From Blastococcus colisei (GTDB lineage: Bacteria; Actinomycetota; Actinomycetes; Mycobacteriales; Geodermatophilaceae): a DNA stretch of 64,000 nt. Below are positions 1-64,000 of the stretch, in pieces. The stretch is from NCBI RefSeq assembly GCF_006717095.1, contig NZ_VFQE01000001.1, positions 3,100,001 to 3,164,000 of the forward strand, given 5' to 3'. Both the position numbers and the translations under genes were made by a program. Position 1 is the stretch's first letter, and each line of letters opens with the position of its first letter. The notes beneath the pieces are model-generated. The model did no database searches, was not told the DNA's origin, and was given only the letters and a program-made list of their open reading frames with translations.

Positions 1-304
1 CGGCCAGCAGTTCCAGGACGAGGGCGACGCGGGTGGCCCCGCCGCGCTGCGGCTGGTGGACCACCTCGATCAGCCGCACCAGATGGGGGTGGTCGAGCCC
101 ACCGAGCAGGGCCGCCTCCCGTGCCTGCCGCTCCGGATCCCCCGCTACGAGCACCTTGACGGCGACCGGTTCGCCACCGCGCCGCGGCGCCGCGCGCCAG
201 ACCTCTCCCGAACCACCTCGACCGAGCAGCGTCTCCAGCGTGTAGCCGGGAACCACGGGCGGCCGGAGAGCACCGGCATCCGCGGGCGGAACTGCGGCAG
301 GCAT
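1..304 (-). CDS. Serine/threonine protein kinase, N-terminal part (runs off the window)
   Basis: Reading leftwards from an ATG at 304 gives about 101 codons of an intact frame that leaves the window. It carries the glycine-rich ATP loop (LLGRGGSGEVWRA, around residues 27-39) followed by the VAVKVL lysine strand, the first two signatures of a eukaryotic-type Ser/Thr kinase (Hanks type). The region after it (EAALLGGLDHPHLVRLIEV) matches helix C and the following strand. Nothing can be said about transmembrane or sensor domains because the C-terminus is outside. It is divergent from the FAD oxidoreductase at 411. The family assignment is firm; the substrate is unknown. Confidence 0.8.
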   Translation of the reverse strand, partial: MPAAVPPADAGALRPPVVPGYTLETLLGRGGSGEVWRAAPRRGGEPVAVKVLVAGDPERQAREAALLGGLDHPHLVRLIEVVHQPQRGGATRVALVLELLA

Positions 305-410
305 GCCCGGGACGGTAGGGCCCACCGGTGCGGGCAGCTGCGGTTGTCCACAGGCGGGACGCGCAGGGTCCGTCCGGTCGCCCTCTCCCGTCCCCGGCTA
401 CCGTCGGACG

Positions 411-1661
411 ATGTCGTCGCGGGCCGAGGTCGTGGTGGTGGGGGCCGGGCTGGCCGGCCTGTCGGCCGCCACCCGGCTGGCGGCTGCCGACGTGGACGTG
501 CAGGTGCTCGAGGCAGGCACCCACGTCGGCGGGCGGTTGGCCACCGAGCGCATCGACGGGTTCGTCGTCGACCGGGGCTTCCAGGTGCTCAACACGGGCT
601 ATCCGCGCGCGGCCGACCTGGACCTCGACGCCCTGCGGCTGGGCTGGTTCCGGCGTGGTGCAGTCGTCCGCGTGGACGGCCGCGCCCACCGGGTGGTCGA
701 CCCACGGCAGGCCCCGGGTGACGTCGTCGGAACGGCGACGGCCCCGATCGGCTCACTGCGGGACAAGGCCGCGCTCGCCGCCTTCTCCCTGCGTTCCGGG
801 TACGCCCCCGTGGACCGGCTCCTCGCGTCCCCCGAGCGGACCGCGGAGCAGGCACTTCGATCGGCGGGCGCGGGCGACGTCGCCCTGGAGCGGTTCTTCC
901 GGCCCTTCCTCGCCGGGGTGCTCCTCGAGGACGAGCTCGCCACGTCCAGCCGCTACCTCGACCTGCTGTGGCGCAGTTTCGTGCGAGGCTCCATCGGCCT
1001 CCCCGCCGCGGGCATGCAGGCCGTCGGTGAGCAGCTCGCCGGCCGGCTGGACCCCGAACGCCTCCACCTGCGGACCGCCGTGCGCGCCGTCTCCCGCGGC
1101 TCGGTCGTCACGGACGCCGGCACCTGGACGGCCGGCGCGGTCGTCGTCGCCACCGATCCGGGCACCGCGGCGCGGTTGCTGCCGGCCGTCGAGGCGTCGG
1201 CACCCCGGCAGGTCACGACCCATTTCCACGTGCTGCCGGAGTCACCGTGGCGGGAGCCCCTGATCGTCCTCGGACAACCGGCCGGCCGGCTGGTCAACAG
1301 CGTGGTCCTGTCCGACGCCCAGCCGCGCTACAGCCCCGACGGACGCGCGCTGGTGGCCAGCTCCAGCCTGGTGACGACCAGGGAGGACGAGGTCCGCACC
1401 GAGATCGCGGAGGCGCACGGCGTCGCTCCCTCGGACCTCGACCACCTCACGTCCGTCACGGTCCCCGGCGCCCAGCCCGCCGCCGTCCCGCCGCTGCAGC
1501 TGCGGCGCCCGGTCGACCTGGGCGACGGCATCTACGTCTGCGGCGACCACCGCGACACCCCGTCCATCCAGGGCGCGATGGCCAGCGGAGCCCGCGCAGC
1601 ACGCGCCGTCCTCCGCGCGCTACGTCCCACGACCGCCCCCGACGACCGGAGTGCCTCCTGA
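411..1661 (+). CDS. FAD-dependent oxidoreductase, amine oxidase / protoporphyrinogen oxidase-like
   Basis: 416 aa from ATG 411. This start is chosen because it puts the dinucleotide-binding motif (VVVVGAGLAGLSAA, residues 7-20) at the extreme N-terminus, as is normal in the family; the frame is open further upstream but without recognisable sequence. A GxGxxG Rossmann loop, an acidic end of strand 2 (VLEAG) and the GGR motif after it indicate FAD binding. The C-terminal stretch with YVCGDHRDTPSIQGAM resembles the FAD-closing motif of amine oxidase/phytoene desaturase-like flavoproteins. The substrate cannot be deduced. Its stop overlaps the ATG of the peptidase E-like gene (TGATG at 1659-1663), which suggests coupled translation. 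Confidence 0.8.
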   Translation: MSSRAEVVVVGAGLAGLSAATRLAAADVDVQVLEAGTHVGGRLATERIDGFVVDRGFQVLNTGYPRAADLDLDALRLGWFRRGAVVRVDGRAHRVVDPRQAPGDVVGTATAPIGSLRDKAALAAFSLRSGYAPVDRLLASPERTAEQALRSAGAGDVALERFFRPFLAGVLLEDELATSSRYLDLLWRSFVRGSIGLPAAGMQAVGEQLAGRLDPERLHLRTAVRAVSRGSVVTDAGTWTAGAVVVATDPGTAARLLPAVEASAPRQVTTHFHVLPESPWREPLIVLGQPAGRLVNSVVLSDAQPRYSPDGRALVASSSLVTTREDEVRTEIAEAHGVAPSDLDHLTSVTVPGAQPAAVPPLQLRRPVDLGDGIYVCGDHRDTPSIQGAMASGARAARAVLRALRPTTAPDDRSAS

Positions 1662-2407
1662 TGCCTGCGTCGCAGCCGACGATCCTCGCCACCAGCATGG
1701 GCTTCGCCTCTCGCGGCCGCGGCCCGTACGACTGGCGGCCGGGGCCGGTGTTCGACCTGGCCGTAGAGCTCGCCGGGGCGCCCGAGCGGCCGAGGCTCTG
1801 CTACCTCGGCACCGCCACCGGCGACGACCCGGTGCGGATCGCCGGCGTCTACGGCGCCTTCAGCGGGAGCGCCGTGCAGGTCAGCCACCTGAGCCTGTTC
1901 ACCATGCCGACGGTGCCCGACATGCGCGCCCACCTCCTCGCCCAGGACGTCGTCTGGGTCGGCGGCGGCAGCGTGGCGAACCTGCTCGCCGTGTGGCGGG
2001 TGCACGGCCTCGACGCGATCTTCCGCGAGGTGTGGGAGGCGGGAGTCGTGCTCGGCGGGGTGTCTGCCGGCTCCCTGTGCTGGCACGTGGGCGGCACCAC
2101 GGACTCCTACGGGCCCGATCTGCGCCCGGTGACGAACGGGCTGGGCCTGATCCCGACGTCCAACGGCGTGCACTACGACTCGGAGGAGCAGCGGCGTCCG
2201 CTCTACCACCAGCTGGTCGCCGACGGCACGCTCCCGGGAGGGCACGCGACCGACGACGGCGTCGGGCTGGTCTACCGGGGCACCGAACTCGTCGAGGCGG
2301 TCGCCGACCGTCCGGACAAGGCCGCCTATCGCGTCGAACGCGGACCGGACGGCACCGCGGTGGAGACCCGCCTCGAACCGAGGCGGCTGGGCCGAGCGGA
2401 GGCCTAG
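1661..2407 (+). CDS. Peptidase S51 (dipeptidase E)-like protein
   Basis: 248 aa. The start at 1661 overlaps the preceding stop. The motif [11 protein letters not shown] around the middle is the nucleophile elbow of the peptidase E / cyanophycinase family (Ser in GxSAGS), and [10 protein letters not shown] near the C-terminus fits the later active-site loop. [11 protein letters not shown] fits the conserved GG-x-N segment. Dipeptidase E cleaves Asp-X dipeptides in the cytoplasm; whether this protein has that specificity is not visible. It sits in a tight run with the FAD enzyme before it and lipB two bases after its stop, so all three are probably cotranscribed. The family call is good; the exact activity is inferred. 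Confidence 0.8.
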
Positions 2408-2408
2408 G

Positions 2409-3056
2409 GTGGTGCCCGTGAGCGAGCTGCGGATCATCCGGGCGGGCACCGTTCCCTACGAGGAGGCCTGGGCCCAGCAGCGGGAACTGCACGCCCAGCG
2501 GGTGGCCGGCGAGGCGCCGGACACGCTGCTGCTCCTCGAGCACCCGCCGGTCTACACCGCCGGCCGGCGCACCGAGCCCCACGAGCGACCGTTCGACGGC
2601 ACCCCGGTGGTCGACGTCGACCGCGGCGGCAAGATCACCTGGCACGGGCCGGGGCAGCTCGTCGGGTACCCGATCGTGGCGCTGCCGGACCCGGTCGACG
2701 TCGTCGCCTACGTGCGCCGGCTCGAGGGCGCGCTCATCGACGTCTGCGCCGGCTTCGGCCTCGAGACGGACCGGGTGGAGGGCCGCAGCGGCGTCTGGCT
2801 GCCCGCCGACCAGCCGGGCGTGGGCTTCCGTCCCGAGCGGAAGGTGGCCGCGATCGGCATCCGCGTCGCCCGGGGCGTCACGATGCACGGCTTCGCGCTG
2901 AACTGCGACCCTGATCTCGGCGCCTTCGGCGCCATCGTGCCGTGCGGCATCCCCGACGCCGGCGTCACGTCGCTGACGGCCGAGCTCGGCCGCGACGTCA
3001 CCGTCGACGAGGCCATCGAGCCGGTCGAGAAGGCGATGCGCGCCGTCCTGGCCTGA
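2409..3056 (+). CDS. lipB: Octanoyl-[ACP]:protein N-octanoyltransferase LipB
   Basis: About 215 aa, the normal length for LipB. It transfers octanoate from acyl carrier protein to lipoyl domains of 2-oxoacid dehydrogenases, the first step of lipoate assembly, and LipA (8550-9524) then adds the sulphurs. Visible signatures are the [17 protein letters not shown] block (residues 72-88), the lysine in RKVAAIG (Lys145) and the catalytic cysteine in [10 protein letters not shown] (Cys179). GTG codons at 2409, 2412 and 2418 are all possible starts, so the first residues are uncertain. lipB and lipA are commonly neighbours in Actinobacteria; here leuS and two other genes lie between them. Confidence 0.95.
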
Positions 3057-3069
3057 CCTGCCGGAGCGG

Positions 3070-3118
3070 TGTGCGCGGATGCGCAGTCCTCCCGCTCAAG
3101 AGTGCGCATCCGCGCACA
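3070..3118. terminator. Perfect 16-bp inverted repeat between convergent lipB and leuS
   Basis: Arms at 3070-3085 and 3103-3118 are exact reverse complements (core GTGCGCGGATGCGCA), with a 17-nt loop. The position between two convergent genes fits a bidirectional terminator. There is no T-run on either side, so it would be a tract-less hairpin, as is common in GC-rich Actinobacteria. It could instead be a repeated palindromic element; no second copy was seen in this window. Confidence 0.55.
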
Positions 3119-3167
3119 GCGTCCCTCCCGGGGCCCATCCGCACCACGACCGGCACCGGGACGGTGA

Positions 3168-6062
3168 TCAGCCGAGGACGAAGTTGACCAGCCGGCCGGG
3201 GACGGCGACGACGCGGCGCACGGTCGCACCGTCGAGGTAGCCGGCGATCTTGTCGTCGGCCCGCGCCGCCGCCTCCAGAGCGGCGGCGTCGGCGTCGGCC
3301 GGCACGCTCACCTGCGACCGCACCTTGCCGTTGACCTGGACGGCGACCTGCACGGTGTCCTCCACCAGCCACCGCTCGTCGGCACGAGGGAACGGCGTCC
3401 AGGCCGACGACCCGTCGTGGCCCAGCCGCGTCCACAGCTCGTCGGCCATGTGCGGTGCCAGCGGCGCGACGAGCAGCACCAGCGGCTCCACGACCGATCG
3501 CGGCACCGGGGACGATGCCCCGTAGGCCTGGGTCAGGTGATTGGTCAGCTCCGTGATGCGCGCGATCGCGATGTTGAACCGGAGCGTCGCGAACCCGTCG
3601 CGCACGCCGGCGATGGTCCGGTGCAGCGCCCGCAGCGTCTCCTCCCCCGGTTCGCCGTCGGAGGCCCGGACGACGCCGGTCTGCTCGTCGACGACCACCC
3701 GCCAGATGCGCTGGAGCAGCCGCTGCGAGCCGACGACGGCCTTGGTCTCCCACGGGCGCGACTGGTCCAGCGGGCCGGTCGACATCTCGTACACGCGGAA
3801 CGTGTCCGCCCCGTAGGCGCCGATCATCTCGTCGGGCGTGACCATGTTCTTCAGGCTCTTGCCGATCTTCCCGTACTCGCGGGTGACCGGCTTGCCCTCG
3901 TAGAGGAACCGGCCGTCCTTCTCCACCACGTCGGCCGCGGGCACGTAGAAACCGCGCTCGTCGGTGTAGGCGAAGGCCGAGATGTATCCCTGGTTGACCA
4001 GCCGGCGGAACGGCTCCTCGCTGGAGACGTGGCCGAGGTCGTGCAGCACCTTGTGCCAGAACCGCGCGTACAGCAGGTGCAGGACGGCGTGCTCGACACC
4101 GCCGACGTAGAGGTCGACGCCGCCGACGTCGCCGGGTCCGCGCGGTCCCAGCCAGTACTCCTCCAGCTCGCGGTCGACCATGCGCTCGTCGTCGGCGGGA
4201 TCGAGGTAGCGCAGGTAGTACCAGCAGGAGCCGGCCCAGTTGGGCATCGTGTTGGTCTCGCGGCGGTACTTCCTCGGGCCGTCGCCCAGGTCCAGCTCGA
4301 CCGTCGTCCAGTCCGAGGCGCGCGACAGCGGCGGCTCGGGTGCGGAGTCGGCGTCGTCGTCGGCGAAGGTCTTCGGCGAGTAGTCGTCGACCTCGGGCAG
4401 CAGCACCGGCAGCATGGACTGCGGCACGGCGACCGGCAGGTCGTCCTCGTCGTAGACGATCGGGAACGGCTCGCCCCAGTAGCGTTGGCGGCTGAACAGC
4501 CAGTCGCGCAGCTTGTAGGTGGTGGTCGCCTCGCCGTGGCCGTGCTCCACCAGCCAGCCGGTGATCGTGGCGATCGCGGTGACCCGGTCCAGCCCGTCGA
4601 GCGAGATCTCGTCGTTCGCGGAGTTGATCATCGGTCCGGGGCCGGTGTACGCGCCGCTGTCCTCGTCGAAGCCCTCGGGGCGCTCGACGGTCGGCACGAC
4701 GTCCAGCCCGAACGCCTTCGCGAAGTCCCAGTCCCGCTGGTCCTCGCCGGGAACGGCCATGATCGCGCCGGTGCCGTAGCCGGTCAGCACGTAGTCGGCG
4801 ATGAACACGGGCAGCTCCCGGCCGTTGACCGGGTTGACGGCGGAGACGCCCAGCCAGACGCCGGTCTTCTCCCGGCCCGCGTCCTGGCGGTCCAGTTCGG
4901 AGCGGCGCGAGGCCTGCCGCTGGTAGGCCGCCACCGCCTCGGCCGGGGTCGCCGCACCCCCGGTCCAGCGCCGGTCGGTGCCGTCCGGCCACGAAGAGGC
5001 AGTCAGCGTGGCGACCAGCGGATGCTCGGGCGCGAGCACCATGTAGGTCGCGCCGAAGAGCGTGTCGGGGCGGGTGGTGAAGACCTCGACCGACTCGGTT
5101 CCGCAGCGGAAGCGGACCTTGGCGCCGGTCGACCGGCCGATCCAGTTGCGCTGCATCAGCTTCAGCGAGTCCGACCAGTCCAGCCGGTCCAGGTCGTCGA
5201 TCAGCCGGTCGGCGTAGGCGGTGATCCGCATCATCCACTGCTTGAGCGGGCGCCGGAACACCGGGAAGTTGCCGCGCTCGGACCGGCCGTCGGCGGTGAC
5301 CTCCTCGTTGGAGAGCACGGTGCCCAGGCCGGGGCACCAGTTGACCGGCGCCTCGTGCAGGTAGGCCAGCCGGTGGGCGTCGACGACCTTGCGGCGCGAC
5401 ACCTCGTCCAGCTCCGCCCAGGGCAGCCCCGACGGGTTCGTCCCCGAGGCGGGGGCGCGCGTCCCCGCGTCCAGCTCGGCGACCAGGTCATCGATCGGGC
5501 GCGCCCTGCCGGCGGTCTCGTCGAACCAGGCGCCGAACAGCTGCAGGAAGATCCACTGGGTCCACTTGTAGTAGCCCGGGTCGATCGTGGCGAAGCTGCG
5601 GCGGTCGTCGTGGTCGACGCCGAGGCGGCGCAGCTGCGCCTTGATGGCCTTGATGTTGGCCTCGGTGGTGACCCGGGGGTGCTGGCCGGTCTGGACGGCG
5701 TACTGCTCGGCCGGCAGGCCGAAGGCGTCGTAGCCCATGGGGTGCAGCACGTTGTCGCCGTCCATCCGGCGGAACCGGCTGGTGACGTCGGTGCCCAGGT
5801 AGCCCAGGGGGTGCCCGACGTGGAGCCCTGCGCCCGAGGGATAGGGGAACATGTCCATCAGGAAGTACTTCGGCCGGTCGGCTACCCGCTCGAAGCCCTC
5901 GCTCAGCCGGCCGGACGGGTTGGGCGTGTGGAACGTGCCCTCGCCCTGCCAGCGGTCCTGCCAGGCGAGCTCGATCTGCTGGGCCAGCGCCGGGGTGTAG
6001 CGGTGCGGCGGGACGTCACCCGGCGCCTGCTCGACGTTGGGCTGATCGGCGGTCTGGCTCAT
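3168..6062 (-). CDS. leuS: Leucyl-tRNA synthetase
   Basis: 964 aa class I aminoacyl-tRNA synthetase that charges tRNA-Leu in the cytoplasm. The HIGH-type motif is HVGHPLGY at residues 81-88, and the KMSKS-type motif is KIGKSLKN starting at residue 731. Between them lies the CP1 editing domain (for example [19 protein letters not shown]), and the anticodon-binding and C-terminal domains follow. The length fits bacterial LeuRS. The ATG at 6062 is preceded by a 5' region with a short Leu-rich leader ORF and a terminator hairpin (6111-6211), so expression is probably controlled by attenuation in response to charged tRNA-Leu. It is convergent with lipB. Confidence 0.97.
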
Positions 6063-6112
6063 CGCTGGTGCTCCCGGGTCCTCTGCTGCGATGTGAATCC
6101 GGCGGTAGACAT

Positions 6113-6172
6113 GAAGAAACCCCTCACGCAGGAGGGGTTGCCGTGCTGTCTGAACGTCTCAGGTCAGCACGG
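6113..6172 (-). promoter_or_regulatory. Probable leucine attenuator of leuS (two alternative hairpins)
   Basis: On the minus strand two hairpins follow the leader ORF. The first pairs 6172-6165 with 6148-6141 (CCGTGCTG / CAGCACGG) and includes the last codons and stop of the leader. The second pairs 6139-6132 with 6125-6118 (AACCCCTC / GAGGGGTT), with a six-base loop and a T-rich tail (TTTCTTC), and is a classic intrinsic terminator about 56 bases before the leuS ATG. A weaker alternative pairing of the segment around 6145-6139 (CACGGCA) with 6130-6125 (TGCGTG) could act as antiterminator when a ribosome stalls on the Leu codons. Attenuators upstream of leuS have been predicted in some Streptomyces. 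The structures are read by eye; energies were not computed. Confidence 0.75.
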
Positions 6173-6199
6173 CCGGTGAAGCAGGAGCCGCCCGGTCAC
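6164..6199 (-). CDS. leuS leader peptide (11 aa, three consecutive Leu codons)
   Basis: GTG at 6199-6197 opens an 11-codon ORF, MTGRLLLHRPC, ending at TGA 6166-6164. The three Leu codons are adjacent (CTC CTG CTT, 6187-6179) and sit just before the first arm of the downstream hairpin, which is where a stalled ribosome would mask it. A TAGGCT box at 6211-6206 ends six bases before the GTG, the spacing expected for a -10 element of a leaderless transcript, which is common in Actinobacteria. Too short for normal gene calling. Function is inferred from layout. Confidence 0.7.
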   Translation of the reverse strand: MTGRLLLHRPC

Positions 6200-6304
6200 C
6201 CCGCGAGCCTACCGCGACCCGCCGTCGGCTGGTCCCGCCGGGCGGGAGGCGATCCGGGCGGCAGTCCCACCCGCCCGGGAGGGTGGGACGCTCGCGGTGA
6301 CAGC

Positions 6305-7234
6305 TCAGCCGAGCTGCGGCAGGACCTCGCTGGCCACCAGGTCGAGGTGGTCGAGGTCGGACAGGTCGAGCACCTGCAGGTAGACGCGCTCCGCCCCGGC
6401 CTCGGCGTACCTCCCGAGGACGTCGACCGCCTCCGCCGGGGTCCCTGCCACGCCCTGCTGGCGCAGCTCGTCCACCTCGCGCCCGACGGCGGCGGCACGG
6501 CGGGCGATCTCGGCCTCGTCCTTGCCGACGCAGAGCACCAGCGCCGAGCTGTACACCATGGACGCCGCGTCGCGGCCGGCCTGCTCGCACGCCTCCCGCA
6601 CGCCGGCGAAGAGCCGGGCGTTGTCGTCGGCGGGCATGAACGGCACGTTGAACTCGCTGGCGTACCGGGCCGCCAGCCGCGGCGTCCGCTTCCTGCCCTT
6701 GCCACCGACGAGGACGGGGATGCCGCCCTCCTGGACGGGCTTCGGCAGCGCGGGCGAGTCCGACAGCCGGTAGTGCTGCCCCTCGAAGTCGAAGGTCTCC
6801 CCCGTCGGGGTGTTCCAGAGTCCGGTGACGACGGCGAGCTGCTCCTCGTACCGGTCGAACCGCTCGCCCAGTGACGGGAACGGGATCCCGTACGCGGTGT
6901 GCTCGGCCTCGAACCAGCCCGACCCGAGACCGAACTCCACGCGCCCGCCGCTCATCTGGTCGACCTGCGCGACGGAGATCGCCAGCGGCCCCGGCAGCCG
7001 GAAGGTGCCCGCCGTCATCAGGGTGCCCAGACGGATGCGGCTGGTCTCCCGGGCGAGCCCGGCGAGGGTGACCCAGGCGTCGGTGGGCCCGGGCAACCCG
7101 TTCCCGCCCATGGTCAGGTAGTGGTCGGACCGGAAGAAGGCGTCGAAGCCCGTCTCCTCGGTGCGCCGGGCGACGGCCAACAGGTCGTCGTACGTGGCGC
7201 CCATCTGAGGCTCGGTGAAGATCCGCAGCAGCAC
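6305..7234 (-). CDS. LLM-class F420-dependent oxidoreductase (TIGR03621/FMN-F420 type)
   Basis: 309 aa, typical for luciferase-like monooxygenase fold proteins. Recognisable segments are GFDAFFRSDHYL, RIRLGTLMTAGTFRLPG, the conserved QVDQMSGGRVEFGLGSGWFEAEH (about residues 91-113) and IPVLVGGKGRKRTPRLAARYASEFN, all standard for F420-dependent LLM enzymes of Actinobacteria. It probably uses F420H2 or F420 as hydride carrier in the cytoplasm; the substrate is unknown. It lies upstream of leuS in the same direction, but the leuS leader appears to have its own promoter. An F420:NADPH oxidoreductase-like gene is present at 61029-61724. Confidence 0.85.
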   Translation of the reverse strand: MLLRIFTEPQMGATYDDLLAVARRTEETGFDAFFRSDHYLTMGGNGLPGPTDAWVTLAGLARETSRIRLGTLMTAGTFRLPGPLAISVAQVDQMSGGRVEFGLGSGWFEAEHTAYGIPFPSLGERFDRYEEQLAVVTGLWNTPTGETFDFEGQHYRLSDSPALPKPVQEGGIPVLVGGKGRKRTPRLAARYASEFNVPFMPADDNARLFAGVREACEQAGRDAASMVYSSALVLCVGKDEAEIARRAAAVGREVDELRQQGVAGTPAEAVDVLGRYAEAGAERVYLQVLDLSDLDHLDLVASEVLPQLG

Positions 7235-7345
7235 ACCGCGACGCTAGCCACGGCCGGCCGGTCCCGCTGTCCGGCCCTCCGGGGTGTGCTCGCCGCCCGG
7301 ACCGGGCAGGATGATCGCGAGACGATCAACTTGGAGGTGCAGCTC

Positions 7346-8473
7346 GTGTTCCGCAAAACGACGCGTGGTCAGGTCATCGGCGCCGAGCTCCAGGAGGGTT
7401 TCGCCCACATCGGGGTGGCGGCCACCGAGGCCGGCCGCCTCGCGGCCGAGCAGCTGGGGCCGCGGGTCGCTGCGGCCCGCGTAGCAGCCGGTCCAGCGCT
7501 CGATGCCGCCCAGACGGCAGCCGCCCTGAAGGTGGCACCCAAGGTCGCCGCCGCCGTGGCAGCAGCCGCCCCGGCCGTCGCGAGCGCCCGCGACACGCTC
7601 GCCCCGAGGGTGGATGCCGCCCGTGAGGCCATCGAGGTGGCCCGCGAGGCGCTCGGCCCGCGGGTGGAGGCGGCCCGGGAGGCCGCAGCTCCGCGGGTTG
7701 CGGCCGCGCAGGCAGCAGCCGCGAAGGCGGCTGCCGATCTGGCTCCGCGCGTGGAGGCGGCCCAGAAGGCGGCGCAGAAGGCGCTGCACGACGACGTCGT
7801 CCCGCGGCTCGAGGCCGCCCAGCTCGCCGCGCTCGCCTACGCCACGCCGCGCGTGGCTGCCGCTCGGGAAGTCGTGACGCCGGCGCTGGAGAGCGCCCGC
7901 GAGACGCTGGCCGCCGGCGTGGACAGCGCCCGCAGCGAGCTGGACGCCCGTCGGGCGGAGCTGGCCGCCGCTGCGGCGGAGTCCGACCGCAAGGCCCGCC
8001 GGGCGGCGAAGAAGGCCCGCAAGCAGGCCGGCAAGAAGCACCGCGAATTCGAGAAGGCGGCGCTCGCGACCGCGAATACGGTCCGGCGGAAGGTCGACGT
8101 CGAGCCGGCGTCCCGCCGGTGGCCGTGGGTGTTCGTGTTCCTCGCCGCGGGTACGGCGGTGTTCGTCCTGCTGCGCCGCAAGAAGGACGACTCCTGGACC
8201 CCCGCCCCCGCCGGCGACGGTCCCGTGCCCAGCTACCGAGAGGACCCCGTGCCCAGCTCCGACAGCACCTCCGGCAAGACCGTCTCGACGGCCTCGCAGA
8301 CCAGCGACTCCGCCCCGGCCGAGTCCGACATGGGAGTCCGTGACGCCCAGCTCGTCGACGGCGACGGTCCCGACGACGCGACGGTGAACGGCTCCGACGC
8401 CCCCGAGCCGTTCACCTCCGGTGGCGGCGCCGACGAAGGACCGACCGCCGGGCCGGCCGACAAGCAGGTCTGA
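7346..8473 (+). CDS. Alanine-rich repetitive coiled-coil protein with one transmembrane segment
   Basis: 375 aa from GTG 7346. This start is preferred because GGAGG lies eight bases upstream (7333-7337); GTG 7337 would overlap that site. Residues about 10-210 are extremely Ala/Arg/Glu-rich with a recurring unit around PRVxAARE (for example [44 protein letters not shown]), predicting long amphipathic helices. A Lys/Arg-rich stretch then precedes a membrane helix ([22 protein letters not shown]), and the C-terminal ~100 residues are Ser/Asp/Gly-rich and probably disordered. The arrangement resembles actinobacterial DUF5324-like proteins, but I am not certain. It may act as a membrane-anchored spacer or scaffold; no catalytic motif is visible. 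Confidence 0.75.
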
Positions 8474-8489
8474 GCACCTCGTCACATCC

Positions 8490-8523
8490 GACGCCCCCGT
8501 TGCCTCCGGGCAACGGGGGCGTC
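8490..8523 (+). terminator. Hairpin terminator after the alanine-rich gene
   Basis: Perfect 15-bp arms at 8490-8504 and 8509-8523 (GACGCCCCCGTTGCC and its complement) enclose a TCCG tetraloop, 16 bases after the stop at 8473 and before the lipA start at 8550. No T-tract follows. The stability and position argue for transcription termination. Confidence 0.7.
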
Positions 8524-8549
8524 GTGCGTCCGGGGGTACCGTGGAGATC

Positions 8550-9524
8550 ATGAGTGAGCCGGCTGTTCCGACGTCCTCCGCGGGATCGACGATCGAACCG
8601 GCCGGCCGCAAACTCCTCCGCCTCGAGGTCCGCAACAGCCAGGTGCCGATCGAGCGCAAGCCCGAATGGATCAAGACCCGGCTCAAGACCGGACCGGAGT
8701 ACACCGAGCTGAAGTCGCTGGTCCGCCGCGAGGGCCTGCACACCGTCTGCGAAGAGGCCGGCTGCCCCAACATCTACGAGTGCTGGGAAGACCGCGAGGC
8801 CACCTTCCTCATCGGGGGCGACCAGTGCACCCGACGCTGCGACTTCTGCCAGATCGACACCGGCAAGCCCGCTGACTTCGATGCCGACGAGCCGCGCCGC
8901 GTCGCCGAGAGCGTGGCCACGATGGGCCTGCGGTACGCCACGGTCACCGGCGTCGCCCGCGACGACCTGCCCGACGGCGGGGCCTGGCTCTACGCCGAGA
9001 CCGTGCGGCAGATCCACGCCCAGCTCCCCGGCTGCGGCGTGGAGCTGCTGATCCCGGACTTCAACGCCGACCCCGACCAGCTCGCCGAGGTGTTCTCCTC
9101 CCGTCCCGAGGTGCTCGCGCACAACGTCGAGACCGTGCCGCGCATCTTCAAGCGCATCCGGCCCGGCTTCCGCTTCGACCGCTCGCTGGCGGTGATCACC
9201 TCGGCCCGCGAGGCGGGCCTGGTCACCAAGTCCAACCTGATCCTCGGCATGGGCGAGGAGCCGCACGAGGTCGCGCAGACCATGCAGGCCCTGCACGACG
9301 CCGGGTGCGACCTGCTGACCATCACCCAGTACCTGCGCCCCTCGCCGCGGCACCACCCGGTGGTCCGCTGGGTGAAGCCCGACGAGTTCGTCGGCTTCCA
9401 GGCCGAGGCCGAGCGCATCGGCTTCCCGGGCGTGCTCGCCGGTCCCCTCGTGCGCAGCTCGTACCGGGCCGGGCGGCTCTACCAGCAGGCCGTCGAGGCC
9501 CGCGGCCTCACCCCGCGGAGCTGA
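8550..9524 (+). CDS. lipA: Lipoyl synthase
   Basis: 324 aa radical-SAM enzyme that inserts two sulphur atoms into protein-bound octanoyl groups to form lipoate. Both iron-sulphur cluster motifs are complete: the auxiliary cluster Cys67-x4-Cys72-x5-Cys78 ([12 protein letters not shown]) and the radical-SAM Cys93-x3-Cys97-x2-Cys100 (CTRRCDFC). The conserved C-terminal RSSYRAG serine motif is present. ATG 8550 is chosen because it follows GTGGAG and gives the usual length; the open frame extends back into the preceding gene. It is followed by the DUF4191 gene, the usual actinobacterial neighbour. Confidence 0.97.
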
Positions 9525-9534
9525 CTCCGGCCGG

Positions 9535-9554
9535 TCCCGCCGATGCATGCGGGA
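9535..9554 (+). terminator. Short hairpin between lipA and the DUF4191 gene
   Basis: TCCCGC (9535-9540) and GCGGGA (9549-9554) form a six-pair stem with an eight-base loop containing ATGCAT, eleven bases after the lipA stop. It may be a weak terminator or an mRNA-processing structure. Confidence 0.35.
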
Positions 9555-9585
9555 TCAGCGGCGGAACCGGCCCTATCCTGGGGTC

Positions 9586-10419
9586 ATGGCACGCAGCAAG
9601 CCCACAGACGCGACCGCTCCGAGCGGCAAGGCCGGCCGCGGTCCGAAGGACGGTGGGCGCGGGCGTACTTCCGGGTCCACAGCCGTCGGCGCCGAACCGG
9701 TCAAGCTGAACCGCAAGGGCAAGCCGAAGAAGCAACGGCTGAAGAAGCTCGCCGGTCAGGCCCGCATGATCAAGCAGGCCTACTCGCTGACGCGCAAGAA
9801 CGACGCCAAGCTGCCCTGGATCATGCTGATCTGGTTCGTGGCGGTCGCCGCCGTCGTCGAACTGATCGGCATCCTGCTGAGCTCGCCGTTCCTCTTCCTG
9901 CCGCTCGCCCTCGTCACCGGTGGCCTGGCGGCCCTCATCGTCTTCGGCCGGCGGGCGCAGGGTTCGGCCTACCGCCAGGTCGAGGGGCAGCCCGGCGCGG
10001 CCGCCTGGGTGCTCGAGGGGATGCGCGGTGACTGGCGGGTCACCTCCGGCGTCGCCGGCACCCAGCAGATGGACGCCGTCCACCGCGTCCTGGGCCGGCC
10101 CGGGGTGATCCTGGTGGCCGAGGGCGTCCCGGCGCGCGTGCGCGGACTGCTGGCCCAGGAGAAGAAGAAGGTCGCCCGCGTCGTCGGCGACGCCCCGATC
10201 TACGACATCGTCGTCGGCGACGAGGAGGGGCAGATCCCGCTGCGCAAGCTGAGCACGCACGTCATGAAGCTGCCCCGCAACCTCAGCGCCGGCGAGGTCA
10301 ACGCGCTGGGACGGCGCATGAGCGCGCTGGGCGGGAGCCGCATGCCGGTGCCCGGCGGCCCGCTGCCCGGCGGCCGGCAGATGTCGATCAGCCAGCGCCA
10401 GGTCCGGCGACGGGGATAA
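9586..10419 (+). CDS. DUF4191 membrane protein
   Basis: 277 aa. After a basic, low-complexity N-terminus (residues 1-60, many Lys/Arg) come two closely spaced hydrophobic segments (LPWIMLIWFVAVAAVVELIG and FLFLPLALVTGGLAALIVFG, about residues 77-120), then a soluble cytoplasmic domain with the conserved GAAAWVLEGMRGDWRVTSGVAGTQ stretch, and a basic tail. This matches the DUF4191 family, which in Actinobacteria regularly follows lipA. The function is unknown. A link to lipoylation is suggested only by conserved neighbourhood. It is convergent with the RDD gene. Confidence 0.85.
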   Translation: MARSKPTDATAPSGKAGRGPKDGGRGRTSGSTAVGAEPVKLNRKGKPKKQRLKKLAGQARMIKQAYSLTRKNDAKLPWIMLIWFVAVAAVVELIGILLSSPFLFLPLALVTGGLAALIVFGRRAQGSAYRQVEGQPGAAAWVLEGMRGDWRVTSGVAGTQQMDAVHRVLGRPGVILVAEGVPARVRGLLAQEKKKVARVVGDAPIYDIVVGDEEGQIPLRKLSTHVMKLPRNLSAGEVNALGRRMSALGGSRMPVPGGPLPGGRQMSISQRQVRRRG

Positions 10420-10430
10420 GAGGGGTCCCG

Positions 10431-10550
10431 GCCGAGCTCGCTCGGCTTCGTGGACGCGGCGCGGGCCGGAGGCTCCCGCCGCGGACGCGAGGAGCGGCCT
10501 CAACGCCGGTCGGGGACGGCTCCTGGCCGCGGTGCGATCCGGAGGATCGC
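10431..10550. terminator. Hairpin-rich region between convergent DUF4191 and RDD genes
   Basis: Two clear stems are visible. GCCGAGC/GCTCGGC lies at 10431-10437 and 10440-10446, and GCGATCC/GGATCGC at 10534-10540 and 10544-10550, with a further GC-rich imperfect palindrome between them. Each lies next to the end of one of the two convergent genes, so they probably terminate both transcripts. Confidence 0.5.
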
Positions 10551-10555
10551 CATGT

Positions 10556-10975
10556 CTAGTCCTTGACGACGGCGGTGTCGGTGAGCCGGTCGTGCAGCCC
10601 GCGGCCGTCCGCGTCGACGACCAGCGCCGGGACCAGCAGGCAGAGCAGGGCGGTGCGGACGGCGGCGCGCCACGGGGCCAGCCGCTCCCCCGGCCGGGGA
10701 TGGGCCAGGCGCAGCCCGAGCAGCCGCATGCCGGGGGTCTGTCCGAAGGCCATCAGCGTGAGGACGGTGATCGCGGCGAACGCCACCAGCGCCCAGTTGC
10801 CCGGCAGGTCCGGCGCGGTGAACAGCCCCGCGACCAGCGCGGACCCGAGTGCGTCGATGCAGAAGGCGCCGACCCGGCTGCCGAAGGTCGCCAGCGCACC
10901 CGGCCCCGCCGCGGGCAGCCCCAGAGAGGCGCCGCGGACGCGGTCCTGAGAGGGTGGCTGCACATCACTGACCAT
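10556..10975 (-). CDS. RDD family membrane protein
   Basis: 139 aa from ATG 10975. An open frame continues upstream but is not protein-like. Hydrophobic segments around residues 32-50 (VGAFCIDALGSALVAGLF) and 58-76, with the family pattern of an Arg near the first helix (FGSRVGAFCIDAL) and GQTPGMRLLGLR in the middle, identify an RDD protein. These are small inner-membrane proteins of poorly known function, some linked to ion transport. Actinobacterial RDD genes commonly sit next to glnA, as here (divergent, 160 bp apart). Confidence 0.85.
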   Translation of the reverse strand: MVSDVQPPSQDRVRGASLGLPAAGPGALATFGSRVGAFCIDALGSALVAGLFTAPDLPGNWALVAFAAITVLTLMAFGQTPGMRLLGLRLAHPRPGERLAPWRAAVRTALLCLLVPALVVDADGRGLHDRLTDTAVVKD

Positions 10976-11048
10976 GCACGCCAGCGTAGGACCCGGTTCG
11001 AGCGGCGCCCGAGAACCCGGAGACGCCCGGCGACACGCCGGGAGCGTT

Positions 11049-11086
11049 GTTACGCCTCCGAAACACTCGGGACACCGGGGGGCAAC
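11049..11086 (+). promoter_or_regulatory. Four-site GlnR operator of glnA
   Basis: Four five-base sites with exact six-base spacing precede glnA: GTTAC (11049-11053), GAAAC (11060-11064), GACAC (11071-11075) and GCAAC (11082-11086). This fits the a-b-a-b GlnR consensus gTnAC-n6-GaAAC repeated twice, as known at Streptomyces nitrogen genes. It lies 50-87 bases before the glnA ATG, the place for activation by the OmpR-type regulator GlnR under nitrogen limitation. The match is read directly; binding is inferred. Confidence 0.8.
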
Positions 11087-11135
11087 TCCCCGCTCGTACC
11101 GTGCGGTTCGGTAGTTCGCCAATCCCGGAGGATCG

Positions 11136-12569
<1,434 letters not shown>

Positions 12570-12603
12570 GCGAGTCGAGGTGTTGACCTGCGGTTTTCTG
12601 TAG

Positions 12604-13728
12604 CTAGACACCGCCAGTCCGCACACAGTCCGCACGAGCCGCCAGCACTGCCCCCACGGCGGCTCGTGCGGACTCGTCACTGTCCGGCCACAGATGGCCG
12701 TAAGTGTCGAGCGTCGTCTTGGCGCTCCCGTGCCGGAGCCGGTGCTGCACGACCTTCACGTCGAGGCCGCTGCCGATCATCAGCGAGGCCAGGTAATGCC
12801 GGAGGTCGTGGAAGCGGAACTCCTCCGGTAACCCGTCGACCTTCGGCCGGGTCGCTCGTATCGCGCGTTCGATGGCCCACGTCGAGGACTGCCGCCCAGC
12901 GCCGTCCGTGACGACGTAGTCGCCGCCCCAGCGTGCCACCGCGGCGGACAGCTCGAGCGCGAGCTCGGACGGGATCGGCAACGGCGTCCGGCTGGTCTCG
13001 GACTTCAACGGCTCGCCGTCCCGCTGCTGAACCGGCCTGACGATGCAACGCATGAAGTCGACGTCGGTCACCCGCAGGCCGACGACCTCGGCCGTCCGCA
13101 GACCGACGAAGGCGCCGAGGAGGATCGCCGGCCGCAAGTGCTCGGCGACGGCATCGTGCAGCGCCCACACCTGCTCGGTGCTGGCCACATAGGGACGCGG
13201 CTTACCGGCGCCTGGCGTGGTGCGCCGCGAGCAGGGATTGCGCGCCAGGATGCCGTCATGGACGGCGTCGCTCATCAGCTGCGACAGCCGGTTGTGCAGC
13301 GCATAGACGTAGCTGTCAGCGAGGCCGTCAGCCTTGAGCCTGGCCGTCCATGACTTCACATCCGACGGACGCACCGCAGCCAAGGGACGGTTGCCGAAGG
13401 CGGTCGTGATCTGCGCGATGTGCACCCGCGCTTGCCGGACGGTCCGAGGGCGCCGGCTGGCGTAACCGGACAGCCACGTCTCGCACCACTCCCCCACCGT
13501 CGTCTTGACCGCTGTGGGATGCACGTAAGTCCCCTGTAGCAACTGCGCCGCCTGCTCGTCGAGCCACCGCTGCGCGTCCCGCTTCAACGCGAACGCTTTG
13601 GTGACCTCGCGTCCCGAGGGGTCCCGGAGGTGCGACAGGTAGCGCAGTCCCTTGCCGTCGCGCGCCGTCGGCACGAGCTTCCCGGTGGCGCGGTCCATCC
13701 TGCGCCAGCGGTCGATCACTACGGCCAT
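12604..13728 (-). CDS. Tyrosine recombinase (site-specific integrase)
   Basis: 374 aa phage-type integrase, normal full length. An N-terminal arm-binding domain (VVIDRWRRMDRATGK...) and a core-binding SAM-like domain (TVGEWCETWLSGY..., residues 77-155) precede the catalytic domain. The catalytic set is complete: Arg211 in VGLRTAEV, His307-x-x-Arg310 in HDLRHYLAS, His333 in RLRHGS and nucleophile Tyr343 in LDTYGHLWPD. It catalyses insertion and excision at the glnA end. It lies next to attL and is transcribed towards it, three bases after the excisionase-like gene and in one operon with the relaxase, so integration functions may be tied to transfer. Confidence 0.95.
   Translation of the reverse strand: MAVVIDRWRRMDRATGKLVPTARDGKGLRYLSHLRDPSGREVTKAFALKRDAQRWLDEQAAQLLQGTYVHPTAVKTTVGEWCETWLSGYASRRPRTVRQARVHIAQITTAFGNRPLAAVRPSDVKSWTARLKADGLADSYVYALHNRLSQLMSDAVHDGILARNPCSRRTTPGAGKPRPYVASTEQVWALHDAVAEHLRPAILLGAFVGLRTAEVVGLRVTDVDFMRCIVRPVQQRDGEPLKSETSRTPLPIPSELALELSAAVARWGGDYVVTDGAGRQSSTWAIERAIRATRPKVDGLPEEFRFHDLRHYLASLMIGSGLDVKVVQHRLRHGSAKTTLDTYGHLWPDSDESARAAVGAVLAARADCVRTGGV
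12613..12637. repeat. Left copy of 25-bp tandem-motif repeat (candidate integrase arm site)
   Basis: Two copies of AGTCCGCAC separated by two bases, inside the last codons of the integrase gene and 42 bp from the attL core. The same 25 bp recurs perfectly at 31078-31102, 100 bp inside the attR core and in the same orientation. A shared motif on both sides of the crossover point is what arm-type integrase sites look like. Confidence 0.6.
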
Positions 13729-13731
13729 CGT

Positions 13732-13983
13732 TCAATCCTCCTGCTGTTGCGGGCGCCGCTGGACGTCGACGACGGATGCGGGTGTCCGAGCAACGGTGCA
13801 CTCAGGTGCCGACACAACACCTTTGCCAGAGTCGACCGGCGCCCCGTAGCCGTGCTGGACGTCGATCCAGTCGTGCAGATCGTCGAGGCGGTAGAAGACG
13901 CGGCGGCCGACGCCGAGACTCTGCGGTCCGGGGCCGAGGTGCCGCCAGGTCGGTCTGCGCCGTGTCTCGAAAGTTGTGCTCAT
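13732..13983 (-). CDS. Shortened excisionase-like HTH protein
   Basis: 83 aa. Residues 13-35 (TWRHLGPGPQSLGVGRRVFY) match the second half of the MerR/AlpA-type winged-helix DNA-binding domain of excisionases, closely resembling the complete protein at 29123-29326 (YWRHLGTGPRSFRLGRRVLY). The preceding helix-turn-helix half present there (LAISEAAALLRAPVATLR) is missing here and replaced by MSTTFETRRRP. Its ATG overlaps the relaxase stop (ATGA, 13980-13983) and its stop is three bases before the integrase ATG, the classic xis-int position. It may be a functional minimal protein or a gene that lost its 5' part. The role as recombination directionality factor is inferred. Confidence 0.65.
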   Translation of the reverse strand: MSTTFETRRRPTWRHLGPGPQSLGVGRRVFYRLDDLHDWIDVQHGYGAPVDSGKGVVSAPECTVARTPASVVDVQRRPQQQED

Positions 13984-16900
13984 CGCGGAACGCTCCGGCC
14001 CGGTGCACGCCGGCGAGAAAGGGACGGCACGTCCTCGGATTTCGTGACGTGCCCGGCCCCGGGCGACACGATGTTGCGGCTCACGGCCGCCCGTGCGGCA
14101 GCGTGCTCGGCGTCGTAGCCGGCGCGCCAGGTGTCGTGCTCGCGGGTGAGCTGTTCGGGCGGCAGGGCGCGCACGGCCGGTTCGGCGGTCAGCGCGGTGC
14201 TGTAGGTGCGTGCGTCGGTCAGCAGCTGGGACCTGTCGACGACTTCGCGCTCAAGGTCGGTCAGCAGCGCTACGGGGTGCGAGGCGAAGGCGAGCGGACC
14301 CAGGGGGGTCAGCCGCTCGTCGCGCCGGTGACGGGCGTCGGCCAGGGCACGCCGCGCCTCTTCGGCGGTTTGCCGAGCGGTATCGGCAACCGCATGCAGC
14401 TGCGCCTGCTCCGGATGGCGGTACTCGGCGGTGCGGCGGGCGGCGGTGTCGAACGCCTGCCACAGCGCGGCGCGGTCGTCGTATCCGTCGGCCTCCTGGG
14501 CGAGCTGGGTCGGGTCGGTAGGCAGGTCCGGCCGAAGTGCGCGCCACCGGTCGGCCCAGCCGTTCAGGTGCTGGCTGGCGCGGGCGACGGCGGCCCGGCG
14601 CAGGTGCAGCCGGCCGGGCCCGTCGAGCACGACCCGGGCCGCGACGCGCGCGCTCGGGCGGGCGCCGTCCCAGGCGGTGAGCAGGCTGTCGCGGATGCGG
14701 TCGGCCTCGGCGGCGGCCGCCCTCGTACTGGCCTGGGCCGTCTGCTTCGCCCGCTCGGCGACAAGCGCCGTCTGCCGACACTGGGCGTCGAGTCGGGTGA
14801 GCTCGCCGGCGTGACCGGCCTCTTGTACGACGACTTGGCGCAGGGTGTCGCGCCACAGCTCGAGCAAGGCCAGTTGGTCGGCGCAGCGCTGCTCGACCGA
14901 CCACGCCTGGTGCAGCTCGGCCAGCACCTGCTCCAGTGGACGGGGGCTGGCGTAGGAGGCGGCCTCGGCGGCGGCCTGCTCCGCGGCGTGCGCGGGGCCG
15001 AGGTCGGCCCGGTCGCGGGCGAACACCGCGATCCACTGCTCCCGCGCCTCGTCGGCGTTGGTGGCCACGAGGTGGGCGGTGTTTGCCTGCCGGCCGCGGG
15101 TCATCCCCACGTAGGCGGTCGCGGCGCCGGTGGACTCGCCGACCACCAGATGTGCGGCGGGAACGGTGTCGCCCTGAGCGCCGTGCGCGGTGCTGGCGTA
15201 GGCCAGCTCCACGTGCTCGGCGACGTAGTCGGCGGGCAGCGTCCGCTGCCGCGACCCGGTCGGGGTGACACCGGCTGGGGGAACGTTTCCACGGTCGGGA
15301 GCGGCGGGGGTGACAACGAGCCCGCCGCCGTCGACGGCGGTGACGGTCCAGGTGTCGCGGTTGGCCACACCCATGGTCCGGTCGTTGCGGCGGGTGGCGA
15401 CCCGGTCCCCGACGCTGATCCGCTGCCCAGCCGCGGTGACGACGGCTCGGGTGTCATCGACCCGGCGGTCGGCGACCAGCCGCTCGCGTACGGCGGCGTT
15501 GAGGGCGGCGGCCTGCTCGCGGGTGTCCACCACCACCGCCACCGGTTCGCCCTGCGTGCAGGAGCGGGCGGCGGTCGTGGCCAGCGCCTCCTGCAGCGTC
15601 GCCGCGTCGGGATGCAGCCGGATGTGGCTGCCGGCTACGAGTGCGTCGAACACCGTCCCGGGGTCGGAACCGGCGCGCATGGCCAACGTCAGCTCGGCGT
15701 AGGCGGTGTCCGGCACGGTGTGGCCGGCGCTGTCGGTGCGGATGAAGCGGTGCACGCGGTCCAGGGTCAGCGCCGCGGCTGGGTCGGCGGCACGAACGGC
15801 CAGGTCCAGGACGCCGCCGCGGCCGACCGCGGCCAGCTGCCGGCGGTCACCCAACAACGCCACCCGCACCCGGCACTCGTCGGCCACGGTCAGCAGGGCG
15901 CGTGCGGTGTCCTGGTCGAGCATCCCCGCCTCATCCACCACCAGCAGATCCCCAGCCCGCAGGCGCGCGGCCTCCTCTGGTCCGGTGTAGACAGCGCCGG
16001 TGGCCGCGTCGGCCTGGCCGATCGCGAGGCGGGTCCAAGTGCCGTCGTCCGTCCAGCGCCACCCGTGCTGGTGTACCAGCCACGCCACCGACCCCCCGGC
16101 GGCGCCGACCTCCTGCTGCACGACCTGGGCGGCCTTGAGTGTCGGGGTCACCACCATCAGCCGTTGCCCTTGCTCATCGAGGAGGGTGGCGGTGGTGGTC
16201 AGGGTGGTGGTTTTGCCGGCGCCGGCAGCGCCCTCGACCACCACCAGCTGCCGGTCGCCGGCCAGCGCCGCGACCGCAGCGGCCTGTCCGGCATCCAGCT
16301 GATGCAAGTGGGCCAACGACTCGGAAGGTGAGGTCGGCTCCCTACCGGGCGGCTCGTCCAGATGCCGTGACAGGTCGGCGTCGGTCAGATCGGCCTCAAG
16401 CCCGGCGGCGCGGTCGGCCAGCCGGATGGTCAGCTCGGCCTCGACATCGAGTACCTGCTGGCATGTCAACGCCCGGATGTGCTCGGGCACGCCGTCGCGG
16501 TCCAGCAGTGGAACGCACCGGACCAGAGCGCGGGCGGTGAGGTCCTCGGCCAGCTCGATGCGCACCGCCGGCTCTGCCACTACCCCGGCAGCAGTGATCA
16601 GCTGCTCGACCTCGCCCCGGACATCGGCGGCGTTCCACGCCGAGCGGCCGGCGGCCAGCTTTGCCAGCACCCGGCCGACCGCCCCGTCGCGGTCCAGCGC
16701 CCCGACCGGCGTGGGTGCCAGGTCCACCGGCCGGTCGCGGTCGCGATACCCGAGGGCGGCCAGCTCGCCCATCCACCGGGCGGTGAGGTCCTCCCCGGGC
16801 TGAGGGGTGACCTTGTCGGGGCGGCCGTCGGCCCAGGCGCGGGCGTCCCAGGCGCGGCGCAGCGCCGGTCCCGGCGTTTCGCCGGGGTGCGCCGCGATCC

Positions 16901-17666
16901 ATTCGGATTCGTAGCGGTCCACATTCCGAGCGATCTGTGTCGCGCGGGCGCTGAACGGCCCGACGACGTCCGACATTTGCCGTATTTCACCGTCGCTATC
17001 CAACGTGTATCCGTGCGCGGCGAGCGCGGCGCGAAATCGCGGGTCGCAGGCGACCGCGGCGTGCCCGATCCCGTTGATCGCCGCGAGAGAGTCGCGGATG
17101 CCGACGGTGTGCAAGCCACGCCATTTGCCGGCGGCGTACACCCGCGCGTTGATCTGCAGGTGCAGATGCCGGTGCGGATCACCGGCGCGGGAGGTGTAGT
17201 GCCGCACGGTCACCGCCTCCAGCACCTCGACCGGCACCTGTAGTTGGCCGCCGCGCGGGCCGACCCGGGTGGTGGCGTGCTCGGTGAGCCAGCCGATGAT
17301 CTGAGCGGCGGCGCGGTCCTGCGCCGCGTCGTAGGCGGCGGCGACATCCGTGTGCAGCGCCGCGGCCAGCGACCACGACTTCGGCCCGTTGACCACCACC
17401 TCGACGAACCGCACCGCGCGATCGTCGGTGCGCAGCCAGCCACGCGGCTCACCAGTGTCGGGATCCAGCCCGGCCACCCAGGCCTGGTAGCCATCCCCGG
17501 CCAACGGCGCCAGCTCCTGCACTCGCCCATCGGTGCCGGTGGCGTAGCGGCGGGCCAACCCGGCGTCCTCGGCCAGGTAGTAGTCATCCGCCCGGCCCCG
17601 GCCAGCCTCCACGTAGTGCCGGGCAGCGGCCGACGAGCCCGCGTACACCTTGATACCGCCGCGCAT
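13980..17666 (-). CDS. MobF-family conjugative relaxase with RecD-like helicase (TrwC/TraI type)
   Basis: 1228 aa. The N-terminal relaxase domain has Tyr18 in ARHYVEAG and Tyr29/Tyr30 in DDYYLAED as nucleophile candidates, and the three-histidine metal site at His165, His167, His169 (GDPHRHLHLQINAR). The helicase domain follows, with Walker A GAAGAGKTTT (about residues 479-488), Walker B LLVVDEAGML and the late SF1 motifs TAHGAQGDT and YVGMTRGRQ. The C-terminal ~300 residues are Ala/Arg-rich coiled coil. Such proteins nick oriT, stay covalently bound to the transferred strand and unwind it. It is the first gene of the relaxase-xis-int operon. No coupling protein or secretion channel is nearby, so a helper system would be needed. 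Confidence 0.93.
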   Translation of the reverse strand: MRGGIKVYAGSSAAARHYVEAGRGRADDYYLAEDAGLARRYATGTDGRVQELAPLAGDGYQAWVAGLDPDTGEPRGWLRTDDRAVRFVEVVVNGPKSWSLAAALHTDVAAAYDAAQDRAAAQIIGWLTEHATTRVGPRGGQLQVPVEVLEAVTVRHYTSRAGDPHRHLHLQINARVYAAGKWRGLHTVGIRDSLAAINGIGHAAVACDPRFRAALAAHGYTLDSDGEIRQMSDVVGPFSARATQIARNVDRYESEWIAAHPGETPGPALRRAWDARAWADGRPDKVTPQPGEDLTARWMGELAALGYRDRDRPVDLAPTPVGALDRDGAVGRVLAKLAAGRSAWNAADVRGEVEQLITAAGVVAEPAVRIELAEDLTARALVRCVPLLDRDGVPEHIRALTCQQVLDVEAELTIRLADRAAGLEADLTDADLSRHLDEPPGREPTSPSESLAHLHQLDAGQAAAVAALAGDRQLVVVEGAAGAGKTTTLTTTATLLDEQGQRLMVVTPTLKAAQVVQQEVGAAGGSVAWLVHQHGWRWTDDGTWTRLAIGQADAATGAVYTGPEEAARLRAGDLLVVDEAGMLDQDTARALLTVADECRVRVALLGDRRQLAAVGRGGVLDLAVRAADPAAALTLDRVHRFIRTDSAGHTVPDTAYAELTLAMRAGSDPGTVFDALVAGSHIRLHPDAATLQEALATTAARSCTQGEPVAVVVDTREQAAALNAAVRERLVADRRVDDTRAVVTAAGQRISVGDRVATRRNDRTMGVANRDTWTVTAVDGGGLVVTPAAPDRGNVPPAGVTPTGSRQRTLPADYVAEHVELAYASTAHGAQGDTVPAAHLVVGESTGAATAYVGMTRGRQANTAHLVATNADEAREQWIAVFARDRADLGPAHAAEQAAAEAASYASPRPLEQVLAELHQAWSVEQRCADQLALLELWRDTLRQVVVQEAGHAGELTRLDAQCRQTALVAERAKQTAQASTRAAAAEADRIRDSLLTAWDGARPSARVAARVVLDGPGRLHLRRAAVARASQHLNGWADRWRALRPDLPTDPTQLAQEADGYDDRAALWQAFDTAARRTAEYRHPEQAQLHAVADTARQTAEEARRALADARHRRDERLTPLGPLAFASHPVALLTDLEREVVDRSQLLTDARTYSTALTAEPAVRALPPEQLTREHDTWRAGYDAEHAAARAAVSRNIVSPGAGHVTKSEDVPSLSRRRAPGRSVPR

Positions 17667-18028
17667 TGTCAGCGTCGCCCAACGATGGCCAACACGTCAC
17701 CCCTAGAAACGGCGAAAGGCCCCGCGAAGCGGGGCCCGAACGTTTACCGAAGGTAGCATTCGTGCCGTTCTTTGGCGAAGGCCTGAGCTTGCCCGGGAAG
17801 GGCTGGAGTGGCGGGCGTAGAGTCGTCGCGGGCGCCATGGCGTTGGCCGTTTACGGCGATTGCCGACTGAGAGCAGGTCGCGTTCTTCCCGGCTATAGGC
17901 GGGGTGTCCCGGTTGTCCTCCCCGTGCGGGAAGGTTCACCGGGCGGGTCTTACGGGACGGCGGACGAGGGGCACCTGCTCTGTCCTGCGGTGTTCCCGGT
18001 TGGGGTTCGTCCATCGGCACCAAGCCGG
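17667..18028. other. Non-coding region upstream of the relaxase, candidate oriT/promoter
   Basis: About 360 bp without a convincing gene. It holds a perfect hairpin GGCCCCGC-GAA-GCGGGGCC (17718-17736) which on the minus strand is followed by TTTCG, so it could terminate transcription entering from UvrA or act as a leader structure for the relaxase. A shorter palindrome GCCGTTTACGGC (17847-17858) lies further out. MobF oriTs are usually adjacent to the relaxase gene and contain inverted repeats near the nick site, so this is the best place for oriT; no known nic sequence was recognised. Confidence 0.4.
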
Positions 18029-18169
18029 TCACGCCGAGCACGAACGCGTTCTCTGCACGATGTAGAGCAGGAACCGGGGCATCCACGCGTAGTCCCCGCG
18101 CCCGATCCGTTTCAGGGTCCAGAAGTGCTGGTGCGCATCCAGACGGCGTCCTGTCGGGCTCGTGGTCAC
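18029..18169 (-). pseudogene. N-terminal fragment of an amidohydrolase-2 family protein
   Basis: 46 codons starting with GTG 18169, which overlaps the UvrA-like stop (GTGA). RLDAHQHFWTLKRIGRGDYAW is the start of metal-dependent amidohydrolases (fuconolactonase type), including the first metal-binding His-x-His of the TIM barrel. The sequence then diverges (RFLLYIVQRTRSCSA) and stops at 18029; the remaining ~230 residues are absent. The overlap suggests it was once a full gene co-translated with the UvrA-like protein and was cut off by a rearrangement near the relaxase side. Confidence 0.65.
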
Positions 18170-20721
18170 TTTCCTGGGGGTGCAGTCGTGGTTGGCGCCA
18201 GCGCTTCGGCGAGGAACCGGGCCGTGCGGCTGGTCGGTGCTGCGGCGACCTGGTCCGGCGTCCCCGCGGCGACGATCTGCCCTCCCTCGTCCCCGGCCCC
18301 GGGGCCGAGGTCGATGACCCAGTCGGCGGCGGCGACGACGTCCATGTCGTGCTCGACGACGACAACGGAGTTGCCGGCGTCGACGATGTCGGAGAGCTGG
18401 CGCAGGAGCAGCTCCACGTCGGCGGGGTGCAACCCGGTGGTCGGCTCGTCGAGGATGTACAACGTGTGCCCGCCGCGGGCCCGCTGCAGCTCGCTGGCGA
18501 GCTTCACCCGCTGCGCCTCTCCACCCGAGAGCTCGGTCGCCGGCTGACCGAGGCGCAGGTAGCCCAGGCCGACGTCGCGCAGCGCGCGCAGACTGTTTGC
18601 CGCGGCCGACAAATCGGCGAGGAACTCGGCGGCGTCGTCCACGGTGAGATCGAGCACCTCGGCGATGTTCTTGCCGCGGTAGGTGACCTCGAGCGTCTCC
18701 GGGTTGTAGCGGGCGCCACGGCAGGTGGGGCAGGGGGCGTACGTATCGGGCAGGAAGAGCAGCTCGACGGTGACGAAGCCCTCCCCCTGACAGGTCGGGC
18801 ACCGACCGTCGGCCACGTTGAACGAGAAGCGCCCCGCCGCATAGCCCCGCGCCCGGGCCTCGTCGGTTGCCGCGAACACCCGGCGGACAGCGTCGAAGAG
18901 CCCCGTGTAGGTCGCGACGTTTGACCGGGGGGTGCGGCCGATGGGCTTTTGGTCGACCCGCACCATCCGGTCGAAGGCCTCCAACCCCTCCGTCTCGACC
19001 TCGGCCCCCGCGTCGTCCCCGTCGTCGGACGAGAGCACCTCGGAGGGGTCGTCGGAGGGGTCGTCGATCACGGCCCTGGAGGGCACGCCCGAGCAGAGGT
19101 GCCGCGAGACGACGTCGGCGAGCACCTGGCTGACCAGCGTCGACTTGCCGGATCCGGAGACGCCCGTGACCGCAGTGAGGACGCCGAGCGGCAGGTGCGC
19201 GTCGAGGTCGCGCAGGTTGTGCCGGTTGACGCCGTGCAGGTGCAGCCACCCGATCGGTTCCCGCGGAGGCCGGGCCCGCGCCCGGCCTGCCCCGTCGAAG
19301 AGGAAGCGCCGGGTGACCGACTCGGCGACGCCCGCGAGGTCGGCGACCTTCCCGCTGAACAGGACTCGGCCGCCGCGAACGCCGGCCTGCGGGCCGACGT
19401 CGACGATCCAGTCGGCGCGCCGGGCCACGTTCATGTCGTGCTCCACCACGAACAGCGAGTTGCCGGCCGCCTTGAGCCGGTCCAGGACGTCCAGCAGCGG
19501 CTCGGCGTCGGCTGGGTGCAGCCCCGCCGAGGGCTCGTCGAGGACATACACGACCCCGAAGAGCCCCGAACGCAGCTGCGTGGCGATCCGCAGCCGCTGG
19601 AACTCCCCCGGTGAGAGGGTGGGGGTGGCCCGGTCCAGGCTCAGGTAGCCCAGCCCGAGGCCGGTGAGCACCTTGATGCGCGCCACGAGGTCACGGGTGA
19701 TCGTCACGGCCACGTCGGTGGCCTCGCCCGAGTCCGACGACTCCCACGCCGCCGTCGGGTCGATGACACCGGCAGCGGCCCGCAGCGTGCCGACCAGCTT
19801 CGTGAGCGGCGTGGCGGCGAGCTCGGCGATGTCGTGCCCGGCGAAGGTGACCGCCAGCGACTCCGGACGCAGCCGGCGACCGTGGCAGACCGGGCAGGGC
19901 ACCATGCGGACGAACCGGAGGGCGCGCCGCCGCATCGTCGCGCTGGTCGAGTTGGCCAGCGTGCGCAGGACGTAGGAGCGGGCGCTGGTGTACGTCCCCT
20001 GGTACGGGCCCTGCACGCGGTCGGCCTCGCGCACGGGATGGACGGTGACGACCGGCTGCTCGTCGGTGAACAGGATCCAGTCGCGGTCCTCCTGCGGCAG
20101 GTCCCGCCACGGCCGGTCGATGTCGTGGCCCAGGGTGGCCAGGATGTCGCGCAGGTTCTTCCCGTACCAGGCGCCCGGCCAGGCGGCGATGGCCCCCTCG
20201 CGGATGCTCAGGGACGGGTCCGGGACCAGGGTCTCCTCGGTGACCTCGTAGATGGTGCCCAGGCCGTGGCACTCGGGACAGGCGCCCGCGGCGGTATTGG
20301 GCGAGAAGGCATCGGAGTCCAGCCGCTGCGTCGTCCCCGGCGGATACGTGCCGGCCCGGGAGAACAGCATCCGCAGCGAGTTCGACAGCGTGGTCACCGT
20401 GCCGACGGTTGACCGGCTGGAGGGGGCGCCCCGGCTCTGCTGGAGCGCCACGGCCGGCGGCAGCCCGGTGATCTCGTCCACGTCGGGGGCGCCCACCTGC
20501 TGGAGGAGACGGCGGGCGTACGGCGCGACGGACTCGAAGTACCGGCGCTGCGCCTCGGCGTAAATCGTGCCGAACGCCAGGGACGACTTCCCCGACCCCG
20601 AGACACCGGTGAACACGACCACCGCGTCCCGTGGGACGTCGACGTCGACGCTGCGCAGATTGTGCGTCCGGGCCCCGCGCACGCGGACGGCCGGGTCGGT
20701 CTCGCCGGGGCTGACGTCCAC
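18166..20721 (-). CDS. Short UvrA-like ABC ATPase (UvrA2-type)
   Basis: 851 aa from GTG 20721, chosen because AGGAAGGG lies seven bases before it. Two ATP-binding halves are complete: Walker A GVSGSGKSS near residue 40 and GVSGSGKST in the middle, each with an ABC signature (LSPGEFQRLRIA; LSGGEAQRVKLA) and Walker B (VYVLDEPSAGLHP; LYILDEPTTGLHP). Zinc-finger cysteines are visible (CPECHGLG, CPVCHGRR, CPTCQGEG, CPTCRGAR). It is roughly 100 residues shorter than housekeeping UvrA, consistent with UvrA2-class proteins that lack the UvrB-binding insert. These may act in DNA-damage tolerance or resistance to DNA-binding drugs. Here it is element cargo; no uvrB or uvrC lies nearby. Confidence 0.88.
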   Translation of the reverse strand: MDVSPGETDPAVRVRGARTHNLRSVDVDVPRDAVVVFTGVSGSGKSSLAFGTIYAEAQRRYFESVAPYARRLLQQVGAPDVDEITGLPPAVALQQSRGAPSSRSTVGTVTTLSNSLRMLFSRAGTYPPGTTQRLDSDAFSPNTAAGACPECHGLGTIYEVTEETLVPDPSLSIREGAIAAWPGAWYGKNLRDILATLGHDIDRPWRDLPQEDRDWILFTDEQPVVTVHPVREADRVQGPYQGTYTSARSYVLRTLANSTSATMRRRALRFVRMVPCPVCHGRRLRPESLAVTFAGHDIAELAATPLTKLVGTLRAAAGVIDPTAAWESSDSGEATDVAVTITRDLVARIKVLTGLGLGYLSLDRATPTLSPGEFQRLRIATQLRSGLFGVVYVLDEPSAGLHPADAEPLLDVLDRLKAAGNSLFVVEHDMNVARRADWIVDVGPQAGVRGGRVLFSGKVADLAGVAESVTRRFLFDGAGRARARPPREPIGWLHLHGVNRHNLRDLDAHLPLGVLTAVTGVSGSGKSTLVSQVLADVVSRHLCSGVPSRAVIDDPSDDPSEVLSSDDGDDAGAEVETEGLEAFDRMVRVDQKPIGRTPRSNVATYTGLFDAVRRVFAATDEARARGYAAGRFSFNVADGRCPTCQGEGFVTVELLFLPDTYAPCPTCRGARYNPETLEVTYRGKNIAEVLDLTVDDAAEFLADLSAAANSLRALRDVGLGYLRLGQPATELSGGEAQRVKLASELQRARGGHTLYILDEPTTGLHPADVELLLRQLSDIVDAGNSVVVVEHDMDVVAAADWVIDLGPGAGDEGGQIVAAGTPDQVAAAPTSRTARFLAEALAPTTTAPPGK

Positions 20722-21318
20722 GCGTCGTCCCTTCCTGCACCGGATCACGCCCGGACCGGTGGGCGCCCGGTCCCGGATCGCCGGGGCTGGACGGTCCGCA
20801 CTGACGGAGTACCCGTCGTCGTCCTCGCGGAACCCGTCGGATCAGCCCTCGACGGGCAGGACCAGCTGGCGCAGCAGCCGGTCGGCGTCGGCGGCGCCGG
20901 ACTACGGAATCCCGCGAGCGTCGCCGTTAGAGGGTTCGGGACGGGTGCTCTCGGTGGCCAGGTAGCCGGGTCCGTCGTTGCTGACCTTGCTCTCGCAGGG
21001 TTGGCGGTCGTCTTGCTGGGCAACATCCCGCGTTGCGCCGACCCGGGTGAACCCGTGGCATGTGACTGGGGGTCTCAGACTGATGGCAGGCCGAGCGGTA
21101 TGTCTGGCGCCTTCGGGACGGAGCTGTCCGGGCACCAGACACCGGGCAGGTAGCGGCTCCGCGGCACCGTCCACGTGGAGATGCCGCAGATCAGCGCCGA
21201 AGAATGCGGACCCGTTCGGTTCGACAGCGCGTCCTCAATCGTCGCTTCCGCGCACCGGCCGCGGCCGCGGTCGGCGGACCTTGGGCTGATCCACGCCGCA
21301 CCGTGGGCTCCACCTGTT
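20722..21318. other. Intergenic cargo region with a short coding relic
   Basis: About 600 bp with no intact gene. On the minus strand 20904-20839 encodes SGAADADRLLRQLVLPVEG and a stop with almost every third base G or C, which looks like the C-terminal end of a lost gene; the family is not recognised. The rest (20905-21318) has no recognisable coding or repeat structure. The UvrA-like promoter must lie close to 20722-20800. Confidence 0.35.
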
Positions 21319-21627
21319 CTACGTGGGCTGCTTCTCCGCAACGACATCGAGCTGCTCGATCGTGGGCTCCTCAAAGAGCTCACCCGTGTTCTCACCGAGC
21401 GCTTTCGCAACCTCACCCGAGAGGTGCGCCTGGCGCCCGTCGTCGTCGGGAAAGGCGTCGAAGATCCCGAACGAGGAGGGTCCGAACTGGATCCCGAACC
21501 ACCTGACGGTCTTCGGCTCCCCTTCGACGATCGACAACCCCTGGTTCAAGAAGGCGCGGACGTCTTCCTCCCTGCCGGGCAGTGCTTCAAGGCGTACCAG
21601 AAGGGCTTTGCTGACCTGTGTTGACAT
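21319..21627 (-). CDS. Antibiotic biosynthesis monooxygenase (ABM)-like small protein
   Basis: 102 aa from the ATG of MSTQVSKALLVRLEALPGRE; the longer upstream frame is rich in Arg and not protein-like. The pattern LLVRLEALPGREEDVRAFLNQGL, then VRWFGIQFGPSSFGIFDAFPDDDGRQAHLSGEVAKAL, is the ferredoxin-like ABM / YgiN fold (dimeric alpha+beta barrel). Such proteins include cofactor-free quinone monooxygenases and heme-degrading enzymes; which applies here is not visible. It lies downstream of the aldo/keto reductase with a 102-base gap, last in the minus-strand redox cluster. Confidence 0.7.
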   Translation of the reverse strand: MSTQVSKALLVRLEALPGREEDVRAFLNQGLSIVEGEPKTVRWFGIQFGPSSFGIFDAFPDDDGRQAHLSGEVAKALGENTGELFEEPTIEQLDVVAEKQPT

Positions 21628-21729
21628 CTTGGATCTCTCTCTCCTTGCTCGGTTGGCGTCGTGATGCGGGAAGGGTCGGGAGAGCGGCCACATTTTGCGA
21701 GGCGCCCCGACAGTCGGAGGTGGCGGAGA

Positions 21730-22578
21730 TCAGAGCATCTCTAGCGGCACCTTACTGGACGGCGGTGGGAACATCCGGTCGAGCTGCTCCAGCTCCGCCG
21801 GGCTGAAGCTGATCTCCATCGCGGCGCGGTTCTCCATCACCCGCGCCGGGGTGGAGGCTTTAACGACGGCGAAGAACTCGGGGAGTCGCAGCACCCAGGC
21901 GAGGGCCAGCTGGGCCGGGGTCACTCCCTTTGCGCCAGCCATGTCGCGGACCGCGGGATGCTCGAGCAGCCGGCCGTGGTCGACCGGGGAGTAGGCCATC
22001 AGGGGCATGCCGGCCTCGCGGCATCTCGGGAGAAGGTCGTACTCGAGTCCGCGGCGGGCGAGGTTGTAGAGCACCTGATCGGTCTGCACCCGCGCTCCGC
22101 CCGGCACTGAGGCCAGCTCGTCGAGGTCCGGGGCGTCAAGATTGCTGACGCCCCAGCCGCCGATCAGCCCTGCCTGCTGCAGTTCCTCGAACCCCGCCAC
22201 CGTCTCGGCCAGCGGCACTCGCCCGCGCCAATGCAGCAAGTACATGTCGAGGTAATCGGTGCCCAACCGCCGCAGGCTGGCCTGGCAGGCCTCCACCGTC
22301 CCTCGTCGCGTGGCGTGGCTGGGCACCACCTTGCTGACCAGATAAACACTGTCCCGCCGCCCTGCGATGGCCTCGCTGACGAGTTCTTCGGCGGCGCCGT
22401 CGCCATACATCTCGGCGGTGTCGATCAGGATCAGGCCGCTCTCGATGCCCGTACGCAGGGCGGCCACCTCGGTGGCCCGCCGGGCGGACTGCTCACCCAT
22501 GTACCAGGTGCCCAGGCCCAGTGCCGGGACGGTGCCCCCGTTGGGCAGGGACACCGCGCGGATGGCGGGTGCGGTCAT
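21730..22578 (-). CDS. Aldo/keto reductase
   Basis: 282 aa from ATG of MTAPAIRAVSLPNGG; an upstream extension is possible but has no family similarity. It is a NADPH-dependent (beta/alpha)8 reductase of aldehydes and ketones. The catalytic tetrad is complete: Asp and Tyr in DTAEMYGDG, Lys in VSKVVPSHA and His in YLLHWRGRV. GWGVSNLDAPDL and the late KASTPARVMEN segment are the usual cofactor-site motifs. It is part of the aldehyde-related cargo block with the zinc dehydrogenases further right. Confidence 0.92.
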   Translation of the reverse strand: MTAPAIRAVSLPNGGTVPALGLGTWYMGEQSARRATEVAALRTGIESGLILIDTAEMYGDGAAEELVSEAIAGRRDSVYLVSKVVPSHATRRGTVEACQASLRRLGTDYLDMYLLHWRGRVPLAETVAGFEELQQAGLIGGWGVSNLDAPDLDELASVPGGARVQTDQVLYNLARRGLEYDLLPRCREAGMPLMAYSPVDHGRLLEHPAVRDMAGAKGVTPAQLALAWVLRLPEFFAVVKASTPARVMENRAAMEISFSPAELEQLDRMFPPPSSKVPLEML

Positions 22579-22953
22579 GACGGGTGCTCCTCGGGGGGTG
22601 CGGGTAGCGAGACAACGAGGGTTCGAGCAGTCCTCGACGGTTGGCGTGTCTGTGGTCCCGGGCCGCTTGTGCCGCGCGATCCATGGTGGAGCGGCGGCAG
22701 CACCCGTCGGATCGGACGGCAAGGCAGTAGGCGATCGTCACGGCACGCTGCGGCCGGTTTCCTTCGCGGGATGCGGGACGTCGGCAGCTGGCACGTCGAC
22801 CCGGCGATGCGTCCCCTCGTCGAGCGCTACACCGCCACGCGGCTGGCCGCCGCCAAGCCCGGCGCTTACGTCTACCAGGCCCTGACCGCCCGGCGCCGGC
22901 CCGCCGAGCGGCTCGGCGCCGGGCCCCGGGGCCGGTCCGCCCGTCGGCGCGCC
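22579..22953. other. Gap between aldo/keto reductase and dehydrogenase fragment; possible plus-strand coding relic
   Basis: No intact minus-strand gene. On the plus strand, 22772 to about 22930 (MRDVGSWHVDPAMRPLVERY onwards) has strongly G/C third positions for about 50 codons, unlike random frames, and then degenerates into Arg-rich sequence. The family is not recognised. It may be a fragment of a lost gene. Confidence 0.3.
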
Positions 22954-23283
22954 TCACGCCCCCGGACGGAAGACGGCACGGACGCACCCGTCCTCCTTGT
23001 TCTTGAACATCTCGTACCCGCGTGGCCCTTCGTCCAGGGGCATCACGTGGGTCGCCAGGTGCTCGGTCCTGACCTCGTCCCGGCTCATCAGGTCGAGGAT
23101 CTCGGGGATGTAGCGGTGCCCGTGCTGCTGGGCGCCGCGCAGCGTGAGCGCCTTGTTCATCACCGCCCCCATCGGGAACTTGTCCACCAGGCCGCCGAAC
23201 ACGCCGAGGGCGAACACCGTCCCGCCCTTGCGGCAGGCGTAGATGGCTGCCAGCGACGCCACGCTCCCCAGCGCGCTCGTCAC
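22954..23283 (-). pseudogene. C-terminal third of a zinc-dependent alcohol dehydrogenase (MDR)
   Basis: About 109 codons matching the end of zinc-dependent MDR dehydrogenases: AIYACRKGGTVFALGVFGGL, PMGAVMNKALTLRGAQQHGH, then the conserved C-terminus ending in GYEMFKNKEDGCVRAVFRP. The zinc-binding and Rossmann parts are absent. The frame opens with a GTG that overlaps the PfpI-like stop (GTGA at 23283-23280), so the fragment may still be translated. It is clearly different from the full dehydrogenase at 23857-25011 and so comes from a second, deleted gene rather than a duplication. Confidence 0.75.
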
Positions 23284-23855
23284 GAGCCACCGCCCGCGCC
23301 GGCGGTCTGGGGCGCCCGGGCGAACTCCTGCACGATCCGCTCGCAGAACGCCGGCAGGTCGTCGGGCGACCGGCTCGTGGTGATGTTGCCGTCGGTGACG
23401 ACCTGCTCGTCGACCACCTCGGCCCCGGCGTTGCGCAGGTCGGTGCGGATGCTCGGGAACGAGGTCAGCCGCCGGCCCCGGGCGACGTCGGCCTCCACGA
23501 AGTTCCACGGGCCGTGGCAGATCGAGGCGACCGGCTTGCCCGACTGCACGAAGTCCCGGACGAACTGCACCGCGGCGGGTTCCATCCGCAGCTTGTCCGG
23601 GTTCACCGTCCCGCCGGGCAGCAGCAGCGCGTCGTAGTCGTCGACCGAGGCGGCCCCGACCAGCCGGTCGACGCCGAAGGAGCCGGCGTCCTCCAGGTCG
23701 TTGTTGCGGGCCAGGATCTCGCCGCTGGTGATCGAGACGACGTCGGTGCGTGCGCCGGCGTCGTCCAGGGCCTGCCGTGGCTGCTCGAGCTCGACCCGCT
23801 CCACGCCGTCGGCGGCGAGGATGGCGACCCGGCGTCCGTTCAGCTCCCCGGCCAC
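23280..23855 (-). CDS. DJ-1/PfpI family protein (type 1 glutamine amidotransferase-like)
   Basis: 191 aa. RRVAILAADGVERVELEQPR at the start, then DALLLPGGTVNPDKLR, and the nucleophile elbow PVASICHGPWNFVEADVARGR with Cys near residue 115. This matches PfpI/YhbO-type proteins associated with stress, proteolysis or deglycation of methylglyoxal-modified molecules. The start is two bases from the end of the formaldehyde dehydrogenase-like gene, so they are cotranscribed. The pairing suggests reactive-aldehyde defence, but this is inference. Confidence 0.88.
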   Translation of the reverse strand: MAGELNGRRVAILAADGVERVELEQPRQALDDAGARTDVVSITSGEILARNNDLEDAGSFGVDRLVGAASVDDYDALLLPGGTVNPDKLRMEPAAVQFVRDFVQSGKPVASICHGPWNFVEADVARGRRLTSFPSIRTDLRNAGAEVVDEQVVTDGNITTSRSPDDLPAFCERIVQEFARAPQTAGAGGGS

Positions 23856-23856
23856 G

Positions 23857-25011
23857 TCAGCTCCCCGCCATCGCCGGGTGCAGGACGACCTTGGTCCAGC
23901 CGTCGTCTCGGGCGTCGAAGTGCTGGTACGCCTCGACCGCCTGATTCAGAGGCAGGTCGTGGGAGACGATCCAGGAGGGCTTGGCCTTGCCGGCCGCGAT
24001 GAGGTCGCGCAGCCGGCGGTTGTACTTCTTGACCGGGCATTGTCCGCTGCCGATGGTCTGGCCCTTGAGCCAGTGCAGGCCGTAGTCGATGGCGACCTTC
24101 CCTTGCTTGGCGTCCTCGTCGGGGCCGCCGGGATCGGCCGGCAGGAAGACCCCGACCACGCCGATGCCGCCGGTGAAACGCACCGACTGGATCAGCCGGT
24201 TCAGCGTCATGGCCGGGTCCTCGGTGCCCTGCGGGTCATGGGCCTGGTAGCCCACGCACTCACATCCGCGGTCGGCGCCCAGGCCCATGGTCTGGTCGAG
24301 CACGAACTGCACCGGGTCGGTCTTGGAGTCGTCCACCGGGATGGCGCCGATCTGTTCGGCCAGTCGCAACCGGTCGGGGTGCCGGTCGACGACCATCACC
24401 TTGGCTGCGCCCTTGATCGTGGCCGACAGCGCGGCCATCAGGCCCACCGGGCCAGCGCCGTAGATCACCACCGAGTCGCCGGGGATGACCCCGGCCATCT
24501 CGGTGGCGTGGTAGCCGGTGGGGAAGATGTCGGCCAGCATCACGTAGTCGTTCTCCTTCTCCTGGGCGTCTTCGCCCAGGCGGAGGCAGTTGTGGTCGCC
24601 GTAGGGCACCCGCAGCATCTCGGCCTGCCCTCCTGCCCACGGACCCATTGCAGCGAAGCCATAGGCCGCGCCAGCCGCTGCCGGGTCCGGCTGGGTGGTC
24701 AGGCAGTAGTTGGTCAGGCCGCGCTCGCAGTTCTTGCAGAACCCGCAGGAGATGTTGAACGGCAGGACCACCCGCTCGCCGACCTTGACCTTGTCGACGC
24801 CGTCGCCGACCTCGATGACTTCACCGAGGTTCTCGTGGCCGAACCAGCGGCCGGTCTCGAAGTCGGTCCGGCCCTCGTACATGTGCAGGTCCGAGCCGCA
24901 GATGTTGGTGGCGGTGACCCGCACGAGGACGTCGGTGGGCCGTTCGATCTTCGCGTCCGGGACGTCGGTGACGCTGACGTCGCGCGGTCCGTTGTACACG
25001 ACTGCCTTCAT
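23857..25011 (-). CDS. Zinc-dependent dehydrogenase, glutathione-independent formaldehyde dehydrogenase-like
   Basis: 384 aa medium-chain dehydrogenase. Catalytic zinc ligands are visible in NICGSDLHMYEG (Cys) and RWFGHENLGEV (His-Glu), and the structural zinc site in CGFCKNCERGLTNYC. The long insert after it (QPDPAAAGAAYGFAAMGPWAGGQAE) and the Rossmann segment VVIYGAGPVGLMAALSA are typical of the FdhA/Pseudomonas formaldehyde dismutase group. It likely oxidises formaldehyde or related aldehydes with tightly bound NAD. It is first gene of the minus-strand redox block and is divergent from the LysR gene at 25186, which probably controls it from the shared 174-bp intergenic region. Confidence 0.9.
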   Translation of the reverse strand: MKAVVYNGPRDVSVTDVPDAKIERPTDVLVRVTATNICGSDLHMYEGRTDFETGRWFGHENLGEVIEVGDGVDKVKVGERVVLPFNISCGFCKNCERGLTNYCLTTQPDPAAAGAAYGFAAMGPWAGGQAEMLRVPYGDHNCLRLGEDAQEKENDYVMLADIFPTGYHATEMAGVIPGDSVVIYGAGPVGLMAALSATIKGAAKVMVVDRHPDRLRLAEQIGAIPVDDSKTDPVQFVLDQTMGLGADRGCECVGYQAHDPQGTEDPAMTLNRLIQSVRFTGGIGVVGVFLPADPGGPDEDAKQGKVAIDYGLHWLKGQTIGSGQCPVKKYNRRLRDLIAAGKAKPSWIVSHDLPLNQAVEAYQHFDARDDGWTKVVLHPAMAGS

Positions 25012-25185
25012 GGGAAGCCTCCTGTTGGGGCGTGCTGGGGAGCCTGCGACCCAACGGGGTCCGCCGGCTGTTCGGACTGGTCCTGATCTCGGCTACGGCC
25101 CTCCTGCCCAGTCGTGCGGTGGTCATGGCCCACTGGCAGGACGCGTTTCCTCCGGCCCATCAGCCAGGGGCTAACGTGCCTGGTC

Positions 25186-26076
25186 GTGGAGCTCCGCCAG
25201 CTCAGATACTTCGTTGCCGTAGCCGAGGAACGGCACTTCGGGCGCGCCGCCCGCAGGCTGCACATCGCTGCGCCGTCGCTGTCCCAGCAGATCCAGGCAC
25301 TCGAGCGGGATCTGCACGTCACCCTCTTCGAGCGCAGCCCGCGCAGCGTGACGCTCACGCCGGCCGGGGAGGTGCTCCTCGAGCACACCCGCATCCTGCT
25401 GGAGCGAGCCGACCGTGCCCGCGCTGAGGTCCGCTGCGCCGACGGGCGGCACCGGCACCTGGAACTCCGCGTCGTCTCCGCCGTCGAGTACGTCCTGGAC
25501 GGGGCGCTGCACCAGCTGTCCGGACCGGCCTCCCAGCTAGAGGTCATCACCGCGACGGCTACCGGCAAGGAGGCGATCCGCGCGGTCCGCGAGGAGAGCG
25601 CCGACGCCGCGGTCGTCTGGGTCCGCTCCGCCCAAGAGCAGGACCTGTCCGGGACGGTCCTCCGCCAGGTGTCCGTGCACCTGGCGCTGCCGGCCGGGCA
25701 CCGACTCGCCGCCTCGCCGGCGATCCGGGTCGCCGAGCTCGCCACCGAGGCAATCGTGCTGTTCCCCCGCGACCTCTTCCTCAGCATCTGGGAGCACATC
25801 CTCGGTCACCTGCTCCCCGCCGGGATGTCCCGACCCGGCCAGGTGCTCACCCAGCCCGACCTCATCAACGCCCCCGAAGCCATGCTGCGGTCGGTCGCCA
25901 CCGGCCACGGGGTGGCTCCCGTCGCCCCGGCGATGGCCGAGCACCTGGCGGTCGCCGGAACCGTGATCCGTCCCCTCGACCCGCCCCTGCTGATCCCCGT
26001 CGAACTCGTCTGGCGCGAGCCGCCGCACCCCGGGCTGGAGCGCGTCATCGCCATGCTGGCCGGCGCCGGAGGGTAG
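25186..26076 (+). CDS. LysR family transcriptional regulator
   Basis: 296 aa. The start is taken as GTG 25186 because it gives the canonical beginning VELRQLRYFVAVAEERHFGRA. The N-terminal winged HTH (residues 1-60, AARRLHIAAPSLSQQIQALE) is followed by an effector-binding domain of normal length. It is divergently arranged to the formaldehyde dehydrogenase-like operon, the standard layout for a LysR regulator and its target. The inducer is unknown, plausibly an aldehyde. Confidence 0.92.
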   Translation: MELRQLRYFVAVAEERHFGRAARRLHIAAPSLSQQIQALERDLHVTLFERSPRSVTLTPAGEVLLEHTRILLERADRARAEVRCADGRHRHLELRVVSAVEYVLDGALHQLSGPASQLEVITATATGKEAIRAVREESADAAVVWVRSAQEQDLSGTVLRQVSVHLALPAGHRLAASPAIRVAELATEAIVLFPRDLFLSIWEHILGHLLPAGMSRPGQVLTQPDLINAPEAMLRSVATGHGVAPVAPAMAEHLAVAGTVIRPLDPPLLIPVELVWREPPHPGLERVIAMLAGAGG

Positions 26077-26107
26077 GACGAACGGGGACGTAGAAGGCGC
26101 TGAATGG

Positions 26108-27328
26108 TCAGGAGCAGTCGACCGGCCCGATCGCGGGGCGTCGCCAGAGCTCCCAACCGATCAGGAGCACGCACACGACGGTCAGTCCGGCGAGCGCCGC
26201 CAACGCCGGCACGACCACAGCGACCGGGATCAACGCGGCAGCCCCCACCGCCGCAAGGAGGCGACCGGCGGCCAGCTGATGGTGATCGCGCCACCGGTAG
26301 GCCACGTCACCGACGAAGAACAGCGCGACGCCACCGGCCAGGGCGACGGCGGACAACAGCGCGAGCGGCTCGGCCGCACCCGCGACGGCTTCGTGGACCC
26401 CGAGCGCGAAGAACACCACCCCGGCTACCAGCGGCAGGTGCAGGTAGCTGTAGGAATCGCGCGCCAGCCGGGCCCTCTCCCGGTTCCCGGTGGCGCGCAA
26501 CCGCCGTTCGGCCCCGCCGCGGAGATAACCGAAGTAGGACCACCACAGGCCGGCCGCGATCAGCACGGCGAGGAGGACGGCTGTCACCACGCTCGGCCGC
26601 CCCAGCGAGTCTTCGGCGCCGGCGCCCACCTCGACGATCGCCTCACCCAGCGCGATGATGACGATGAGCCCGTGCCGCTCCACGAAGTAGGCCGGCGCCA
26701 CAGCCCAGCCGGCGGTACCGACCAGTACCGGTCCGGAGAAGTCGATCACCACGGCCGCGATCCACAACAGCTCCCGCCCCGGTGTGTCGACGAACGCGGC
26801 GGCCACCAGTAGCGCCGGCCCGCCGAGAAGGGTGGGGACGAGCCGCAGCGCGGCCGCACCCACATTCGCCTCGCCCCGCACGTCGAGAGCCAGCAGCGCC
26901 ACGTGGATCAGTCGCACCGCCAGGAATGCGAGCCCGAACACGAGCGCCCGTGCGCCGAAGGCCTGCGGCAGCGCGACCGCGGCGACCAGCATCGCCGCCA
27001 TCGCGAGGAAGATCAGCAGGCGGTGCGCGGGCCCGGCGTGGTCGGAAGTGTTGGTCAGCCAGGCGTAGCAGACCCACGCCCACCACACGGCGGCGAGCGC
27101 CAGGAGCCCCCGCCCGAAGCCCGCCCACGAGATGTCCGCCAGCATCAGGATCGTCACCTGGGACATCGCGTAGACGAACACCAGGTCGAAAAACAGCTCC
27201 AGCGTCCCGACCGACCGGTCCGCCGTCTCCTCCGGTGCCTGCTCAGCCGCACCGCCGCCGTCATCGCCGCGCATACTTTGCTCCACACCCACCTCGCCGA
27301 CCTCGACGTTGCGTAGCCCAGGCCACAT
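26108..27328 (-). CDS. Low temperature requirement A (LtrA) family membrane protein
   Basis: 406 aa with about twelve hydrophobic helices from residue 40 onwards. The family opening RSVGTLELFFDLVFVYAMSQ is unmistakable, and FVERHGLIVIIALGEAIVEVG in the middle is the second conserved block. ATG 27328 is preceded by GGAGGG at six bases. The function of LtrA proteins is unknown; the name comes from a Listeria mutant. It is convergent with the LysR gene and is probably cargo. Confidence 0.92.
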   Translation of the reverse strand: MWPGLRNVEVGEVGVEQSMRGDDGGGAAEQAPEETADRSVGTLELFFDLVFVYAMSQVTILMLADISWAGFGRGLLALAAVWWAWVCYAWLTNTSDHAGPAHRLLIFLAMAAMLVAAVALPQAFGARALVFGLAFLAVRLIHVALLALDVRGEANVGAAALRLVPTLLGGPALLVAAAFVDTPGRELLWIAAVVIDFSGPVLVGTAGWAVAPAYFVERHGLIVIIALGEAIVEVGAGAEDSLGRPSVVTAVLLAVLIAAGLWWSYFGYLRGGAERRLRATGNRERARLARDSYSYLHLPLVAGVVFFALGVHEAVAGAAEPLALLSAVALAGGVALFFVGDVAYRWRDHHQLAAGRLLAAVGAAALIPVAVVVPALAALAGLTVVCVLLIGWELWRRPAIGPVDCS

Positions 27329-27427
27329 AACGCGCCCTCCGGGCGACGATCACCTTCCACAGTGGGAACCGCCAGCGGAGCAGCTCGTGGTGGTCAACGA
27401 GAACGAGAGCCCGTTCCACTCAGGGAT

Positions 27428-27452
27428 CCCCCTGTGGGACACCAGGAGGGGG
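27428..27452 (-). terminator. Hairpin between the unknown 229-aa gene and ltrA
   Basis: CCCCCT (27428-27433) and AGGGGG (27447-27452) pair across a 13-base loop in the 151-bp gap between two minus-strand genes. It probably ends the upstream transcript. A second palindrome (ATGGGCCCCCAT) lies at 27459-27470. Confidence 0.4.
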
Positions 27453-27479
27453 CAGTGATGGGCCCCCATGCCTGATCCT

Positions 27480-28169
27480 TCAATAGAGGTAGCGGTCGAT
27501 GCCGGAGCCGAGGGCCCACATGCGATTCATTCGGTCGGCCGTGCGGGCGTAGGCGGCTTCCTCGGCCTCACTGAGCGTGCAGTCCGTGCCGGGCGGCCTG
27601 GCCCGCAGCCGGGCGATGAGTAGGCGGGTGTCGTATGTCGCGGCGAGGTCGAGCAGGCCGGCCAGCCGGGCGAGCAGCGAGACCAACCCGGCGCGGCCGG
27701 CCCAGCGGTAGGTGTCGCCGAGCTGCCCCGCGTGGGCGTCGACCACCTCGGCGATGTCAGCGTCGAGGGCGGGATGGCCGAGGGCGGCCGCGGTGGCCGA
27801 CAGCAGGTCGATGTCGGCGGCCGGCATGGTCAGGGCGGTCAGCGGCGCGTGCTCGTAGCAGCCGTCCGGAGCGAACAATCGGCCCCGCCCAGCTCCGAGG
27901 GACTGCGTCGGCGCCAGGGCGGTGAGCAGGCGCTGCACGGCGTCGAGGGCGACCCGATCGGCCAGCGGCGCCGGCAGCCGCAGCGGCTCGACGTCGGCGG
28001 CCGGACCCTGTCGTTCCTCGTACTCCCACAGACCGAGGCACAGCAGCACCTCCTCCACCGCGCGCAGCGGCACGAGCAGCTCACCGTCGAGGTCGACGAC
28101 CAGCACGGTTCGCTGCCCCGCCGCCGCTCCCCCGGCCGGTGCAGGCTGACCGGCTGCGCGCTCAGCCAC
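27480..28169 (-). CDS. Unknown protein, element cargo
   Basis: 229 aa, not recognised. The first ~20 residues are Ala/Gly-rich, then RTVLVVDLDGELLVPLRAVEEVLLCLGLWEYE looks like a small alpha/beta start with an acidic VDLDGE turn. The rest is Leu/Ala-rich and probably helical (LLSATAAALGHPALDADIAEVV), ending GSGIDRYLY. No signal peptide or membrane helix. Its ATG overlaps the end of the 218-aa gene by eight bases, so the two are translated together. Codon use is normal for the genome. Confidence 0.7.
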   Translation of the reverse strand: MAERAAGQPAPAGGAAAGQRTVLVVDLDGELLVPLRAVEEVLLCLGLWEYEERQGPAADVEPLRLPAPLADRVALDAVQRLLTALAPTQSLGAGRGRLFAPDGCYEHAPLTALTMPAADIDLLSATAAALGHPALDADIAEVVDAHAGQLGDTYRWAGRAGLVSLLARLAGLLDLAATYDTRLLIARLRARPPGTDCTLSEAEEAAYARTADRMNRMWALGSGIDRYLY

Positions 28170-28818
28170 CGGCGGACCACCGCTCGAGGGCGGACCGGCA
28201 GGTCACACCGGTGGCCCGGCCGATAGCGGGCCACGAGGCCCCGGCCGCCCGCGCGGCGTACACCGCGTCGTCTAGGGCGCAGGCAGCGGCGGCCTGCCGG
28301 ACCGCGGCCTGCTCGACGTCTTCAAGGGTCTGCCAGGGCTCGATGTGGCGGCGCCACTCCAGCATGACCCGCTTCTCGTCGTCGGCCGCCAGATCGACCC
28401 ACGGGCCGGTGACTGCTAGCCGCCGCGATGCCGGGTCGGCCAGCTCCGGTGCGGGCACCCGGGTCCAGTGGGTGCCGCGCCAGCCGCAGGTGCAGCCGGC
28501 GACCCAGCCGACCACCTCCGCGGCCGGACGCCACTCCTCCGCTTCGTCGATGACCTCCCGACGGACCTGACCGCCGGTGTGATGCACGATCCCGTCGCCG
28601 CCGATGACCGCGCCGTCCTGCCAGGCGCCCTCGACAGTGCAGCCGTCGCGGTAAGTCAGCCGCACCCGGTCGCCGTTCCGCGGCCCGTCGTCGCGTCGGC
28701 GGGCCACCAACACTCCGCGGGCGCTGGTGCTCCCAGCGCCTTGCGCGCCGTCGGCGAAGACCGGCACCACCCAGCCCTCGTGCGCCTGGTCACCCACAAC
28801 CGGGCCCATCCGTCCCAT
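28162..28818 (-). CDS. Unknown protein with C-terminal HTH-like segment, element cargo
   Basis: 218 aa from ATG 28818, chosen because GAGGAGG precedes it by four bases (the ATG at 28854 has no such site). The C-terminal stretch ALDDAVYAARAAGASWPAIG followed by RATGVTCRSALERW reads as a helix-turn-helix of the kind found in small hypothetical proteins of actinobacterial plasmids and integrative elements. A CTCGWRGTHW segment has two cysteines that could bind metal with partners elsewhere. The N-terminal half (RVRLTYRDGCTVEGAWQDGA) is beta-rich. A DNA-binding role together with the overlapping 229-aa protein is possible but unproven. Confidence 0.65.
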   Translation of the reverse strand: MGRMGPVVGDQAHEGWVVPVFADGAQGAGSTSARGVLVARRRDDGPRNGDRVRLTYRDGCTVEGAWQDGAVIGGDGIVHHTGGQVRREVIDEAEEWRPAAEVVGWVAGCTCGWRGTHWTRVPAPELADPASRRLAVTGPWVDLAADDEKRVMLEWRRHIEPWQTLEDVEQAAVRQAAAACALDDAVYAARAAGASWPAIGRATGVTCRSALERWSAGG

Positions 28819-29122
28819 CGGCCCTCCTCGTGCTGCCTCGTGCTGCGTCGTCACCGCAAGCTGGTGATGTCGGTCCCGTCTCGATCAGCGTCGGTCGACC
28901 TTGCCCAGCCGAGACGCCGCGTGCCTGAATCTGGGGACGGCGACGAGGGCTGTGGACAGCGCTCCGCTGCGGCTGTTCCCGTCGGGGGCACCGAGGGCTG
29001 CGTAGCCTCCCGGTCCGCTCCGGTCGCGCGTAGCCGGCTTGGCCGGCGCGTAGGACTGAAGGACGACGGAGGAAGAGCGCCGACGCCCCCCAGCACATGA
29101 CTACGGACGGGCGGCGACCGGT
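28819..29122. other. Non-coding gap in the element
   Basis: About 300 bp between the unknown pair and the HTH gene. Frames in this stretch are Arg/Ser/Pro-rich without protein character. No repeat or clear hairpin was noticed. It presumably holds the promoter of the 28818 operon. Confidence 0.3.
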
Positions 29123-29326
29123 TCAGCGGCGAGCGTCGACCCAGGCGTAAAGATCCTGGCGCCGGTAGAGAACGCGGCGGCCGAGGCGGAAGCTGCGCGG
29201 TCCGGTACCGAGGTGACGCCAGTACCGCAACGTGGCGACGGGAGCGCGCAGCAGTGCGGCTGCCTCGCTGATCGCGAGCAGGTCGGGCTGCTTGTCGACG
29301 GCGTGGTCGACGGTGGGGTCGGGCAT
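29123..29326 (-). CDS. Excisionase/AlpA-type HTH DNA-binding protein
   Basis: 67 aa containing a complete MerR-like winged HTH: LAISEAAALLRAPVATLRYW (helix-turn-helix) followed by RHLGTGPRSFRLGRRVLYRR (wing) and DLYAWVDARR. This is the size and form of recombination directionality factors and small element regulators. It is the intact counterpart of the shortened protein at 13732-13983. Being far from the integrase it may serve as regulator or as the functional Xis. Confidence 0.85.
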   Translation of the reverse strand: MPDPTVDHAVDKQPDLLAISEAAALLRAPVATLRYWRHLGTGPRSFRLGRRVLYRRQDLYAWVDARR

Positions 29327-29738
29327 GGCTGACTCCAGGCTGGGCAGGCGGTCACGGGTTCACTCGTAGAAGGCGCCGTTTCACGGCTCTTGGTGACAGC
29401 TCACAGCCAACTTCTCCAGAACTTCTCCCGTGAAGCTCCGGTCCTCCTCCGGTTCCTCCTGCCGTCTTGCTTCTGTGTCTCCGAGCAACGGCGTCCTGCG
29501 GGAGGCCATTGACCGTCGCCCGTCACGCCGGGACCGCGGTCAGCGCCTCGGCCTGCTCGCCGATCCGCTCGTGCAGCGCGGCGAACTTCGCCGCGCAGGC
29601 GGCGGCGCCCAGCCCGAGACCGCACCTCATGAGGGAGTCGTTCAGGATGCTGCTCGTGCGACAGATGACCGCGCCGGTGGCGTCACACCCGCGGCACCGG
29701 GACGAAAGACGAGTCCGCACGGACCTCTCGGAGGCGAG
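29327..29738. other. Non-coding region with GGAGAAGTT repeats
   Basis: About 410 bp between the divergent HTH and DUF3800-like genes. Close to the HTH start (29409-29430) the minus strand has two copies of GGAGAAGTT separated by two bases, which could be an operator. A minus-strand frame 29630-29523 (ending AALHERIGEQAEALTAVPA) has coding-like codon use but no ribosome site and no recognised family. Confidence 0.35.
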
Positions 29739-30269
29739 TTGAGCGCCCAGGCCTTCGTCGACGAGTCCGCCCGCGGATCGCGGTACCACGTCTGCATCGC
29801 GGTTGTTCTGGATGGGGACGTCGATGAACTGCGCCGCCTCGTCCGTTCATTCTGTCTGCCCGGGCAGCGGCGGTGGCACTTCGTCACCGAACGCGACAGC
29901 CGCCGCCGGCAGATCCTCGACGCGTTGATCGGGAGCGGACAGATCTCGGCGTTGGCGTTCTCCGGCAAGGGCCGCGATCACGATCTACGCGCCGAGAGCT
30001 TCCGCCGGATGGTCGCTGCACTGGTCGACCGTGGCGTGCACCGACTGGTCATCGAGTCCCGGCAGGGGCGAGACCAGCGTGACCGGCAGGTCCTGGTCGA
30101 GGAGCTGCATCGCCTGGGCGACCCGGTGCTGCAGTATGTCCACCTGCCGCCGAGCGGCGACCCGCTGCTATGGGTCGCCGATGCACTGGCCTGGAGTCAC
30201 TCGGCCGGAGGCGCGTGGCGACAGCGCATCGCGACGATCACCAGTGCCCAGGACGTGACCGGCCGGTAG
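29739..30269 (+). CDS. DUF3800-like protein
   Basis: 176 aa. TTG 29739 is chosen as start because GGAGG lies just upstream and the protein then begins with the family-typical AQAFVDESARGSRYHVCIAVV. The Asp-Glu in VDES near the N-terminus and a later LLWVADALAWSHSAGG fit the RNase H-like DUF3800 family, which is common on mobile elements and phage defence-like loci. The reaction is unknown. Upstream frame to 29430 is not protein-like. No partner gene is visible. Confidence 0.65.
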   Translation: MSAQAFVDESARGSRYHVCIAVVLDGDVDELRRLVRSFCLPGQRRWHFVTERDSRRRQILDALIGSGQISALAFSGKGRDHDLRAESFRRMVAALVDRGVHRLVIESRQGRDQRDRQVLVEELHRLGDPVLQYVHLPPSGDPLLWVADALAWSHSAGGAWRQRIATITSAQDVTGR

Positions 30270-30699
30270 AAACCGCGGAGCCCGGCTGCTCACCGTCCGG
30301 AGAGGAGCCGGGCCCACTTCCTGAAGCTCAGCGCAGCAGGCGACTCCAGTGTAGGGGTGACCGGCTCGGTCGCCAAGCGGCCGACGGAGCCCCTGATCGG
30401 CGCCGCCCCCCGCCTCAACCACGACTCCCCGGTGACCCGATGGCGATGAGGCGCTGAGGGTGTTCGCCCACATTCCTGGCCGCTCCCGCGCAACCGGCCT
30501 CTCCTGGCTGCGGCGGATCGGGGGAAGGGTGGGCCGCAGGCCCATCCCGAAGGGACGCGCAGCGCCCTTCCGGCGAGCCGTTGCAGCCGGCATCCTCGGC
30601 CGGCTGCGGGGCGGCACCGCCGGTACGGGAGGAAAACCGGAGATTGGCGAGCACGCTTCTCCCGTGCAGCACCGCATCGGATCGGCTTTTCCTGTCCTC
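30270..30699. other. Decayed non-coding region
   Basis: About 430 bp without an intact gene. Minus-strand frames in 30290-30500 (ending ESPAALSFRKWARLLSGR) have some protein character but cannot be assigned. The rest looks like sequence debris. Confidence 0.3.
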
Positions 30700-30975
30700 C
30701 TGCAGGTTGAGCGTCCGGTGCCCGACCGGGGGCTCCCCCGAGGCATCGAAGGGCGGTCCTTCGGGGACCGCATCGGTGCGGATGCGCGCGTCGAACTCCC
30801 GCAGCGCAGCGGCCAGCCGGTCCAAGTTGTCGCGGGTCGTCGCCCGGGTGACGTCGACGTCACGGGTGAGCCGCGTCGACCAGTGCATCCGGGCGGGCGT
30901 TCACAGGTGAACACGTACGCGACGCCGTGGCGTTCGAGCACCGCCAGGATCGGCTCGGCGTCGACCTGGTCCGGC
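30700..30975 (-). pseudogene. Frameshifted nucleotidyltransferase (AbiEii-like/DUF1814-type) relic
   Basis: Two frames together resemble an N-terminal nucleotidyltransferase domain: VDAEPILAVLERHGVAYVFT (about 30975-30915) and then, after a shift, STRLTRDVDVTRATTRDNLD continuing to about RTLNLQ (30888-30700). The STRLTRDVD segment is the region of the catalytic Gly-Ser...Asp-x-Asp motif. The usual glycine-rich joint between the two parts is lost and the downstream domain is missing. Such proteins occur as toxins of abortive-infection pairs and as solitary genes; this copy is dead. Confidence 0.6.
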
Positions 30976-31077
30976 TCGGGACGCCTGCGTCGCTCACCGC
31001 TGGGCGGATCGGCTGGCCGTCCACCAGGGCGATCGAGCACGGGCGCGCTTGGCGTCGAGGGCCACGCGGAGGCCGTC

Positions 31078-31102
31078 GCCAGTCCGCACACAGTCCGCAC
31101 GA
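31078..31102. repeat. Right copy of 25-bp tandem-motif repeat (candidate integrase arm site)
   Basis: Identical to 12613-12637, again two AGTCCGCAC units two bases apart, but here outside any intact gene. It lies 100 bp before the attR core. The right copy could also be a leftover of an integrase 3' end, because the reverse strand spells RADCVRTG as in the integrase tail, but similarity stops at the repeat edges. Confidence 0.6.
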
Positions 31103-31202
31103 TTTCCAATCGAGCCCCCGATGGACCAATCCCTTCCAACATCATAAGCGCAGGTCAGAGCCGTGTTCCATCGAAGACCATCGACCACCAGTCACGCGGG
31201 GA

Positions 31203-31230
31203 GAGTTCGCGATGTACTACGACATCTGAG
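31203..31230. other. attR: right attachment core
   Basis: Second perfect copy of the 28-bp glnA 3' end, including the codons for EFAMYYDI and TGA, but with no glnA upstream of it. It marks the right end of the element. The following 150 bp align without gaps to the sequence right of attL. Confidence 0.88.
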
Positions 31231-31254
31231 TCCTACCCGGCGTTGACCTGGGGT

Positions 31255-31383
31255 CTATCCCTGAGAGGCGCCAGCAGTCCCCGACGAGTCCGCACGGGCC
31301 GCCAGCACAGCACCGACGGCGGCCCGTGCGGACTCGTCACTGTCCGGCCACATGTTCCCCGCAGGTGTCGAGCGTCGTCGGCC
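31255..31383 (-). pseudogene. 3' relic of a related tyrosine integrase
   Basis: On the minus strand this encodes WPDSDESARAAVGAVLAARA and a stop at 31255, nearly identical to residues 347-366 of the integrase at 12604-13728. Upstream the frame is broken: LDT is followed by a Cys codon where the catalytic Tyr343 codon should be, and by a one-base insertion. The distance from the att core is the same as on the left side (offset 18,660 throughout). It is the remains of an earlier integrase of the same kind at the same site. Confidence 0.75.
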
Positions 31384-31490
31384 AGTCGCAGCTGGGCCGC
31401 ATCAACCCGGCGGTGATCTCCTTCCGCCGACACGGGGAGCACTGCTGGACGACCGCCCCGACGAGGCGCGCGGGGCGTTGCGGACGACGG

Positions 31491-32855
31491 TCAGGACCAG
31501 GACGGCAGCGAATTGATCTGGCCGGCCAGCCACGAGGACTGGTTCTGCAGGCCGCTGAGCGCCGTCTCCATGGCGCTGAACTGGCGGGTGAGGGCCACCT
31601 TGCGCCTGACCAGCCGGACGTCCCAGGCCTCGATCTTGTCCTGGAGGTCGCCGGCCAGGTCGTCGCGACCCTCGGCCAGCAGGGCGAGCGTGCCGATGGT
31701 CGTGTCTGATGCGGCCTTGGCGACGTCGAGCAGCCGCTGGGCCACGCCCGGGACGACGTCGTCGGCGTTGCCGCTGATGCCGTCCGGGCCCGGGCCGGCG
31801 GGCCCGCCGGCACCGAGCCGTTGCGCCAGCGCCGGGTCGTCGGCCAGCGCGGCGCTGAACTTCGTCGCGTCGAAGGCGATCGTGCCGTCCCTGTTGAGCT
31901 GGAGCCCGATCGTCGCGGCCGAGCCGTCACCGCCGACAGCGAAGGACACCGCCTCGAGCACCCGACCGGTCAGCGTGCGCAGGGCGCTGTCGCCCTTGAG
32001 GGTCGACGCGGCCCCGCCGTCGGGATCGGTGTTGGCCTCGATCCCGCTCAACGCGTAGTTGGCAGCATCCACCAGCGCCTGCATCTTTGTCGCGACGGCC
32101 GTGGGATCGGCAGCGACCTCCACGGTGACGGCGGCCTCGGGCTTGCTGACGGTGATCGTCACGCCACTCATCAGGTCGGCGAAGGTGTTCGTCGAGGAGG
32201 TCACGTCGTAGGCGCCAGTGTCGCTGCCCACGGTGAGCCTGGCGTCGACCCCCTGGGTGGCAACGGCGAAGGTGCCGGCCTCGCCGAGGTCGAAGGAGGC
32301 CGCTGCGCCGGAGGCCGCGGCGGTCACCTGCAGCCGGTACTGCCCGTCGTCGACCTTGACCGCGGTGGCGCTGAGCCCGAACTCGCTGTCGTTGATGGCC
32401 TTCACCGCGTCGGCGAGGGTGCCGTCCCCCCCGACGGTGATCGTGCCCTTCACGGTGCCGTCGGCGGCCCGTACCTCGATCGGCGAGGTCATCCCGTAAG
32501 GGTCGGTCGTTGCCGTCCAGTTGATGCCGCTCACCACCGAGTGGGCGGCGGCAGTGGTCTTCACGTCGAAGGTCAGCGACCCGGTGGGCGCGCCCGCAGT
32601 GGCGGTCGCGGCGACGCTGGTCGCGCTGCTGGTGGCCTTCACCGCCGTCCAGGTCTCCGGCTCGAGCATGCTCTCCGCGGCGGTGCGCAGGGCGTCGAAC
32701 CGGGTGTTGACCGACCGGTACGCCTCGGCCGTGGCCTTGGCGATCGACAGCCGGGTCTTCAACGCCGTCTGCGGGATGGCCTCGGCCCGGAGAAGCTGGG
32801 TGATCAGAGAATTCGTATCGAGCCCGGAGATCAGGCCGCCGATGCTCATCGTCAT
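31491..32855 (-). CDS. fliD: Flagellar hook-associated protein 2 (filament cap)
   Basis: 454 aa from the ATG at 32855, which has GGAGG seven bases upstream. FliD caps the flagellar filament and helps flagellin fold at the tip. The N-terminal domain (SIGGLISGLDTNSLITQLLR, residues 3-22) and the long coiled-coil C-terminus (LQDKIEAWDVRLVRRKVALT and ALSGLQNQSSWLAGQINSLP) are characteristic. The middle is Ala/Thr/Gly-rich surface domain. The gene appears intact but stands alone: no fliS, fliC or other flagellar gene is in the window, and both sides are decayed mobile DNA. Confidence 0.9.
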   Translation of the reverse strand: MTMSIGGLISGLDTNSLITQLLRAEAIPQTALKTRLSIAKATAEAYRSVNTRFDALRTAAESMLEPETWTAVKATSSATSVAATATAGAPTGSLTFDVKTTAAAHSVVSGINWTATTDPYGMTSPIEVRAADGTVKGTITVGGDGTLADAVKAINDSEFGLSATAVKVDDGQYRLQVTAAASGAAASFDLGEAGTFAVATQGVDARLTVGSDTGAYDVTSSTNTFADLMSGVTITVSKPEAAVTVEVAADPTAVATKMQALVDAANYALSGIEANTDPDGGAASTLKGDSALRTLTGRVLEAVSFAVGGDGSAATIGLQLNRDGTIAFDATKFSAALADDPALAQRLGAGGPAGPGPDGISGNADDVVPGVAQRLLDVAKAASDTTIGTLALLAEGRDDLAGDLQDKIEAWDVRLVRRKVALTRQFSAMETALSGLQNQSSWLAGQINSLPSWS

Positions 32856-32949
32856 GTTTCTACCTCCTGCGTTCGCAGTTCGTGATCCGGTTGGATGTGG
32901 GCCTGTCACGTCTCTCGCGCAAGCCACGGGTAATGAATGAAATTGCCGT

Positions 32950-33190
32950 CACAACAGGGAAGAGTCGCCCTCGGGATAGAACGACGAGCGCGTTCAGCCC
33001 CACCTTCGAGCATGGGTGACCAGTGTCGAATTCGCTCCTCTTCGTCGAGATGTTGTGCAGGCCGAGGTGAAGCAGTTTCAGGGACGCCTCGTCGGACGGG
33101 AAGTGACCGGGGGTCTTGTTACCTTCCGCAACCGATGGTTGATCAACGCGATCATGTTCGTGGTGTCGCCGTTCCCCCTCAGGACGACCC
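32950..33190 (-). pseudogene. IS256-like (mutator) transposase C-terminal relic
   Basis: Two minus-strand frames join into a typical C-terminus of mutator-type transposases: GDTTNMIALINHRLRKVTR (about 33180-33120), then after a shift GHFPSDEASLKLLHLGLHNI and SKVGLNALVV, fading near 32950. The order (TTN-x-IE-like helix, then GHFP-x-DEAxLKLL) is that of IS256. The DDE catalytic part is missing. No terminal inverted repeat was found. Confidence 0.6.
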
Positions 33191-33804
33191 GATCGAGCGG
33201 GCAAGACCGGCAACCTGGCCGAGTTCGGCGTGGTGCTGCAGGTGCTTGTCGGTGGAGACCCTGAAGTCCAGGACCTTTCAGCCTCTACATCGACCAAACC
33301 GCCCTTTGGGCTACGCCGGACGCGCCATTCCACCCCACCGGGGGAGAGTGAGTTCGGATCGACCCAGCTCGCCGTCGCCGCCAGAGCAGGCGTAGCGGGT
33401 TCCGGCGGTCCGGTCGCCCTGACCGCGTTGTCCCTGCGGGAACGTGGCCCGGAAGCGGCTTCTTCAGTGACCCCGGCAGGCCACTTCAGTTCGCGTGATC
33501 TGCTGGAACGGAACGGCGCGTCGACCGACGGTTGCCTCACTCGTGAACAGGACCAGGCGACCAGCAGGAGCAGCCGGTCTCCGGGGTGAGGGATTCCGTC
33601 CGTGTCGCGGTGACGAGCCCGTGTTCGTGGCTTTCGGCAGCATGCGCGATCGCGGCGAGCACGAGAACGAGCGCACCGCGGTCGAGGCCTCCGGCGAGGT
33701 CGCCGAGGTCGACAGGGGCGACTCGGCAATGCTTGCGGCGGCGTGCAGCACCGCAGTTCACCGCTGCTGCCAAGGGGCCTTTCGGCGCACAGCTCGGCGT
33801 CCAG
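33191..33804. other. Decayed intergenic region with a possible gene fragment
   Basis: No intact gene. A minus-strand frame 33773-33537 contains VDLGDLAGGLDRGALVLVLA and further about 30 codons with coding-like third positions, ending CSCWSPGPVHE and a stop; it may be the end of a lost gene, family not recognised. The remainder shows nothing clear. Confidence 0.3.
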
Positions 33805-34290
33805 TCAGGGCCAGTCGATCCGCGCCCACGGCCCCTCCAGACCCTGCATGAGGGTGATCAGCCCAGCGGATAGCAGCTGCGGCAGCCAGTGGCCGAAGCC
33901 GATCAGAAGCAGGATCGCGGCCTCGTCGGCGTAGTCGCCGACGGGCGCGCAGTAGGGCGTTCTGGAATTCGACCGACTCGACCGCTCCGCCGCGGCGCTC
34001 GAGGCAGGCGAGCGCCTTGCGGCGCAGCCACGCCACGCGCTCGGGCAGCGGCGGCAGCTCCGCGGGGTGACCGAGGTAGCAGTGCTTGTACTTGCGTCCC
34101 GAGCCGCACCACAGGGGCTGGTTGCGACCCAGAGTCGGACTGTCGTCGGCCGGTGCCTCGAAGCGCTCGACCGTGGCCAGGTCAACGCTGTCCCCGGCGG
34201 TGAGTCGCAGCCAGTGCCACCGAGCCGCGGCAGCGGCACGTCCCCGCGATCGGACTCGTACCAGGCCGCGTGAGGTCGGGGGCCGCCGTC
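33805..34290 (-). pseudogene. Broken SEC-C motif protein
   Basis: One minus-strand frame carries the zinc-binding SEC-C motif (PLWCGSGRKYKHCYLG, near 34128-34080) followed by ELPPLPERVAWLRRKALACL. Around 33955 this frame becomes Arg-rich, while a neighbouring frame continues as VGDYADEAAILLLIGFGHWL to a stop at 33805. One frameshift would join them. Upstream of 34290 no start or conserved N-terminus is evident. SEC-C motifs bind metal and occur in diverse hypothetical proteins. Confidence 0.55.
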
Positions 34291-34298
34291 CGTTCGCA

Positions 34299-34871
34299 TC
34301 AGGTGCGCTCGAAGAGAGCTCTCCAGGCGACCGCGGTAGCGCCGCAGTCGAAGCCCTGAATCGTGGACTCCTGGTAGCTGCCACCCAGGCGTCCGTCCCG
34401 GACGACCAGCTCCAGCCGCCACAGCGCACTGCTGGTGGGCGCCCCGCCGCAGATGGGCGCGACGTCTGCCGGCACGGGCCCCGAGGCCCGGTAGACGCCC
34501 TCCTCGAACCGCAGCGGCGGGCTGCCGTAGAAGCGGTCGAACGGCGTCACGGCGCAGCGTCCCCCAGGGCAGTCGATGGTGAGGGTGATCTGCCGTCCGG
34601 AGCAGCCCTCCGCGTCGAACCCGGCGCACAGCGTCAGCTGCCCCTCACCGGTCCAGTGCCCTTCCAGCTCGGACGACGGCACCCGGCTACCGGACGCCGC
34701 TGAGCCGCCGACCTGCGTATCGGGGCGGTCACGGCCGTCGAGGACGAGGAACACGGCACCGGTCAGGACCACGAGAAGCGCCACGGCCACCGGCAGACCG
34801 ACAGCCACCCATGTCGGCATCCCACCCGGCGGCCGTCCCGTTCCGCCCGGGCGCCCGTACGGATCGGTCAC
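34299..34871 (-). CDS. Membrane-anchored extracytoplasmic protein of unknown function
   Basis: 190 aa. A short Pro/Gly-rich cytoplasmic N-terminus precedes one membrane helix (WVAVGLPVAVALLVVLTGAVFLVL, residues 21-44). The outer domain of about 145 residues has six cysteines (LTLCAGFDAEGCSG, IDCPGGRCAV, PICGGAP, FDCGATA), likely forming disulphides outside the cell. No family recognised. Upstream is the amidotransferase in the same direction, 85 bases away. Confidence 0.7.
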   Translation of the reverse strand: MTDPYGRPGGTGRPPGGMPTWVAVGLPVAVALLVVLTGAVFLVLDGRDRPDTQVGGSAASGSRVPSSELEGHWTGEGQLTLCAGFDAEGCSGRQITLTIDCPGGRCAVTPFDRFYGSPPLRFEEGVYRASGPVPADVAPICGGAPTSSALWRLELVVRDGRLGGSYQESTIQGFDCGATAVAWRALFERT

Positions 34872-34956
34872 CGACTCACCTCCTCAGCGGAGCAGCGACC
34901 GCAACGTACCCACGCTCGGAGATGTCACCGGCGGCATCCTGTCGGGGCAGCCGGCC

Positions 34957-35685
34957 TCACCCGTAGCGCGCCACGAAGTTGGCCAGCATCCGGCCCGGCT
35001 CGGTCACCAGGGCAGGCCGCAGGCGGGCGATCAGGTCGTCGCGCTCCGCCGGCGGGAAGTAGCCTGCGTGCTGGTAGACGTGCACCCTCGTCACGATGCC
35101 CTCGACGTCCAGCTCCGGGTGGAACTGCGTCGCGTAGAGGTTCTCCTTCACCCGGAACATCTGCACCGGGCAGGCGGCAGAGCCCGCCAGAAGGACGGCG
35201 TTGCGCGGGAGGACGCTGCAGGCCTCCTTGTGCCCGACGAAGGCGTCGAACTCCGGAGCCATCCCGGCCAGCACCGGATCGGCACGGCCGGCATCGGTGA
35301 GGCGGATGCGCACCGCCGAGATCGGCTCGGCGTACGTCCGGTCGATGACCCCGCCCTGGTGCACGCCCAGTGTGCCGACGCCGTAGCAGGCCCCGAAGAA
35401 GGGGAAGTCCCGGGCCACGACCTCGTCCAGCAGCGCCGACAGCTCCCGCTCCACCCGGTGCTGGACGGCGGACTTGGACCCGGCCTCGTCGCTGGAGTTG
35501 AACGGCCCACCGCCGACGAAGACTCCTGCGTAGTGGTCGAGATCGATCGGTGGGAGCGGCCCGGCATCCATGCGGATGCGCTGCAGCCGCTCGGTCGGCA
35601 GCCCGCTGAACCGCAGGAAGGCGGCGTACTCGCCGTCGGCGGCCACGTCCTCCGCGCGGGAGGAGAGCAGGAGGAAGGGCCGCAC
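34957..35685 (-). CDS. Class I glutamine amidotransferase domain protein
   Basis: 242 aa stand-alone GATase. The triad is visible: Cys in FFGACYGVGTLG (about residue 97) and His-Glu in LYATQFHPELDVEGIVTR. The GVFVGGGPFNSSD segment is the usual oxyanion region. Such proteins are annotated as GMP synthase-like subunits but act on diverse amides; some hydrolyse gamma-glutamyl compounds. The substrate is unknown. It is in a minus-strand run with mscS. Confidence 0.85.
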   Translation of the reverse strand: MRPFLLLSSRAEDVAADGEYAAFLRFSGLPTERLQRIRMDAGPLPPIDLDHYAGVFVGGGPFNSSDEAGSKSAVQHRVERELSALLDEVVARDFPFFGACYGVGTLGVHQGGVIDRTYAEPISAVRIRLTDAGRADPVLAGMAPEFDAFVGHKEACSVLPRNAVLLAGSAACPVQMFRVKENLYATQFHPELDVEGIVTRVHVYQHAGYFPPAERDDLIARLRPALVTEPGRMLANFVARYG

Positions 35686-35709
35686 GGGCAGAGATCCTAG
35701 GCCGCTGCA

Positions 35710-36525
35710 TCACCCGTTCTCGGGGAACCAGATGACCCGCTGCGGGAAGGGGATCGTCATCCCGGCACGGTCCAGGGCTGTCTTCAGCGAGACCGCGACC
35801 GCGCTGCGCACCCGCCAGCGGCTGGCGATGTCCGCCGGGTGCCAGTAGCGCACCGCGACGTTGATGGAGGAGTCGGCGAACTCCTCCACCCACACCTCCG
35901 GTGGAGGCACGGCCTGCACTCCGTCCGCCGTGATGCAGGCGTCCAGGAGCACCCGGCGCGCCCGCTCCAGGTCGGTGTCGTAGGCCAGCCCCACGGTGAG
36001 GGACGTCCGACTGATCGGCGTCCGCGTGTAGTTGACGATCGGGTTCTTCAGCACCTCGGCGTTCGGCAGGTAGACGACGAGGCCGTCGTAGGTGCTGAGC
36101 ACCGTGGTCCGCAGGTTGACGTCGTCGACGACGCCCTCGTAGTCGCCGCTGCCGATCTGCTCGCCGACCCGGAACGGACGGCGCACCTGCAGGAGGATGC
36201 CGGCGATGAAGTTGGACAGGATGTCCTGCGCCGCGAAGGCGATGGCGATGCCCCCGACGCCGAGGGCACCGACCAGAGGTCCGATCCGCACGCCGAGGAG
36301 GTCGAGCGCGTAGACGAGCCCCACCCCGACGACGGCGATGCTGAGGAAACGGCCCAGCAGCCGGCCCGCGTGCCGGTCGGCGTCCCGGTCGATGACCCGC
36401 ACCAGCCCACGGCGGAGGAGAACGGCCAGCAGGAGGGCGGCGACCAGCACCGCGGCGGCCTGGAGACCTTCCGTCCAGCCGATCGACCGCTCGACGATGA
36501 TCGCCTCCTCCTCGGCACCCAGCAC
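35710..36525 (-). CDS. Small-conductance mechanosensitive channel (MscS family)
   Basis: 271 aa. Three hydrophobic segments (about residues 17-40, 60-82, 85-110) end in the pore helix with IGPLVGALGVGGIAIAFAAQ, the Gly/Ala pattern of TM3 in MscS, followed by DILSNFIAGILLQVRRPFRVGEQI and a cytoplasmic beta domain. It releases solutes on sudden osmotic downshift. It lies just upstream of the amidotransferase in a minus-strand run. Confidence 0.9.
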   Translation of the reverse strand: MLGAEEEAIIVERSIGWTEGLQAAAVLVAALLLAVLLRRGLVRVIDRDADRHAGRLLGRFLSIAVVGVGLVYALDLLGVRIGPLVGALGVGGIAIAFAAQDILSNFIAGILLQVRRPFRVGEQIGSGDYEGVVDDVNLRTTVLSTYDGLVVYLPNAEVLKNPIVNYTRTPISRTSLTVGLAYDTDLERARRVLLDACITADGVQAVPPPEVWVEEFADSSINVAVRYWHPADIASRWRVRSAVAVSLKTALDRAGMTIPFPQRVIWFPENG

Positions 36526-36548
36526 GGTGCCCGAGGGATCGAACGCGC

Positions 36549-37673
36549 TCAGCCCCAGACCTCCTCGGCGGTCTCCACGATCAGCTCGAGCTTGGCGATC
36601 TGCTCGTCACGGGTCAGGGAGTTGCCCTCCACGGTCGAGGAGAAACCGCACTGCCCCGACAGGGCCAGCTGCTCCAGCGGCACGAACGTCGCGGCCTCGT
36701 CGATCCGCCGCTTGAGGTCGTCCTTCCGCTCCAGCTCCGGCCGCTTCGTCGTCACCAGGCCGAGGACGACGCGCTTGCCCGGGGGCACGAAACGGAGCGG
36801 CTCGAAGCCGCCGGACCGGGCGTCGTCGTACTCCAGGAAGAAGCCGTCGACGTCCAGCTCGCCGAACAGCGCCTCGGCGACGAAGTCGTAGCCGCCCTCG
36901 GCCACCCACGAGGAGCGGAAGTTGCCCCGGCACAGGTGGGTGGTGACCGTCAGGGATTCGGGCCGGCCGGCGAGCGCCGCGTTGATCTGCCTGATGTAGC
37001 GCTCGTGCAGGTGCTCGGCGTCCCGGCCCTGCGCGGCGAGCTCGGCGCGCTGCTGCGGGTCGTTGAGGTAGGCCAGGCTGGTGTCGTCGAGCTGCAGGTA
37101 CGTGCAGCCCTGGGCCGCGATCCCCTGCACCTGCTGCGCGTAGGCCGCGGACAGCGCGTTCCAGAAGGACTCCTCGTCGGGGTACACCGCCGGATCGATC
37201 GCGGCCGCACCGCCGCGGTAGTGGACCATCGACGGCGACGGGATGGTCAGCTTCGCCGTCTGCCCCTCCCCCACGACCGACTGCAGATAGCCGAAATCCG
37301 CACCGAAGATCGGCTCGTCGATCCTGAGCGGGCCGTCGACGTGCAGGCCGGCCGGCGTGTAGTCGAGGCTGCCGTCGGGGTTCTTGAAGTGGACGACGAT
37401 GTTCTGGTCGGTCACCTTCGTGATGCCGTCGATGGCGTAGATGAAGTCCATGTGCCACGACGCCCGGCGGAACTCGCCGTCGGTCGCCGTCCGCAGCCCG
37501 ACGTCGGCCTGCATCCGGACGACGTCGGCGATCGCCGCGTCCTCTGTACCTCGCAGTTCCGCGTCGTCGATCTCCCCGGCGGCGTGCCGCGCGCGGGCGT
37601 CGAGCAGATTCTTCGGGCGGAGGAGGCTGCCGACGTGGTCGGCGCGGAACGGCGGGCCAGAGGTGTCGGTCAT
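36549..37673 (-). CDS. Cobalamin-independent methionine synthase-like (MetE C-terminal domain) methyltransferase
   Basis: 374 aa, about half of full MetE, corresponding to the catalytic barrel. FRADHVGSLLRPKNLL at the start is the single-domain MetE-like signature. Zinc ligands appear in TTHLCRGNF (His, Cys), EYDD and LSGQCGFSSTVEGN (Cys). Short proteins of this type transfer methyl or alkyl groups to thiols (homocysteine or related) and cannot be assumed to be methionine synthase. A similar fold is used by epoxyalkane:coenzyme M transferase. No riboswitch is seen upstream. Confidence 0.85.
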   Translation of the reverse strand: MTDTSGPPFRADHVGSLLRPKNLLDARARHAAGEIDDAELRGTEDAAIADVVRMQADVGLRTATDGEFRRASWHMDFIYAIDGITKVTDQNIVVHFKNPDGSLDYTPAGLHVDGPLRIDEPIFGADFGYLQSVVGEGQTAKLTIPSPSMVHYRGGAAAIDPAVYPDEESFWNALSAAYAQQVQGIAAQGCTYLQLDDTSLAYLNDPQQRAELAAQGRDAEHLHERYIRQINAALAGRPESLTVTTHLCRGNFRSSWVAEGGYDFVAEALFGELDVDGFFLEYDDARSGGFEPLRFVPPGKRVVLGLVTTKRPELERKDDLKRRIDEAATFVPLEQLALSGQCGFSSTVEGNSLTRDEQIAKLELIVETAEEVWG

Positions 37674-37727
37674 GCCTGGCAGCTTGACCCAGATGAGCCC
37701 GCCGTGCAGCCCCTGCCCGGGGACACC

Positions 37728-38309
37728 TCAGACGCGGCCGGCACCGTCCAGGGCCAGGGAGGCCATCATCGCGTCGAGCACCTCAACGTTGCGGTCGTGG
37801 TCGGAGCCGGGCAGTCCCACCGTGTCGGCCACGAGGACCTCGTCGCCGTCCCGGGCCGGGCCGAGGTCGACGACGTAGGTGGTGATCGGGGTGCCCTCGG
37901 GATAGAAGCCGGGGCCGGTCACCTGCTCCACGCGGAGGGCCGGACGGCCGCCGACCTCGACCGTGCTGCGCGCGATCTCGTCGGGCCAGCGCGCGAACAG
38001 ATCGGTGCCCGGCTGCACGGACAGCGTGATGTCGGCGAGCCGCACATCGGATGCCTCCGGCACGGTGAAGGGCTCCGCAGCGAACCAACTGCACCCCGGC
38101 AGCACGTCGCCGCGGTTGACCGACCAGTCCGCGGGGTGAGCCACGCTGAACCCTGCGGCGTTCGTGCAACGGACGGTCTCCTCGGCAGCCACCGGAGCTA
38201 CCCCCTCAGGGGCCGCCGGAGCCGGAGCCGGAGCCGGGCTGCCGGCCACCCCGCCGCCGCACGCGGTCAGGAGGAATAGCGAGCACGCTCCGACGAGAAG
38301 GTGGCGCAT
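37728..38309 (-). CDS. Lipoprotein of unknown function
   Basis: 193 aa with a clear lipoprotein signal peptide: MRHLLVGACSLFLLTACGGG, lipobox LTAC with Cys17. A Pro/Ala linker (residues 24-42) leads to a globular domain with FSVAHPADWSVNRGDVLPGC, a form common in secreted actinobacterial PsbP/LpqN-like proteins. It is probably anchored to the outer face of the membrane. Function unknown. Confidence 0.8.
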   Translation of the reverse strand: MRHLLVGACSLFLLTACGGGVAGSPAPAPAPAAPEGVAPVAAEETVRCTNAAGFSVAHPADWSVNRGDVLPGCSWFAAEPFTVPEASDVRLADITLSVQPGTDLFARWPDEIARSTVEVGGRPALRVEQVTGPGFYPEGTPITTYVVDLGPARDGDEVLVADTVGLPGSDHDRNVEVLDAMMASLALDGAGRV

Positions 38310-38408
38310 ACAGCGGGACCTGCTTCCGGCTCGGGGTCGGTCGGTCCCTCCCCCTGTAACCCGTCTGCGCCGATCCGGAACGCGACGATCCGTAAGACAA
38401 CAGGATCG

Positions 38409-38945
38409 TCACACTCGAAGGACCAGTTCCCGAGACCTCGTCGGGGCCACCAGCGCCACCACCCGTTCGGCCAGCGCGAGGACCAACAGCCCCGGCACGA
38501 TGAGAAGCGCCGGAGGCAGGACCAGCGGAGCCGCCAGCAGCGAGATCGCCAGTACGCCGGGGGCGCTGACCAGCCATCCGGTCCGCCGCCGCTCGCTGGT
38601 CAGGGCGGCCCACCGCACGCCGGCCCACATCAGCCAGCGCCGCAGCACCGGCACTCCCGCCTCCCGCATCACCCGCCGGAAGATGCCGTCGGCCTGGCGG
38701 GACGTGACCACTCCCGAGCGGATGCCCTCCGTGACCAGCCAATCGTGGAGGATCGCCGCCAGCGTGTACGTGCCGAACCGCGGGACGAGCCAGCGGACCA
38801 GCGCGGGCACCGTCGCGAAGTCGGTCACGAACCCGTCGGGGACGACGAAGCGGTCACGATTTCCCTGGTAGACCAGCACGTCCACCAGAGCCCACCTGTC
38901 GGCGTCGACACGGGTGACGGTCAGAGATCCGGGGAGGAAGGGCAC
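38409..38945 (-). CDS. DUF1353 protein with C-terminal membrane segments
   Basis: 178 aa. The N-terminal ~100 residues show the DUF1353 pattern (FVTDFATVPALVRWLVPRFG, AAILHDWLVTEGI, ADGIFRRVMREAGV) with conserved Asp and His-Asp that may form an active site. Unusually, about 50 hydrophobic residues follow (LVSAPGVLAISLLAAPLVLP, LLIVPGLLVLALAERVVALV). DUF1353 is often phage-related and of unknown function. It lies 36 bp downstream of the xanthine dehydrogenase operon. Confidence 0.8.
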   Translation of the reverse strand: MPFLPGSLTVTRVDADRWALVDVLVYQGNRDRFVVPDGFVTDFATVPALVRWLVPRFGTYTLAAILHDWLVTEGIRSGVVTSRQADGIFRRVMREAGVPVLRRWLMWAGVRWAALTSERRRTGWLVSAPGVLAISLLAAPLVLPPALLIVPGLLVLALAERVVALVAPTRSRELVLRV

Positions 38946-38981
38946 GGCTCACTGTCGGTCACCCGCCGCCGCGCCGCAGCT

Positions 38982-41279
38982 TCACGTGCCGGTGATGTGC
39001 TCCGGGCGGATCGGCACCCGGCGCAGCGGTTTGCCGCACGCGGCACGGACGGCGGCGGCCACGGCGGGCCCCGACGAGATCGTCGGCGGCTCCCCCACCC
39101 CGCGGACGCCGTAGGGCGCGTGCGGGTCGGCGTACTCGAGCACCTTCACCCGCATCGGCGGCATGTCGAGGATGGTCGGGATCAGGTAGTCGGTGAACGA
39201 CGGGTTCCGCACGTGGCCGTCGGTCACCACGATCTCCTCCATCAGCGCCAGGCCCATGCCCTGCGCCGAGCCGCCGTGGATCTGGCCGACGACCGCGTCG
39301 GGGTTGATCGCCTTGCCGACGTCCTGCGCGGTGTCCAGCGCGACGACCTTCACCAGCCCGAGCTCGACGTCGACGTCGACCACCGCGCGGTGCGCCGAGA
39401 ACGCGAACTGCACGTGCGCGTCGCCCTGCCCGGTCTCCGGGTCGATCGCGTGCGTGGGCCGGTGCCGGTATTCGACCGTCTCCTCGACCGCCTCGTCACC
39501 GAGCACCTCGGCCAGGCCGGTGAGGACCTCGCCCGACGCCCCGACGATCTTCTCGCCGTCCAGCCGCAGCTCGGCGGCATCGCGGCGGAGGGACAGTGTC
39601 GCCCGCTTCAGGACGACGGCCCGCACCGCCTCGCACGCCGCCTTCACCGCTCCCCCGGTCACGTACGTCTGGCGGGACGCCGACGTGGAGCCCCCCGATC
39701 CGACGGCGGTGTTCTTGGGGTGGACGACGACCCGCTCCACGCCGAGTTCGGTGCGGCAGATCTGCTGCTCGACGGTGATCAGGCCCTGCCCGACCTCGGC
39801 GGCCGCGGTGTGCACGGTGGCCACCGCCTCGCCGCCGGTCATCTCCAGGCGTACGCGGGCGGTCGAGTAGTCGTCGAAGCCCTCGGAGAACCCGACGTTC
39901 TTGTAGGTCACGGCGTAGCCGACGCCGCGGACGACGCCTTCGCCGTGCGTGGTGTTGCCGACCGACCCCGGCAGCGAGCGCAGGTCCGGGTCCGCCGGCA
40001 GCGGAGCGGGCATGGGCAGGTCGTGTACGATCTGCAGCAGTTCGGCGACGGGCGCCGCGGAGTCGATGACCTGGCCGGTGATGTTGCGGTCGCCCTCGCT
40101 CATCCCGTTGAGCTGCCGGATGGCCACCCGGTCGAGCCCGACGGCGTCGGCGAGGTCGTCCATCAGCGCCTCGTGCGCGAACGCCGCCTGCACGCAGCCG
40201 AACCCGCGCATCGCGCCGCAGGGCGGATTGTTGGTGAACACCCCGAACGCGTCGACGGCCACGTTCGGGATCCGGTACGGGCCCAGCCCGAGCGTGCCGG
40301 CGTTGCCCACCACCGCCGCGGTCGACGACGCGTAGGCCCCGCCGTCGAGGAGGACACGGGTCCGGGCGTAGACCAGGGTGCCGTCGCGCTCGGCGCCGAA
40401 CTCGTAGGTCAGCCACGCCGGGTGCCGGTGGACGTGACCGAAGAAGGACTCCTCCCGGCCGTAGGACATCTTCACCGGCCTGCCGGTGCGCAGCGCCAGC
40501 AGGCAGGCGTGCACGTGCACCGACAGGTCCTCCCGCCCGCCGAACGCGCCACCGACGCCGGCCAGGTGCAGCCGCACCAGCTCGCTCGGCATGCCCAGCG
40601 CCAGGCACATCTGCCGCTGGTCGACGTGCAGCCACTGCGTGGCGACGTACAGGTCGACGCCGCCGTCCTCGGCCGGGACGGCGAGCCCGGACTCCGGGCC
40701 GAGGAAGGCCTGGTCCTGCATGCCGACCTCGAAGTCGAGCGACACGACCACCGGTGCGGTGGCCGCGGGATCGCCACGACGGAGCTGCAGGTGCCGGACC
40801 AGGTTGCCCGGCCGGTGCACCGGCGGCGCGTCGGAGTCCATGGCGCGGCGAGGATCGGTGACCGCGGGCAGCACCTCGTAGTCGACCCGTATCCGGGCCG
40901 CGGCCCGACGCGCGGTCTCGGGGTGGTCGGCGGCCACCAGCGCGACCGGTTCCCCCTCGTAACGCACGAACTCCGAGGCCAGCACCGGCTGGTCGGCGTG
41001 CTCGAGGCCGACGGCGTTCTCCCCGGGGACGTCGTCGGCGGTGAGCACCGCGGTGACGCCCGGCACCGTCAGCGCCTCGGTGATGTCGACGCCCCGGATG
41101 CGCGCGTGCGGGTGGGGGCTGCGCAGGGTCACGCCCCACACCATGTCGTCGTGCCAGAGGTCGCTGGCGTAGGCGAACTCGCCGGTGACCTTGAGGGTCC
41201 CGTCCGGGCGCAGCGGACTGTCCCCGATCCGGCCCGGTGGGGTGGTGGTCGTCGTCCGCGTGCCGGCGTCGGTGCTCAT
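38982..41279 (-). CDS. Xanthine dehydrogenase, molybdenum-binding subunit
   Basis: 765 aa from ATG 41279, which overlaps the stop of the iron-sulphur gene (ATGA). Molybdopterin-binding segments of the xanthine oxidase family are present (GVGGAFGGRED, RGFGCVQAAFAHE, AVGSGGSTSASRQTYVTGGA), and the late GEPPTISSGPAVAAAVRAA contains the catalytic glutamate. The size and C-terminus (PLRRVPIRPEHITGT) fit the PucD type. Together with the two following subunits it oxidises hypoxanthine/xanthine to urate, or a related heterocycle, in the cytoplasm. CO dehydrogenase is less likely, since the AYRGAGR/CSFR-type loop is not seen. Confidence 0.9.
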   Translation of the reverse strand: MSTDAGTRTTTTTPPGRIGDSPLRPDGTLKVTGEFAYASDLWHDDMVWGVTLRSPHPHARIRGVDITEALTVPGVTAVLTADDVPGENAVGLEHADQPVLASEFVRYEGEPVALVAADHPETARRAAARIRVDYEVLPAVTDPRRAMDSDAPPVHRPGNLVRHLQLRRGDPAATAPVVVSLDFEVGMQDQAFLGPESGLAVPAEDGGVDLYVATQWLHVDQRQMCLALGMPSELVRLHLAGVGGAFGGREDLSVHVHACLLALRTGRPVKMSYGREESFFGHVHRHPAWLTYEFGAERDGTLVYARTRVLLDGGAYASSTAAVVGNAGTLGLGPYRIPNVAVDAFGVFTNNPPCGAMRGFGCVQAAFAHEALMDDLADAVGLDRVAIRQLNGMSEGDRNITGQVIDSAAPVAELLQIVHDLPMPAPLPADPDLRSLPGSVGNTTHGEGVVRGVGYAVTYKNVGFSEGFDDYSTARVRLEMTGGEAVATVHTAAAEVGQGLITVEQQICRTELGVERVVVHPKNTAVGSGGSTSASRQTYVTGGAVKAACEAVRAVVLKRATLSLRRDAAELRLDGEKIVGASGEVLTGLAEVLGDEAVEETVEYRHRPTHAIDPETGQGDAHVQFAFSAHRAVVDVDVELGLVKVVALDTAQDVGKAINPDAVVGQIHGGSAQGMGLALMEEIVVTDGHVRNPSFTDYLIPTILDMPPMRVKVLEYADPHAPYGVRGVGEPPTISSGPAVAAAVRAACGKPLRRVPIRPEHITGT

Positions 41280-41746
41280 GCCTGCGCCTGCCGCGCTGCG
41301 GCCAGCCGGACGGCGTCGAGGATCTTCTCGTAGCCGGTGCACCGGCAGAGGTTGCCCGCCAGCGCCTCCCGGATCTCCAGGTCGGAGGGCTGGGGCACCC
41401 GTTCGAGCAGGTCGTGGGCCGCGACGAGCAACCCGGGTGTGCAGAAGCCGCACTGCACGGCGCCGGCCTCGACGAAGGCCTCCTGCACCGGATGGAGCCC
41501 CTCGTCCGTGGCCAGCCCCTCGACCGTCGTCACCTCGCGGCCGATCACCTGGCCGGCCGCGACCAGGCAGGAGCAGACCGGCTCGCCGTCGAGGTACACG
41601 GTGCAGGAGCCGCACTCCCCCTGCTCGCAGGCGTTCTTCGACCCGGGCAGGCCCATGCGCTCGCGCAGCACGTAGAGCAGGCTCTCGCCCGGCCAGACGT
41701 CGTCCACCTCGTGCTGGATCCCGTTGACGGTGGTGGTGATCCGCAT
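41276..41746 (-). CDS. Xanthine dehydrogenase, [2Fe-2S] subunit
   Basis: 156 aa with both cluster motifs: the plant-ferredoxin type CEQGECGSCTVYLDGEPVCSC (about residues 40-60) and the second CGFCTPGLL...CRCTGYEKI (residues 98-142). It passes electrons between the molybdenum and FAD subunits. The gene follows the FAD subunit by two bases and overlaps the Mo subunit start, giving a compact three-gene operon. Confidence 0.93.
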   Translation of the reverse strand: MRITTTVNGIQHEVDDVWPGESLLYVLRERMGLPGSKNACEQGECGSCTVYLDGEPVCSCLVAAGQVIGREVTTVEGLATDEGLHPVQEAFVEAGAVQCGFCTPGLLVAAHDLLERVPQPSDLEIREALAGNLCRCTGYEKILDAVRLAAARQAQA

Positions 41747-41747
41747 G

Positions 41748-42656
41748 TCAGGCCGCCTTCCGCAGGTCGTGCTGGTACTGGGCCCACGCCCACATGGCGG
41801 CCCGCCGGGCCATCACCGACAGGGAGTGCCGCCGGTAGGCCGCACTCCCCCGGACGTCGTCGATCGGGGACGACGCGGCAGCGACCCGCTCCCCGAAGGC
41901 TCGGGCCAGCGGCTCGGGCAGCTCCGCGCGGGAATCCCAGAGCCCGGCGGCGTCCAGCTCGCCGGCCAGGAACTCCTCGGCCTCCCGCGCCCGGCGCGGC
42001 GTGGGGGCGGCCGAGCCGATACCGGTGCCGACCGCCCGCCGGTCGGGATGCAGGGCGCAGGCGAACGCCGACACCGCGATGACCATCGCGTTGCGGGTGC
42101 CGACCTTGCAGAACTGCTGGGGCCCCACCGCCGTCGGGACCAGGACCCCTGCGATCAGCTCGTCCTCGTCCAGTGCGCTGCGCTTCACCCCGGTGTAGAA
42201 CTCCGCCGCCGGGATCCGGCGCACTCCTCGCGCCGCGGACTCCACCTCGATCACCGCGCCGGCCGCCAGCAGCGGCGGATGCGCGTCACCGGCGGGCGAC
42301 GCCGAGCCGAGATTGCCGCCGACCGTCCCGCGGATGCGGATCTGCGGGGAGCCCACGGTGCGGGCGGCCATGGCCAGACCGGGCAGCTGTACCGCCAGGT
42401 CGTCGATGATCCGTGAGTAGGGCACGCCCGCGCCCAGCCGGACCCAGCTGCCCCCACCCACCCCACCGGCGCCGTCGTCGACCGACCACTCCCGCAGCTC
42501 GGGCACCCGGCCCAGGTCCAGCAGGGCGCCCGGGCGGCGACGGTCGAAGTTGAGGTCGACCATGACGTCGGTGCCTCCCGCGATGGGCACCGCGTCGCGC
42601 CGCTCGGCACGGACGGCGAGGGCGTCGGCCCACGACGTCGGTTGCAGGAAGTCCAT
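41748..42656 (-). CDS. Xanthine dehydrogenase, FAD-binding subunit
   Basis: 302 aa CoxM/PucC-like protein. PIAGGTDVMVDLNFDRRRPG is the pyrophosphate-binding loop and TVGSPQIRIRGTVGGNLGSASPAGD the flavin-binding block of this family. It hands electrons to the final acceptor. First gene of the operon; the 134 bp before it toward the SDR gene must contain the promoter. Confidence 0.92.
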   Translation of the reverse strand: MDFLQPTSWADALAVRAERRDAVPIAGGTDVMVDLNFDRRRPGALLDLGRVPELREWSVDDGAGGVGGGSWVRLGAGVPYSRIIDDLAVQLPGLAMAARTVGSPQIRIRGTVGGNLGSASPAGDAHPPLLAAGAVIEVESAARGVRRIPAAEFYTGVKRSALDEDELIAGVLVPTAVGPQQFCKVGTRNAMVIAVSAFACALHPDRRAVGTGIGSAAPTPRRAREAEEFLAGELDAAGLWDSRAELPEPLARAFGERVAAASSPIDDVRGSAAYRRHSLSVMARRAAMWAWAQYQHDLRKAA

Positions 42657-42790
42657 CGATGCCCCTCACCGTGTCCGCCGGTCGTCTTGCTGGAGACAAC
42701 CGCTCCGGGCGGGGCGTGGCAAGGGCGCCACGGCCAGTGTTACCGGACCGCGCGACGACCACTGGCGGTGGCCGGTCAGCCGTGACCCGT

Positions 42791-43636
42791 TCAGTCGGTG
42801 CGTGCGTCGACCGAGCGCGCGGCGAGCGCCCGGATCCGGTCGGTCTGGCGGGAGAGCACCGCGTCCAGCAGCCGGTTCACCGGCGGCGCCTCCCCCAAGC
42901 GGGCCAACCCGGCCCACCGGGGGACGGCGACCGTCCGCGACCGCGACGCCGTCAGGCATGTGCCGATCGCCTCGGCCACCCGAACCGGTGCGATCCCGCG
43001 GGAGAGGCGACCACGGGCATCGGCGTCGGACCCCGGTGCGTGCCCGTGCCCACGGGCCAGCCACTCGGTCCGGACGAAGAACGGGTTGACGGTGTGCACC
43101 CGGACGCCCCGCGCGGTCACCTCCCGGCGCAGTCCCTTCACGAATCCGTGGACTCCCGCCTTGGTGGCCGAGTAGACCGTCAGCGGAGGCACCTGCGACC
43201 ACGCGGCCACCGAGGACACCGCCACCACGTCGGCGCGGCCCCGCTCACGGGCAGCTATCAGCAGGTGCGGGAGCGCCAGCCGGGTCACCTCGATGACCCC
43301 GGTGAGGTTGACCGCGACGATCCCCTCGACCGCCTCCCCCGGCATGTCCTCGAGCAGCCCGGCCCACCCGAGACCGGCGTTGAGGACGACGGCGTCCAGG
43401 CGACCGTGCTCCTCGAGGACGCGGTCGACCAGCATCGCCCGGTCGGCCGGGTCGGCGACGTCGGCCACCACCCCCGAGACTCCCGCCAGCCCGCCGACCG
43501 CCTCGTCCAGCCGCTCCCCGTGACGGGCGCAGGTGACCACCCGGGCCCCCTCCTGGGCGAGCCGCGCCACGGTCGCGCGGCCGATCCCGGCACTACCGCC
43601 GGTGACGAGCACGACGCGATTCCACGGACGGGTCAT
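42791..43636 (-). CDS. Short-chain dehydrogenase/reductase
   Basis: 281 aa. Cofactor loop VLVTGGSAGIGRA at residues 9-21, NAG motif in VVLNAGLGW, catalytic Ser in VVAVSSVAAWS and YSATK in LTVYSATKAG. The substrate is unknown. The start at 43636 is divergent from the iron-dependent redox-like gene with 74 bp between them. Confidence 0.92.
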   Translation of the reverse strand: MTRPWNRVVLVTGGSAGIGRATVARLAQEGARVVTCARHGERLDEAVGGLAGVSGVVADVADPADRAMLVDRVLEEHGRLDAVVLNAGLGWAGLLEDMPGEAVEGIVAVNLTGVIEVTRLALPHLLIAARERGRADVVAVSSVAAWSQVPPLTVYSATKAGVHGFVKGLRREVTARGVRVHTVNPFFVRTEWLARGHGHAPGSDADARGRLSRGIAPVRVAEAIGTCLTASRSRTVAVPRWAGLARLGEAPPVNRLLDAVLSRQTDRIRALAARSVDARTD

Positions 43637-43710
43637 GGCCGGGTACTACCCGCGGGGGACATCACATGCGCGGGCGCATCGTTTCCGGGTCGGCGGGCAT
43701 GATCGGGACC

Positions 43711-44724
43711 ATGCACCTGCCCGAGTCACGCGGTCCGTTGAGCGAGGCCCTCTGCCGCGACCTGGCCACCCGCACCGCACTGTCCTCGACGACGATCGAG
43801 CGGGCCGACCGGATGGCGTCCGGCGGCGCGTGCGCGCTGACCGACGAGGACCTGCAGATCAGCCTCGCCGTCCTCTACGAGCTGCACTACCGCGGTTTCG
43901 ACGGCGTCTCCGAGGACTGGGAGTGGGATCCGGCCCTGCTGCGCCTGCGCGCCGGGCTCGAACGTCGGCACCTGGCCGCGCTGCGCGAGCTCGTCGGCCG
44001 GCTCGAGGTCACCGACGGGTCCATCGACCGCCAGCTGACGGCACTCATCGCCGCCGACGACGGTCCGTCGCTGTCCTCCTTCATGGCGAAGCAGGGCACC
44101 CTCGAGCAGTGGCGCGAGTACCTGACGCTGCGGTCGGTCTACCACCTCAAGGAGGGCGACCCGCACACCTTCGCCATCCCCCGGCTGTCCGGTCGGGCCA
44201 AGGCGGCCATGGTCGAGATCCAGGCCGACGAGTACGGCGGGGGCTCCGCCGCGCGCATGCACAGCGAGCTGTTCGCCGGCCTGATGGACTCCCTCGGCCT
44301 CGACTCCCGCTACGGCGCGCTGTGGGACGAGTCCCCCGCCGCAGCATTCGCGTCGGTGAACACGATGTCGCTGTTCGGCCTGCACCGTCGCTGGCGCGGC
44401 GCCGCCCTCGGCCACCTGACGGCGGTCGAGATGACCTCCTCGGAGCCCAGTCGGCGCTACTCGGCCGGCCTGCGGCGCCTCGGGTTCGACGAGCGGGTCA
44501 CCGTGTTCTACGACGAGCACGTCGAGGCCGACGCGGTGCACGAGCAGATCGCGTCGGTCGACATGTGCGGTTCCCTCGTCTCCGGTGAGCCCGACCTCGC
44601 GGCCGACGTCCTGTTCGGGGCGGCGTGCTCCCTGGCCATGGACGGAGTCGCCGCGGTTCACCTGCTCGGCGCCTGGGAGACGGGGCGGTCCGCCCTGCGG
44701 ACGGAGCGCACGCTCGCCGCCTGA
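43711..44724 (+). CDS. Iron-containing redox enzyme family protein (haem oxygenase-like fold)
   Basis: 337 aa from ATG 43711; ATG 43699 is also possible. The protein starts [18 protein letters not shown] as in this actinobacterial family. Candidate metal ligands of a haem-oxygenase-like diiron fold are visible: [11 protein letters not shown] (Glu, His), [10 protein letters not shown] (Glu, Asp, Glu) and [13 protein letters not shown] (Asp, Glu, His). Related HDO proteins carry out oxidative chemistry on small molecules; the substrate here is not known. It is divergent from the SDR gene. Confidence 0.75.
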
Positions 44725-44830
44725 GATTTTCGATCGCGCAGCGATCCGTTGCGTACGACTGGAGTCCGGACCACTGGTGCCGAACCTTTGTTCGGTCGGA
44801 ACCGACGGTATCGGAACAACAGGAGCGCAC

Positions 44831-46381
44831 ATGTGGGGTCGTCAGGGCACGTCGGGACAGCCGGCGACCGCCGTGTTCCCGAAGGACGTCGAGGCGCTGG
44901 AGCGGGTGATCGCGGCGCTCGGCACTGACGTCAGCGACGAGGTCGCCGCCCACGAGCGGATCAAGCGCAGCCTGGTCGAGTCCCTCGACCTCGCCTACGG
45001 CGCCGCGTGGCTGCCCGACCGATCGGGCGAGCTCGTGCTGCGGGTGACCGAGGGCGACCTCGCCCCCACGATGGCGGCGGCCTGGGTCGAGGGCACCGCG
45101 ATGGTCTCCGGTGCGGGCTACGGCGGGGAGGCGCTCCGCGACCACCGCACCGTGCTGATGGACGGCACGTCCAGCACCTCCGGGTGCCCCCGGTGGGCGA
45201 CCGCCGCCGCGGCCGGCGCACGCCAGGGCTGCTTCCTCCCCGTCGTGGAGGACGGCAAGGTCACCGCCGTCCTCGAGTACTACAGCCGCCGGGAGCTGCC
45301 CTTCTTCGGCGGGCGCGCCGAGAAGTGGGAGGCCATCGGCCGGCTGGTCGGGCACGCCCGGCGCAGTGCTCTGGCCACCGCGCAGCTACGGGAGAACCTC
45401 GACGACCGGCTCGCCGTCACGACCGTCGTGGCCAAGGTCGGCGAGGCGCGTGACGAGGCGGAGGCCCTGCGCACCGCGCTGGAGACGGTGCGGACGGCGT
45501 TCGGCTGGGCCTACGGCTCGTTCTGGGCGCTGGACGAGGCCGAGAACGTCCTGCGCTTCGACGTGGAGTCCGGTTCGGCCGGCGACGAGTTCCGGAAGGT
45601 CACGCTGAGCGCCAGCTTCGCCGAGGGCGTCGGTCTCTCCGGCCGGGCGTGGCGGCAGCGCGACCTGGTGTTCGTGCGCGACCTCGCCGAGGTGACCGAC
45701 TGCGTACGCGCACCGGCCGCCCAGCGGGCCGGCGTCCGGTCGGGGGTGTGCTTCCCGGTCACCGCAGGCGGGCGCGTCATCGGCACCATGGACTTCTTCG
45801 TCACCGAGACCATCGAGCTGTCGGAGTCGCGGGCGTCGGCCCTGCGCAACGTGGCCCAGCTGGTCTCCCAGCGCCTGGACATCCTGCGTCGCGCCGAGGC
45901 GGACGCCGTCAACTCCCGGGCCCTGCTGGAGACCGTCGACCGCCTCCGCCAGGCGGCCGACGACGCAGGCCGGGTGGCGGAGAAGGCCGTCGCGCAGGCG
46001 TCGTCCATGACCGCCGAGGTCGAGGCCCTGGGCACCGCCTCGACGGCCGTCGACGACGTCATCCGCATCATCGGCGCCATCGCCGACCAGACCAACCTGC
46101 TCGCGCTCAACGCCACCATCGAGGCGGCGCGGGCGGGCGAGCTCGGTCGCGGCTTCGCGGTGGTCGCCAGCGAGGTGAAGGACCTCGCCCGCGAGACCGC
46201 CGGCGCCACCCAGCGCGTCTCCGAGCAGGTCGCCGGGATCCAGAACAGCAGCCGTTCGGTCTCCGCCGGCATCCACGCCACGAGCGAGGTCATCGGAGAG
46301 CTGGACGCCGTCCAGGCCCGCATCGGCGAGGTGCTCGAGGAGCAGGTGGAGATGGCGAAGGCGTTCGACACCGGACGCTGA
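44831..46381 (+). CDS. Soluble GAF-GAF methyl-accepting chemotaxis-like protein
   Basis: 516 aa from ATG 44831 (AGGAG eight bases before). Two GAF-like sensory domains (about residues 30-190 and 195-360) lead into a short chemoreceptor signalling tip: [20 protein letters not shown] and [20 protein letters not shown], the most conserved MCP hairpin. There is no membrane helix or HAMP domain, so it would be cytosolic. The hairpin is short, so it may signal to CheA/CheW or to another partner. The upstream 106 bp includes a CCGAAC/GTTCGG hairpin, probably ending the previous gene. Confidence 0.88.
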
Positions 46382-46398
46382 GCCTCCGCCTGACCTCA

Positions 46399-46457
46399 GG
46401 CATAGGTACCTATACATGCGAATCGAGGTCGGATCCGCATGTATAGGTACCTATGCC
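46399..46457. terminator. 22-bp perfect inverted repeat between convergent genes
   Basis: Arms 46399-46420 and 46436-46457 are exact complements with a 15-base loop. Each arm itself contains the palindrome ATAGGTACCTAT and is AT-rich against this GC-rich background. It begins 18 bp after the chemoreceptor stop, and the TAG of the symporter (46453-46451) lies inside its right arm. It most likely terminates both transcripts. Confidence 0.7.
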
Positions 46458-47338
46458 CGGGGGGCCGCTGCGGGCACGGGGCCGCGCGTGGACCGGGTGA
46501 TCGCCCAGCCGAAGACCGCGGCGACGGGGAACATCAGGACCCCGTAGACCGCCGCGGGCACGGCGAGCTCGATGCTGCCCAGCACGCTGATCGCCACCGC
46601 GATGGCGAGCGTGCTGTTGTGGATGCCGATCTCGAACGCGCTGGCGATGGCCTGCCGCTGCACGACGCCCAGCGCACGTGGGACCAGGAAACCCATCAGC
46701 AGGCTGAGCCCGCAGAACAGCAGCGCCGGCACCCCGATGGCGCGCAGGTAGCCGGTGATGTTCTCCCGCTCGGCCACCATCGTGCCCACGATCACCAGGG
46801 CGAGGACGACCGCGGAGAGGATGCGCACCGGCTTGTCCATGCGGTCGGCGAACTCCGCGGCACGCTGCCGGACCAGCATCCCGATCGCGACCGGGACGAG
46901 CACCACGGCGAAGACCTGGACGGTCTTGCCGAACTGCAGGCCGAGCGAGCCCGCCGCGGCGGGGTCGAACCAGGCGATGGCCAGATTGGTGATCACCGGC
47001 AGCGTGATGACGGCGATCATCGAGTTGACCGCGGTCAGCGTGATGTTCAGGGCCACGTCGCCGCGGAACAGGTGACTGAAGAGGTTGGCGGTCGTGCCCC
47101 CGGGCGAGGCGGCCAGGAGGAGCATCCCGACGGCGAGGATCGGCGGCAGGTCGAAGGCGAGCACGATGCCGAAGCAGACCGCGGGCAGCACCAGCAGCTG
47201 CAGCCCCAGCGCGATGACCACGGCCTTGGGCGAACGCCCCACCCGGGCGAAGTCGCCCAGGGTCAGGGACAGTCCCAGGCCCAGCATCACGATCGCGAGT
47301 GCTGCGGGCAGCAGGACGGTGGCGAGTGGCGAATCCAC
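46451..47338 (-). CDS. Bile acid:sodium symporter family transporter
   Basis: 295 aa with about nine membrane helices, starting MDSPLATVLLPAALAIVMLG. The family motif around LLLAASPGGTTANLFSHLFRG and GIHNSTLAIAVAISVLG are both present; these carry the sodium/substrate site in the BASS fold. The substrate is unknown (organic anions such as pantoate or 2-keto acids are possible for bacterial members). The stop codon is embedded in the inverted repeat at 46399-46457. Confidence 0.9.
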   Translation of the reverse strand: MDSPLATVLLPAALAIVMLGLGLSLTLGDFARVGRSPKAVVIALGLQLLVLPAVCFGIVLAFDLPPILAVGMLLLAASPGGTTANLFSHLFRGDVALNITLTAVNSMIAVITLPVITNLAIAWFDPAAAGSLGLQFGKTVQVFAVVLVPVAIGMLVRQRAAEFADRMDKPVRILSAVVLALVIVGTMVAERENITGYLRAIGVPALLFCGLSLLMGFLVPRALGVVQRQAIASAFEIGIHNSTLAIAVAISVLGSIELAVPAAVYGVLMFPVAAVFGWAITRSTRGPVPAAAPRA

Positions 47339-47462
47339 GGAACCCTCCGATCAGGCGGCGGAGGACCCCGGGGGACGGTCCGCCAGGACGTTCCGTGCAT
47401 CCTGCGTCATCGCCGACCACTTGTCCGACCGTCGGACACGCCCGGGTGAACAGCCGGTCGAG

Positions 47463-47798
47463 TCAGTCCTCGGATCGGCGGGTCTCGCGCTGGAGCTGTG
47501 CCGCGGGACGCGGCCGGCTCGGTGCGCTCGGAGCCGAGAACCCGGACCGCTTGTGCGCGCCGTCGCAGAAGGGCTTGATGCCGGACTTCCCGCACCGGCA
47601 GAGCGCGATCGTGGCGCGACCAGGGTCGATCTCCACGCCGTCCTGGTCGACCAGCCGGAAGTCCCCGCGCACGATCAGGGGCCCGTCCCGGTACGGCGTG
47701 ATCGTCGCCCCCGCGTCGTCGCCAGGACCGGCATCGACCTCGGCAGGCGACCCGGCCTCGTCGACCAGCTCGGGCTCGGCGGAGAGGTGTCGCGTCAC
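47463..47798 (-). CDS. CDGSH iron-sulphur domain protein
   Basis: 111 aa from GTG 47798. ITPYRDGPLIVRGDFRLVDQ is the N-terminal element common in bacterial members, and LCRCGKSGIKPFCDGAHKRS gives the three-Cys, one-His [2Fe-2S] ligand set. The rest is a charged, probably disordered tail. Such small proteins serve in redox or iron-sulphur handling; the partner is unknown. Confidence 0.88.
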   Translation of the reverse strand: MTRHLSAEPELVDEAGSPAEVDAGPGDDAGATITPYRDGPLIVRGDFRLVDQDGVEIDPGRATIALCRCGKSGIKPFCDGAHKRSGFSAPSAPSRPRPAAQLQRETRRSED

Positions 47799-47919
47799 GC
47801 CTCCACCCTGCCCCGCCCGCCCGCCCGGCACACGCCGCCGGGGTAGCCGGACCCGCACGGGGGACCTACCCCGGCGGCAGGGTCCTCCGGTGCGGGCGAG
47901 CGGGTCATGCGGGCACGGC

Positions 47920-50900
47920 TCAGGTTCGGCCGGCCGCCCGCTGCCCGTAGAACACCCGCTCGACGACGCTCCGGGCGTGCCGCGAGGTGCGCCGGTAGTC
48001 GTCGAGGAACTGTCCGGGATCCATGTCCGGGCCGTAGCCGCAGGCGCGGGCGACGCCGGCCAGTTCCAGCCCGGGCCGGGGAAGCTGATCGCTGGCCCGC
48101 CCGCGCACCAGGAAGATGGCGTTGCGCGCACGGGCGGCCAGTTCCCACGCCGCGCGCAGCGCCTCGCCGTCCTCGCGATCGAGCAGGTCGGCGTCCCCCA
48201 GGGCGTGCAGCGCCTCGCCCGTCGGCTGCACCCGCAGCGCCGGGATCTCGGCGGCGTGCTGCAGCTGGAGGAGCTGGGCGGTCCACTCGACGTCGGCCAG
48301 GCCGCCCCGGCCGAGCTTCGTGTGCGTGGCCGGATCGGCTCCGCGCGGCAGCCGCTCCCGCTCCACGCGAGCCTTGATCCGGCGGATCTCGGCGACCTGC
48401 TCGTCGGTGAGGCCGCCCTCCGGGTAGCGGATCGGGTCGATCATGGTGACGAAGTCGGCGCCCAGTTGCGGGTCACCGGCGACCGGGACGGCGCGCAGCA
48501 GCGCCTGCACCTCCCAGACCGACACCCACCGCTCGTAGTACTCGCGGAAGGCCGAGAGACTGCGCACGAGCGCACCCTGCCGGCCCTCGGGACGCAGGTC
48601 GGCGTCCACCTCGAACGCCGGATCGGGCCCGGGCTCGCTCAGCAGCCGCCGGAGGGTGTGGGCGACGGCGTTGGCCGCCGAGGCCGCCTTCCCCTCGTCG
48701 GCTGCGCCTCCTCCCGCCCCACCGCCCCCGACCGCCCGCGGGCGGTGGACGAACAGCACGTCGGCGTCCGAGCCGAAACCCAGCTCGCGCCCGCCGAGCC
48801 GGCCCATGCCGATCACCGCCATGTCCATGGGCAGATCGGCGGCATCGAGGCCGGCCTCCAGCGCGTGCGCCCGGACCGCGACGTCCAGGCCGACCTGCAG
48901 GGTGGCGGCCGCGATGTCGGTCAGCGCCTGCCCCAGCCGGACCACGTCCAGCCGGCCGAGCAGGTCGGCGGCGGCGACCCGGAGCAGCTCGTGCCGGCGC
49001 AGGCCGCGCAGCACCCGGATCCCGGACTCCGGGTCCGGGGCGCGCCCGGCGGCCTGCCGCCAGGCACCGGCCAGCGCCGCGGCGTCGCGGGGCTCGAGCT
49101 GCTCGTCGTCGGCCAGCAGGCGCAGCGCCTCGGGCGTGCGGGTCAGCAGGGAGGCGACGAACTGGCTGGACCCGAGCAGGTGCGCGAGCCGCTCGGCGAC
49201 CTGCCCCTCGTCACGCAGCAGGCGCAGGTACCACTGGTTGCCGCCGAGCGCCTCGCTGACCTGCCGGTAGGCGAGCAGCCCCGCATCCGGGTTCGGGCAG
49301 GACGCGAAGGTCTGGAGCAGCACCGGCAGCAGGTACTTCTGCATCGACGCCGAGCGGGACACCCCGCCGGTGAGGGCGGCCAGGTGGCGCAGGGCGCCGT
49401 CGGGGTCGGCGAAGCCGAGGGCGCGCAGCCAGTCCCCCGCCGCCTTGGAGCCGAGCTGCAGGTGCTCACCGGGGACGCGGGCGACCGCCGAGAGCAGCGG
49501 CCGGTAGAAGAGCTTCTCGTGCAACCGGCGGACCTCGCGGGTGTGCAGGTTCATCTCGGCGTCCAGGACGTCCACCGCCTCCCCGCGGTGGTCGGGCTTG
49601 TAGCCGAGGGAGCGCGCCAGCCAGCGCAGCTGCTGCTCGTCGGTGGGCAGCAGATGGGTCCGGCGCAGCCGGAGCAGCTGCAGCCGGTGCTCGACGGTGC
49701 GCAGGAAGCGGTAGGACGCGATGAGGGTCGCGGCGTCCTCCCGGCCCACGTAGCCGCCGGCCGAGAGCGCCTGCAGTGCCGGCAGCGTGCCGCCGACCCG
49801 CAGCGACGCGTCCGCCCGGCCGTGGACCATCTGCAGGAGCTGGACGGCGAACTCGACGTCGCGCAGCCCGCCGCGGCCGAGCTTGAGCTCGCGCTCGGCC
49901 TGGGCGGGCGGGATGTTGGCTTCCACCCGGCGGCGCATGGCCTGGACCTCACCCACGAAGCCCGGCCGGTCGCCGGCCTTCCACACCAGCGGCCAGAGCA
50001 CCTCGACGTAGGCCCGGCCGAGGTCGGGATCCCCGGCGACCGGCCGCATCTTCAGCAGGGCCTGGAACTCCCACGTGCTGGCCCACTGCTCGTAGTAGGC
50101 CTGGTGCCCGGCAAGGGTCCGGACCAGCGCGCCGGCCTTGCCCTCCGGGCGCAGCGCGGCGTCGACCTCCCACGCCGCCTCGTGGCAGATCCGCATCAGG
50201 GCCGCGGCCACCCGGGTCGCGCTGGACAGGGCCGCGCTCTCGGAATCGCTGGGGTGGACGGGCTCGGCGACGAAGACGACGTCGACGTCGCTGACGTAGT
50301 TCAGCTCGCGGCCGCCGGTCTTGCCGAGTGCGATGACGGCCAGGCGGCACGGCGCGGCCGACGCCGGCTGCTCGGCCACGGCCAAGGCCAGCCCCGCGGT
50401 CAGGACGGCGGCGGCGATGTCGGCGAGCTCGGCGGCGGCCTCCTCCGCCGGCAACCCCTCCCCCAGGTCGCGGCCGGCCAGCGACAGGATGGCCCGGCGG
50501 TAGGCCAGCCGGAGCTGCCGGATCCGCTCCGCCGAGGCGTCGGGGGCCGCCTTGCCGAGCCGGACCCCCCAGGGCGGGTCGTCCGGGTCGGCGCCCACGG
50601 CGGCCAGCATCCGCCGCTGCAGCTCCTGGGCCGACGGCCCGGTGGAGCCGCGGAAGATCCCCTCCCCGTCGTCCTCGAGGGCGGTCCAGTCGCCGGGGTG
50701 GGCGGCGAGGTGATCGGCCAGCCCGGAGCTCGCGCCCAGCACCGACAGCAGCCGGCTGCGCAACAGGCCGGATCCGCGCAGGTGCGCCAGGAGCGCGGCG
50801 GCGGCCTCCCCGGAGGAGTCGGTCGAGTCCAGCGCCTCCACCAGGCGGTGCAGCGACCGCAGGGCCAGGTCGGGGTCGCCGGCCCGGGCCAGTGCGGCCA

Positions 50901-51063
50901 CCACCGGACCGGCCTCCGGGTCGGCCGGCTCGTTGCGTTCGAGGTCCCAGAGGCCCAGCGCCGGGTCCGACAGGAGCAGCGCGGCACGGGCGCCGTCCTC
51001 GAACCCGAAGCGGATCAGCCGGACGACCGCCCGCCGCGGGATCTCCGTCTCGGGGGTCGTCAC
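47920..51063 (-). CDS. glnE: Glutamine synthetase adenylyltransferase/deadenylase
   Basis: 1047 aa bifunctional enzyme that attaches AMP to, and removes it from, the regulatory tyrosine of glutamine synthetase (Tyr405 of GlnA here). Two nucleotidyltransferase domains are visible: GKTGGRELNYVSDVDVVFV in the N-terminal (deadenylylase) half and GMGRLGGRELGFGSDADVLF in the C-terminal (adenylylating) half, each followed by a helical regulatory segment. GTG 51063 overlaps the amidotransferase stop (GTGA). Order glnA2-amidotransferase-glnE resembles the mycobacterial glnA2-glnE pair with one extra gene. The antisense strand shows long spurious open frames because of high GC. Confidence 0.96.
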   Translation of the reverse strand: MTTPETEIPRRAVVRLIRFGFEDGARAALLLSDPALGLWDLERNEPADPEAGPVVAALARAGDPDLALRSLHRLVEALDSTDSSGEAAAALLAHLRGSGLLRSRLLSVLGASSGLADHLAAHPGDWTALEDDGEGIFRGSTGPSAQELQRRMLAAVGADPDDPPWGVRLGKAAPDASAERIRQLRLAYRRAILSLAGRDLGEGLPAEEAAAELADIAAAVLTAGLALAVAEQPASAAPCRLAVIALGKTGGRELNYVSDVDVVFVAEPVHPSDSESAALSSATRVAAALMRICHEAAWEVDAALRPEGKAGALVRTLAGHQAYYEQWASTWEFQALLKMRPVAGDPDLGRAYVEVLWPLVWKAGDRPGFVGEVQAMRRRVEANIPPAQAERELKLGRGGLRDVEFAVQLLQMVHGRADASLRVGGTLPALQALSAGGYVGREDAATLIASYRFLRTVEHRLQLLRLRRTHLLPTDEQQLRWLARSLGYKPDHRGEAVDVLDAEMNLHTREVRRLHEKLFYRPLLSAVARVPGEHLQLGSKAAGDWLRALGFADPDGALRHLAALTGGVSRSASMQKYLLPVLLQTFASCPNPDAGLLAYRQVSEALGGNQWYLRLLRDEGQVAERLAHLLGSSQFVASLLTRTPEALRLLADDEQLEPRDAAALAGAWRQAAGRAPDPESGIRVLRGLRRHELLRVAAADLLGRLDVVRLGQALTDIAAATLQVGLDVAVRAHALEAGLDAADLPMDMAVIGMGRLGGRELGFGSDADVLFVHRPRAVGGGGAGGGAADEGKAASAANAVAHTLRRLLSEPGPDPAFEVDADLRPEGRQGALVRSLSAFREYYERWVSVWEVQALLRAVPVAGDPQLGADFVTMIDPIRYPEGGLTDEQVAEIRRIKARVERERLPRGADPATHTKLGRGGLADVEWTAQLLQLQHAAEIPALRVQPTGEALHALGDADLLDREDGEALRAAWELAARARNAIFLVRGRASDQLPRPGLELAGVARACGYGPDMDPGQFLDDYRRTSRHARSVVERVFYGQRAAGRT

Positions 51064-51791
51064 GCTGCCTGCTGCGTGCGCGCGCGGACCAGCTCGGCGA
51101 ACCGGCCGGCGAACGGTCGCCAGGCTTCCTCGATGTGCGGATGGGCGGCGTCGGACAGGAGGCAGATCGTTTCGCGGTCGTACGGGCTGGCCGCCACTCC
51201 CACCACGTCCCGCTCGGCCCACTCGTGGACGATCTCCGGCGTCGTCTCGATGTGGAACTGCATACCGTAGACGTGCCTGCCCACGCGGAAGGCCTGGTTG
51301 GCGTACATGGGACTGCTCGCCAGGAGCGTGGCCCCGGTAGGCAGCTCGGAGATCTCGTCGTGGTGGAACTGCAGCACGTCCGGCGTGAGGGGCAGCGGGC
51401 GGAACAGCGGATCGGTGTCCGCGGCGTCGCGCTTCGCCACGAGGAGGGCCCCGACCTCCGGCCCGTCGATGCCCTTGCGGACCTTCCCACCACCGACCTC
51501 GGCCAGCAGCTGGGCGCCGAGGCAGATCGCCAGGGTGGGGAGGTCGGCGTCGAGCGCCTGCCTCAGCACCGCCCGGACGCCGACCAGCTCGGGGCTGGTC
51601 GCCTTGTCGTCCATCGCCGACTGCGGACCGCCGAGGACCACGAGCCCGTCGAAGCCGTCCAGGGTGGCCGGCAGGGACCCACCGGCGTCCACGTGGCGCT
51701 CGTCGAGCTCCAGACCGGCATCGCGCAGCCAGGCGCCGAGGCGGGCCGAGGGGTCGGTCTCGTGCACGACGACGACGAGCAGGCGCTTCAC
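51060..51791 (-). CDS. Class I glutamine amidotransferase-like protein between glnA2 and glnE
   Basis: 243 aa from GTG 51791 (VKRLLVVVVHETDPSARLGA); an ATG at 51836 would start inside a palindrome and adds residues without family similarity. Triad: Cys in LAICLGAQLLAEV, His-Glu in VYGMQFHIETTPEIV. GLVVLGGPQSAMDD fits the oxyanion strand. It is translated with glnE (GTGA overlap). Its position suggests a role in glutamine or gamma-glutamyl compound metabolism, possibly gamma-glutamylpolyamine hydrolysis, but this is inference. Confidence 0.85.
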   Translation of the reverse strand: MKRLLVVVVHETDPSARLGAWLRDAGLELDERHVDAGGSLPATLDGFDGLVVLGGPQSAMDDKATSPELVGVRAVLRQALDADLPTLAICLGAQLLAEVGGGKVRKGIDGPEVGALLVAKRDAADTDPLFRPLPLTPDVLQFHHDEISELPTGATLLASSPMYANQAFRVGRHVYGMQFHIETTPEIVHEWAERDVVGVAASPYDRETICLLSDAAHPHIEEAWRPFAGRFAELVRARTQQAA

Positions 51792-51820
51792 GCCGACGAG
51801 GTTAGTTCCCGTCGGCCCAG

Positions 51821-51844
51821 GGGCGTTTATGGCCATTAACGCCC
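51821..51844. promoter_or_regulatory. 24-bp dyad between glnA2 and the amidotransferase gene
   Basis: GGGCGTT-T-ATGGCCAT-T-AACGCCC reads as a near-perfect palindrome with only one pair of mismatched positions, immediately after the glnA2 stop and about 30 bp before the next start. It could be an operator, or an intercistronic hairpin that tunes glnE expression relative to glnA2. Confidence 0.45.
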
Positions 51845-51845
51845 T

Positions 51846-53186
51846 TCAGAGGCCGGGCAGGTAGCGCCGCAGCTCGAAGGGCGTGACGTTCTGCCGGTAG
51901 GAGTTGAACTCCTCCCACTTGTTGCGCAGGAAGTGCTCGAAGACGTGCTCGCCCAGCGTCTCGGCGACCAGTTCGCTGCCCTGCATCGCGGTGAGCGCCT
52001 CGCCGAGGGAGACCGGCAGGTCCTCGTAGCCGGCAGCGCGCCGCTCGGTGTCGGTGAGCGACCAGACGTCGTCCTCGGCCTCGGGCGGCAGGTCGTAGCC
52101 CTTCTCGATGCCGCGCAGCCCGGCGGCCAGCAGGACGGCGAAGGTCAGGTACGGGTTGCAGGCCGAGTCCGGCGACCGGACCTCCACGCGGGCCGACTGG
52201 GCCTTGCTCGGCTTGTAGGAGGGCAGCCGCACCAGCGCCGACCGGTTGGCCCGGCCCCAGGTCGCCGCCGTGGGCGCCTCGGTGCCGGCCAGCAGCCGCC
52301 GGTAGGAGTTCACCGTCTGGTTGGTGACGGCGGTGTACTCGCGGGCGTGGGTGAGCAGACCCGCGATGAACTGCTTGCCGGTGGTGGACAGCCGCATCGG
52401 GTCGGCCGCGTCGTGGAAGGCGTTGCGGTCGCCCTCGAACAGCGAGAGGTGGGTGTGCATGGCCGAGCCGGCCAGCTCGGTGAACGGCTTGGGCATGAAT
52501 GTCGCGTGCACGCCCTGGGTGAGCGCGACCTCACGGACCACGTGCCGCAGCGTCATGATGTTGTCGGCCATCGACAGCGCGTCGGCGTAGCGCAGGTCGA
52601 TCTCCTGCTGGCCCGGCGCGACCTCGTGGTGGCTGAACTCCACCGAGATGCCCATCGCCTCCAGCGCGAAGACCGCCTCGCGCCGGAAGTCGTGCGCCAC
52701 GTTGTGCGTGGACAGGTCGAAGTACCCACCGGTGTCGGCGGGCTCGGGCGGCGAGCCGTCCGACGGCAGGTCCTTCAGCAGGAAGAACTCCACCTCGGGG
52801 TGGGTGTAGAAGGTGAAGCCCATGTCGGCGGCCTTGGCCAGCGTGCGGCGCAGCACGTGCCGCGGGTCGGCCCAGGCCGGTGACCCGTCGGGCAGCGTGA
52901 TGTCGCAGAACATCCGCGCGGTGTCGCTCGGGCCGCCCTTCGCCGCGGGCATCACCTGGAAGGTGCCCGGGTCGGGCTTGGCGAGCATGTCGGACTCGTA
53001 GACGCGGGCGAAGCCCTCGATCGCCGAGCCGTCGAAGCCGATGCCCTCGGCGAACGCCGCCTCGATCTCGGCCGGCGCCACCGCCACGGCCTTCAGGTAG
53101 CCGGAGACGTCGGTGAACCACAACCGGACGAACCGGATGTCGCGCTCTTCCAGGGTCCGCAGGACGAATTCCTGCTGTCGGTCCAT
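51846..53186 (-). CDS. glnA2: Glutamine synthetase GlnA2 (GSI-alpha type)
   Basis: 446 aa from the ATG of MDRQQEFVLRTLEERDIRFV, which matches the known start and length of mycobacterial GlnA2; ATG 53195 is an alternative. It has the GS catalytic segments (GFDGSAIEGFARV, PEVEFFLLK, HATFMPKPFTELAGSAMHTH) but shortened loops compared with GlnA at 11136. In some Actinobacteria such paralogues have weak GS activity or act on polyamines. A GlnR-like a-b site lies 24-39 bp upstream. Downstream genes are the amidotransferase and glnE. Confidence 0.93.
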   Translation of the reverse strand: MDRQQEFVLRTLEERDIRFVRLWFTDVSGYLKAVAVAPAEIEAAFAEGIGFDGSAIEGFARVYESDMLAKPDPGTFQVMPAAKGGPSDTARMFCDITLPDGSPAWADPRHVLRRTLAKAADMGFTFYTHPEVEFFLLKDLPSDGSPPEPADTGGYFDLSTHNVAHDFRREAVFALEAMGISVEFSHHEVAPGQQEIDLRYADALSMADNIMTLRHVVREVALTQGVHATFMPKPFTELAGSAMHTHLSLFEGDRNAFHDAADPMRLSTTGKQFIAGLLTHAREYTAVTNQTVNSYRRLLAGTEAPTAATWGRANRSALVRLPSYKPSKAQSARVEVRSPDSACNPYLTFAVLLAAGLRGIEKGYDLPPEAEDDVWSLTDTERRAAGYEDLPVSLGEALTAMQGSELVAETLGEHVFEHFLRNKWEEFNSYRQNVTPFELRRYLPGL

Positions 53187-53209
53187 GCTCGGCATGTTCG
53201 CGTCCGCTC

Positions 53210-53225
53210 GTTTCCAGGATGTGAC
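53210..53225 (-). promoter_or_regulatory. GlnR-like a-b half operator of glnA2
   Basis: On the minus strand GTCAC-n6-GAAAC (53225-53210), the exact a-site and b-site spacing used four-fold at glnA. Only one pair is present, and it sits very close to the glnA2 start (24 bp from ATG 53186), so repression or a leaderless-style promoter is possible. A single pair can occur by chance, so the evidence is weaker than at glnA. Confidence 0.5.
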
Positions 53226-53314
53226 GTCGCCTGCTGTCGACCCCAAGCCTGCCCCTTCGGGGTACCCCGTACACAGCCGGACGCGCCGCGGAGCAGGCGA
53301 TGCCGGCCCCCGGA

Positions 53315-53749
53315 TCAACCGGTCGTGTGCCAGTCCGGCGGGGCCAGGACCGTGTCCAGGCGCTGGAGTTCGTTCCGGTGCAGCGCGCCGAGCCGGCCCA
53401 GCACCCGCTCCCCCTCGGCGGTGAGCAGCACGCGGACCGAGCGCGCGTCGTCGGGATGCGCGGCCCGCTCGACGAGCTCCTGGGACTGCGCCCGGTTCAC
53501 CAGCTCGACGACGCTGTGGTGCCGCAGCTGCAGCCGGTCGGCGAGCTCGCCGACCGTGGCCCAGTCCCGCCCGGGAAAGCCCTTGAGCGCCAGCAGCAGC
53601 TGGTACTGCTGGGGAGTCAGCCCGTGCCGGCGCACGATCTCCTCGCTGAAACGCAGGTAGCGCCGGATACCGAACCGGAAGCGGGCCAGCGCCTCGAAAT
53701 CCGCCTTGGTCAACGGCGCGGCGCCGGAGTGCTCGTCCTCGCCCGCCAC
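53315..53749 (-). CDS. MarR family transcriptional regulator
   Basis: 144 aa. Winged-HTH pattern: LTPQQYQLLLALKGFPGRDW, then VGELADRLQLRHHSVVELVNRA (recognition helix), then RAAHPDDARSVRVLLTAEGE (wing with the conserved Asp-Asp-Arg). It probably binds a palindrome near its own or a neighbouring promoter; the effector is unknown. It is divergent from the universal stress gene, 150 bp apart. Confidence 0.92.
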   Translation of the reverse strand: MAGEDEHSGAAPLTKADFEALARFRFGIRRYLRFSEEIVRRHGLTPQQYQLLLALKGFPGRDWATVGELADRLQLRHHSVVELVNRAQSQELVERAAHPDDARSVRVLLTAEGERVLGRLGALHRNELQRLDTVLAPPDWHTTG

Positions 53750-53899
53750 GGCGCCATCACATCACGGGACCGCGGCCACGGTGCTACCGATATTTATCGT
53801 GTTGCGATACGTTCGCGGAACTCCGGGCGTCCCTCGCCCGGCGGTCGGCGAGGAGGCCCTCGTGTTCGACGAGCCCGGTGGACCGGTACGGGGACGGCG

Positions 53900-54826
53900 A
53901 TGAGCAGCCCGGCGGACCGTCCGCCGGTGGTCGTGCCGGTTCCCACCGCTTCCGAGGACGCCCTCGACTGGGCTGCGGCCGAGGCTGCGGCCCGAGGCCT
54001 GTCGCTGCGTCTGGTGCACCCGTTCCGCACCCCGCTCCCGGTGGACCCCTTCGGACTCGCACCGCCGGCCGACGTCCCACCACCACGCACCACGGCGGCG
54101 CAGCTGCTCGACGACGCGCTGAGACGGGCCCGGGCGGTCGCCGCCGACCTCGTGGTGGAGACGGCCCTGGTGCCGGGCTCGACCCGGCGGGTCCTGCTGC
54201 ACGAGAGCCGGACGGCGGGACTGCTCGTGCTCGGCGGCCACTCCTCCGATCCGTTCAGCCGGGTCCGGGCCGTGCGCGCCAGGCTGCGGCTCGCGGCCGT
54301 CGCTGCGTGCCCGGTCACCGTGGTGGGCGCCCTCCCCCGGGCCGCCGGGCCGCGACCGTCCCCCCGGGTCGTCGTGGGCATCGACGGCACGCCCACCTCC
54401 GGCGCGGCGGTCGGGTTCGCCGTCCGGGCGGCGCGTCAGCGGGGCATCGCGCTGGCGGTCGTGCACGCGTGGACCGCCGACCCGCCCGCAGACCTCGAAG
54501 GGGTCTGCGCCTGCCGCGTCGCGACCGAGGCCGACGCGCTCCGGCTGGTGGACCGGACGCTGGCCCCGTGGCGGGCGGAGTTCCCCGACGTGCCGGTGAC
54601 GGCGGACGTGCGATCGAGCGACGCCGCCTCGGCGCTGGTCGCCGTCTCCGACGGTGCCGCACTCGTCGTGCTGGGTGCCCCCGGCCGGCATCCGCTGACC
54701 AGGGGCTTCGGAGCGGTGGGCCCGGCCGTGCTGGCCAGGGTCGGTAGCCCCGTCGTGGTCGTGGGCCACGAGGGGTGGGGTACGGCGACCACGCGCCGTG
54801 GGGTGCGCCGCCTCTCCAGCCGGTGA
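53900..54826 (+). CDS. Tandem universal stress protein
   Basis: 308 aa from ATG 53900 with two USP domains. The first (VVVPVPTASEDALDWAAAEA) ends with VLGGHSSDPFSRVRAV, an altered ATP loop. The second begins VVVGIDGTPTSGAAVGFAVR and ends VVLGAPGRHPLTRGFGAVGP followed by SPVVVV, closer to the G-2x-G-9x-G(S/T) ATP-binding pattern. Such tandem USPs respond to stress, often through redox regulators. The frame opens further upstream but not convincingly. Confidence 0.9.
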   Translation: MSSPADRPPVVVPVPTASEDALDWAAAEAAARGLSLRLVHPFRTPLPVDPFGLAPPADVPPPRTTAAQLLDDALRRARAVAADLVVETALVPGSTRRVLLHESRTAGLLVLGGHSSDPFSRVRAVRARLRLAAVAACPVTVVGALPRAAGPRPSPRVVVGIDGTPTSGAAVGFAVRAARQRGIALAVVHAWTADPPADLEGVCACRVATEADALRLVDRTLAPWRAEFPDVPVTADVRSSDAASALVAVSDGAALVVLGAPGRHPLTRGFGAVGPAVLARVGSPVVVVGHEGWGTATTRRGVRRLSSR

Positions 54827-54909
54827 CCGGCCCGCACAGCAGTCTTCCCGGGGGACGCGCCGGCCTCCGGCTCTGGCCTCGGCGCCCATGGGACCGGCAT
54901 GCTTCGGCC

Positions 54910-55377
54910 ATGATGCCGCGCCTGCGTACGACGGCCAGTCGGGTCGACGTCCGGCGCGCCGGCCCCGACGACGCCGCCACCGTCCTGCTGATGGTCCGCG
55001 AGATCGCGGCGCACGAGGGGGACGTCAGCGACGTCGCGAGCGACGTCGACACCTGGACGGCGATGCTCGCCCGGCCGGACGTCGTCGTACTGCTCGCCGA
55101 GCGGGACGGCGAGCCGGCCGGCTACGTGTCCGCCGTCCGCCGGCTGCACCTGTGGCTGGGGCGCGACATCCTCGGCCTGGACGACCTGTTCGTGCGGAAG
55201 GGCTACCGGAGCGCCGGCGTCGGCCGGCTGCTCATGACGGAGCTGGCCGCCCTGGCCGCGCCCGAGCAGCTGGCCGTCCGGTGGGAGGTGCGCGAGGACA
55301 ACGTGGCCGCGCACCGCTTCTACCGGCGACTGGGCGCCGAGCTGCGCACCAAGGTCGTGGCCTTCTGGCGACCGTGA
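54910..55377 (+). CDS. GNAT family N-acetyltransferase
   Basis: 155 aa from ATG 54910 (an ATG follows immediately at 54913). VRRAGPDDAATVLLMVREIA starts the fold, and DLFVRKGYRSAGVGRLLMTE is the acetyl-CoA pyrophosphate loop (Q/RxxGxG/A type), followed by WEVREDNVAAHRFYRRLGAE, the conserved late helix. The substrate is probably an amine such as a polyamine or small metabolite; unknown. Confidence 0.92.
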   Translation: MMPRLRTTASRVDVRRAGPDDAATVLLMVREIAAHEGDVSDVASDVDTWTAMLARPDVVVLLAERDGEPAGYVSAVRRLHLWLGRDILGLDDLFVRKGYRSAGVGRLLMTELAALAAPEQLAVRWEVREDNVAAHRFYRRLGAELRTKVVAFWRP

Positions 55378-55435
55378 TCATCGAGACAGCCGACCCGTCT
55401 GGCAGCCGACCACCGCAGACCACCAGACTGACGCC

Positions 55436-57289
55436 GTGAGCGATCAGCGAACGAGGCAGCTCAGGGTGGGCCTGGCCCAGATCGACACCCGCGTCGGTGA
55501 CATCGCGGGCAACGCGGAGCTGGTGACCACCTGGACGGCGAAGGCCGCCGAGGACGGCATCCATCTCGTGGTGTTCCCCGAGATGACGCTGACCGGCTAC
55601 CCGCCGGAGGACCTGGTGCTGCGCGAGTCGTTCGGGCACGCCAGCGAGCAGGCCGTCGCAGACCTGGCCCGCACGCTGGCCGAGCAGGGCCTGGGAGACG
55701 TCGCCGTCGTCGTCGGGTACCTGGCGCACAGCCCGGACGGCGCCCCGGGACCGGCCGCTGCGACGCCCGACGGCGAACGGGAGGACGACGCCGAGCTGCC
55801 GGGCGACGCCAACCCCCGCACCGGCACCCCCCGCAACGCCGCGGCCCTGCTGCACGGCGGGCGGGTCGTGGCCCACTACTACAAGCGGCACCTGCCCAAC
55901 TACGGCGTCTTCGACGAGGCGCGGTACTTCGTGCCGGGCACGGAGCTGCCGGTCGTCCGGCTGCACGGCGTCGACGTCGCGCTGACCATCTGCGAGGACC
56001 TCTGGGTCGAGGGCGGCCCGTGCGGCGTCGCCGGTCAGGCCGGAGTCGACCTCGTCGTCTCCCCCAACGCCTCGCCCTACGAGCGGGCCAAGGACGACCT
56101 GCGGCTGCCGATGGTGCGCCGGCGGGCGGCCGAGGCGCGGGCCCCGATCGTCTACTGCAACCAGGTCGGCGGGCAGGACGAACTCGTCTTCGACGGCGAC
56201 TCGATGATCGTCGCCGCCGACGGGGCGCTGCTGGCGCGCGCGCCGCAGTTCGTCGCGCACCTGCTCACCGTCGACCTGACGGTCGACCCGTCGGTCGCCC
56301 CCGAGCGCCGGGACGGCCGCATCGGGCCGATGACCGTCACCCGGCACACCGTGTCGGAGGAGCCGGTGCCCGCCTTCGAACCGCGCACCGGCACGGTCGC
56401 GGACCCGCTCAGCGACTGCGAGGAGGTCTGGCGGGCGCTGGTCCTGGGCCTGCGGGACTTCATCGACAAGAACGGCTTCCCCTCGGTCGTGCTGGGCCTC
56501 TCGGGCGGCATCGACTCCGCGGTGGTCGCCGTCCTCGCCGCCGACGCGCTCGGAGCCGACCGCGTGCACGGGGTGGGACTGCCGTCGAAGTGGTCCAGTG
56601 AGCACTCCCTCGCCGACGCCGAGGACCTCGCGACGCGGGTCGGCCTGCACTACTCGGTGGTGCCGATCGCACCGATGGTCGACGCCTTCCACGGGGCCGC
56701 CGAGCTGACCGGCGTCGCTGCGGAGAACCTCCAGGCCCGGGTGCGGGGCACGCTGCTCATGGGGCTGTCGAACCAGCACGGGCACCTGCTGCTGACCACG
56801 GGCAACAAGAGCGAGGTCGCCGTCGGGTACTCGACGCTCTACGGCGACTCCGCCGGTGGTTTCGCGCCGATCAAGGACGTGCCCAAGACCCTGGTGTGGG
56901 AGCTGGCGCGCTGGCGCAACGCCCATGCCCGCGAGTGCGGGGAGACCGAGCCGGTCCCGCAGAACTCCATCGACAAGCCGCCGTCGGCCGAGCTCGCACC
57001 GGGCCAGCAGGACAGCGACTCGCTGCCGTCCTACGAGGAGCTCGACGCCGTGGTCGTCGACTACGTCGACCGCGACCTCGGGATGGCCGAGCTGCTCGAG
57101 CGCGGGCATGGCCCCGAGGTGGTGGCCCGGGTCCTCCGTCTGGTGGACGCCGCGGAGTTCAAGCGCCGCCAGTCGGCGCCAGGAACGAAGATCAGCCTGA
57201 AGGCGTTCGGCCGCGACCGGCGCCTCCCGATCACCAACCGGTGGCGGGAGACCCTGCCCACCGTCCGCGAAGGAGTAGAGCACGCATGA
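55436..57289 (+). CDS. nadE: Glutamine-hydrolysing NAD+ synthase
   Basis: 617 aa. It makes NAD+ from nicotinic acid adenine dinucleotide, taking ammonia from glutamine. The N-terminal nitrilase domain has Glu in [16 protein letters not shown], Lys in [14 protein letters not shown] and Cys in ALTICEDLW. The C-terminal synthetase has the P-loop [10 protein letters not shown] at residues 355-364 and [17 protein letters not shown] 55436 is the start. The stop overlaps the panB start (ATGA at 57286-57289), linking two cofactor pathways in one operon. Confidence 0.95.
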
Positions 57290-58116
57290 CTGAGTCGGTC
57301 GTCTACGGCGGGCAGTCCTCCGCGCGCGTCCGCGTGCACCACCTGCAGCAGGCCAAGGAGCGGGGCGAGAAGTGGGCGATGCTCACCGCCTACGACACCT
57401 ACAGCGCGGCCATCTTCGAGGAGGCCGGGATCCCGGTGCTCCTGGTGGGCGACTCGTCGGGCAACGTCGTCCTCGGGTACAGCAGCACCGTCCCCGTCAC
57501 GGTGGACGATCTCCTCGTCATGACCAAGGCGGTGACCCGCTCGACCAGGCGTCCGCTGATCGTCGGCGACCTACCGTTCGGCAGCTACGAGTCCGGCCCG
57601 CAGCAGGCGTTCGACACCGCCGTCCGGTTCCTGAAGGAGGGCGGCGCGCAGGCGGTCAAGCTCGAGGGCGGTGCGCGGGTCGCGCCCCAGATCAAGCTGC
57701 TGCACGACGCCGGCATCCCGGTGATGGCACACATCGGTTTCACGCCGCAGAGCGAGAACGCCCTCGGCGGCTTCCGGGTGCAGGGCCGCGGCGCCGGCGC
57801 CGAGCAGCTGCTCGCCGACGCGCACGCGGTCCAGGAGGCCGGGGCGTTCGCCGTCGTCCTGGAGATGGTGCCTGCCGAGATCGCCGGCCAGGTCACCAAG
57901 GAGCTGTCCATCCCGACCATCGGCATCGGCGCCGGCGTCGACTGCGACGCCCAGGTGCTGGTCTGGCCGGACATGGCCGGGCTCAACGGCGGCCGGGTGC
58001 CGAAGTTCGTGAAGAAGTACGCCGACCTGCGCGGGGAGCTGCTGCGGGCCACCCGCGAGTTCGCCGACGAGGTGCACAACGGCGTGTTCCCGGGGCCCGA
58101 GCACTCCTTCGAGTAG
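57286..58116 (+). CDS. panB: 3-methyl-2-oxobutanoate hydroxymethyltransferase
   Basis: 276 aa first enzyme of pantothenate synthesis, making ketopantoate with methylene-tetrahydrofolate. Signatures: [40 protein letters not shown] (active-site lysine), [29 protein letters not shown] with the catalytic glutamate, and [18 protein letters not shown] 57286 overlaps the nadE stop and AGGAG lies upstream, settling the start. A hairpin follows the stop. Confidence 0.95.
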
Positions 58117-58120
58117 GTGC

Positions 58121-58142
58121 CACCCTCGCTCCAGCGAGTGTG
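58121..58142 (+). terminator. Hairpin after panB
   Basis: CACcCTCGCT and AGCGAGtGTG pair around a two-base loop five bases after the panB stop, with one internal mismatch. No T-run. Probable end of the nadE-panB transcript. Confidence 0.45.
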
Positions 58143-58203
58143 CTCCCACCGGCCAGAGGCCGCGGACCCTGTCGTTCGCGGTCACCCGGTGCGACGGTGG
58201 TCC

Positions 58204-58641
58204 ATGGCCATCGAGGACAACAAGGACGTCGTCCGGCGTCTGGTCGAGGAGTGCGTGAACGCGCACCGAGCGGAACTGTTGTCGGACTTCGTCGGCCACG
58301 ACGTCCACGTGCATCCCGGGACGCCGGGCGCAGCACCCGACACCGTGGGCCTCGATGCTCTTCGCGAGGCCTTCCACGGCTTTCGCGCCAGCTTCCCGGA
58401 CCTCCGCATCCGCCTCGACCACCTGCTCGCCGAGGATGATCTGGTCGCCGCCCGGTGGACCGCGACCGGCACGCACACCGGTGCGCTGGCGGGGATTGAG
58501 CCGACGGGGGCGCACGTCCGCTGGGGCGGGACGGACATCTACCGGCTGTCCGGTGGCAAGGTCGTCGAGTGGTGGCGCAACGACGATTTCGTCTGGCTGC
58601 TGCACCAGGTCGGCCGGGACGTCGCGTCTGCCGTCCCGTAG
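58204..58641 (+). CDS. SnoaL-like (ester cyclase) protein
   Basis: 145 aa from ATG 58204. NKDVVRRLVEECVNAHRAEL, then GLDALREAFHGFRASFPDLR and VAARWTATGTHTGALAGIEP are typical of SnoaL-like polyketide cyclase/NTF2-fold proteins, with WGGTDIYRLSGGKVVEWWRN at the end. These small alpha+beta barrels act in polyketide cyclisation or small-molecule hydrolysis; the substrate cannot be told. The following glycosyltransferase starts 59 bp later. Confidence 0.85.
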   Translation: MAIEDNKDVVRRLVEECVNAHRAELLSDFVGHDVHVHPGTPGAAPDTVGLDALREAFHGFRASFPDLRIRLDHLLAEDDLVAARWTATGTHTGALAGIEPTGAHVRWGGTDIYRLSGGKVVEWWRNDDFVWLLHQVGRDVASAVP

Positions 58642-58700
58642 ACCGCAGCGTCGCGCGTGAAGGGCTGCCCGAAAGTTCTCCGGTACGGGAGCCTCGACCG

Positions 58701-59807
58701 GTGCGTGTCCTGTTCGTCGCCTCCCCGATGGTGGGGCACGTCCTGCCGTTGCTCCCGCTCGCCCGCGCTTTCTGCGCCGCCGGGCACGAGGTCCTGCTGG
58801 GCACCGGCCCGGAGGGCATGTCCGCCGCGCGGTCGGGCGGTCTCGAGGTCCGCGACGTCGCACCGGGCCTGACGGTGGGCCCCTCGTTCGGCAAGGTCGC
58901 CCTGCGGCACCCGGTGCTGGCCGTGCGCGGGGCCGACGGCCGGGACCGGGGCACCCGCTTCGTGGGCATGCTGTTCGCCGGCCTCGCCGCTCGGATGGTC
59001 GACGGTGTGGGGGCACTGGCCGAGGAGTGGGCGCCCGACCTCGTCGTCCAGGAGCCGTTCGCCGTTGCCGGAGGCGTCGTCGCGGCGTTCCGCCGCGTCC
59101 CTGTGGCGCTGGTCAACATGACGCTGTTCGACGCCGAGGAGCTGTTCGCCTCGACGGTGTCAGCACTGGGATCGGCGACACGGGTACCGCCCCCGGCCGA
59201 GGTGCTGAACCTGGCCCCAGCTGGCCTGGTGGAGCCGGCGTCGGGGCGTCCGTTGCGCTTCGTCCCGGAGGCCGGCGGGAACACTCCGGCGCCGCCGGAC
59301 CTGACCCGGCCCGGCGAACGGCCGCGGATCGTGGTCAGCCGGAGCACCGTGGCCGATCCTCGTCCCGACCGGCTGATGAGCAACGTGGTGGCTGCCGCCG
59401 CGGACGCCGACGTCGACGTGGTACTGGCCCGCCCCGACAAGCGGGTGGCCGGCCGCCCCCTACCGGCCAACGTGCGGGCGACGGACTGGCTGCCCTTCCC
59501 CGCCGTCTTCCCGGCGGCCGCCGGCGCCGTGCACCACGGCGGCGCCGGCACGCTCCTCACGGCGCTGACCGCCGGGATCCCCCAGCTGCTCGTGCCCGGG
59601 GCCGGCGACCGTCGCGTGAACGGTGAGCTGCTCGCCCGCAGCGGCGCCGGGCTGGCGGTGCCGGTCGACCGCATCACCGCCCGCGACCTGGAGCGGCTGG
59701 CCACCGACGATGCCCTGGCCGCCGCCGCACGGGTGCTGGCCGCCCAGATCGCGGCGATGCCGGACCCTGCCGAGGTCATCGACGACCTGGTGGCCCTGAC
59801 GCGCTGA
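58701..59807 (+). CDS. MGT/UGT-type (GT1) glycosyltransferase
   Basis: 368 aa from GTG 58701 (VRVLFVASPMVGHVLPLLPL), the standard opening of GT-B fold family 1 enzymes with the catalytic His in MVGHVLP. The C-terminal donor-site block is AAGAVHHGGAGTLLTALTAG followed by PQLLVPGAGDRRVNGELLAR, matching the HGGxGT sugar-nucleotide motif. It transfers a sugar from a nucleotide donor to a hydrophobic acceptor such as a macrolide or polyketide. Being next to a SnoaL-like gene, a joint role is possible but no biosynthetic cluster is present. Confidence 0.9.
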   Translation: MRVLFVASPMVGHVLPLLPLARAFCAAGHEVLLGTGPEGMSAARSGGLEVRDVAPGLTVGPSFGKVALRHPVLAVRGADGRDRGTRFVGMLFAGLAARMVDGVGALAEEWAPDLVVQEPFAVAGGVVAAFRRVPVALVNMTLFDAEELFASTVSALGSATRVPPPAEVLNLAPAGLVEPASGRPLRFVPEAGGNTPAPPDLTRPGERPRIVVSRSTVADPRPDRLMSNVVAAAADADVDVVLARPDKRVAGRPLPANVRATDWLPFPAVFPAAAGAVHHGGAGTLLTALTAGIPQLLVPGAGDRRVNGELLARSGAGLAVPVDRITARDLERLATDDALAAAARVLAAQIAAMPDPAEVIDDLVALTR

Positions 59808-60173
59808 TCAGACCGGCGTGCGAACGGCGTGCCTGCTCAGGAGCAGGCCGTAGCCGATCAGGTTGGGCACGAACGCCACGACGTAGATGCCGACCTGGGT
59901 GGACGTCGCCTCGATCGGAAACCCCAGCGGCTCGGTGATGTAGTGCCCGATGAAGCCGCCGCGGTAGCCGGGCTCACCTGCGCGCTCCCGAAGCGCGAGC
60001 TCCCAGGTCGTCAGCGGGCAGTCGGAGCCGGTGAGGTACAGGCCGAGGATCGCCAGACTGACCGGCACGTGCAGCCACAGCACGCGCGGCCATCGCAGCG
60101 CGAGCAGCGAGCCGGTGAGCATGAACAGCACCGCAGCGGCGTGCAGCACCGCCACGGCGTTCGCGAGCAGCAC
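59808..60173 (-). CDS. DUF2784 membrane protein
   Basis: 121 aa from GTG 60173 with four hydrophobic segments. LLANAVAVLHAAAVLFMLTG and the later GSDCPLTTWELALRERAGEP and FIGHYI identify DUF2784, a small membrane family of unknown function. The stop lies directly against the glycosyltransferase stop (convergent, no gap). Confidence 0.85.
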   Translation of the reverse strand: MLLANAVAVLHAAAVLFMLTGSLLALRWPRVLWLHVPVSLAILGLYLTGSDCPLTTWELALRERAGEPGYRGGFIGHYITEPLGFPIEATSTQVGIYVVAFVPNLIGYGLLLSRHAVRTPV

Positions 60174-60202
60174 GCCCGCAGTCTCGCACCCGAGGGACCC
60201 GG

Positions 60203-60955
60203 TCAGCCCCGGAGCTGCACGAGCAGGACCTGCGGCGCCTCGACCAGCGACGGCCCGTACCAGGTGAGGTGCCGTCCGCTGACGAACACCGGACGCGCCT
60301 GCGGCCATGCCTCGGGGCCGTCATCCGGGGCGAACGCGTACGGCTCGTCGGGGAAGACCACCAGGTCGGCGTCCACATCCGCGAGGTCACCCGGCGCGAG
60401 CTTCGGGTACCGGTCCGGGGACCCGGCGAAGACGTTCCGGACGCCGAGGCGCGCCAGGAGGTCGCCCGCGAAGGTGTCGCGGCCCAGCACCATCCACGGC
60501 CGCCGCCAGACCGGGACGACGGCCCGCACCTCCGGCAGCCGCGGCGGATCGGCCCAGATCTCGCGGGCCCGCGTCAGCCAGCCCGGGTCCGGACGGTCGA
60601 GGACGGCGCACAGCCGGCCGAGGGAGTCCAGCGCCTGGGCGACCGTGGCCGGCGCGGTGACCCAGACCGGGATGCCGGCGGCCCGCAACGCGACGACGTC
60701 CTCGTCCCGGTTCTCCTCGGCGTTGGCGATCACGAGATCGGGGCGCAACTGGACCACTCGCGACACGTCCGGCCACTTGGTGCCGCCGACCCGGGCGACG
60801 TCGAGACCGGCCGGGTGCGTGCACCAGTCCGTGGCGCCGGCCAGCAGGGCGGCGTCGGTGGCTGCGATCGCCTCGGTCAGCGACGGGACGAGCGACACGA
60901 CCCGGCGGGGCGGCGCACCCTCGTACGCCGTCCCCCGGTCGTCGGTCGAGGTCAC
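60203..60955 (-). CDS. Helical-backbone metal receptor (BtuF-like) without signal peptide
   Basis: 250 aa resembling the cobalamin/iron-siderophore binding protein fold: RRVVSLVPSLTEAIAATDAA, then LLAGATDWCTHPAG, RVGGTKWPDVSRVVQLRPDL, VIANAEENRDEDVVALRAAG and WMVLGRDTFAGDLLARLGVR. Unlike transport-associated members there is no signal peptide or lipobox and no ABC permease or ATPase beside it. It may act in the cytoplasm on a corrinoid or metal complex; function uncertain. Confidence 0.8.
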   Translation of the reverse strand: MTSTDDRGTAYEGAPPRRVVSLVPSLTEAIAATDAALLAGATDWCTHPAGLDVARVGGTKWPDVSRVVQLRPDLVIANAEENRDEDVVALRAAGIPVWVTAPATVAQALDSLGRLCAVLDRPDPGWLTRAREIWADPPRLPEVRAVVPVWRRPWMVLGRDTFAGDLLARLGVRNVFAGSPDRYPKLAPGDLADVDADLVVFPDEPYAFAPDDGPEAWPQARPVFVSGRHLTWYGPSLVEAPQVLLVQLRG

Positions 60956-61028
60956 CGGTTCTGCAGTTCCGGCCGCGTCCCGGGCCCCGGCCTGAGCCTG
61001 CGAAGGCTGGGGAGGACGGGGTCCTTCT

Positions 61029-61724
61029 TCAGACGTCGGTGATCCGGACGCCGGCGTGCACCTTGTACCGGCGGTTGACCGACACGAGGTTGACCGTCAG
61101 CGCCTCGACCTGCCGGGCGTTGCGGAGCCGGCCGGCGTAGATGCCCCGCATCCCGGGCAGCCGGCTGGCCAGCGCCTGGACGGTGTCCATCGAGGCGCGG
61201 TCGTCGCCGACGACCATCACGTCGCCGTCGAGAGTCGGGCGGGAGAGGTCCTCCAACAGGACGGCGGACAGGTGGTGGAACGCCCCGACGACGTGGCTGT
61301 CGGGCAGCAGTGCCGCGGCCTGCTGGGCGACGCTGCCGTCGGCGACGTCGAGGACGTAGGCGCCGAGCTCGTCGAAGCCCATGGGGACCACGCAGTCGAC
61401 GACGATCTTCCCGGCCAGTGGCGTGGCCAGCTCGGCGAGCGTGTCGGCGTGGCCGGCGTACGGGACGGCGACGATCACCAGGTCGGCGGCGCCCGCGACG
61501 TCGACGTTCGAGCCGCCCTGGACGGAGACCTCGGTCCCACCGGCGGCCGTGGTGGCACGCTGTGCGACCTCGGCGGCCACCTCCGACGCGCGCTCGGCGT
61601 CCCGGCTGCCCAGGAGGATCCGCTGTCCGGCGGCGGCCAGCCGGACGGCCAGACCGCGCCCCTGCGGGCCGGTGCCGCCCAGCACCCCGATGACCAGATC
61701 CTCGACCGTGCGTCCGTCAGACAC
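61029..61724 (-). CDS. F420H2:NADP oxidoreductase-like protein (NpdG family)
   Basis: 231 aa from GTG 61724, preferred because GGAGGGG lies six bases before it; an ATG at 61739 overlaps that site. The N-terminus VIGVLGGTGPQGRGLAVRLA is a Rossmann loop and ILLGSRDAERASEVAAEVAQ reads NADP phosphate (Ser-Arg) specificity. GSNVDVAGAADLVIVAVPYA and VDCVVPMGF fit NpdG. It would exchange hydride between F420 and NADP, feeding enzymes like the LLM oxidoreductase at 6305. Confidence 0.88.
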   Translation of the reverse strand: MSDGRTVEDLVIGVLGGTGPQGRGLAVRLAAAGQRILLGSRDAERASEVAAEVAQRATTAAGGTEVSVQGGSNVDVAGAADLVIVAVPYAGHADTLAELATPLAGKIVVDCVVPMGFDELGAYVLDVADGSVAQQAAALLPDSHVVGAFHHLSAVLLEDLSRPTLDGDVMVVGDDRASMDTVQALASRLPGMRGIYAGRLRNARQVEALTVNLVSVNRRYKVHAGVRITDV

Positions 61725-61828
61725 GAAAGTCCCCTCCACCGGCCCCGGACCGCCCCGGGCACTTCCGCGATCATCCCCCGAGCGGACGACGCACCTCGCA
61801 CCCGGTCAGGTTCAGCGGGTGAACGGCG

Positions 61829-62011
61829 TCAGTCGCCTTCCCACTTCCGGTCCTGCTCGTCGAGCTGCTCGTTGCGTTCGGCGACGGTCTGCAGGGCGCG
61901 CTCGGCTTCCTGCCGCGTCTCGTACGGGCCCAGCCGGTGACGTTCGGCGCAGCCGTCGCGGGGCTCCACGGTGTGGTGCTTGAGACAGAAGAACCAGGGT
62001 CCTGCGGCCAT
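61829..62011 (-). CDS. Small conserved CxxxH-type protein
   Basis: 60 aa from ATG 62011, supported by GGAGG five bases upstream; the longer frame to 62059 lacks one. WFFCLKHHTVEPRDGCAERH contains two Cys and three His that could bind a metal, followed by LGPYETRQEAERALQTVAER, a small helix. Such proteins are common in Actinobacteria; the function is unknown to me. Confidence 0.75.
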   Translation of the reverse strand: MAAGPWFFCLKHHTVEPRDGCAERHRLGPYETRQEAERALQTVAERNEQLDEQDRKWEGD

Positions 62012-62084
62012 GTGCGCCTCCTCGGTCGGCTCGGTGGCGGTCGTCTCCGCCGGTCCCACCCTTCCACCGGCCGGGCGCCACTGC

Positions 62085-62558
62085 TCAGCCGTCGACCATC
62101 ACCTGGTCGTGCCGGGCGTAGAAGGCGGTCATCTCCTCCGGCGAGAGGGTGCGGCCGCTGCGGCGCAGCTCGGCCATCTCCAGGAAGAACTGCTCCCGGG
62201 CGATACCGGGGGCGAACAGGATGAGGAACGACGTCCATTCGTCGCTGTCGTTGCGGAAGCCGTGCGCGCCGCCCTCGTGGACCAGCGCGTAGTCGCCCGG
62301 TCCCAACGGATCCCACGAGCCCGCGTGGTAGACGGTCAGCTGCCCCGACAGGATGTAGAAGGACTCCGAGAAGGTCTGGTGGAAGTGCGGCGCAGCTCCC
62401 GGGCTGTGCGGTGCCACGTGGTACTCGACCAGGCCGTAGCGCCCGGCCGTGACCGAGCCGGGCGCGACCATGCGCAGCTTGCTCGTCGCGCCGTTGGACA
62501 CCAGCGGGTGGTCGGCCAGCGGGCGGACGTCGACGAGGGCGGGATCGACGTGGGACAT
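62085..62558 (-). CDS. Cupin-domain protein
   Basis: 157 aa from ATG 62558. Metal-binding cupin motif 1: PHFHQTFSESFYILSGQLTV (His-x-His, Glu), motif 2: PGDYALVHEGGAHGFRN (His). The rest is beta-rich with a helical end (EEMTAFYARHDQVMVDG). The substrate is unknown. The start is divergent from the diguanylate cyclase gene with 123 bp between. Confidence 0.9.
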   Translation of the reverse strand: MSHVDPALVDVRPLADHPLVSNGATSKLRMVAPGSVTAGRYGLVEYHVAPHSPGAAPHFHQTFSESFYILSGQLTVYHAGSWDPLGPGDYALVHEGGAHGFRNDSDEWTSFLILFAPGIAREQFFLEMAELRRSGRTLSPEEMTAFYARHDQVMVDG

Positions 62559-62681
62559 GGCGTCACCCTGGCAGTCCGTCGGGCTCCTCGACACCCCTGC
62601 ACCGCGTGGACCAGGCATCCTTCGGAAATTGTGGTTACCGCAACCAGTTACAGAACGGCTCCGGTACGGCATCCTGCAGTC

Positions 62682-63827
62682 ATGACTGGCCGGTGGCAGC
62701 CCCGCCTCGACCCCGAGGTCCCTCCGATCGGCGCCACGTCGACCAGCCGCGGCCCGGAGCAGCGGGTCGCCGCCTTCACGCTCGCCGCCCTGCTCGTCGT
62801 GGGCGCGCTCATGGGATCGATCAACCTGTTCGTCGACGAAGTGCTCCGCGACGGTCCCGCGCGCTGGGTCTACGGCGCGACCATGGGGCTGCTGGTCGTG
62901 ATGGCCGCGCCTCTGTTCGTCCGGCAGCGGGCCGGTCGCTGGCACATGTTCGGGCTGGTCCTGCTGGGCGACCTCATCTACGTGGTCGTGGTGCTGTGCG
63001 TCCAGGACCCGGTCCTCTACGCCACCCCGCTCATGCTCCTGTTCCCGGCCTTCGTCGCCGCGTGGTTCCTGGGCCCGTGGGAGTTCGGCGCGAACCTGAT
63101 CGCCACGACGGCCGCGTGTCTGGTCGGCCTCTGGCCGAGCCACGACGATCCCGTCGCCCTCGGCGTCCAGGTCGGGGTCAGTGCAGGGATGCTGAACGCG
63201 GGTGCACTCGGCGTCTTCGTGCTCCGCCGCCGGGTGCAGCGACTGCTGGTCGCCACCCAGACCCTGACGAGGCTCGACCCGCTCACCGGCCTGTTCAACC
63301 GGCGCTTCCTCGTCGAGCAGGCGCCGCGGCTGTGGCGGCAGGCCCGTCGCGACGGCAGCCGGGTGGCGGCGCTGGTGCTCGACCTCGACCACTTCAAGCG
63401 GCTCAACGACGCCCACGGGCACGCGGCGGGCGACGCCGTCCTGCGTGCGGTGGCCGAGTCCCTGGCTTCCACCGTCCGGCCCAGCGACATCCTGGCGCGT
63501 ACCGGCGGCGAGGAGCTGGTGGTGATCGGACTGGTCAGCGACCCCGATGAGGCCGCGCACCTCGCCGAGCGGCTGCGGTTCGCGGTCGCCGGCGGCCGTA
63601 CGCCCGACGGCCACGCGGTGACGGCCTCGATCGGCGTCGCGCTGACGCGGCCCGCCGACGGCGAGAGCCCCACCGACGGGTTGTGGCGGCTGGTCGACCG
63701 GGCCGACGCCGCGATGTACGAGGCGAAACGGCAGGGTCGGGACCGGGTCGTCGCCCGCTGGGTGCCGCAGGCCCGGTCGCCGCTGGCCGACGAGGTAGCG
63801 GTACCTGCCGCCAGCGACGTCGCCTGA
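62682..63827 (+). CDS. Membrane diguanylate cyclase (GGDEF)
   Basis: 381 aa. Six hydrophobic segments (about residues 31-50, 63-80, 88-106, 110-130, 136-152 and 160-180) form an unspecified membrane sensor, followed by a GGDEF domain from about residue 195 (LTRLDPLTGLFNRRFL). The active site is GGEEL at 275-279, a functional variant, and RPSD at 266-269 is the product-inhibition I-site at the normal distance. It should make cyclic di-GMP. A dyad TGGTT-N5-AACCA (62633-62647) lies in the promoter region. Confidence 0.92.
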   Translation: MTGRWQPRLDPEVPPIGATSTSRGPEQRVAAFTLAALLVVGALMGSINLFVDEVLRDGPARWVYGATMGLLVVMAAPLFVRQRAGRWHMFGLVLLGDLIYVVVVLCVQDPVLYATPLMLLFPAFVAAWFLGPWEFGANLIATTAACLVGLWPSHDDPVALGVQVGVSAGMLNAGALGVFVLRRRVQRLLVATQTLTRLDPLTGLFNRRFLVEQAPRLWRQARRDGSRVAALVLDLDHFKRLNDAHGHAAGDAVLRAVAESLASTVRPSDILARTGGEELVVIGLVSDPDEAAHLAERLRFAVAGGRTPDGHAVTASIGVALTRPADGESPTDGLWRLVDRADAAMYEAKRQGRDRVVARWVPQARSPLADEVAVPAASDVA

Positions 63828-63861
63828 GCGAGGATTCGCCGGCCCCGCGCTCGAGCGGCGG

Positions 63862-63920
63862 CCTCCCTGCAGGGTCCCGTCGCGAGCCTGCGAGTGACGG
63901 GGGGCAGGGAGGTCCTTTTT
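63862..63920 (+). terminator. Intrinsic terminator after the diguanylate cyclase
   Basis: CCTCCCTGC (63862-63870) pairs with GCAGGGAGG (63904-63912), an inner CCCGTC/GACGGG stem extends it, and TCCTTTTT follows. The T-run makes it a textbook intrinsic terminator for the plus strand. Confidence 0.8.
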
Positions 63921-63947
63921 CTGCAACGCTCTCGGCATGACGCTGGG

Positions 63948-64000
63948 GTGGCGCCCGATCCCACCCGCGCGGTGCCGTTGCCGCTGCGCGAGCAGGCCGA
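63948..64000 (+). CDS. Possible start of a gene cut by the window edge
   Basis: GTG 63948 opens VAPDPTRAVPLPLREQA, which reads like the N-terminus of a protein with coding-like codon use, just after the terminator. Too short to identify; an ATG at 63937 in another frame is an alternative. Confidence 0.3.
   Translation, partial: MAPDPTRAVPLPLREQA

Follow-up and report, generated by a model that had tools for sequence, protein, structure and literature searches.

A candidate MobF-type integrative mobilizable element at the 3' end of glnA in Blastococcus colisei

Canonical integrative mobilizable elements (IMEs) are known with MobP, MobQ, MobV or MobC relaxases and none with MobF or MobH, and only one has been found in Actinobacteria, according to the accessible part of PMC5704250. 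AICEs encode a translocase of the FtsK/SpoIIIE type together with a replication protein, and the vast majority of those with a tyrosine integrase sit in tRNA genes, the pSLS group excepted (PMC3218068, in excerpt). In M. abscessus, 16 of the 23 attB sites of tyrosine integrases overlap tRNA or tmRNA genes (excerpted text of PMC10654092), and glnA is absent from the main text of that paper. As far as the accessible text of the papers goes, glnA was named as an integration site in none that our literature search found, nor is it named in the available portions of PMC12884075, PMC5704250, PMC3218068, PMC11706625, PMC8190616, PMC11389934 and PMC11755657; an earlier TIGER/Islander listing is possible.

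We analyzed a 64-kb stretch of the Blastococcus colisei genome, referred to here as the window. It contains 18.66 kb that we interpret with considerable confidence as an integrative mobilizable element whose own tyrosine integrase inserted it into an attB made of the last ~27 bp of glnA and which would move by the mechanism proposed below. This interpretation builds on att sites, repeats, genes, empty sites and a hairpin that can be read directly from sequence; Table 1 lists the features of the window. The sequence-only reading had described a perfect 28-bp repeat of the last glnA codons around 18,660 bp that hold integrase, MobF relaxase and cargo genes. Both copies are exact and have that spacing, and matches to PF00589, PF08751/NF041492 and the cargo families bear out the gene content. 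The 28-mer is the joint-longest direct exact repeat within the window; the other 28-bp pair (at 12665 and 31325) is shared by int and the relic of an integrase that lies to the right of attR. Base composition predicts about 5e-6 repeat pairs of this length by chance. Across the whole genome (5.16 Mb, four contigs), a search allowing up to three mismatches returned these two exact copies and one further copy with three mismatches on contig C2. No tRNA gene was found in the window, which rules out a tRNA as the target, and no Rfam family reached its gathering score in 10500-35000.

Table 1. Features of the glnA locus, in window coordinates
Feature	Position	Strand	Evidence
glnA, type I glutamine synthetase, 477 aa	11136..12569	+	PF00120 E 2.8e-135, PF03951
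attL core, left copy of 28-bp repeat	12543..12570	+	exact repeat
int, tyrosine recombinase, 374 aa, convergent with glnA	12604..13728	-	PF00589 E 5e-16; phrog_1 integrase
P' arm, tandem AGTCCGCAC at 12616 and 12627 (11-bp period), inverted copy at 12666	12616..12635	+	predicted arm-binding sites
Hairpin with 17-bp stem, overlapping int 3' end; smaller hairpin before it	12627..12674	.	fold; 130-nt z = -4.9
Degenerate excisionase-like ORF beside int	13732..13983	-	HTH_17 E 0.15 only
mobF, MobF/TrwC relaxase with RecD-like helicase, 1228 aa	13980..17666	-	PF08751 E 6.1e-51; NF041492 above cut-off; HRHLH motif
UvrA paralogue, cargo, 860 aa	18166..20748	-	TIGR00630 above cut-off
Small conserved ORF, cargo	21319..21693	-	phrog_6411, unknown function
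Aldo/keto reductase, cargo	21730..22722	-	PF00248 E 5.5e-51
DJ-1/PfpI family protein, cargo	23280..23855	-	PF01965; TIGR01382 above cut-off
Zinc-type alcohol dehydrogenase, cargo	23857..25011	-	PF08240/PF00107
LysR-family regulator, cargo	25114..26076	+	PF00126
LtrA-family membrane protein, cargo	26108..27328	-	PF06772 E 2.4e-87
Right-end module ORF, 229 aa	27480..28169	-	homologues in G015, G019, G083
Right-end module ORF, C-terminal HTH, 230 aa	28162..28854	-	phrog_686 E 9e-6; homologues in G015, G019, G083
Intact excisionase-like gene, 67 aa	29123..29326	-	HTH_17 E 6.3e-9
Right-end module ORF, 279 aa	29430..30269	+	G019 homologue 89% identical
P arm, tandem AGTCCGCAC at 31081 and 31092	31081..31100	+	predicted arm-binding sites
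attR core, right copy of 28-bp repeat	31203..31230	+	exact repeat
Relic of related integrase 3' end, outside element	31231..31379	-	31203-31379 vs 12543-12718: 79.8% identity
fliD homologue	31491..32927	-	PF07195/PF02465
Native right neighbour of glnA, class-I glutamine amidotransferase domain	34957..35685	-	PF00117; order in 6/10 genus members

Judged by sequence comparison, the glnA 3' end is used by related elements in many actinobacteria, and one integrase clade sits there in several families. Searching 112 genomes of the family Geodermatophilaceae with the window's integrase gave homologues at E<=1e-20 in 89. Among the 30 family loci listed, 24 are at least about 54% identical (L004-L027) and 22 of these have glnA; L027 has the core without glnA and L011 has neither within its flank. 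None of the six listed loci near 40% identity (L028-L033) has glnA. A scan of public genomes found glnA on the fetched DNA at 52 of 65 integrase loci, with Streptomyces, Mycobacterium, Kribbella, Demequina, Janibacter and Planotetraspora among the hosts and the integrase 1-2 kb away from glnA in some loci (e.g. L056, L064 and L072). The search that the earlier reading had proposed, for the core downstream of glnA with an integrase nearby, yielded these public glnA loci and the 15 family elements described below. We built a quick integrase tree of 52 rows, leaving out matches under about 300 residues; a branch with SH-aLRT 99 separates 43 rows from nine other integrases, on a tree with long branches and no bootstrap that needs eight changes of the glnA label. 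Thirty-six of the 43 clade rows are on glnA loci. The other seven are an integrase from Leucobacter (L070), which we take to adjoin a nucS-like gene end, one from Nocardioides with a partial core (L093), and five IMG/VR records. The window's integrase falls inside the clade and its core is at the glnA end, as for a glnA-specific member. The best integrase matches in phage and plasmid collections (713 and 86 records) were all under 60% identity. Horizontal spread is suggested by genome G019, whose integrase is 95% identical to the window's and whose glnA is 90% identical, while in the rest of the genus the best integrase matches only partially, at 66%.

At least two cores lie on one contig in 18 family genomes, of which 17 were analyzed; G032, whose second core has three mismatches and whose contig is without glnA, was left out. 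Two further pairs were dropped from the element set, G030 (2.4 kb, no clade integrase between the cores) and G087 (30 kb, no clade integrase near). The remaining 15 elements, 5.3-19.1 kb in size, each have a clade integrase between the paired cores and nearer to the glnA-side core. In G001 a C-terminal piece of another integrase precedes the full gene, which is 2 kb inside, and in G098 the integrase gene is broken. The DNA right of attR aligns over ~1 kb to the post-glnA DNA of integrase-free species in G001, G006 and G015, and these borders therefore argue for site-specific insertion. In G023 it aligns over ~1 kb to the right border of another element. Most other elements showed a 40-60-nt terminator-like or shorter match to integrase-free loci and G109 showed none; the window's own DNA right of attR matched integrase relics.

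These paired cores bear on the extent of the repeat. Because base 28 is unlike between the two ends in 10 of the 15 related elements, the core they share probably measures no more than 27 bp and ends at the stop codon. The 28-bp core proposed earlier is exact in the window and probably exceeds what recombination shares. Core-versus-core differences in elements with paired cores occur at positions 4, 5, 9, 12, 15 and 26-28. If the crossover is common to all elements and inside the identical block, it would fall at about core positions 16-25. In G048, the stop codon is TAG at attL and TGA at attR, and the 25-bp block before it is identical at both; a crossover at 16-25 would mean that the element supplied the glnA stop codon there. 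This single genome is an indication, not proof, that the stop codon is element-derived. Cores ending in TAG also occur in G013 and G062, with no clade integrase seen beside them, and the difference in G048 could instead be a later mutation. The proposal that the element rebuilds the gene end stands as far as attL holds the exact last codons and stop, all of which fall inside the repeat, and is tentative for replacement of the stop itself. In the mechanism we favor, the element's own integrase would join attP to the last ~27 bp of glnA by a crossover inside the core, so that the glnA stop codon and the DNA following it would come from the element.

Tandem repeats flanking attP are the layout expected of the arm-binding sites of tyrosine integrases, and both ends of the element have them. 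Positions 31077-31102 are an exact copy of 12612-12637. The unit AGTCCGCAC occurs eight times in the 64 kb, seven times beside the two att sites and once at 29712; one of the seven att-adjacent copies lies in the relic, as does one of the two inverted copies. In 15/15 elements, a tandem 8-mer pair with an 11-bp period lies 45-50 nt past the stop codon, and the same pair recurs 120-133 nt left of the attR core. Over the 16 bases compared, the pairs at the two ends have no mismatch in 11 elements, one in three and two in one; none of 200 control segments per element matched as well. The unit differs among elements (AGTCCGCA, AGTCCCCA, GCTCTCAA/G) and agrees between the ends of each. We predict that these repeats are integrase arm-binding sites, and that the integrase would bind the core and, to either side of attP, the tandem arm sites of 8 to 9 bp. 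The arms also bear on the idea that the two copies arose by segmental duplication of the gene end, with unrelated content between them. G030, with its second glnA end 2.4 kb off and no clade integrase between, fits such a duplication. The match of arm repeats at both ends and the glnA-proximal integrase in all 15 elements, together with the host DNA that continues right of attR in three of them, make it next to inconceivable as an account of the window.

Integration at a gene end raises the question of transcription termination. We folded the 130 nt past the stop codon and scored structure at z<=-2. At attL, 42 of 47 unique loci were structured (median -4.6). Native sites scored similarly (22/23, median -4.1), after 11 of 34 glnA loci had been removed by eye following an 80-nt test for having element-like downstream DNA or an integrase further off. 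Structure was found in 3/16 of the last 130-nt segments of glnA before the core, 11/46 segments inside int, 2/45 random segments inside elements and 0/16 segments left of attR. The attL sites differ from random segments (p 4e-15) and not from native sites (p 0.43), p-values that overstate independence as the loci are related. With an 80-nt fold, 23/47 attL sites were structured versus 26/34 in the unfiltered comparison set, which still holds relic sites, and the window's own score was not significant (z -0.6). The 80-nt count rules out a version of the idea in which a terminator comes with each element inside the first 80 nt. In the relic, one A-T pair of the hairpin stem is exchanged for G-C. 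We infer that the hairpins of the element take the place of the displaced glnA terminator, such that the element would bring the last bases of the gene, the stop codon and the hairpins. The hairpin may instead serve int or attP, since the 3' end of int and the inverted arm site both overlap it. Regulated gene integrity is reportedly the subject of a 2020 NAR paper.

Empty sites were found within the genus. glnA was matched at the chosen E-value in 13 of 16 genus genomes, and of these 13 loci, one being the window's own, eight have neither integrase nor relic in the 1.5 kb past glnA (L100, L102 and L104-L109). Integrase relics follow glnA in L101 and L103, and the sequence is cut at or before the glnA end in L110 and L111. 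The earlier claim of an insertion at the glnA 3' end, and its call to look for empty sites, are thus answered by these eight loci and by the three right borders that continue as post-glnA DNA. We also compared the window with the DNA downstream of glnA from 10 further members of the genus. In six (G024, G025, G028, G029, G031 and G038), glnA, aligned to 12569-12571, is followed by 0.6-2.4 kb and then by window 34957 onward. About 10 kb separate glnA from the 34957 match in G030, and the first match past glnA in G037 is at window 38449; no match to 34957 was found after glnA in G027 (18 kb covered) or before the contig end ~4 kb on in G026. The DNA added after glnA here therefore amounts to about 22 kb, not 18.7 kb, and by these alignments the native right flank starts near 34,300-34,957, not at 31,231.

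The added DNA beyond attR is probably the leftover of an older related element at the same site, extending from 31231 to about 34,300 and including fliD. Matches to fliD were found in 15/16 genus genomes, and none between glnA and the 34957 match in the relatives compared. The window's fliD is 90% identical to one of two copies in G038 and to a copy in Blastococcus saxobsidens (L097) that lies by an integrase relic ~6 kb from glnA. That adjacency, together with the integrase relic here, suggests that the older element carried fliD. The sequence-only reading had treated fliD as the native neighbour on the right, a view we abandon, as it is probably part of the older relic. With the relic right of attR, a glnA-31231 junction would restore the older state rather than the ancestral one. 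We propose that an earlier related element used the site and left this relic.

That the relic directly adjoins the element also suits a view in which the element arrived site-specifically and has since become fixed, cargo included, as a remnant that no longer moves. Decay is common at this site: only the last part of the integrase is left by glnA in L082, L083, L085, L089 and L092, and the integrase stretch adjoining glnA begins past residue 40 at 14 of the 47 unique occupied loci, because of a truncation, a frameshift or the end of a contig. Moreover, the ORF beside int has no N-terminal part of the HTH and seems to be an N-terminally truncated excisionase-like gene, a shortened form also seen in G019. 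Against immobility, the integrase and MobF frames are open with motif residues kept (HxxR and a C-terminal Tyr in the integrase, which we take to be tyrosine recombinase motif residues), an intact HTH_17 ORF persists, the cores are exact and the arms identical, and a 95% identical integrase occurs in other genera. We consider present immobility unlikely, though well worth entertaining; it shares its origin with the reading we prefer, differs from it on present mobility, and so overlaps it in probability. The intact excisionase-like gene, at the right end, is not the ORF meant in the earlier reading, which lies beside int and looks truncated. A second candidate gene read as ORF 29101-29355 was dismissed as being in the wrong reading frame. 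In the mobile element that we favor, the intact HTH_17 protein would steer recombination towards excision, giving a circle of 18,660 bp.

Transfer would then depend on the relaxase. Matches to FtsK/TraB, Rep, coupling-protein, VirB4 and T4SS families were absent among the element ORFs scanned. With a relaxase and no coupling protein or T4SS among the proteins scanned, the element looks like an integrative mobilizable one; the label mobilizable is derived from the presence of the relaxase. An AICE or ICE moving by its own conjugation apparatus (TraB/FtsK or T4SS) would agree with the actinobacterial host, the int-xis-relaxase layout and the presence of coupling-protein genes in the genome. However, both TraG-D_C coupling-protein genes lie outside the element, 0.18 and 0.55 Mb off on C1, and this and the missing apparatus matches make a self-transferring element improbable. 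The genome has seven TrwC-domain relaxases, and since these and the two TraG-D_C genes are present, a helper for transfer could be as well. Under the mobilizable reading, a putative oriT would be nicked by MobF and the strand exported by conjugation machinery from outside the element.

Among the cargo, the aldo/keto reductase, DJ-1 protein and alcohol dehydrogenase suggest a role in aldehyde or oxidative stress. PADLOC matched only the UvrA paralogue, as ATPase-like, and none of the other nine of 10 proteins. PHROGs comparisons of 10 element proteins gave integrase, HTH and unknown-function families only, with no head, tail or packaging genes. Related elements differ in this respect. mobF homology is present in nine of the 15, partial in two (G048 and G098), and absent at E 1e-6 in G006, G023, G045, G077, G079 and G109. 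Scanning 10 selected proteins each in three of the latter, we found a major head protein, a minor-tail/terminase-small family match and a second integrase in G006; a head maturation protease, tape measure protein, replication initiator and second integrase in G077; and a tape measure protein in G023. A capsid scored above cut-off in four of six IMG/VR records tested, of seven found. The capsid in L187 is on a 103-kb IMG/VR record and need not belong to the same element.

We lean slightly towards a more general model, in which one integrase clade at a recurrent actinobacterial glnA 3' end is joined to at least two transfer strategies (MobF relaxase and phage head/tail modules). Its attP would act as a gene-end cassette of last bases, stop codon and terminator-like hairpin that takes over from the displaced terminator and keeps the coding and transcription end of glnA, an important gene of nitrogen assimilation, and repeated use of the site would leave integrase fossils and passengers such as fliD. 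Here a protein-coding housekeeping gene contains a defined attB that is conserved widely, and the integrase, the excisionase-like protein and the arm repeats that go with it are mapped; together they could serve as an integration system. Two questions become testable: whether mobile elements rebuild the terminator of a target gene besides its coding end, and how one integrase clade is shared by relaxase-bearing and phage-like elements.

We compared the element to the known systems. Capsid-bearing relatives with a glnA integrase (G006 and some IMG/VR records) resemble the small capsid-carrying islands among the mycobacterial PICI candidates, as described in the available text of PMC10654092; unlike those candidates, the element in the window encodes a relaxase, and its scanned proteins include no phage structural gene. 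With AICEs, as the excerpted PMC3218068 presents them, it shares a tyrosine integrase, an excisionase-like protein and site-specific integration at a gene 3' end. It differs from them in targeting glnA, and neither a translocase nor a replication initiator was found in the ORFs scanned. It resembles canonical IMEs in its components: it has its own recombinase with attL, attR and an empty site at a specific target, its own relaxase, and no mating-pair formation or coupling protein (T4SS included) in the ORFs scanned. Unlike the canonical IMEs in the accessible part of PMC5704250, it has MobF. Nine of the 15 glnA elements have mobF homology and further MobF genes lie near integrases in this genome, which suggests that MobF-type mobilizable islands, though absent from the 2017 canonical-IME review, are not rare in this family.

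The host genome carries a further copy of the 28-bp core on C2, its 0.96-Mb contig. This copy has three mismatches, is accompanied by tandem AGTCCCCA at -122/-111 and is followed by CTGACCTGCGG. The site looks like the border of a related element located away from glnA. Four further MobF relaxase genes are present in the same genome as open frames of 943-1237 aa, each with an integrase match ~3-16 kb away. A tRNA-Lys gene adjoins one of these integrases.

Coordinates of the features discussed
Feature	Sequence	Position
Core copy with flanking motifs	C2 (locus L003)	147401 (1378-1540)
MobF gene	C1	193493
MobF gene	C1	534871
MobF gene	C1	4051857
MobF gene	C2	15809
Integrase beside tRNA-Lys		near 518345
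Lone fliD	window	31491-32927
Lone fliD	L097 (Blastococcus saxobsidens)	8520-9881
Lone fliD	L154	13502-14869
Integrase beside putative nucS-like gene	L070 (Leucobacter)	10970-11400

At several sites, including L100 (a glnA locus with no integrase match within 1.5 kb past the gene) and the attR sites of G006 (L163) and G060 (L178), the core is followed by partial GACATCTGA repeats spaced ~14-16 bp apart, possibly scars of repeated recombination. TGACCTGC, a motif also found in many element attL sites, follows glnA at some loci lacking the glnA-specific integrase (L116, L118, L121 and L131). The terminators at such loci may be element-derived scars.

Lone fliD genes, ~90% identical, occur in different genomes, and an integrase relic near glnA adjoins fliD in two of the three cases (the window and L097). 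This flagellar cap gene is probably a passenger. The Leucobacter integrase, which lies outside the glnA set, ends beside the end of another gene that we take to be nucS-like, a possible switch of target.
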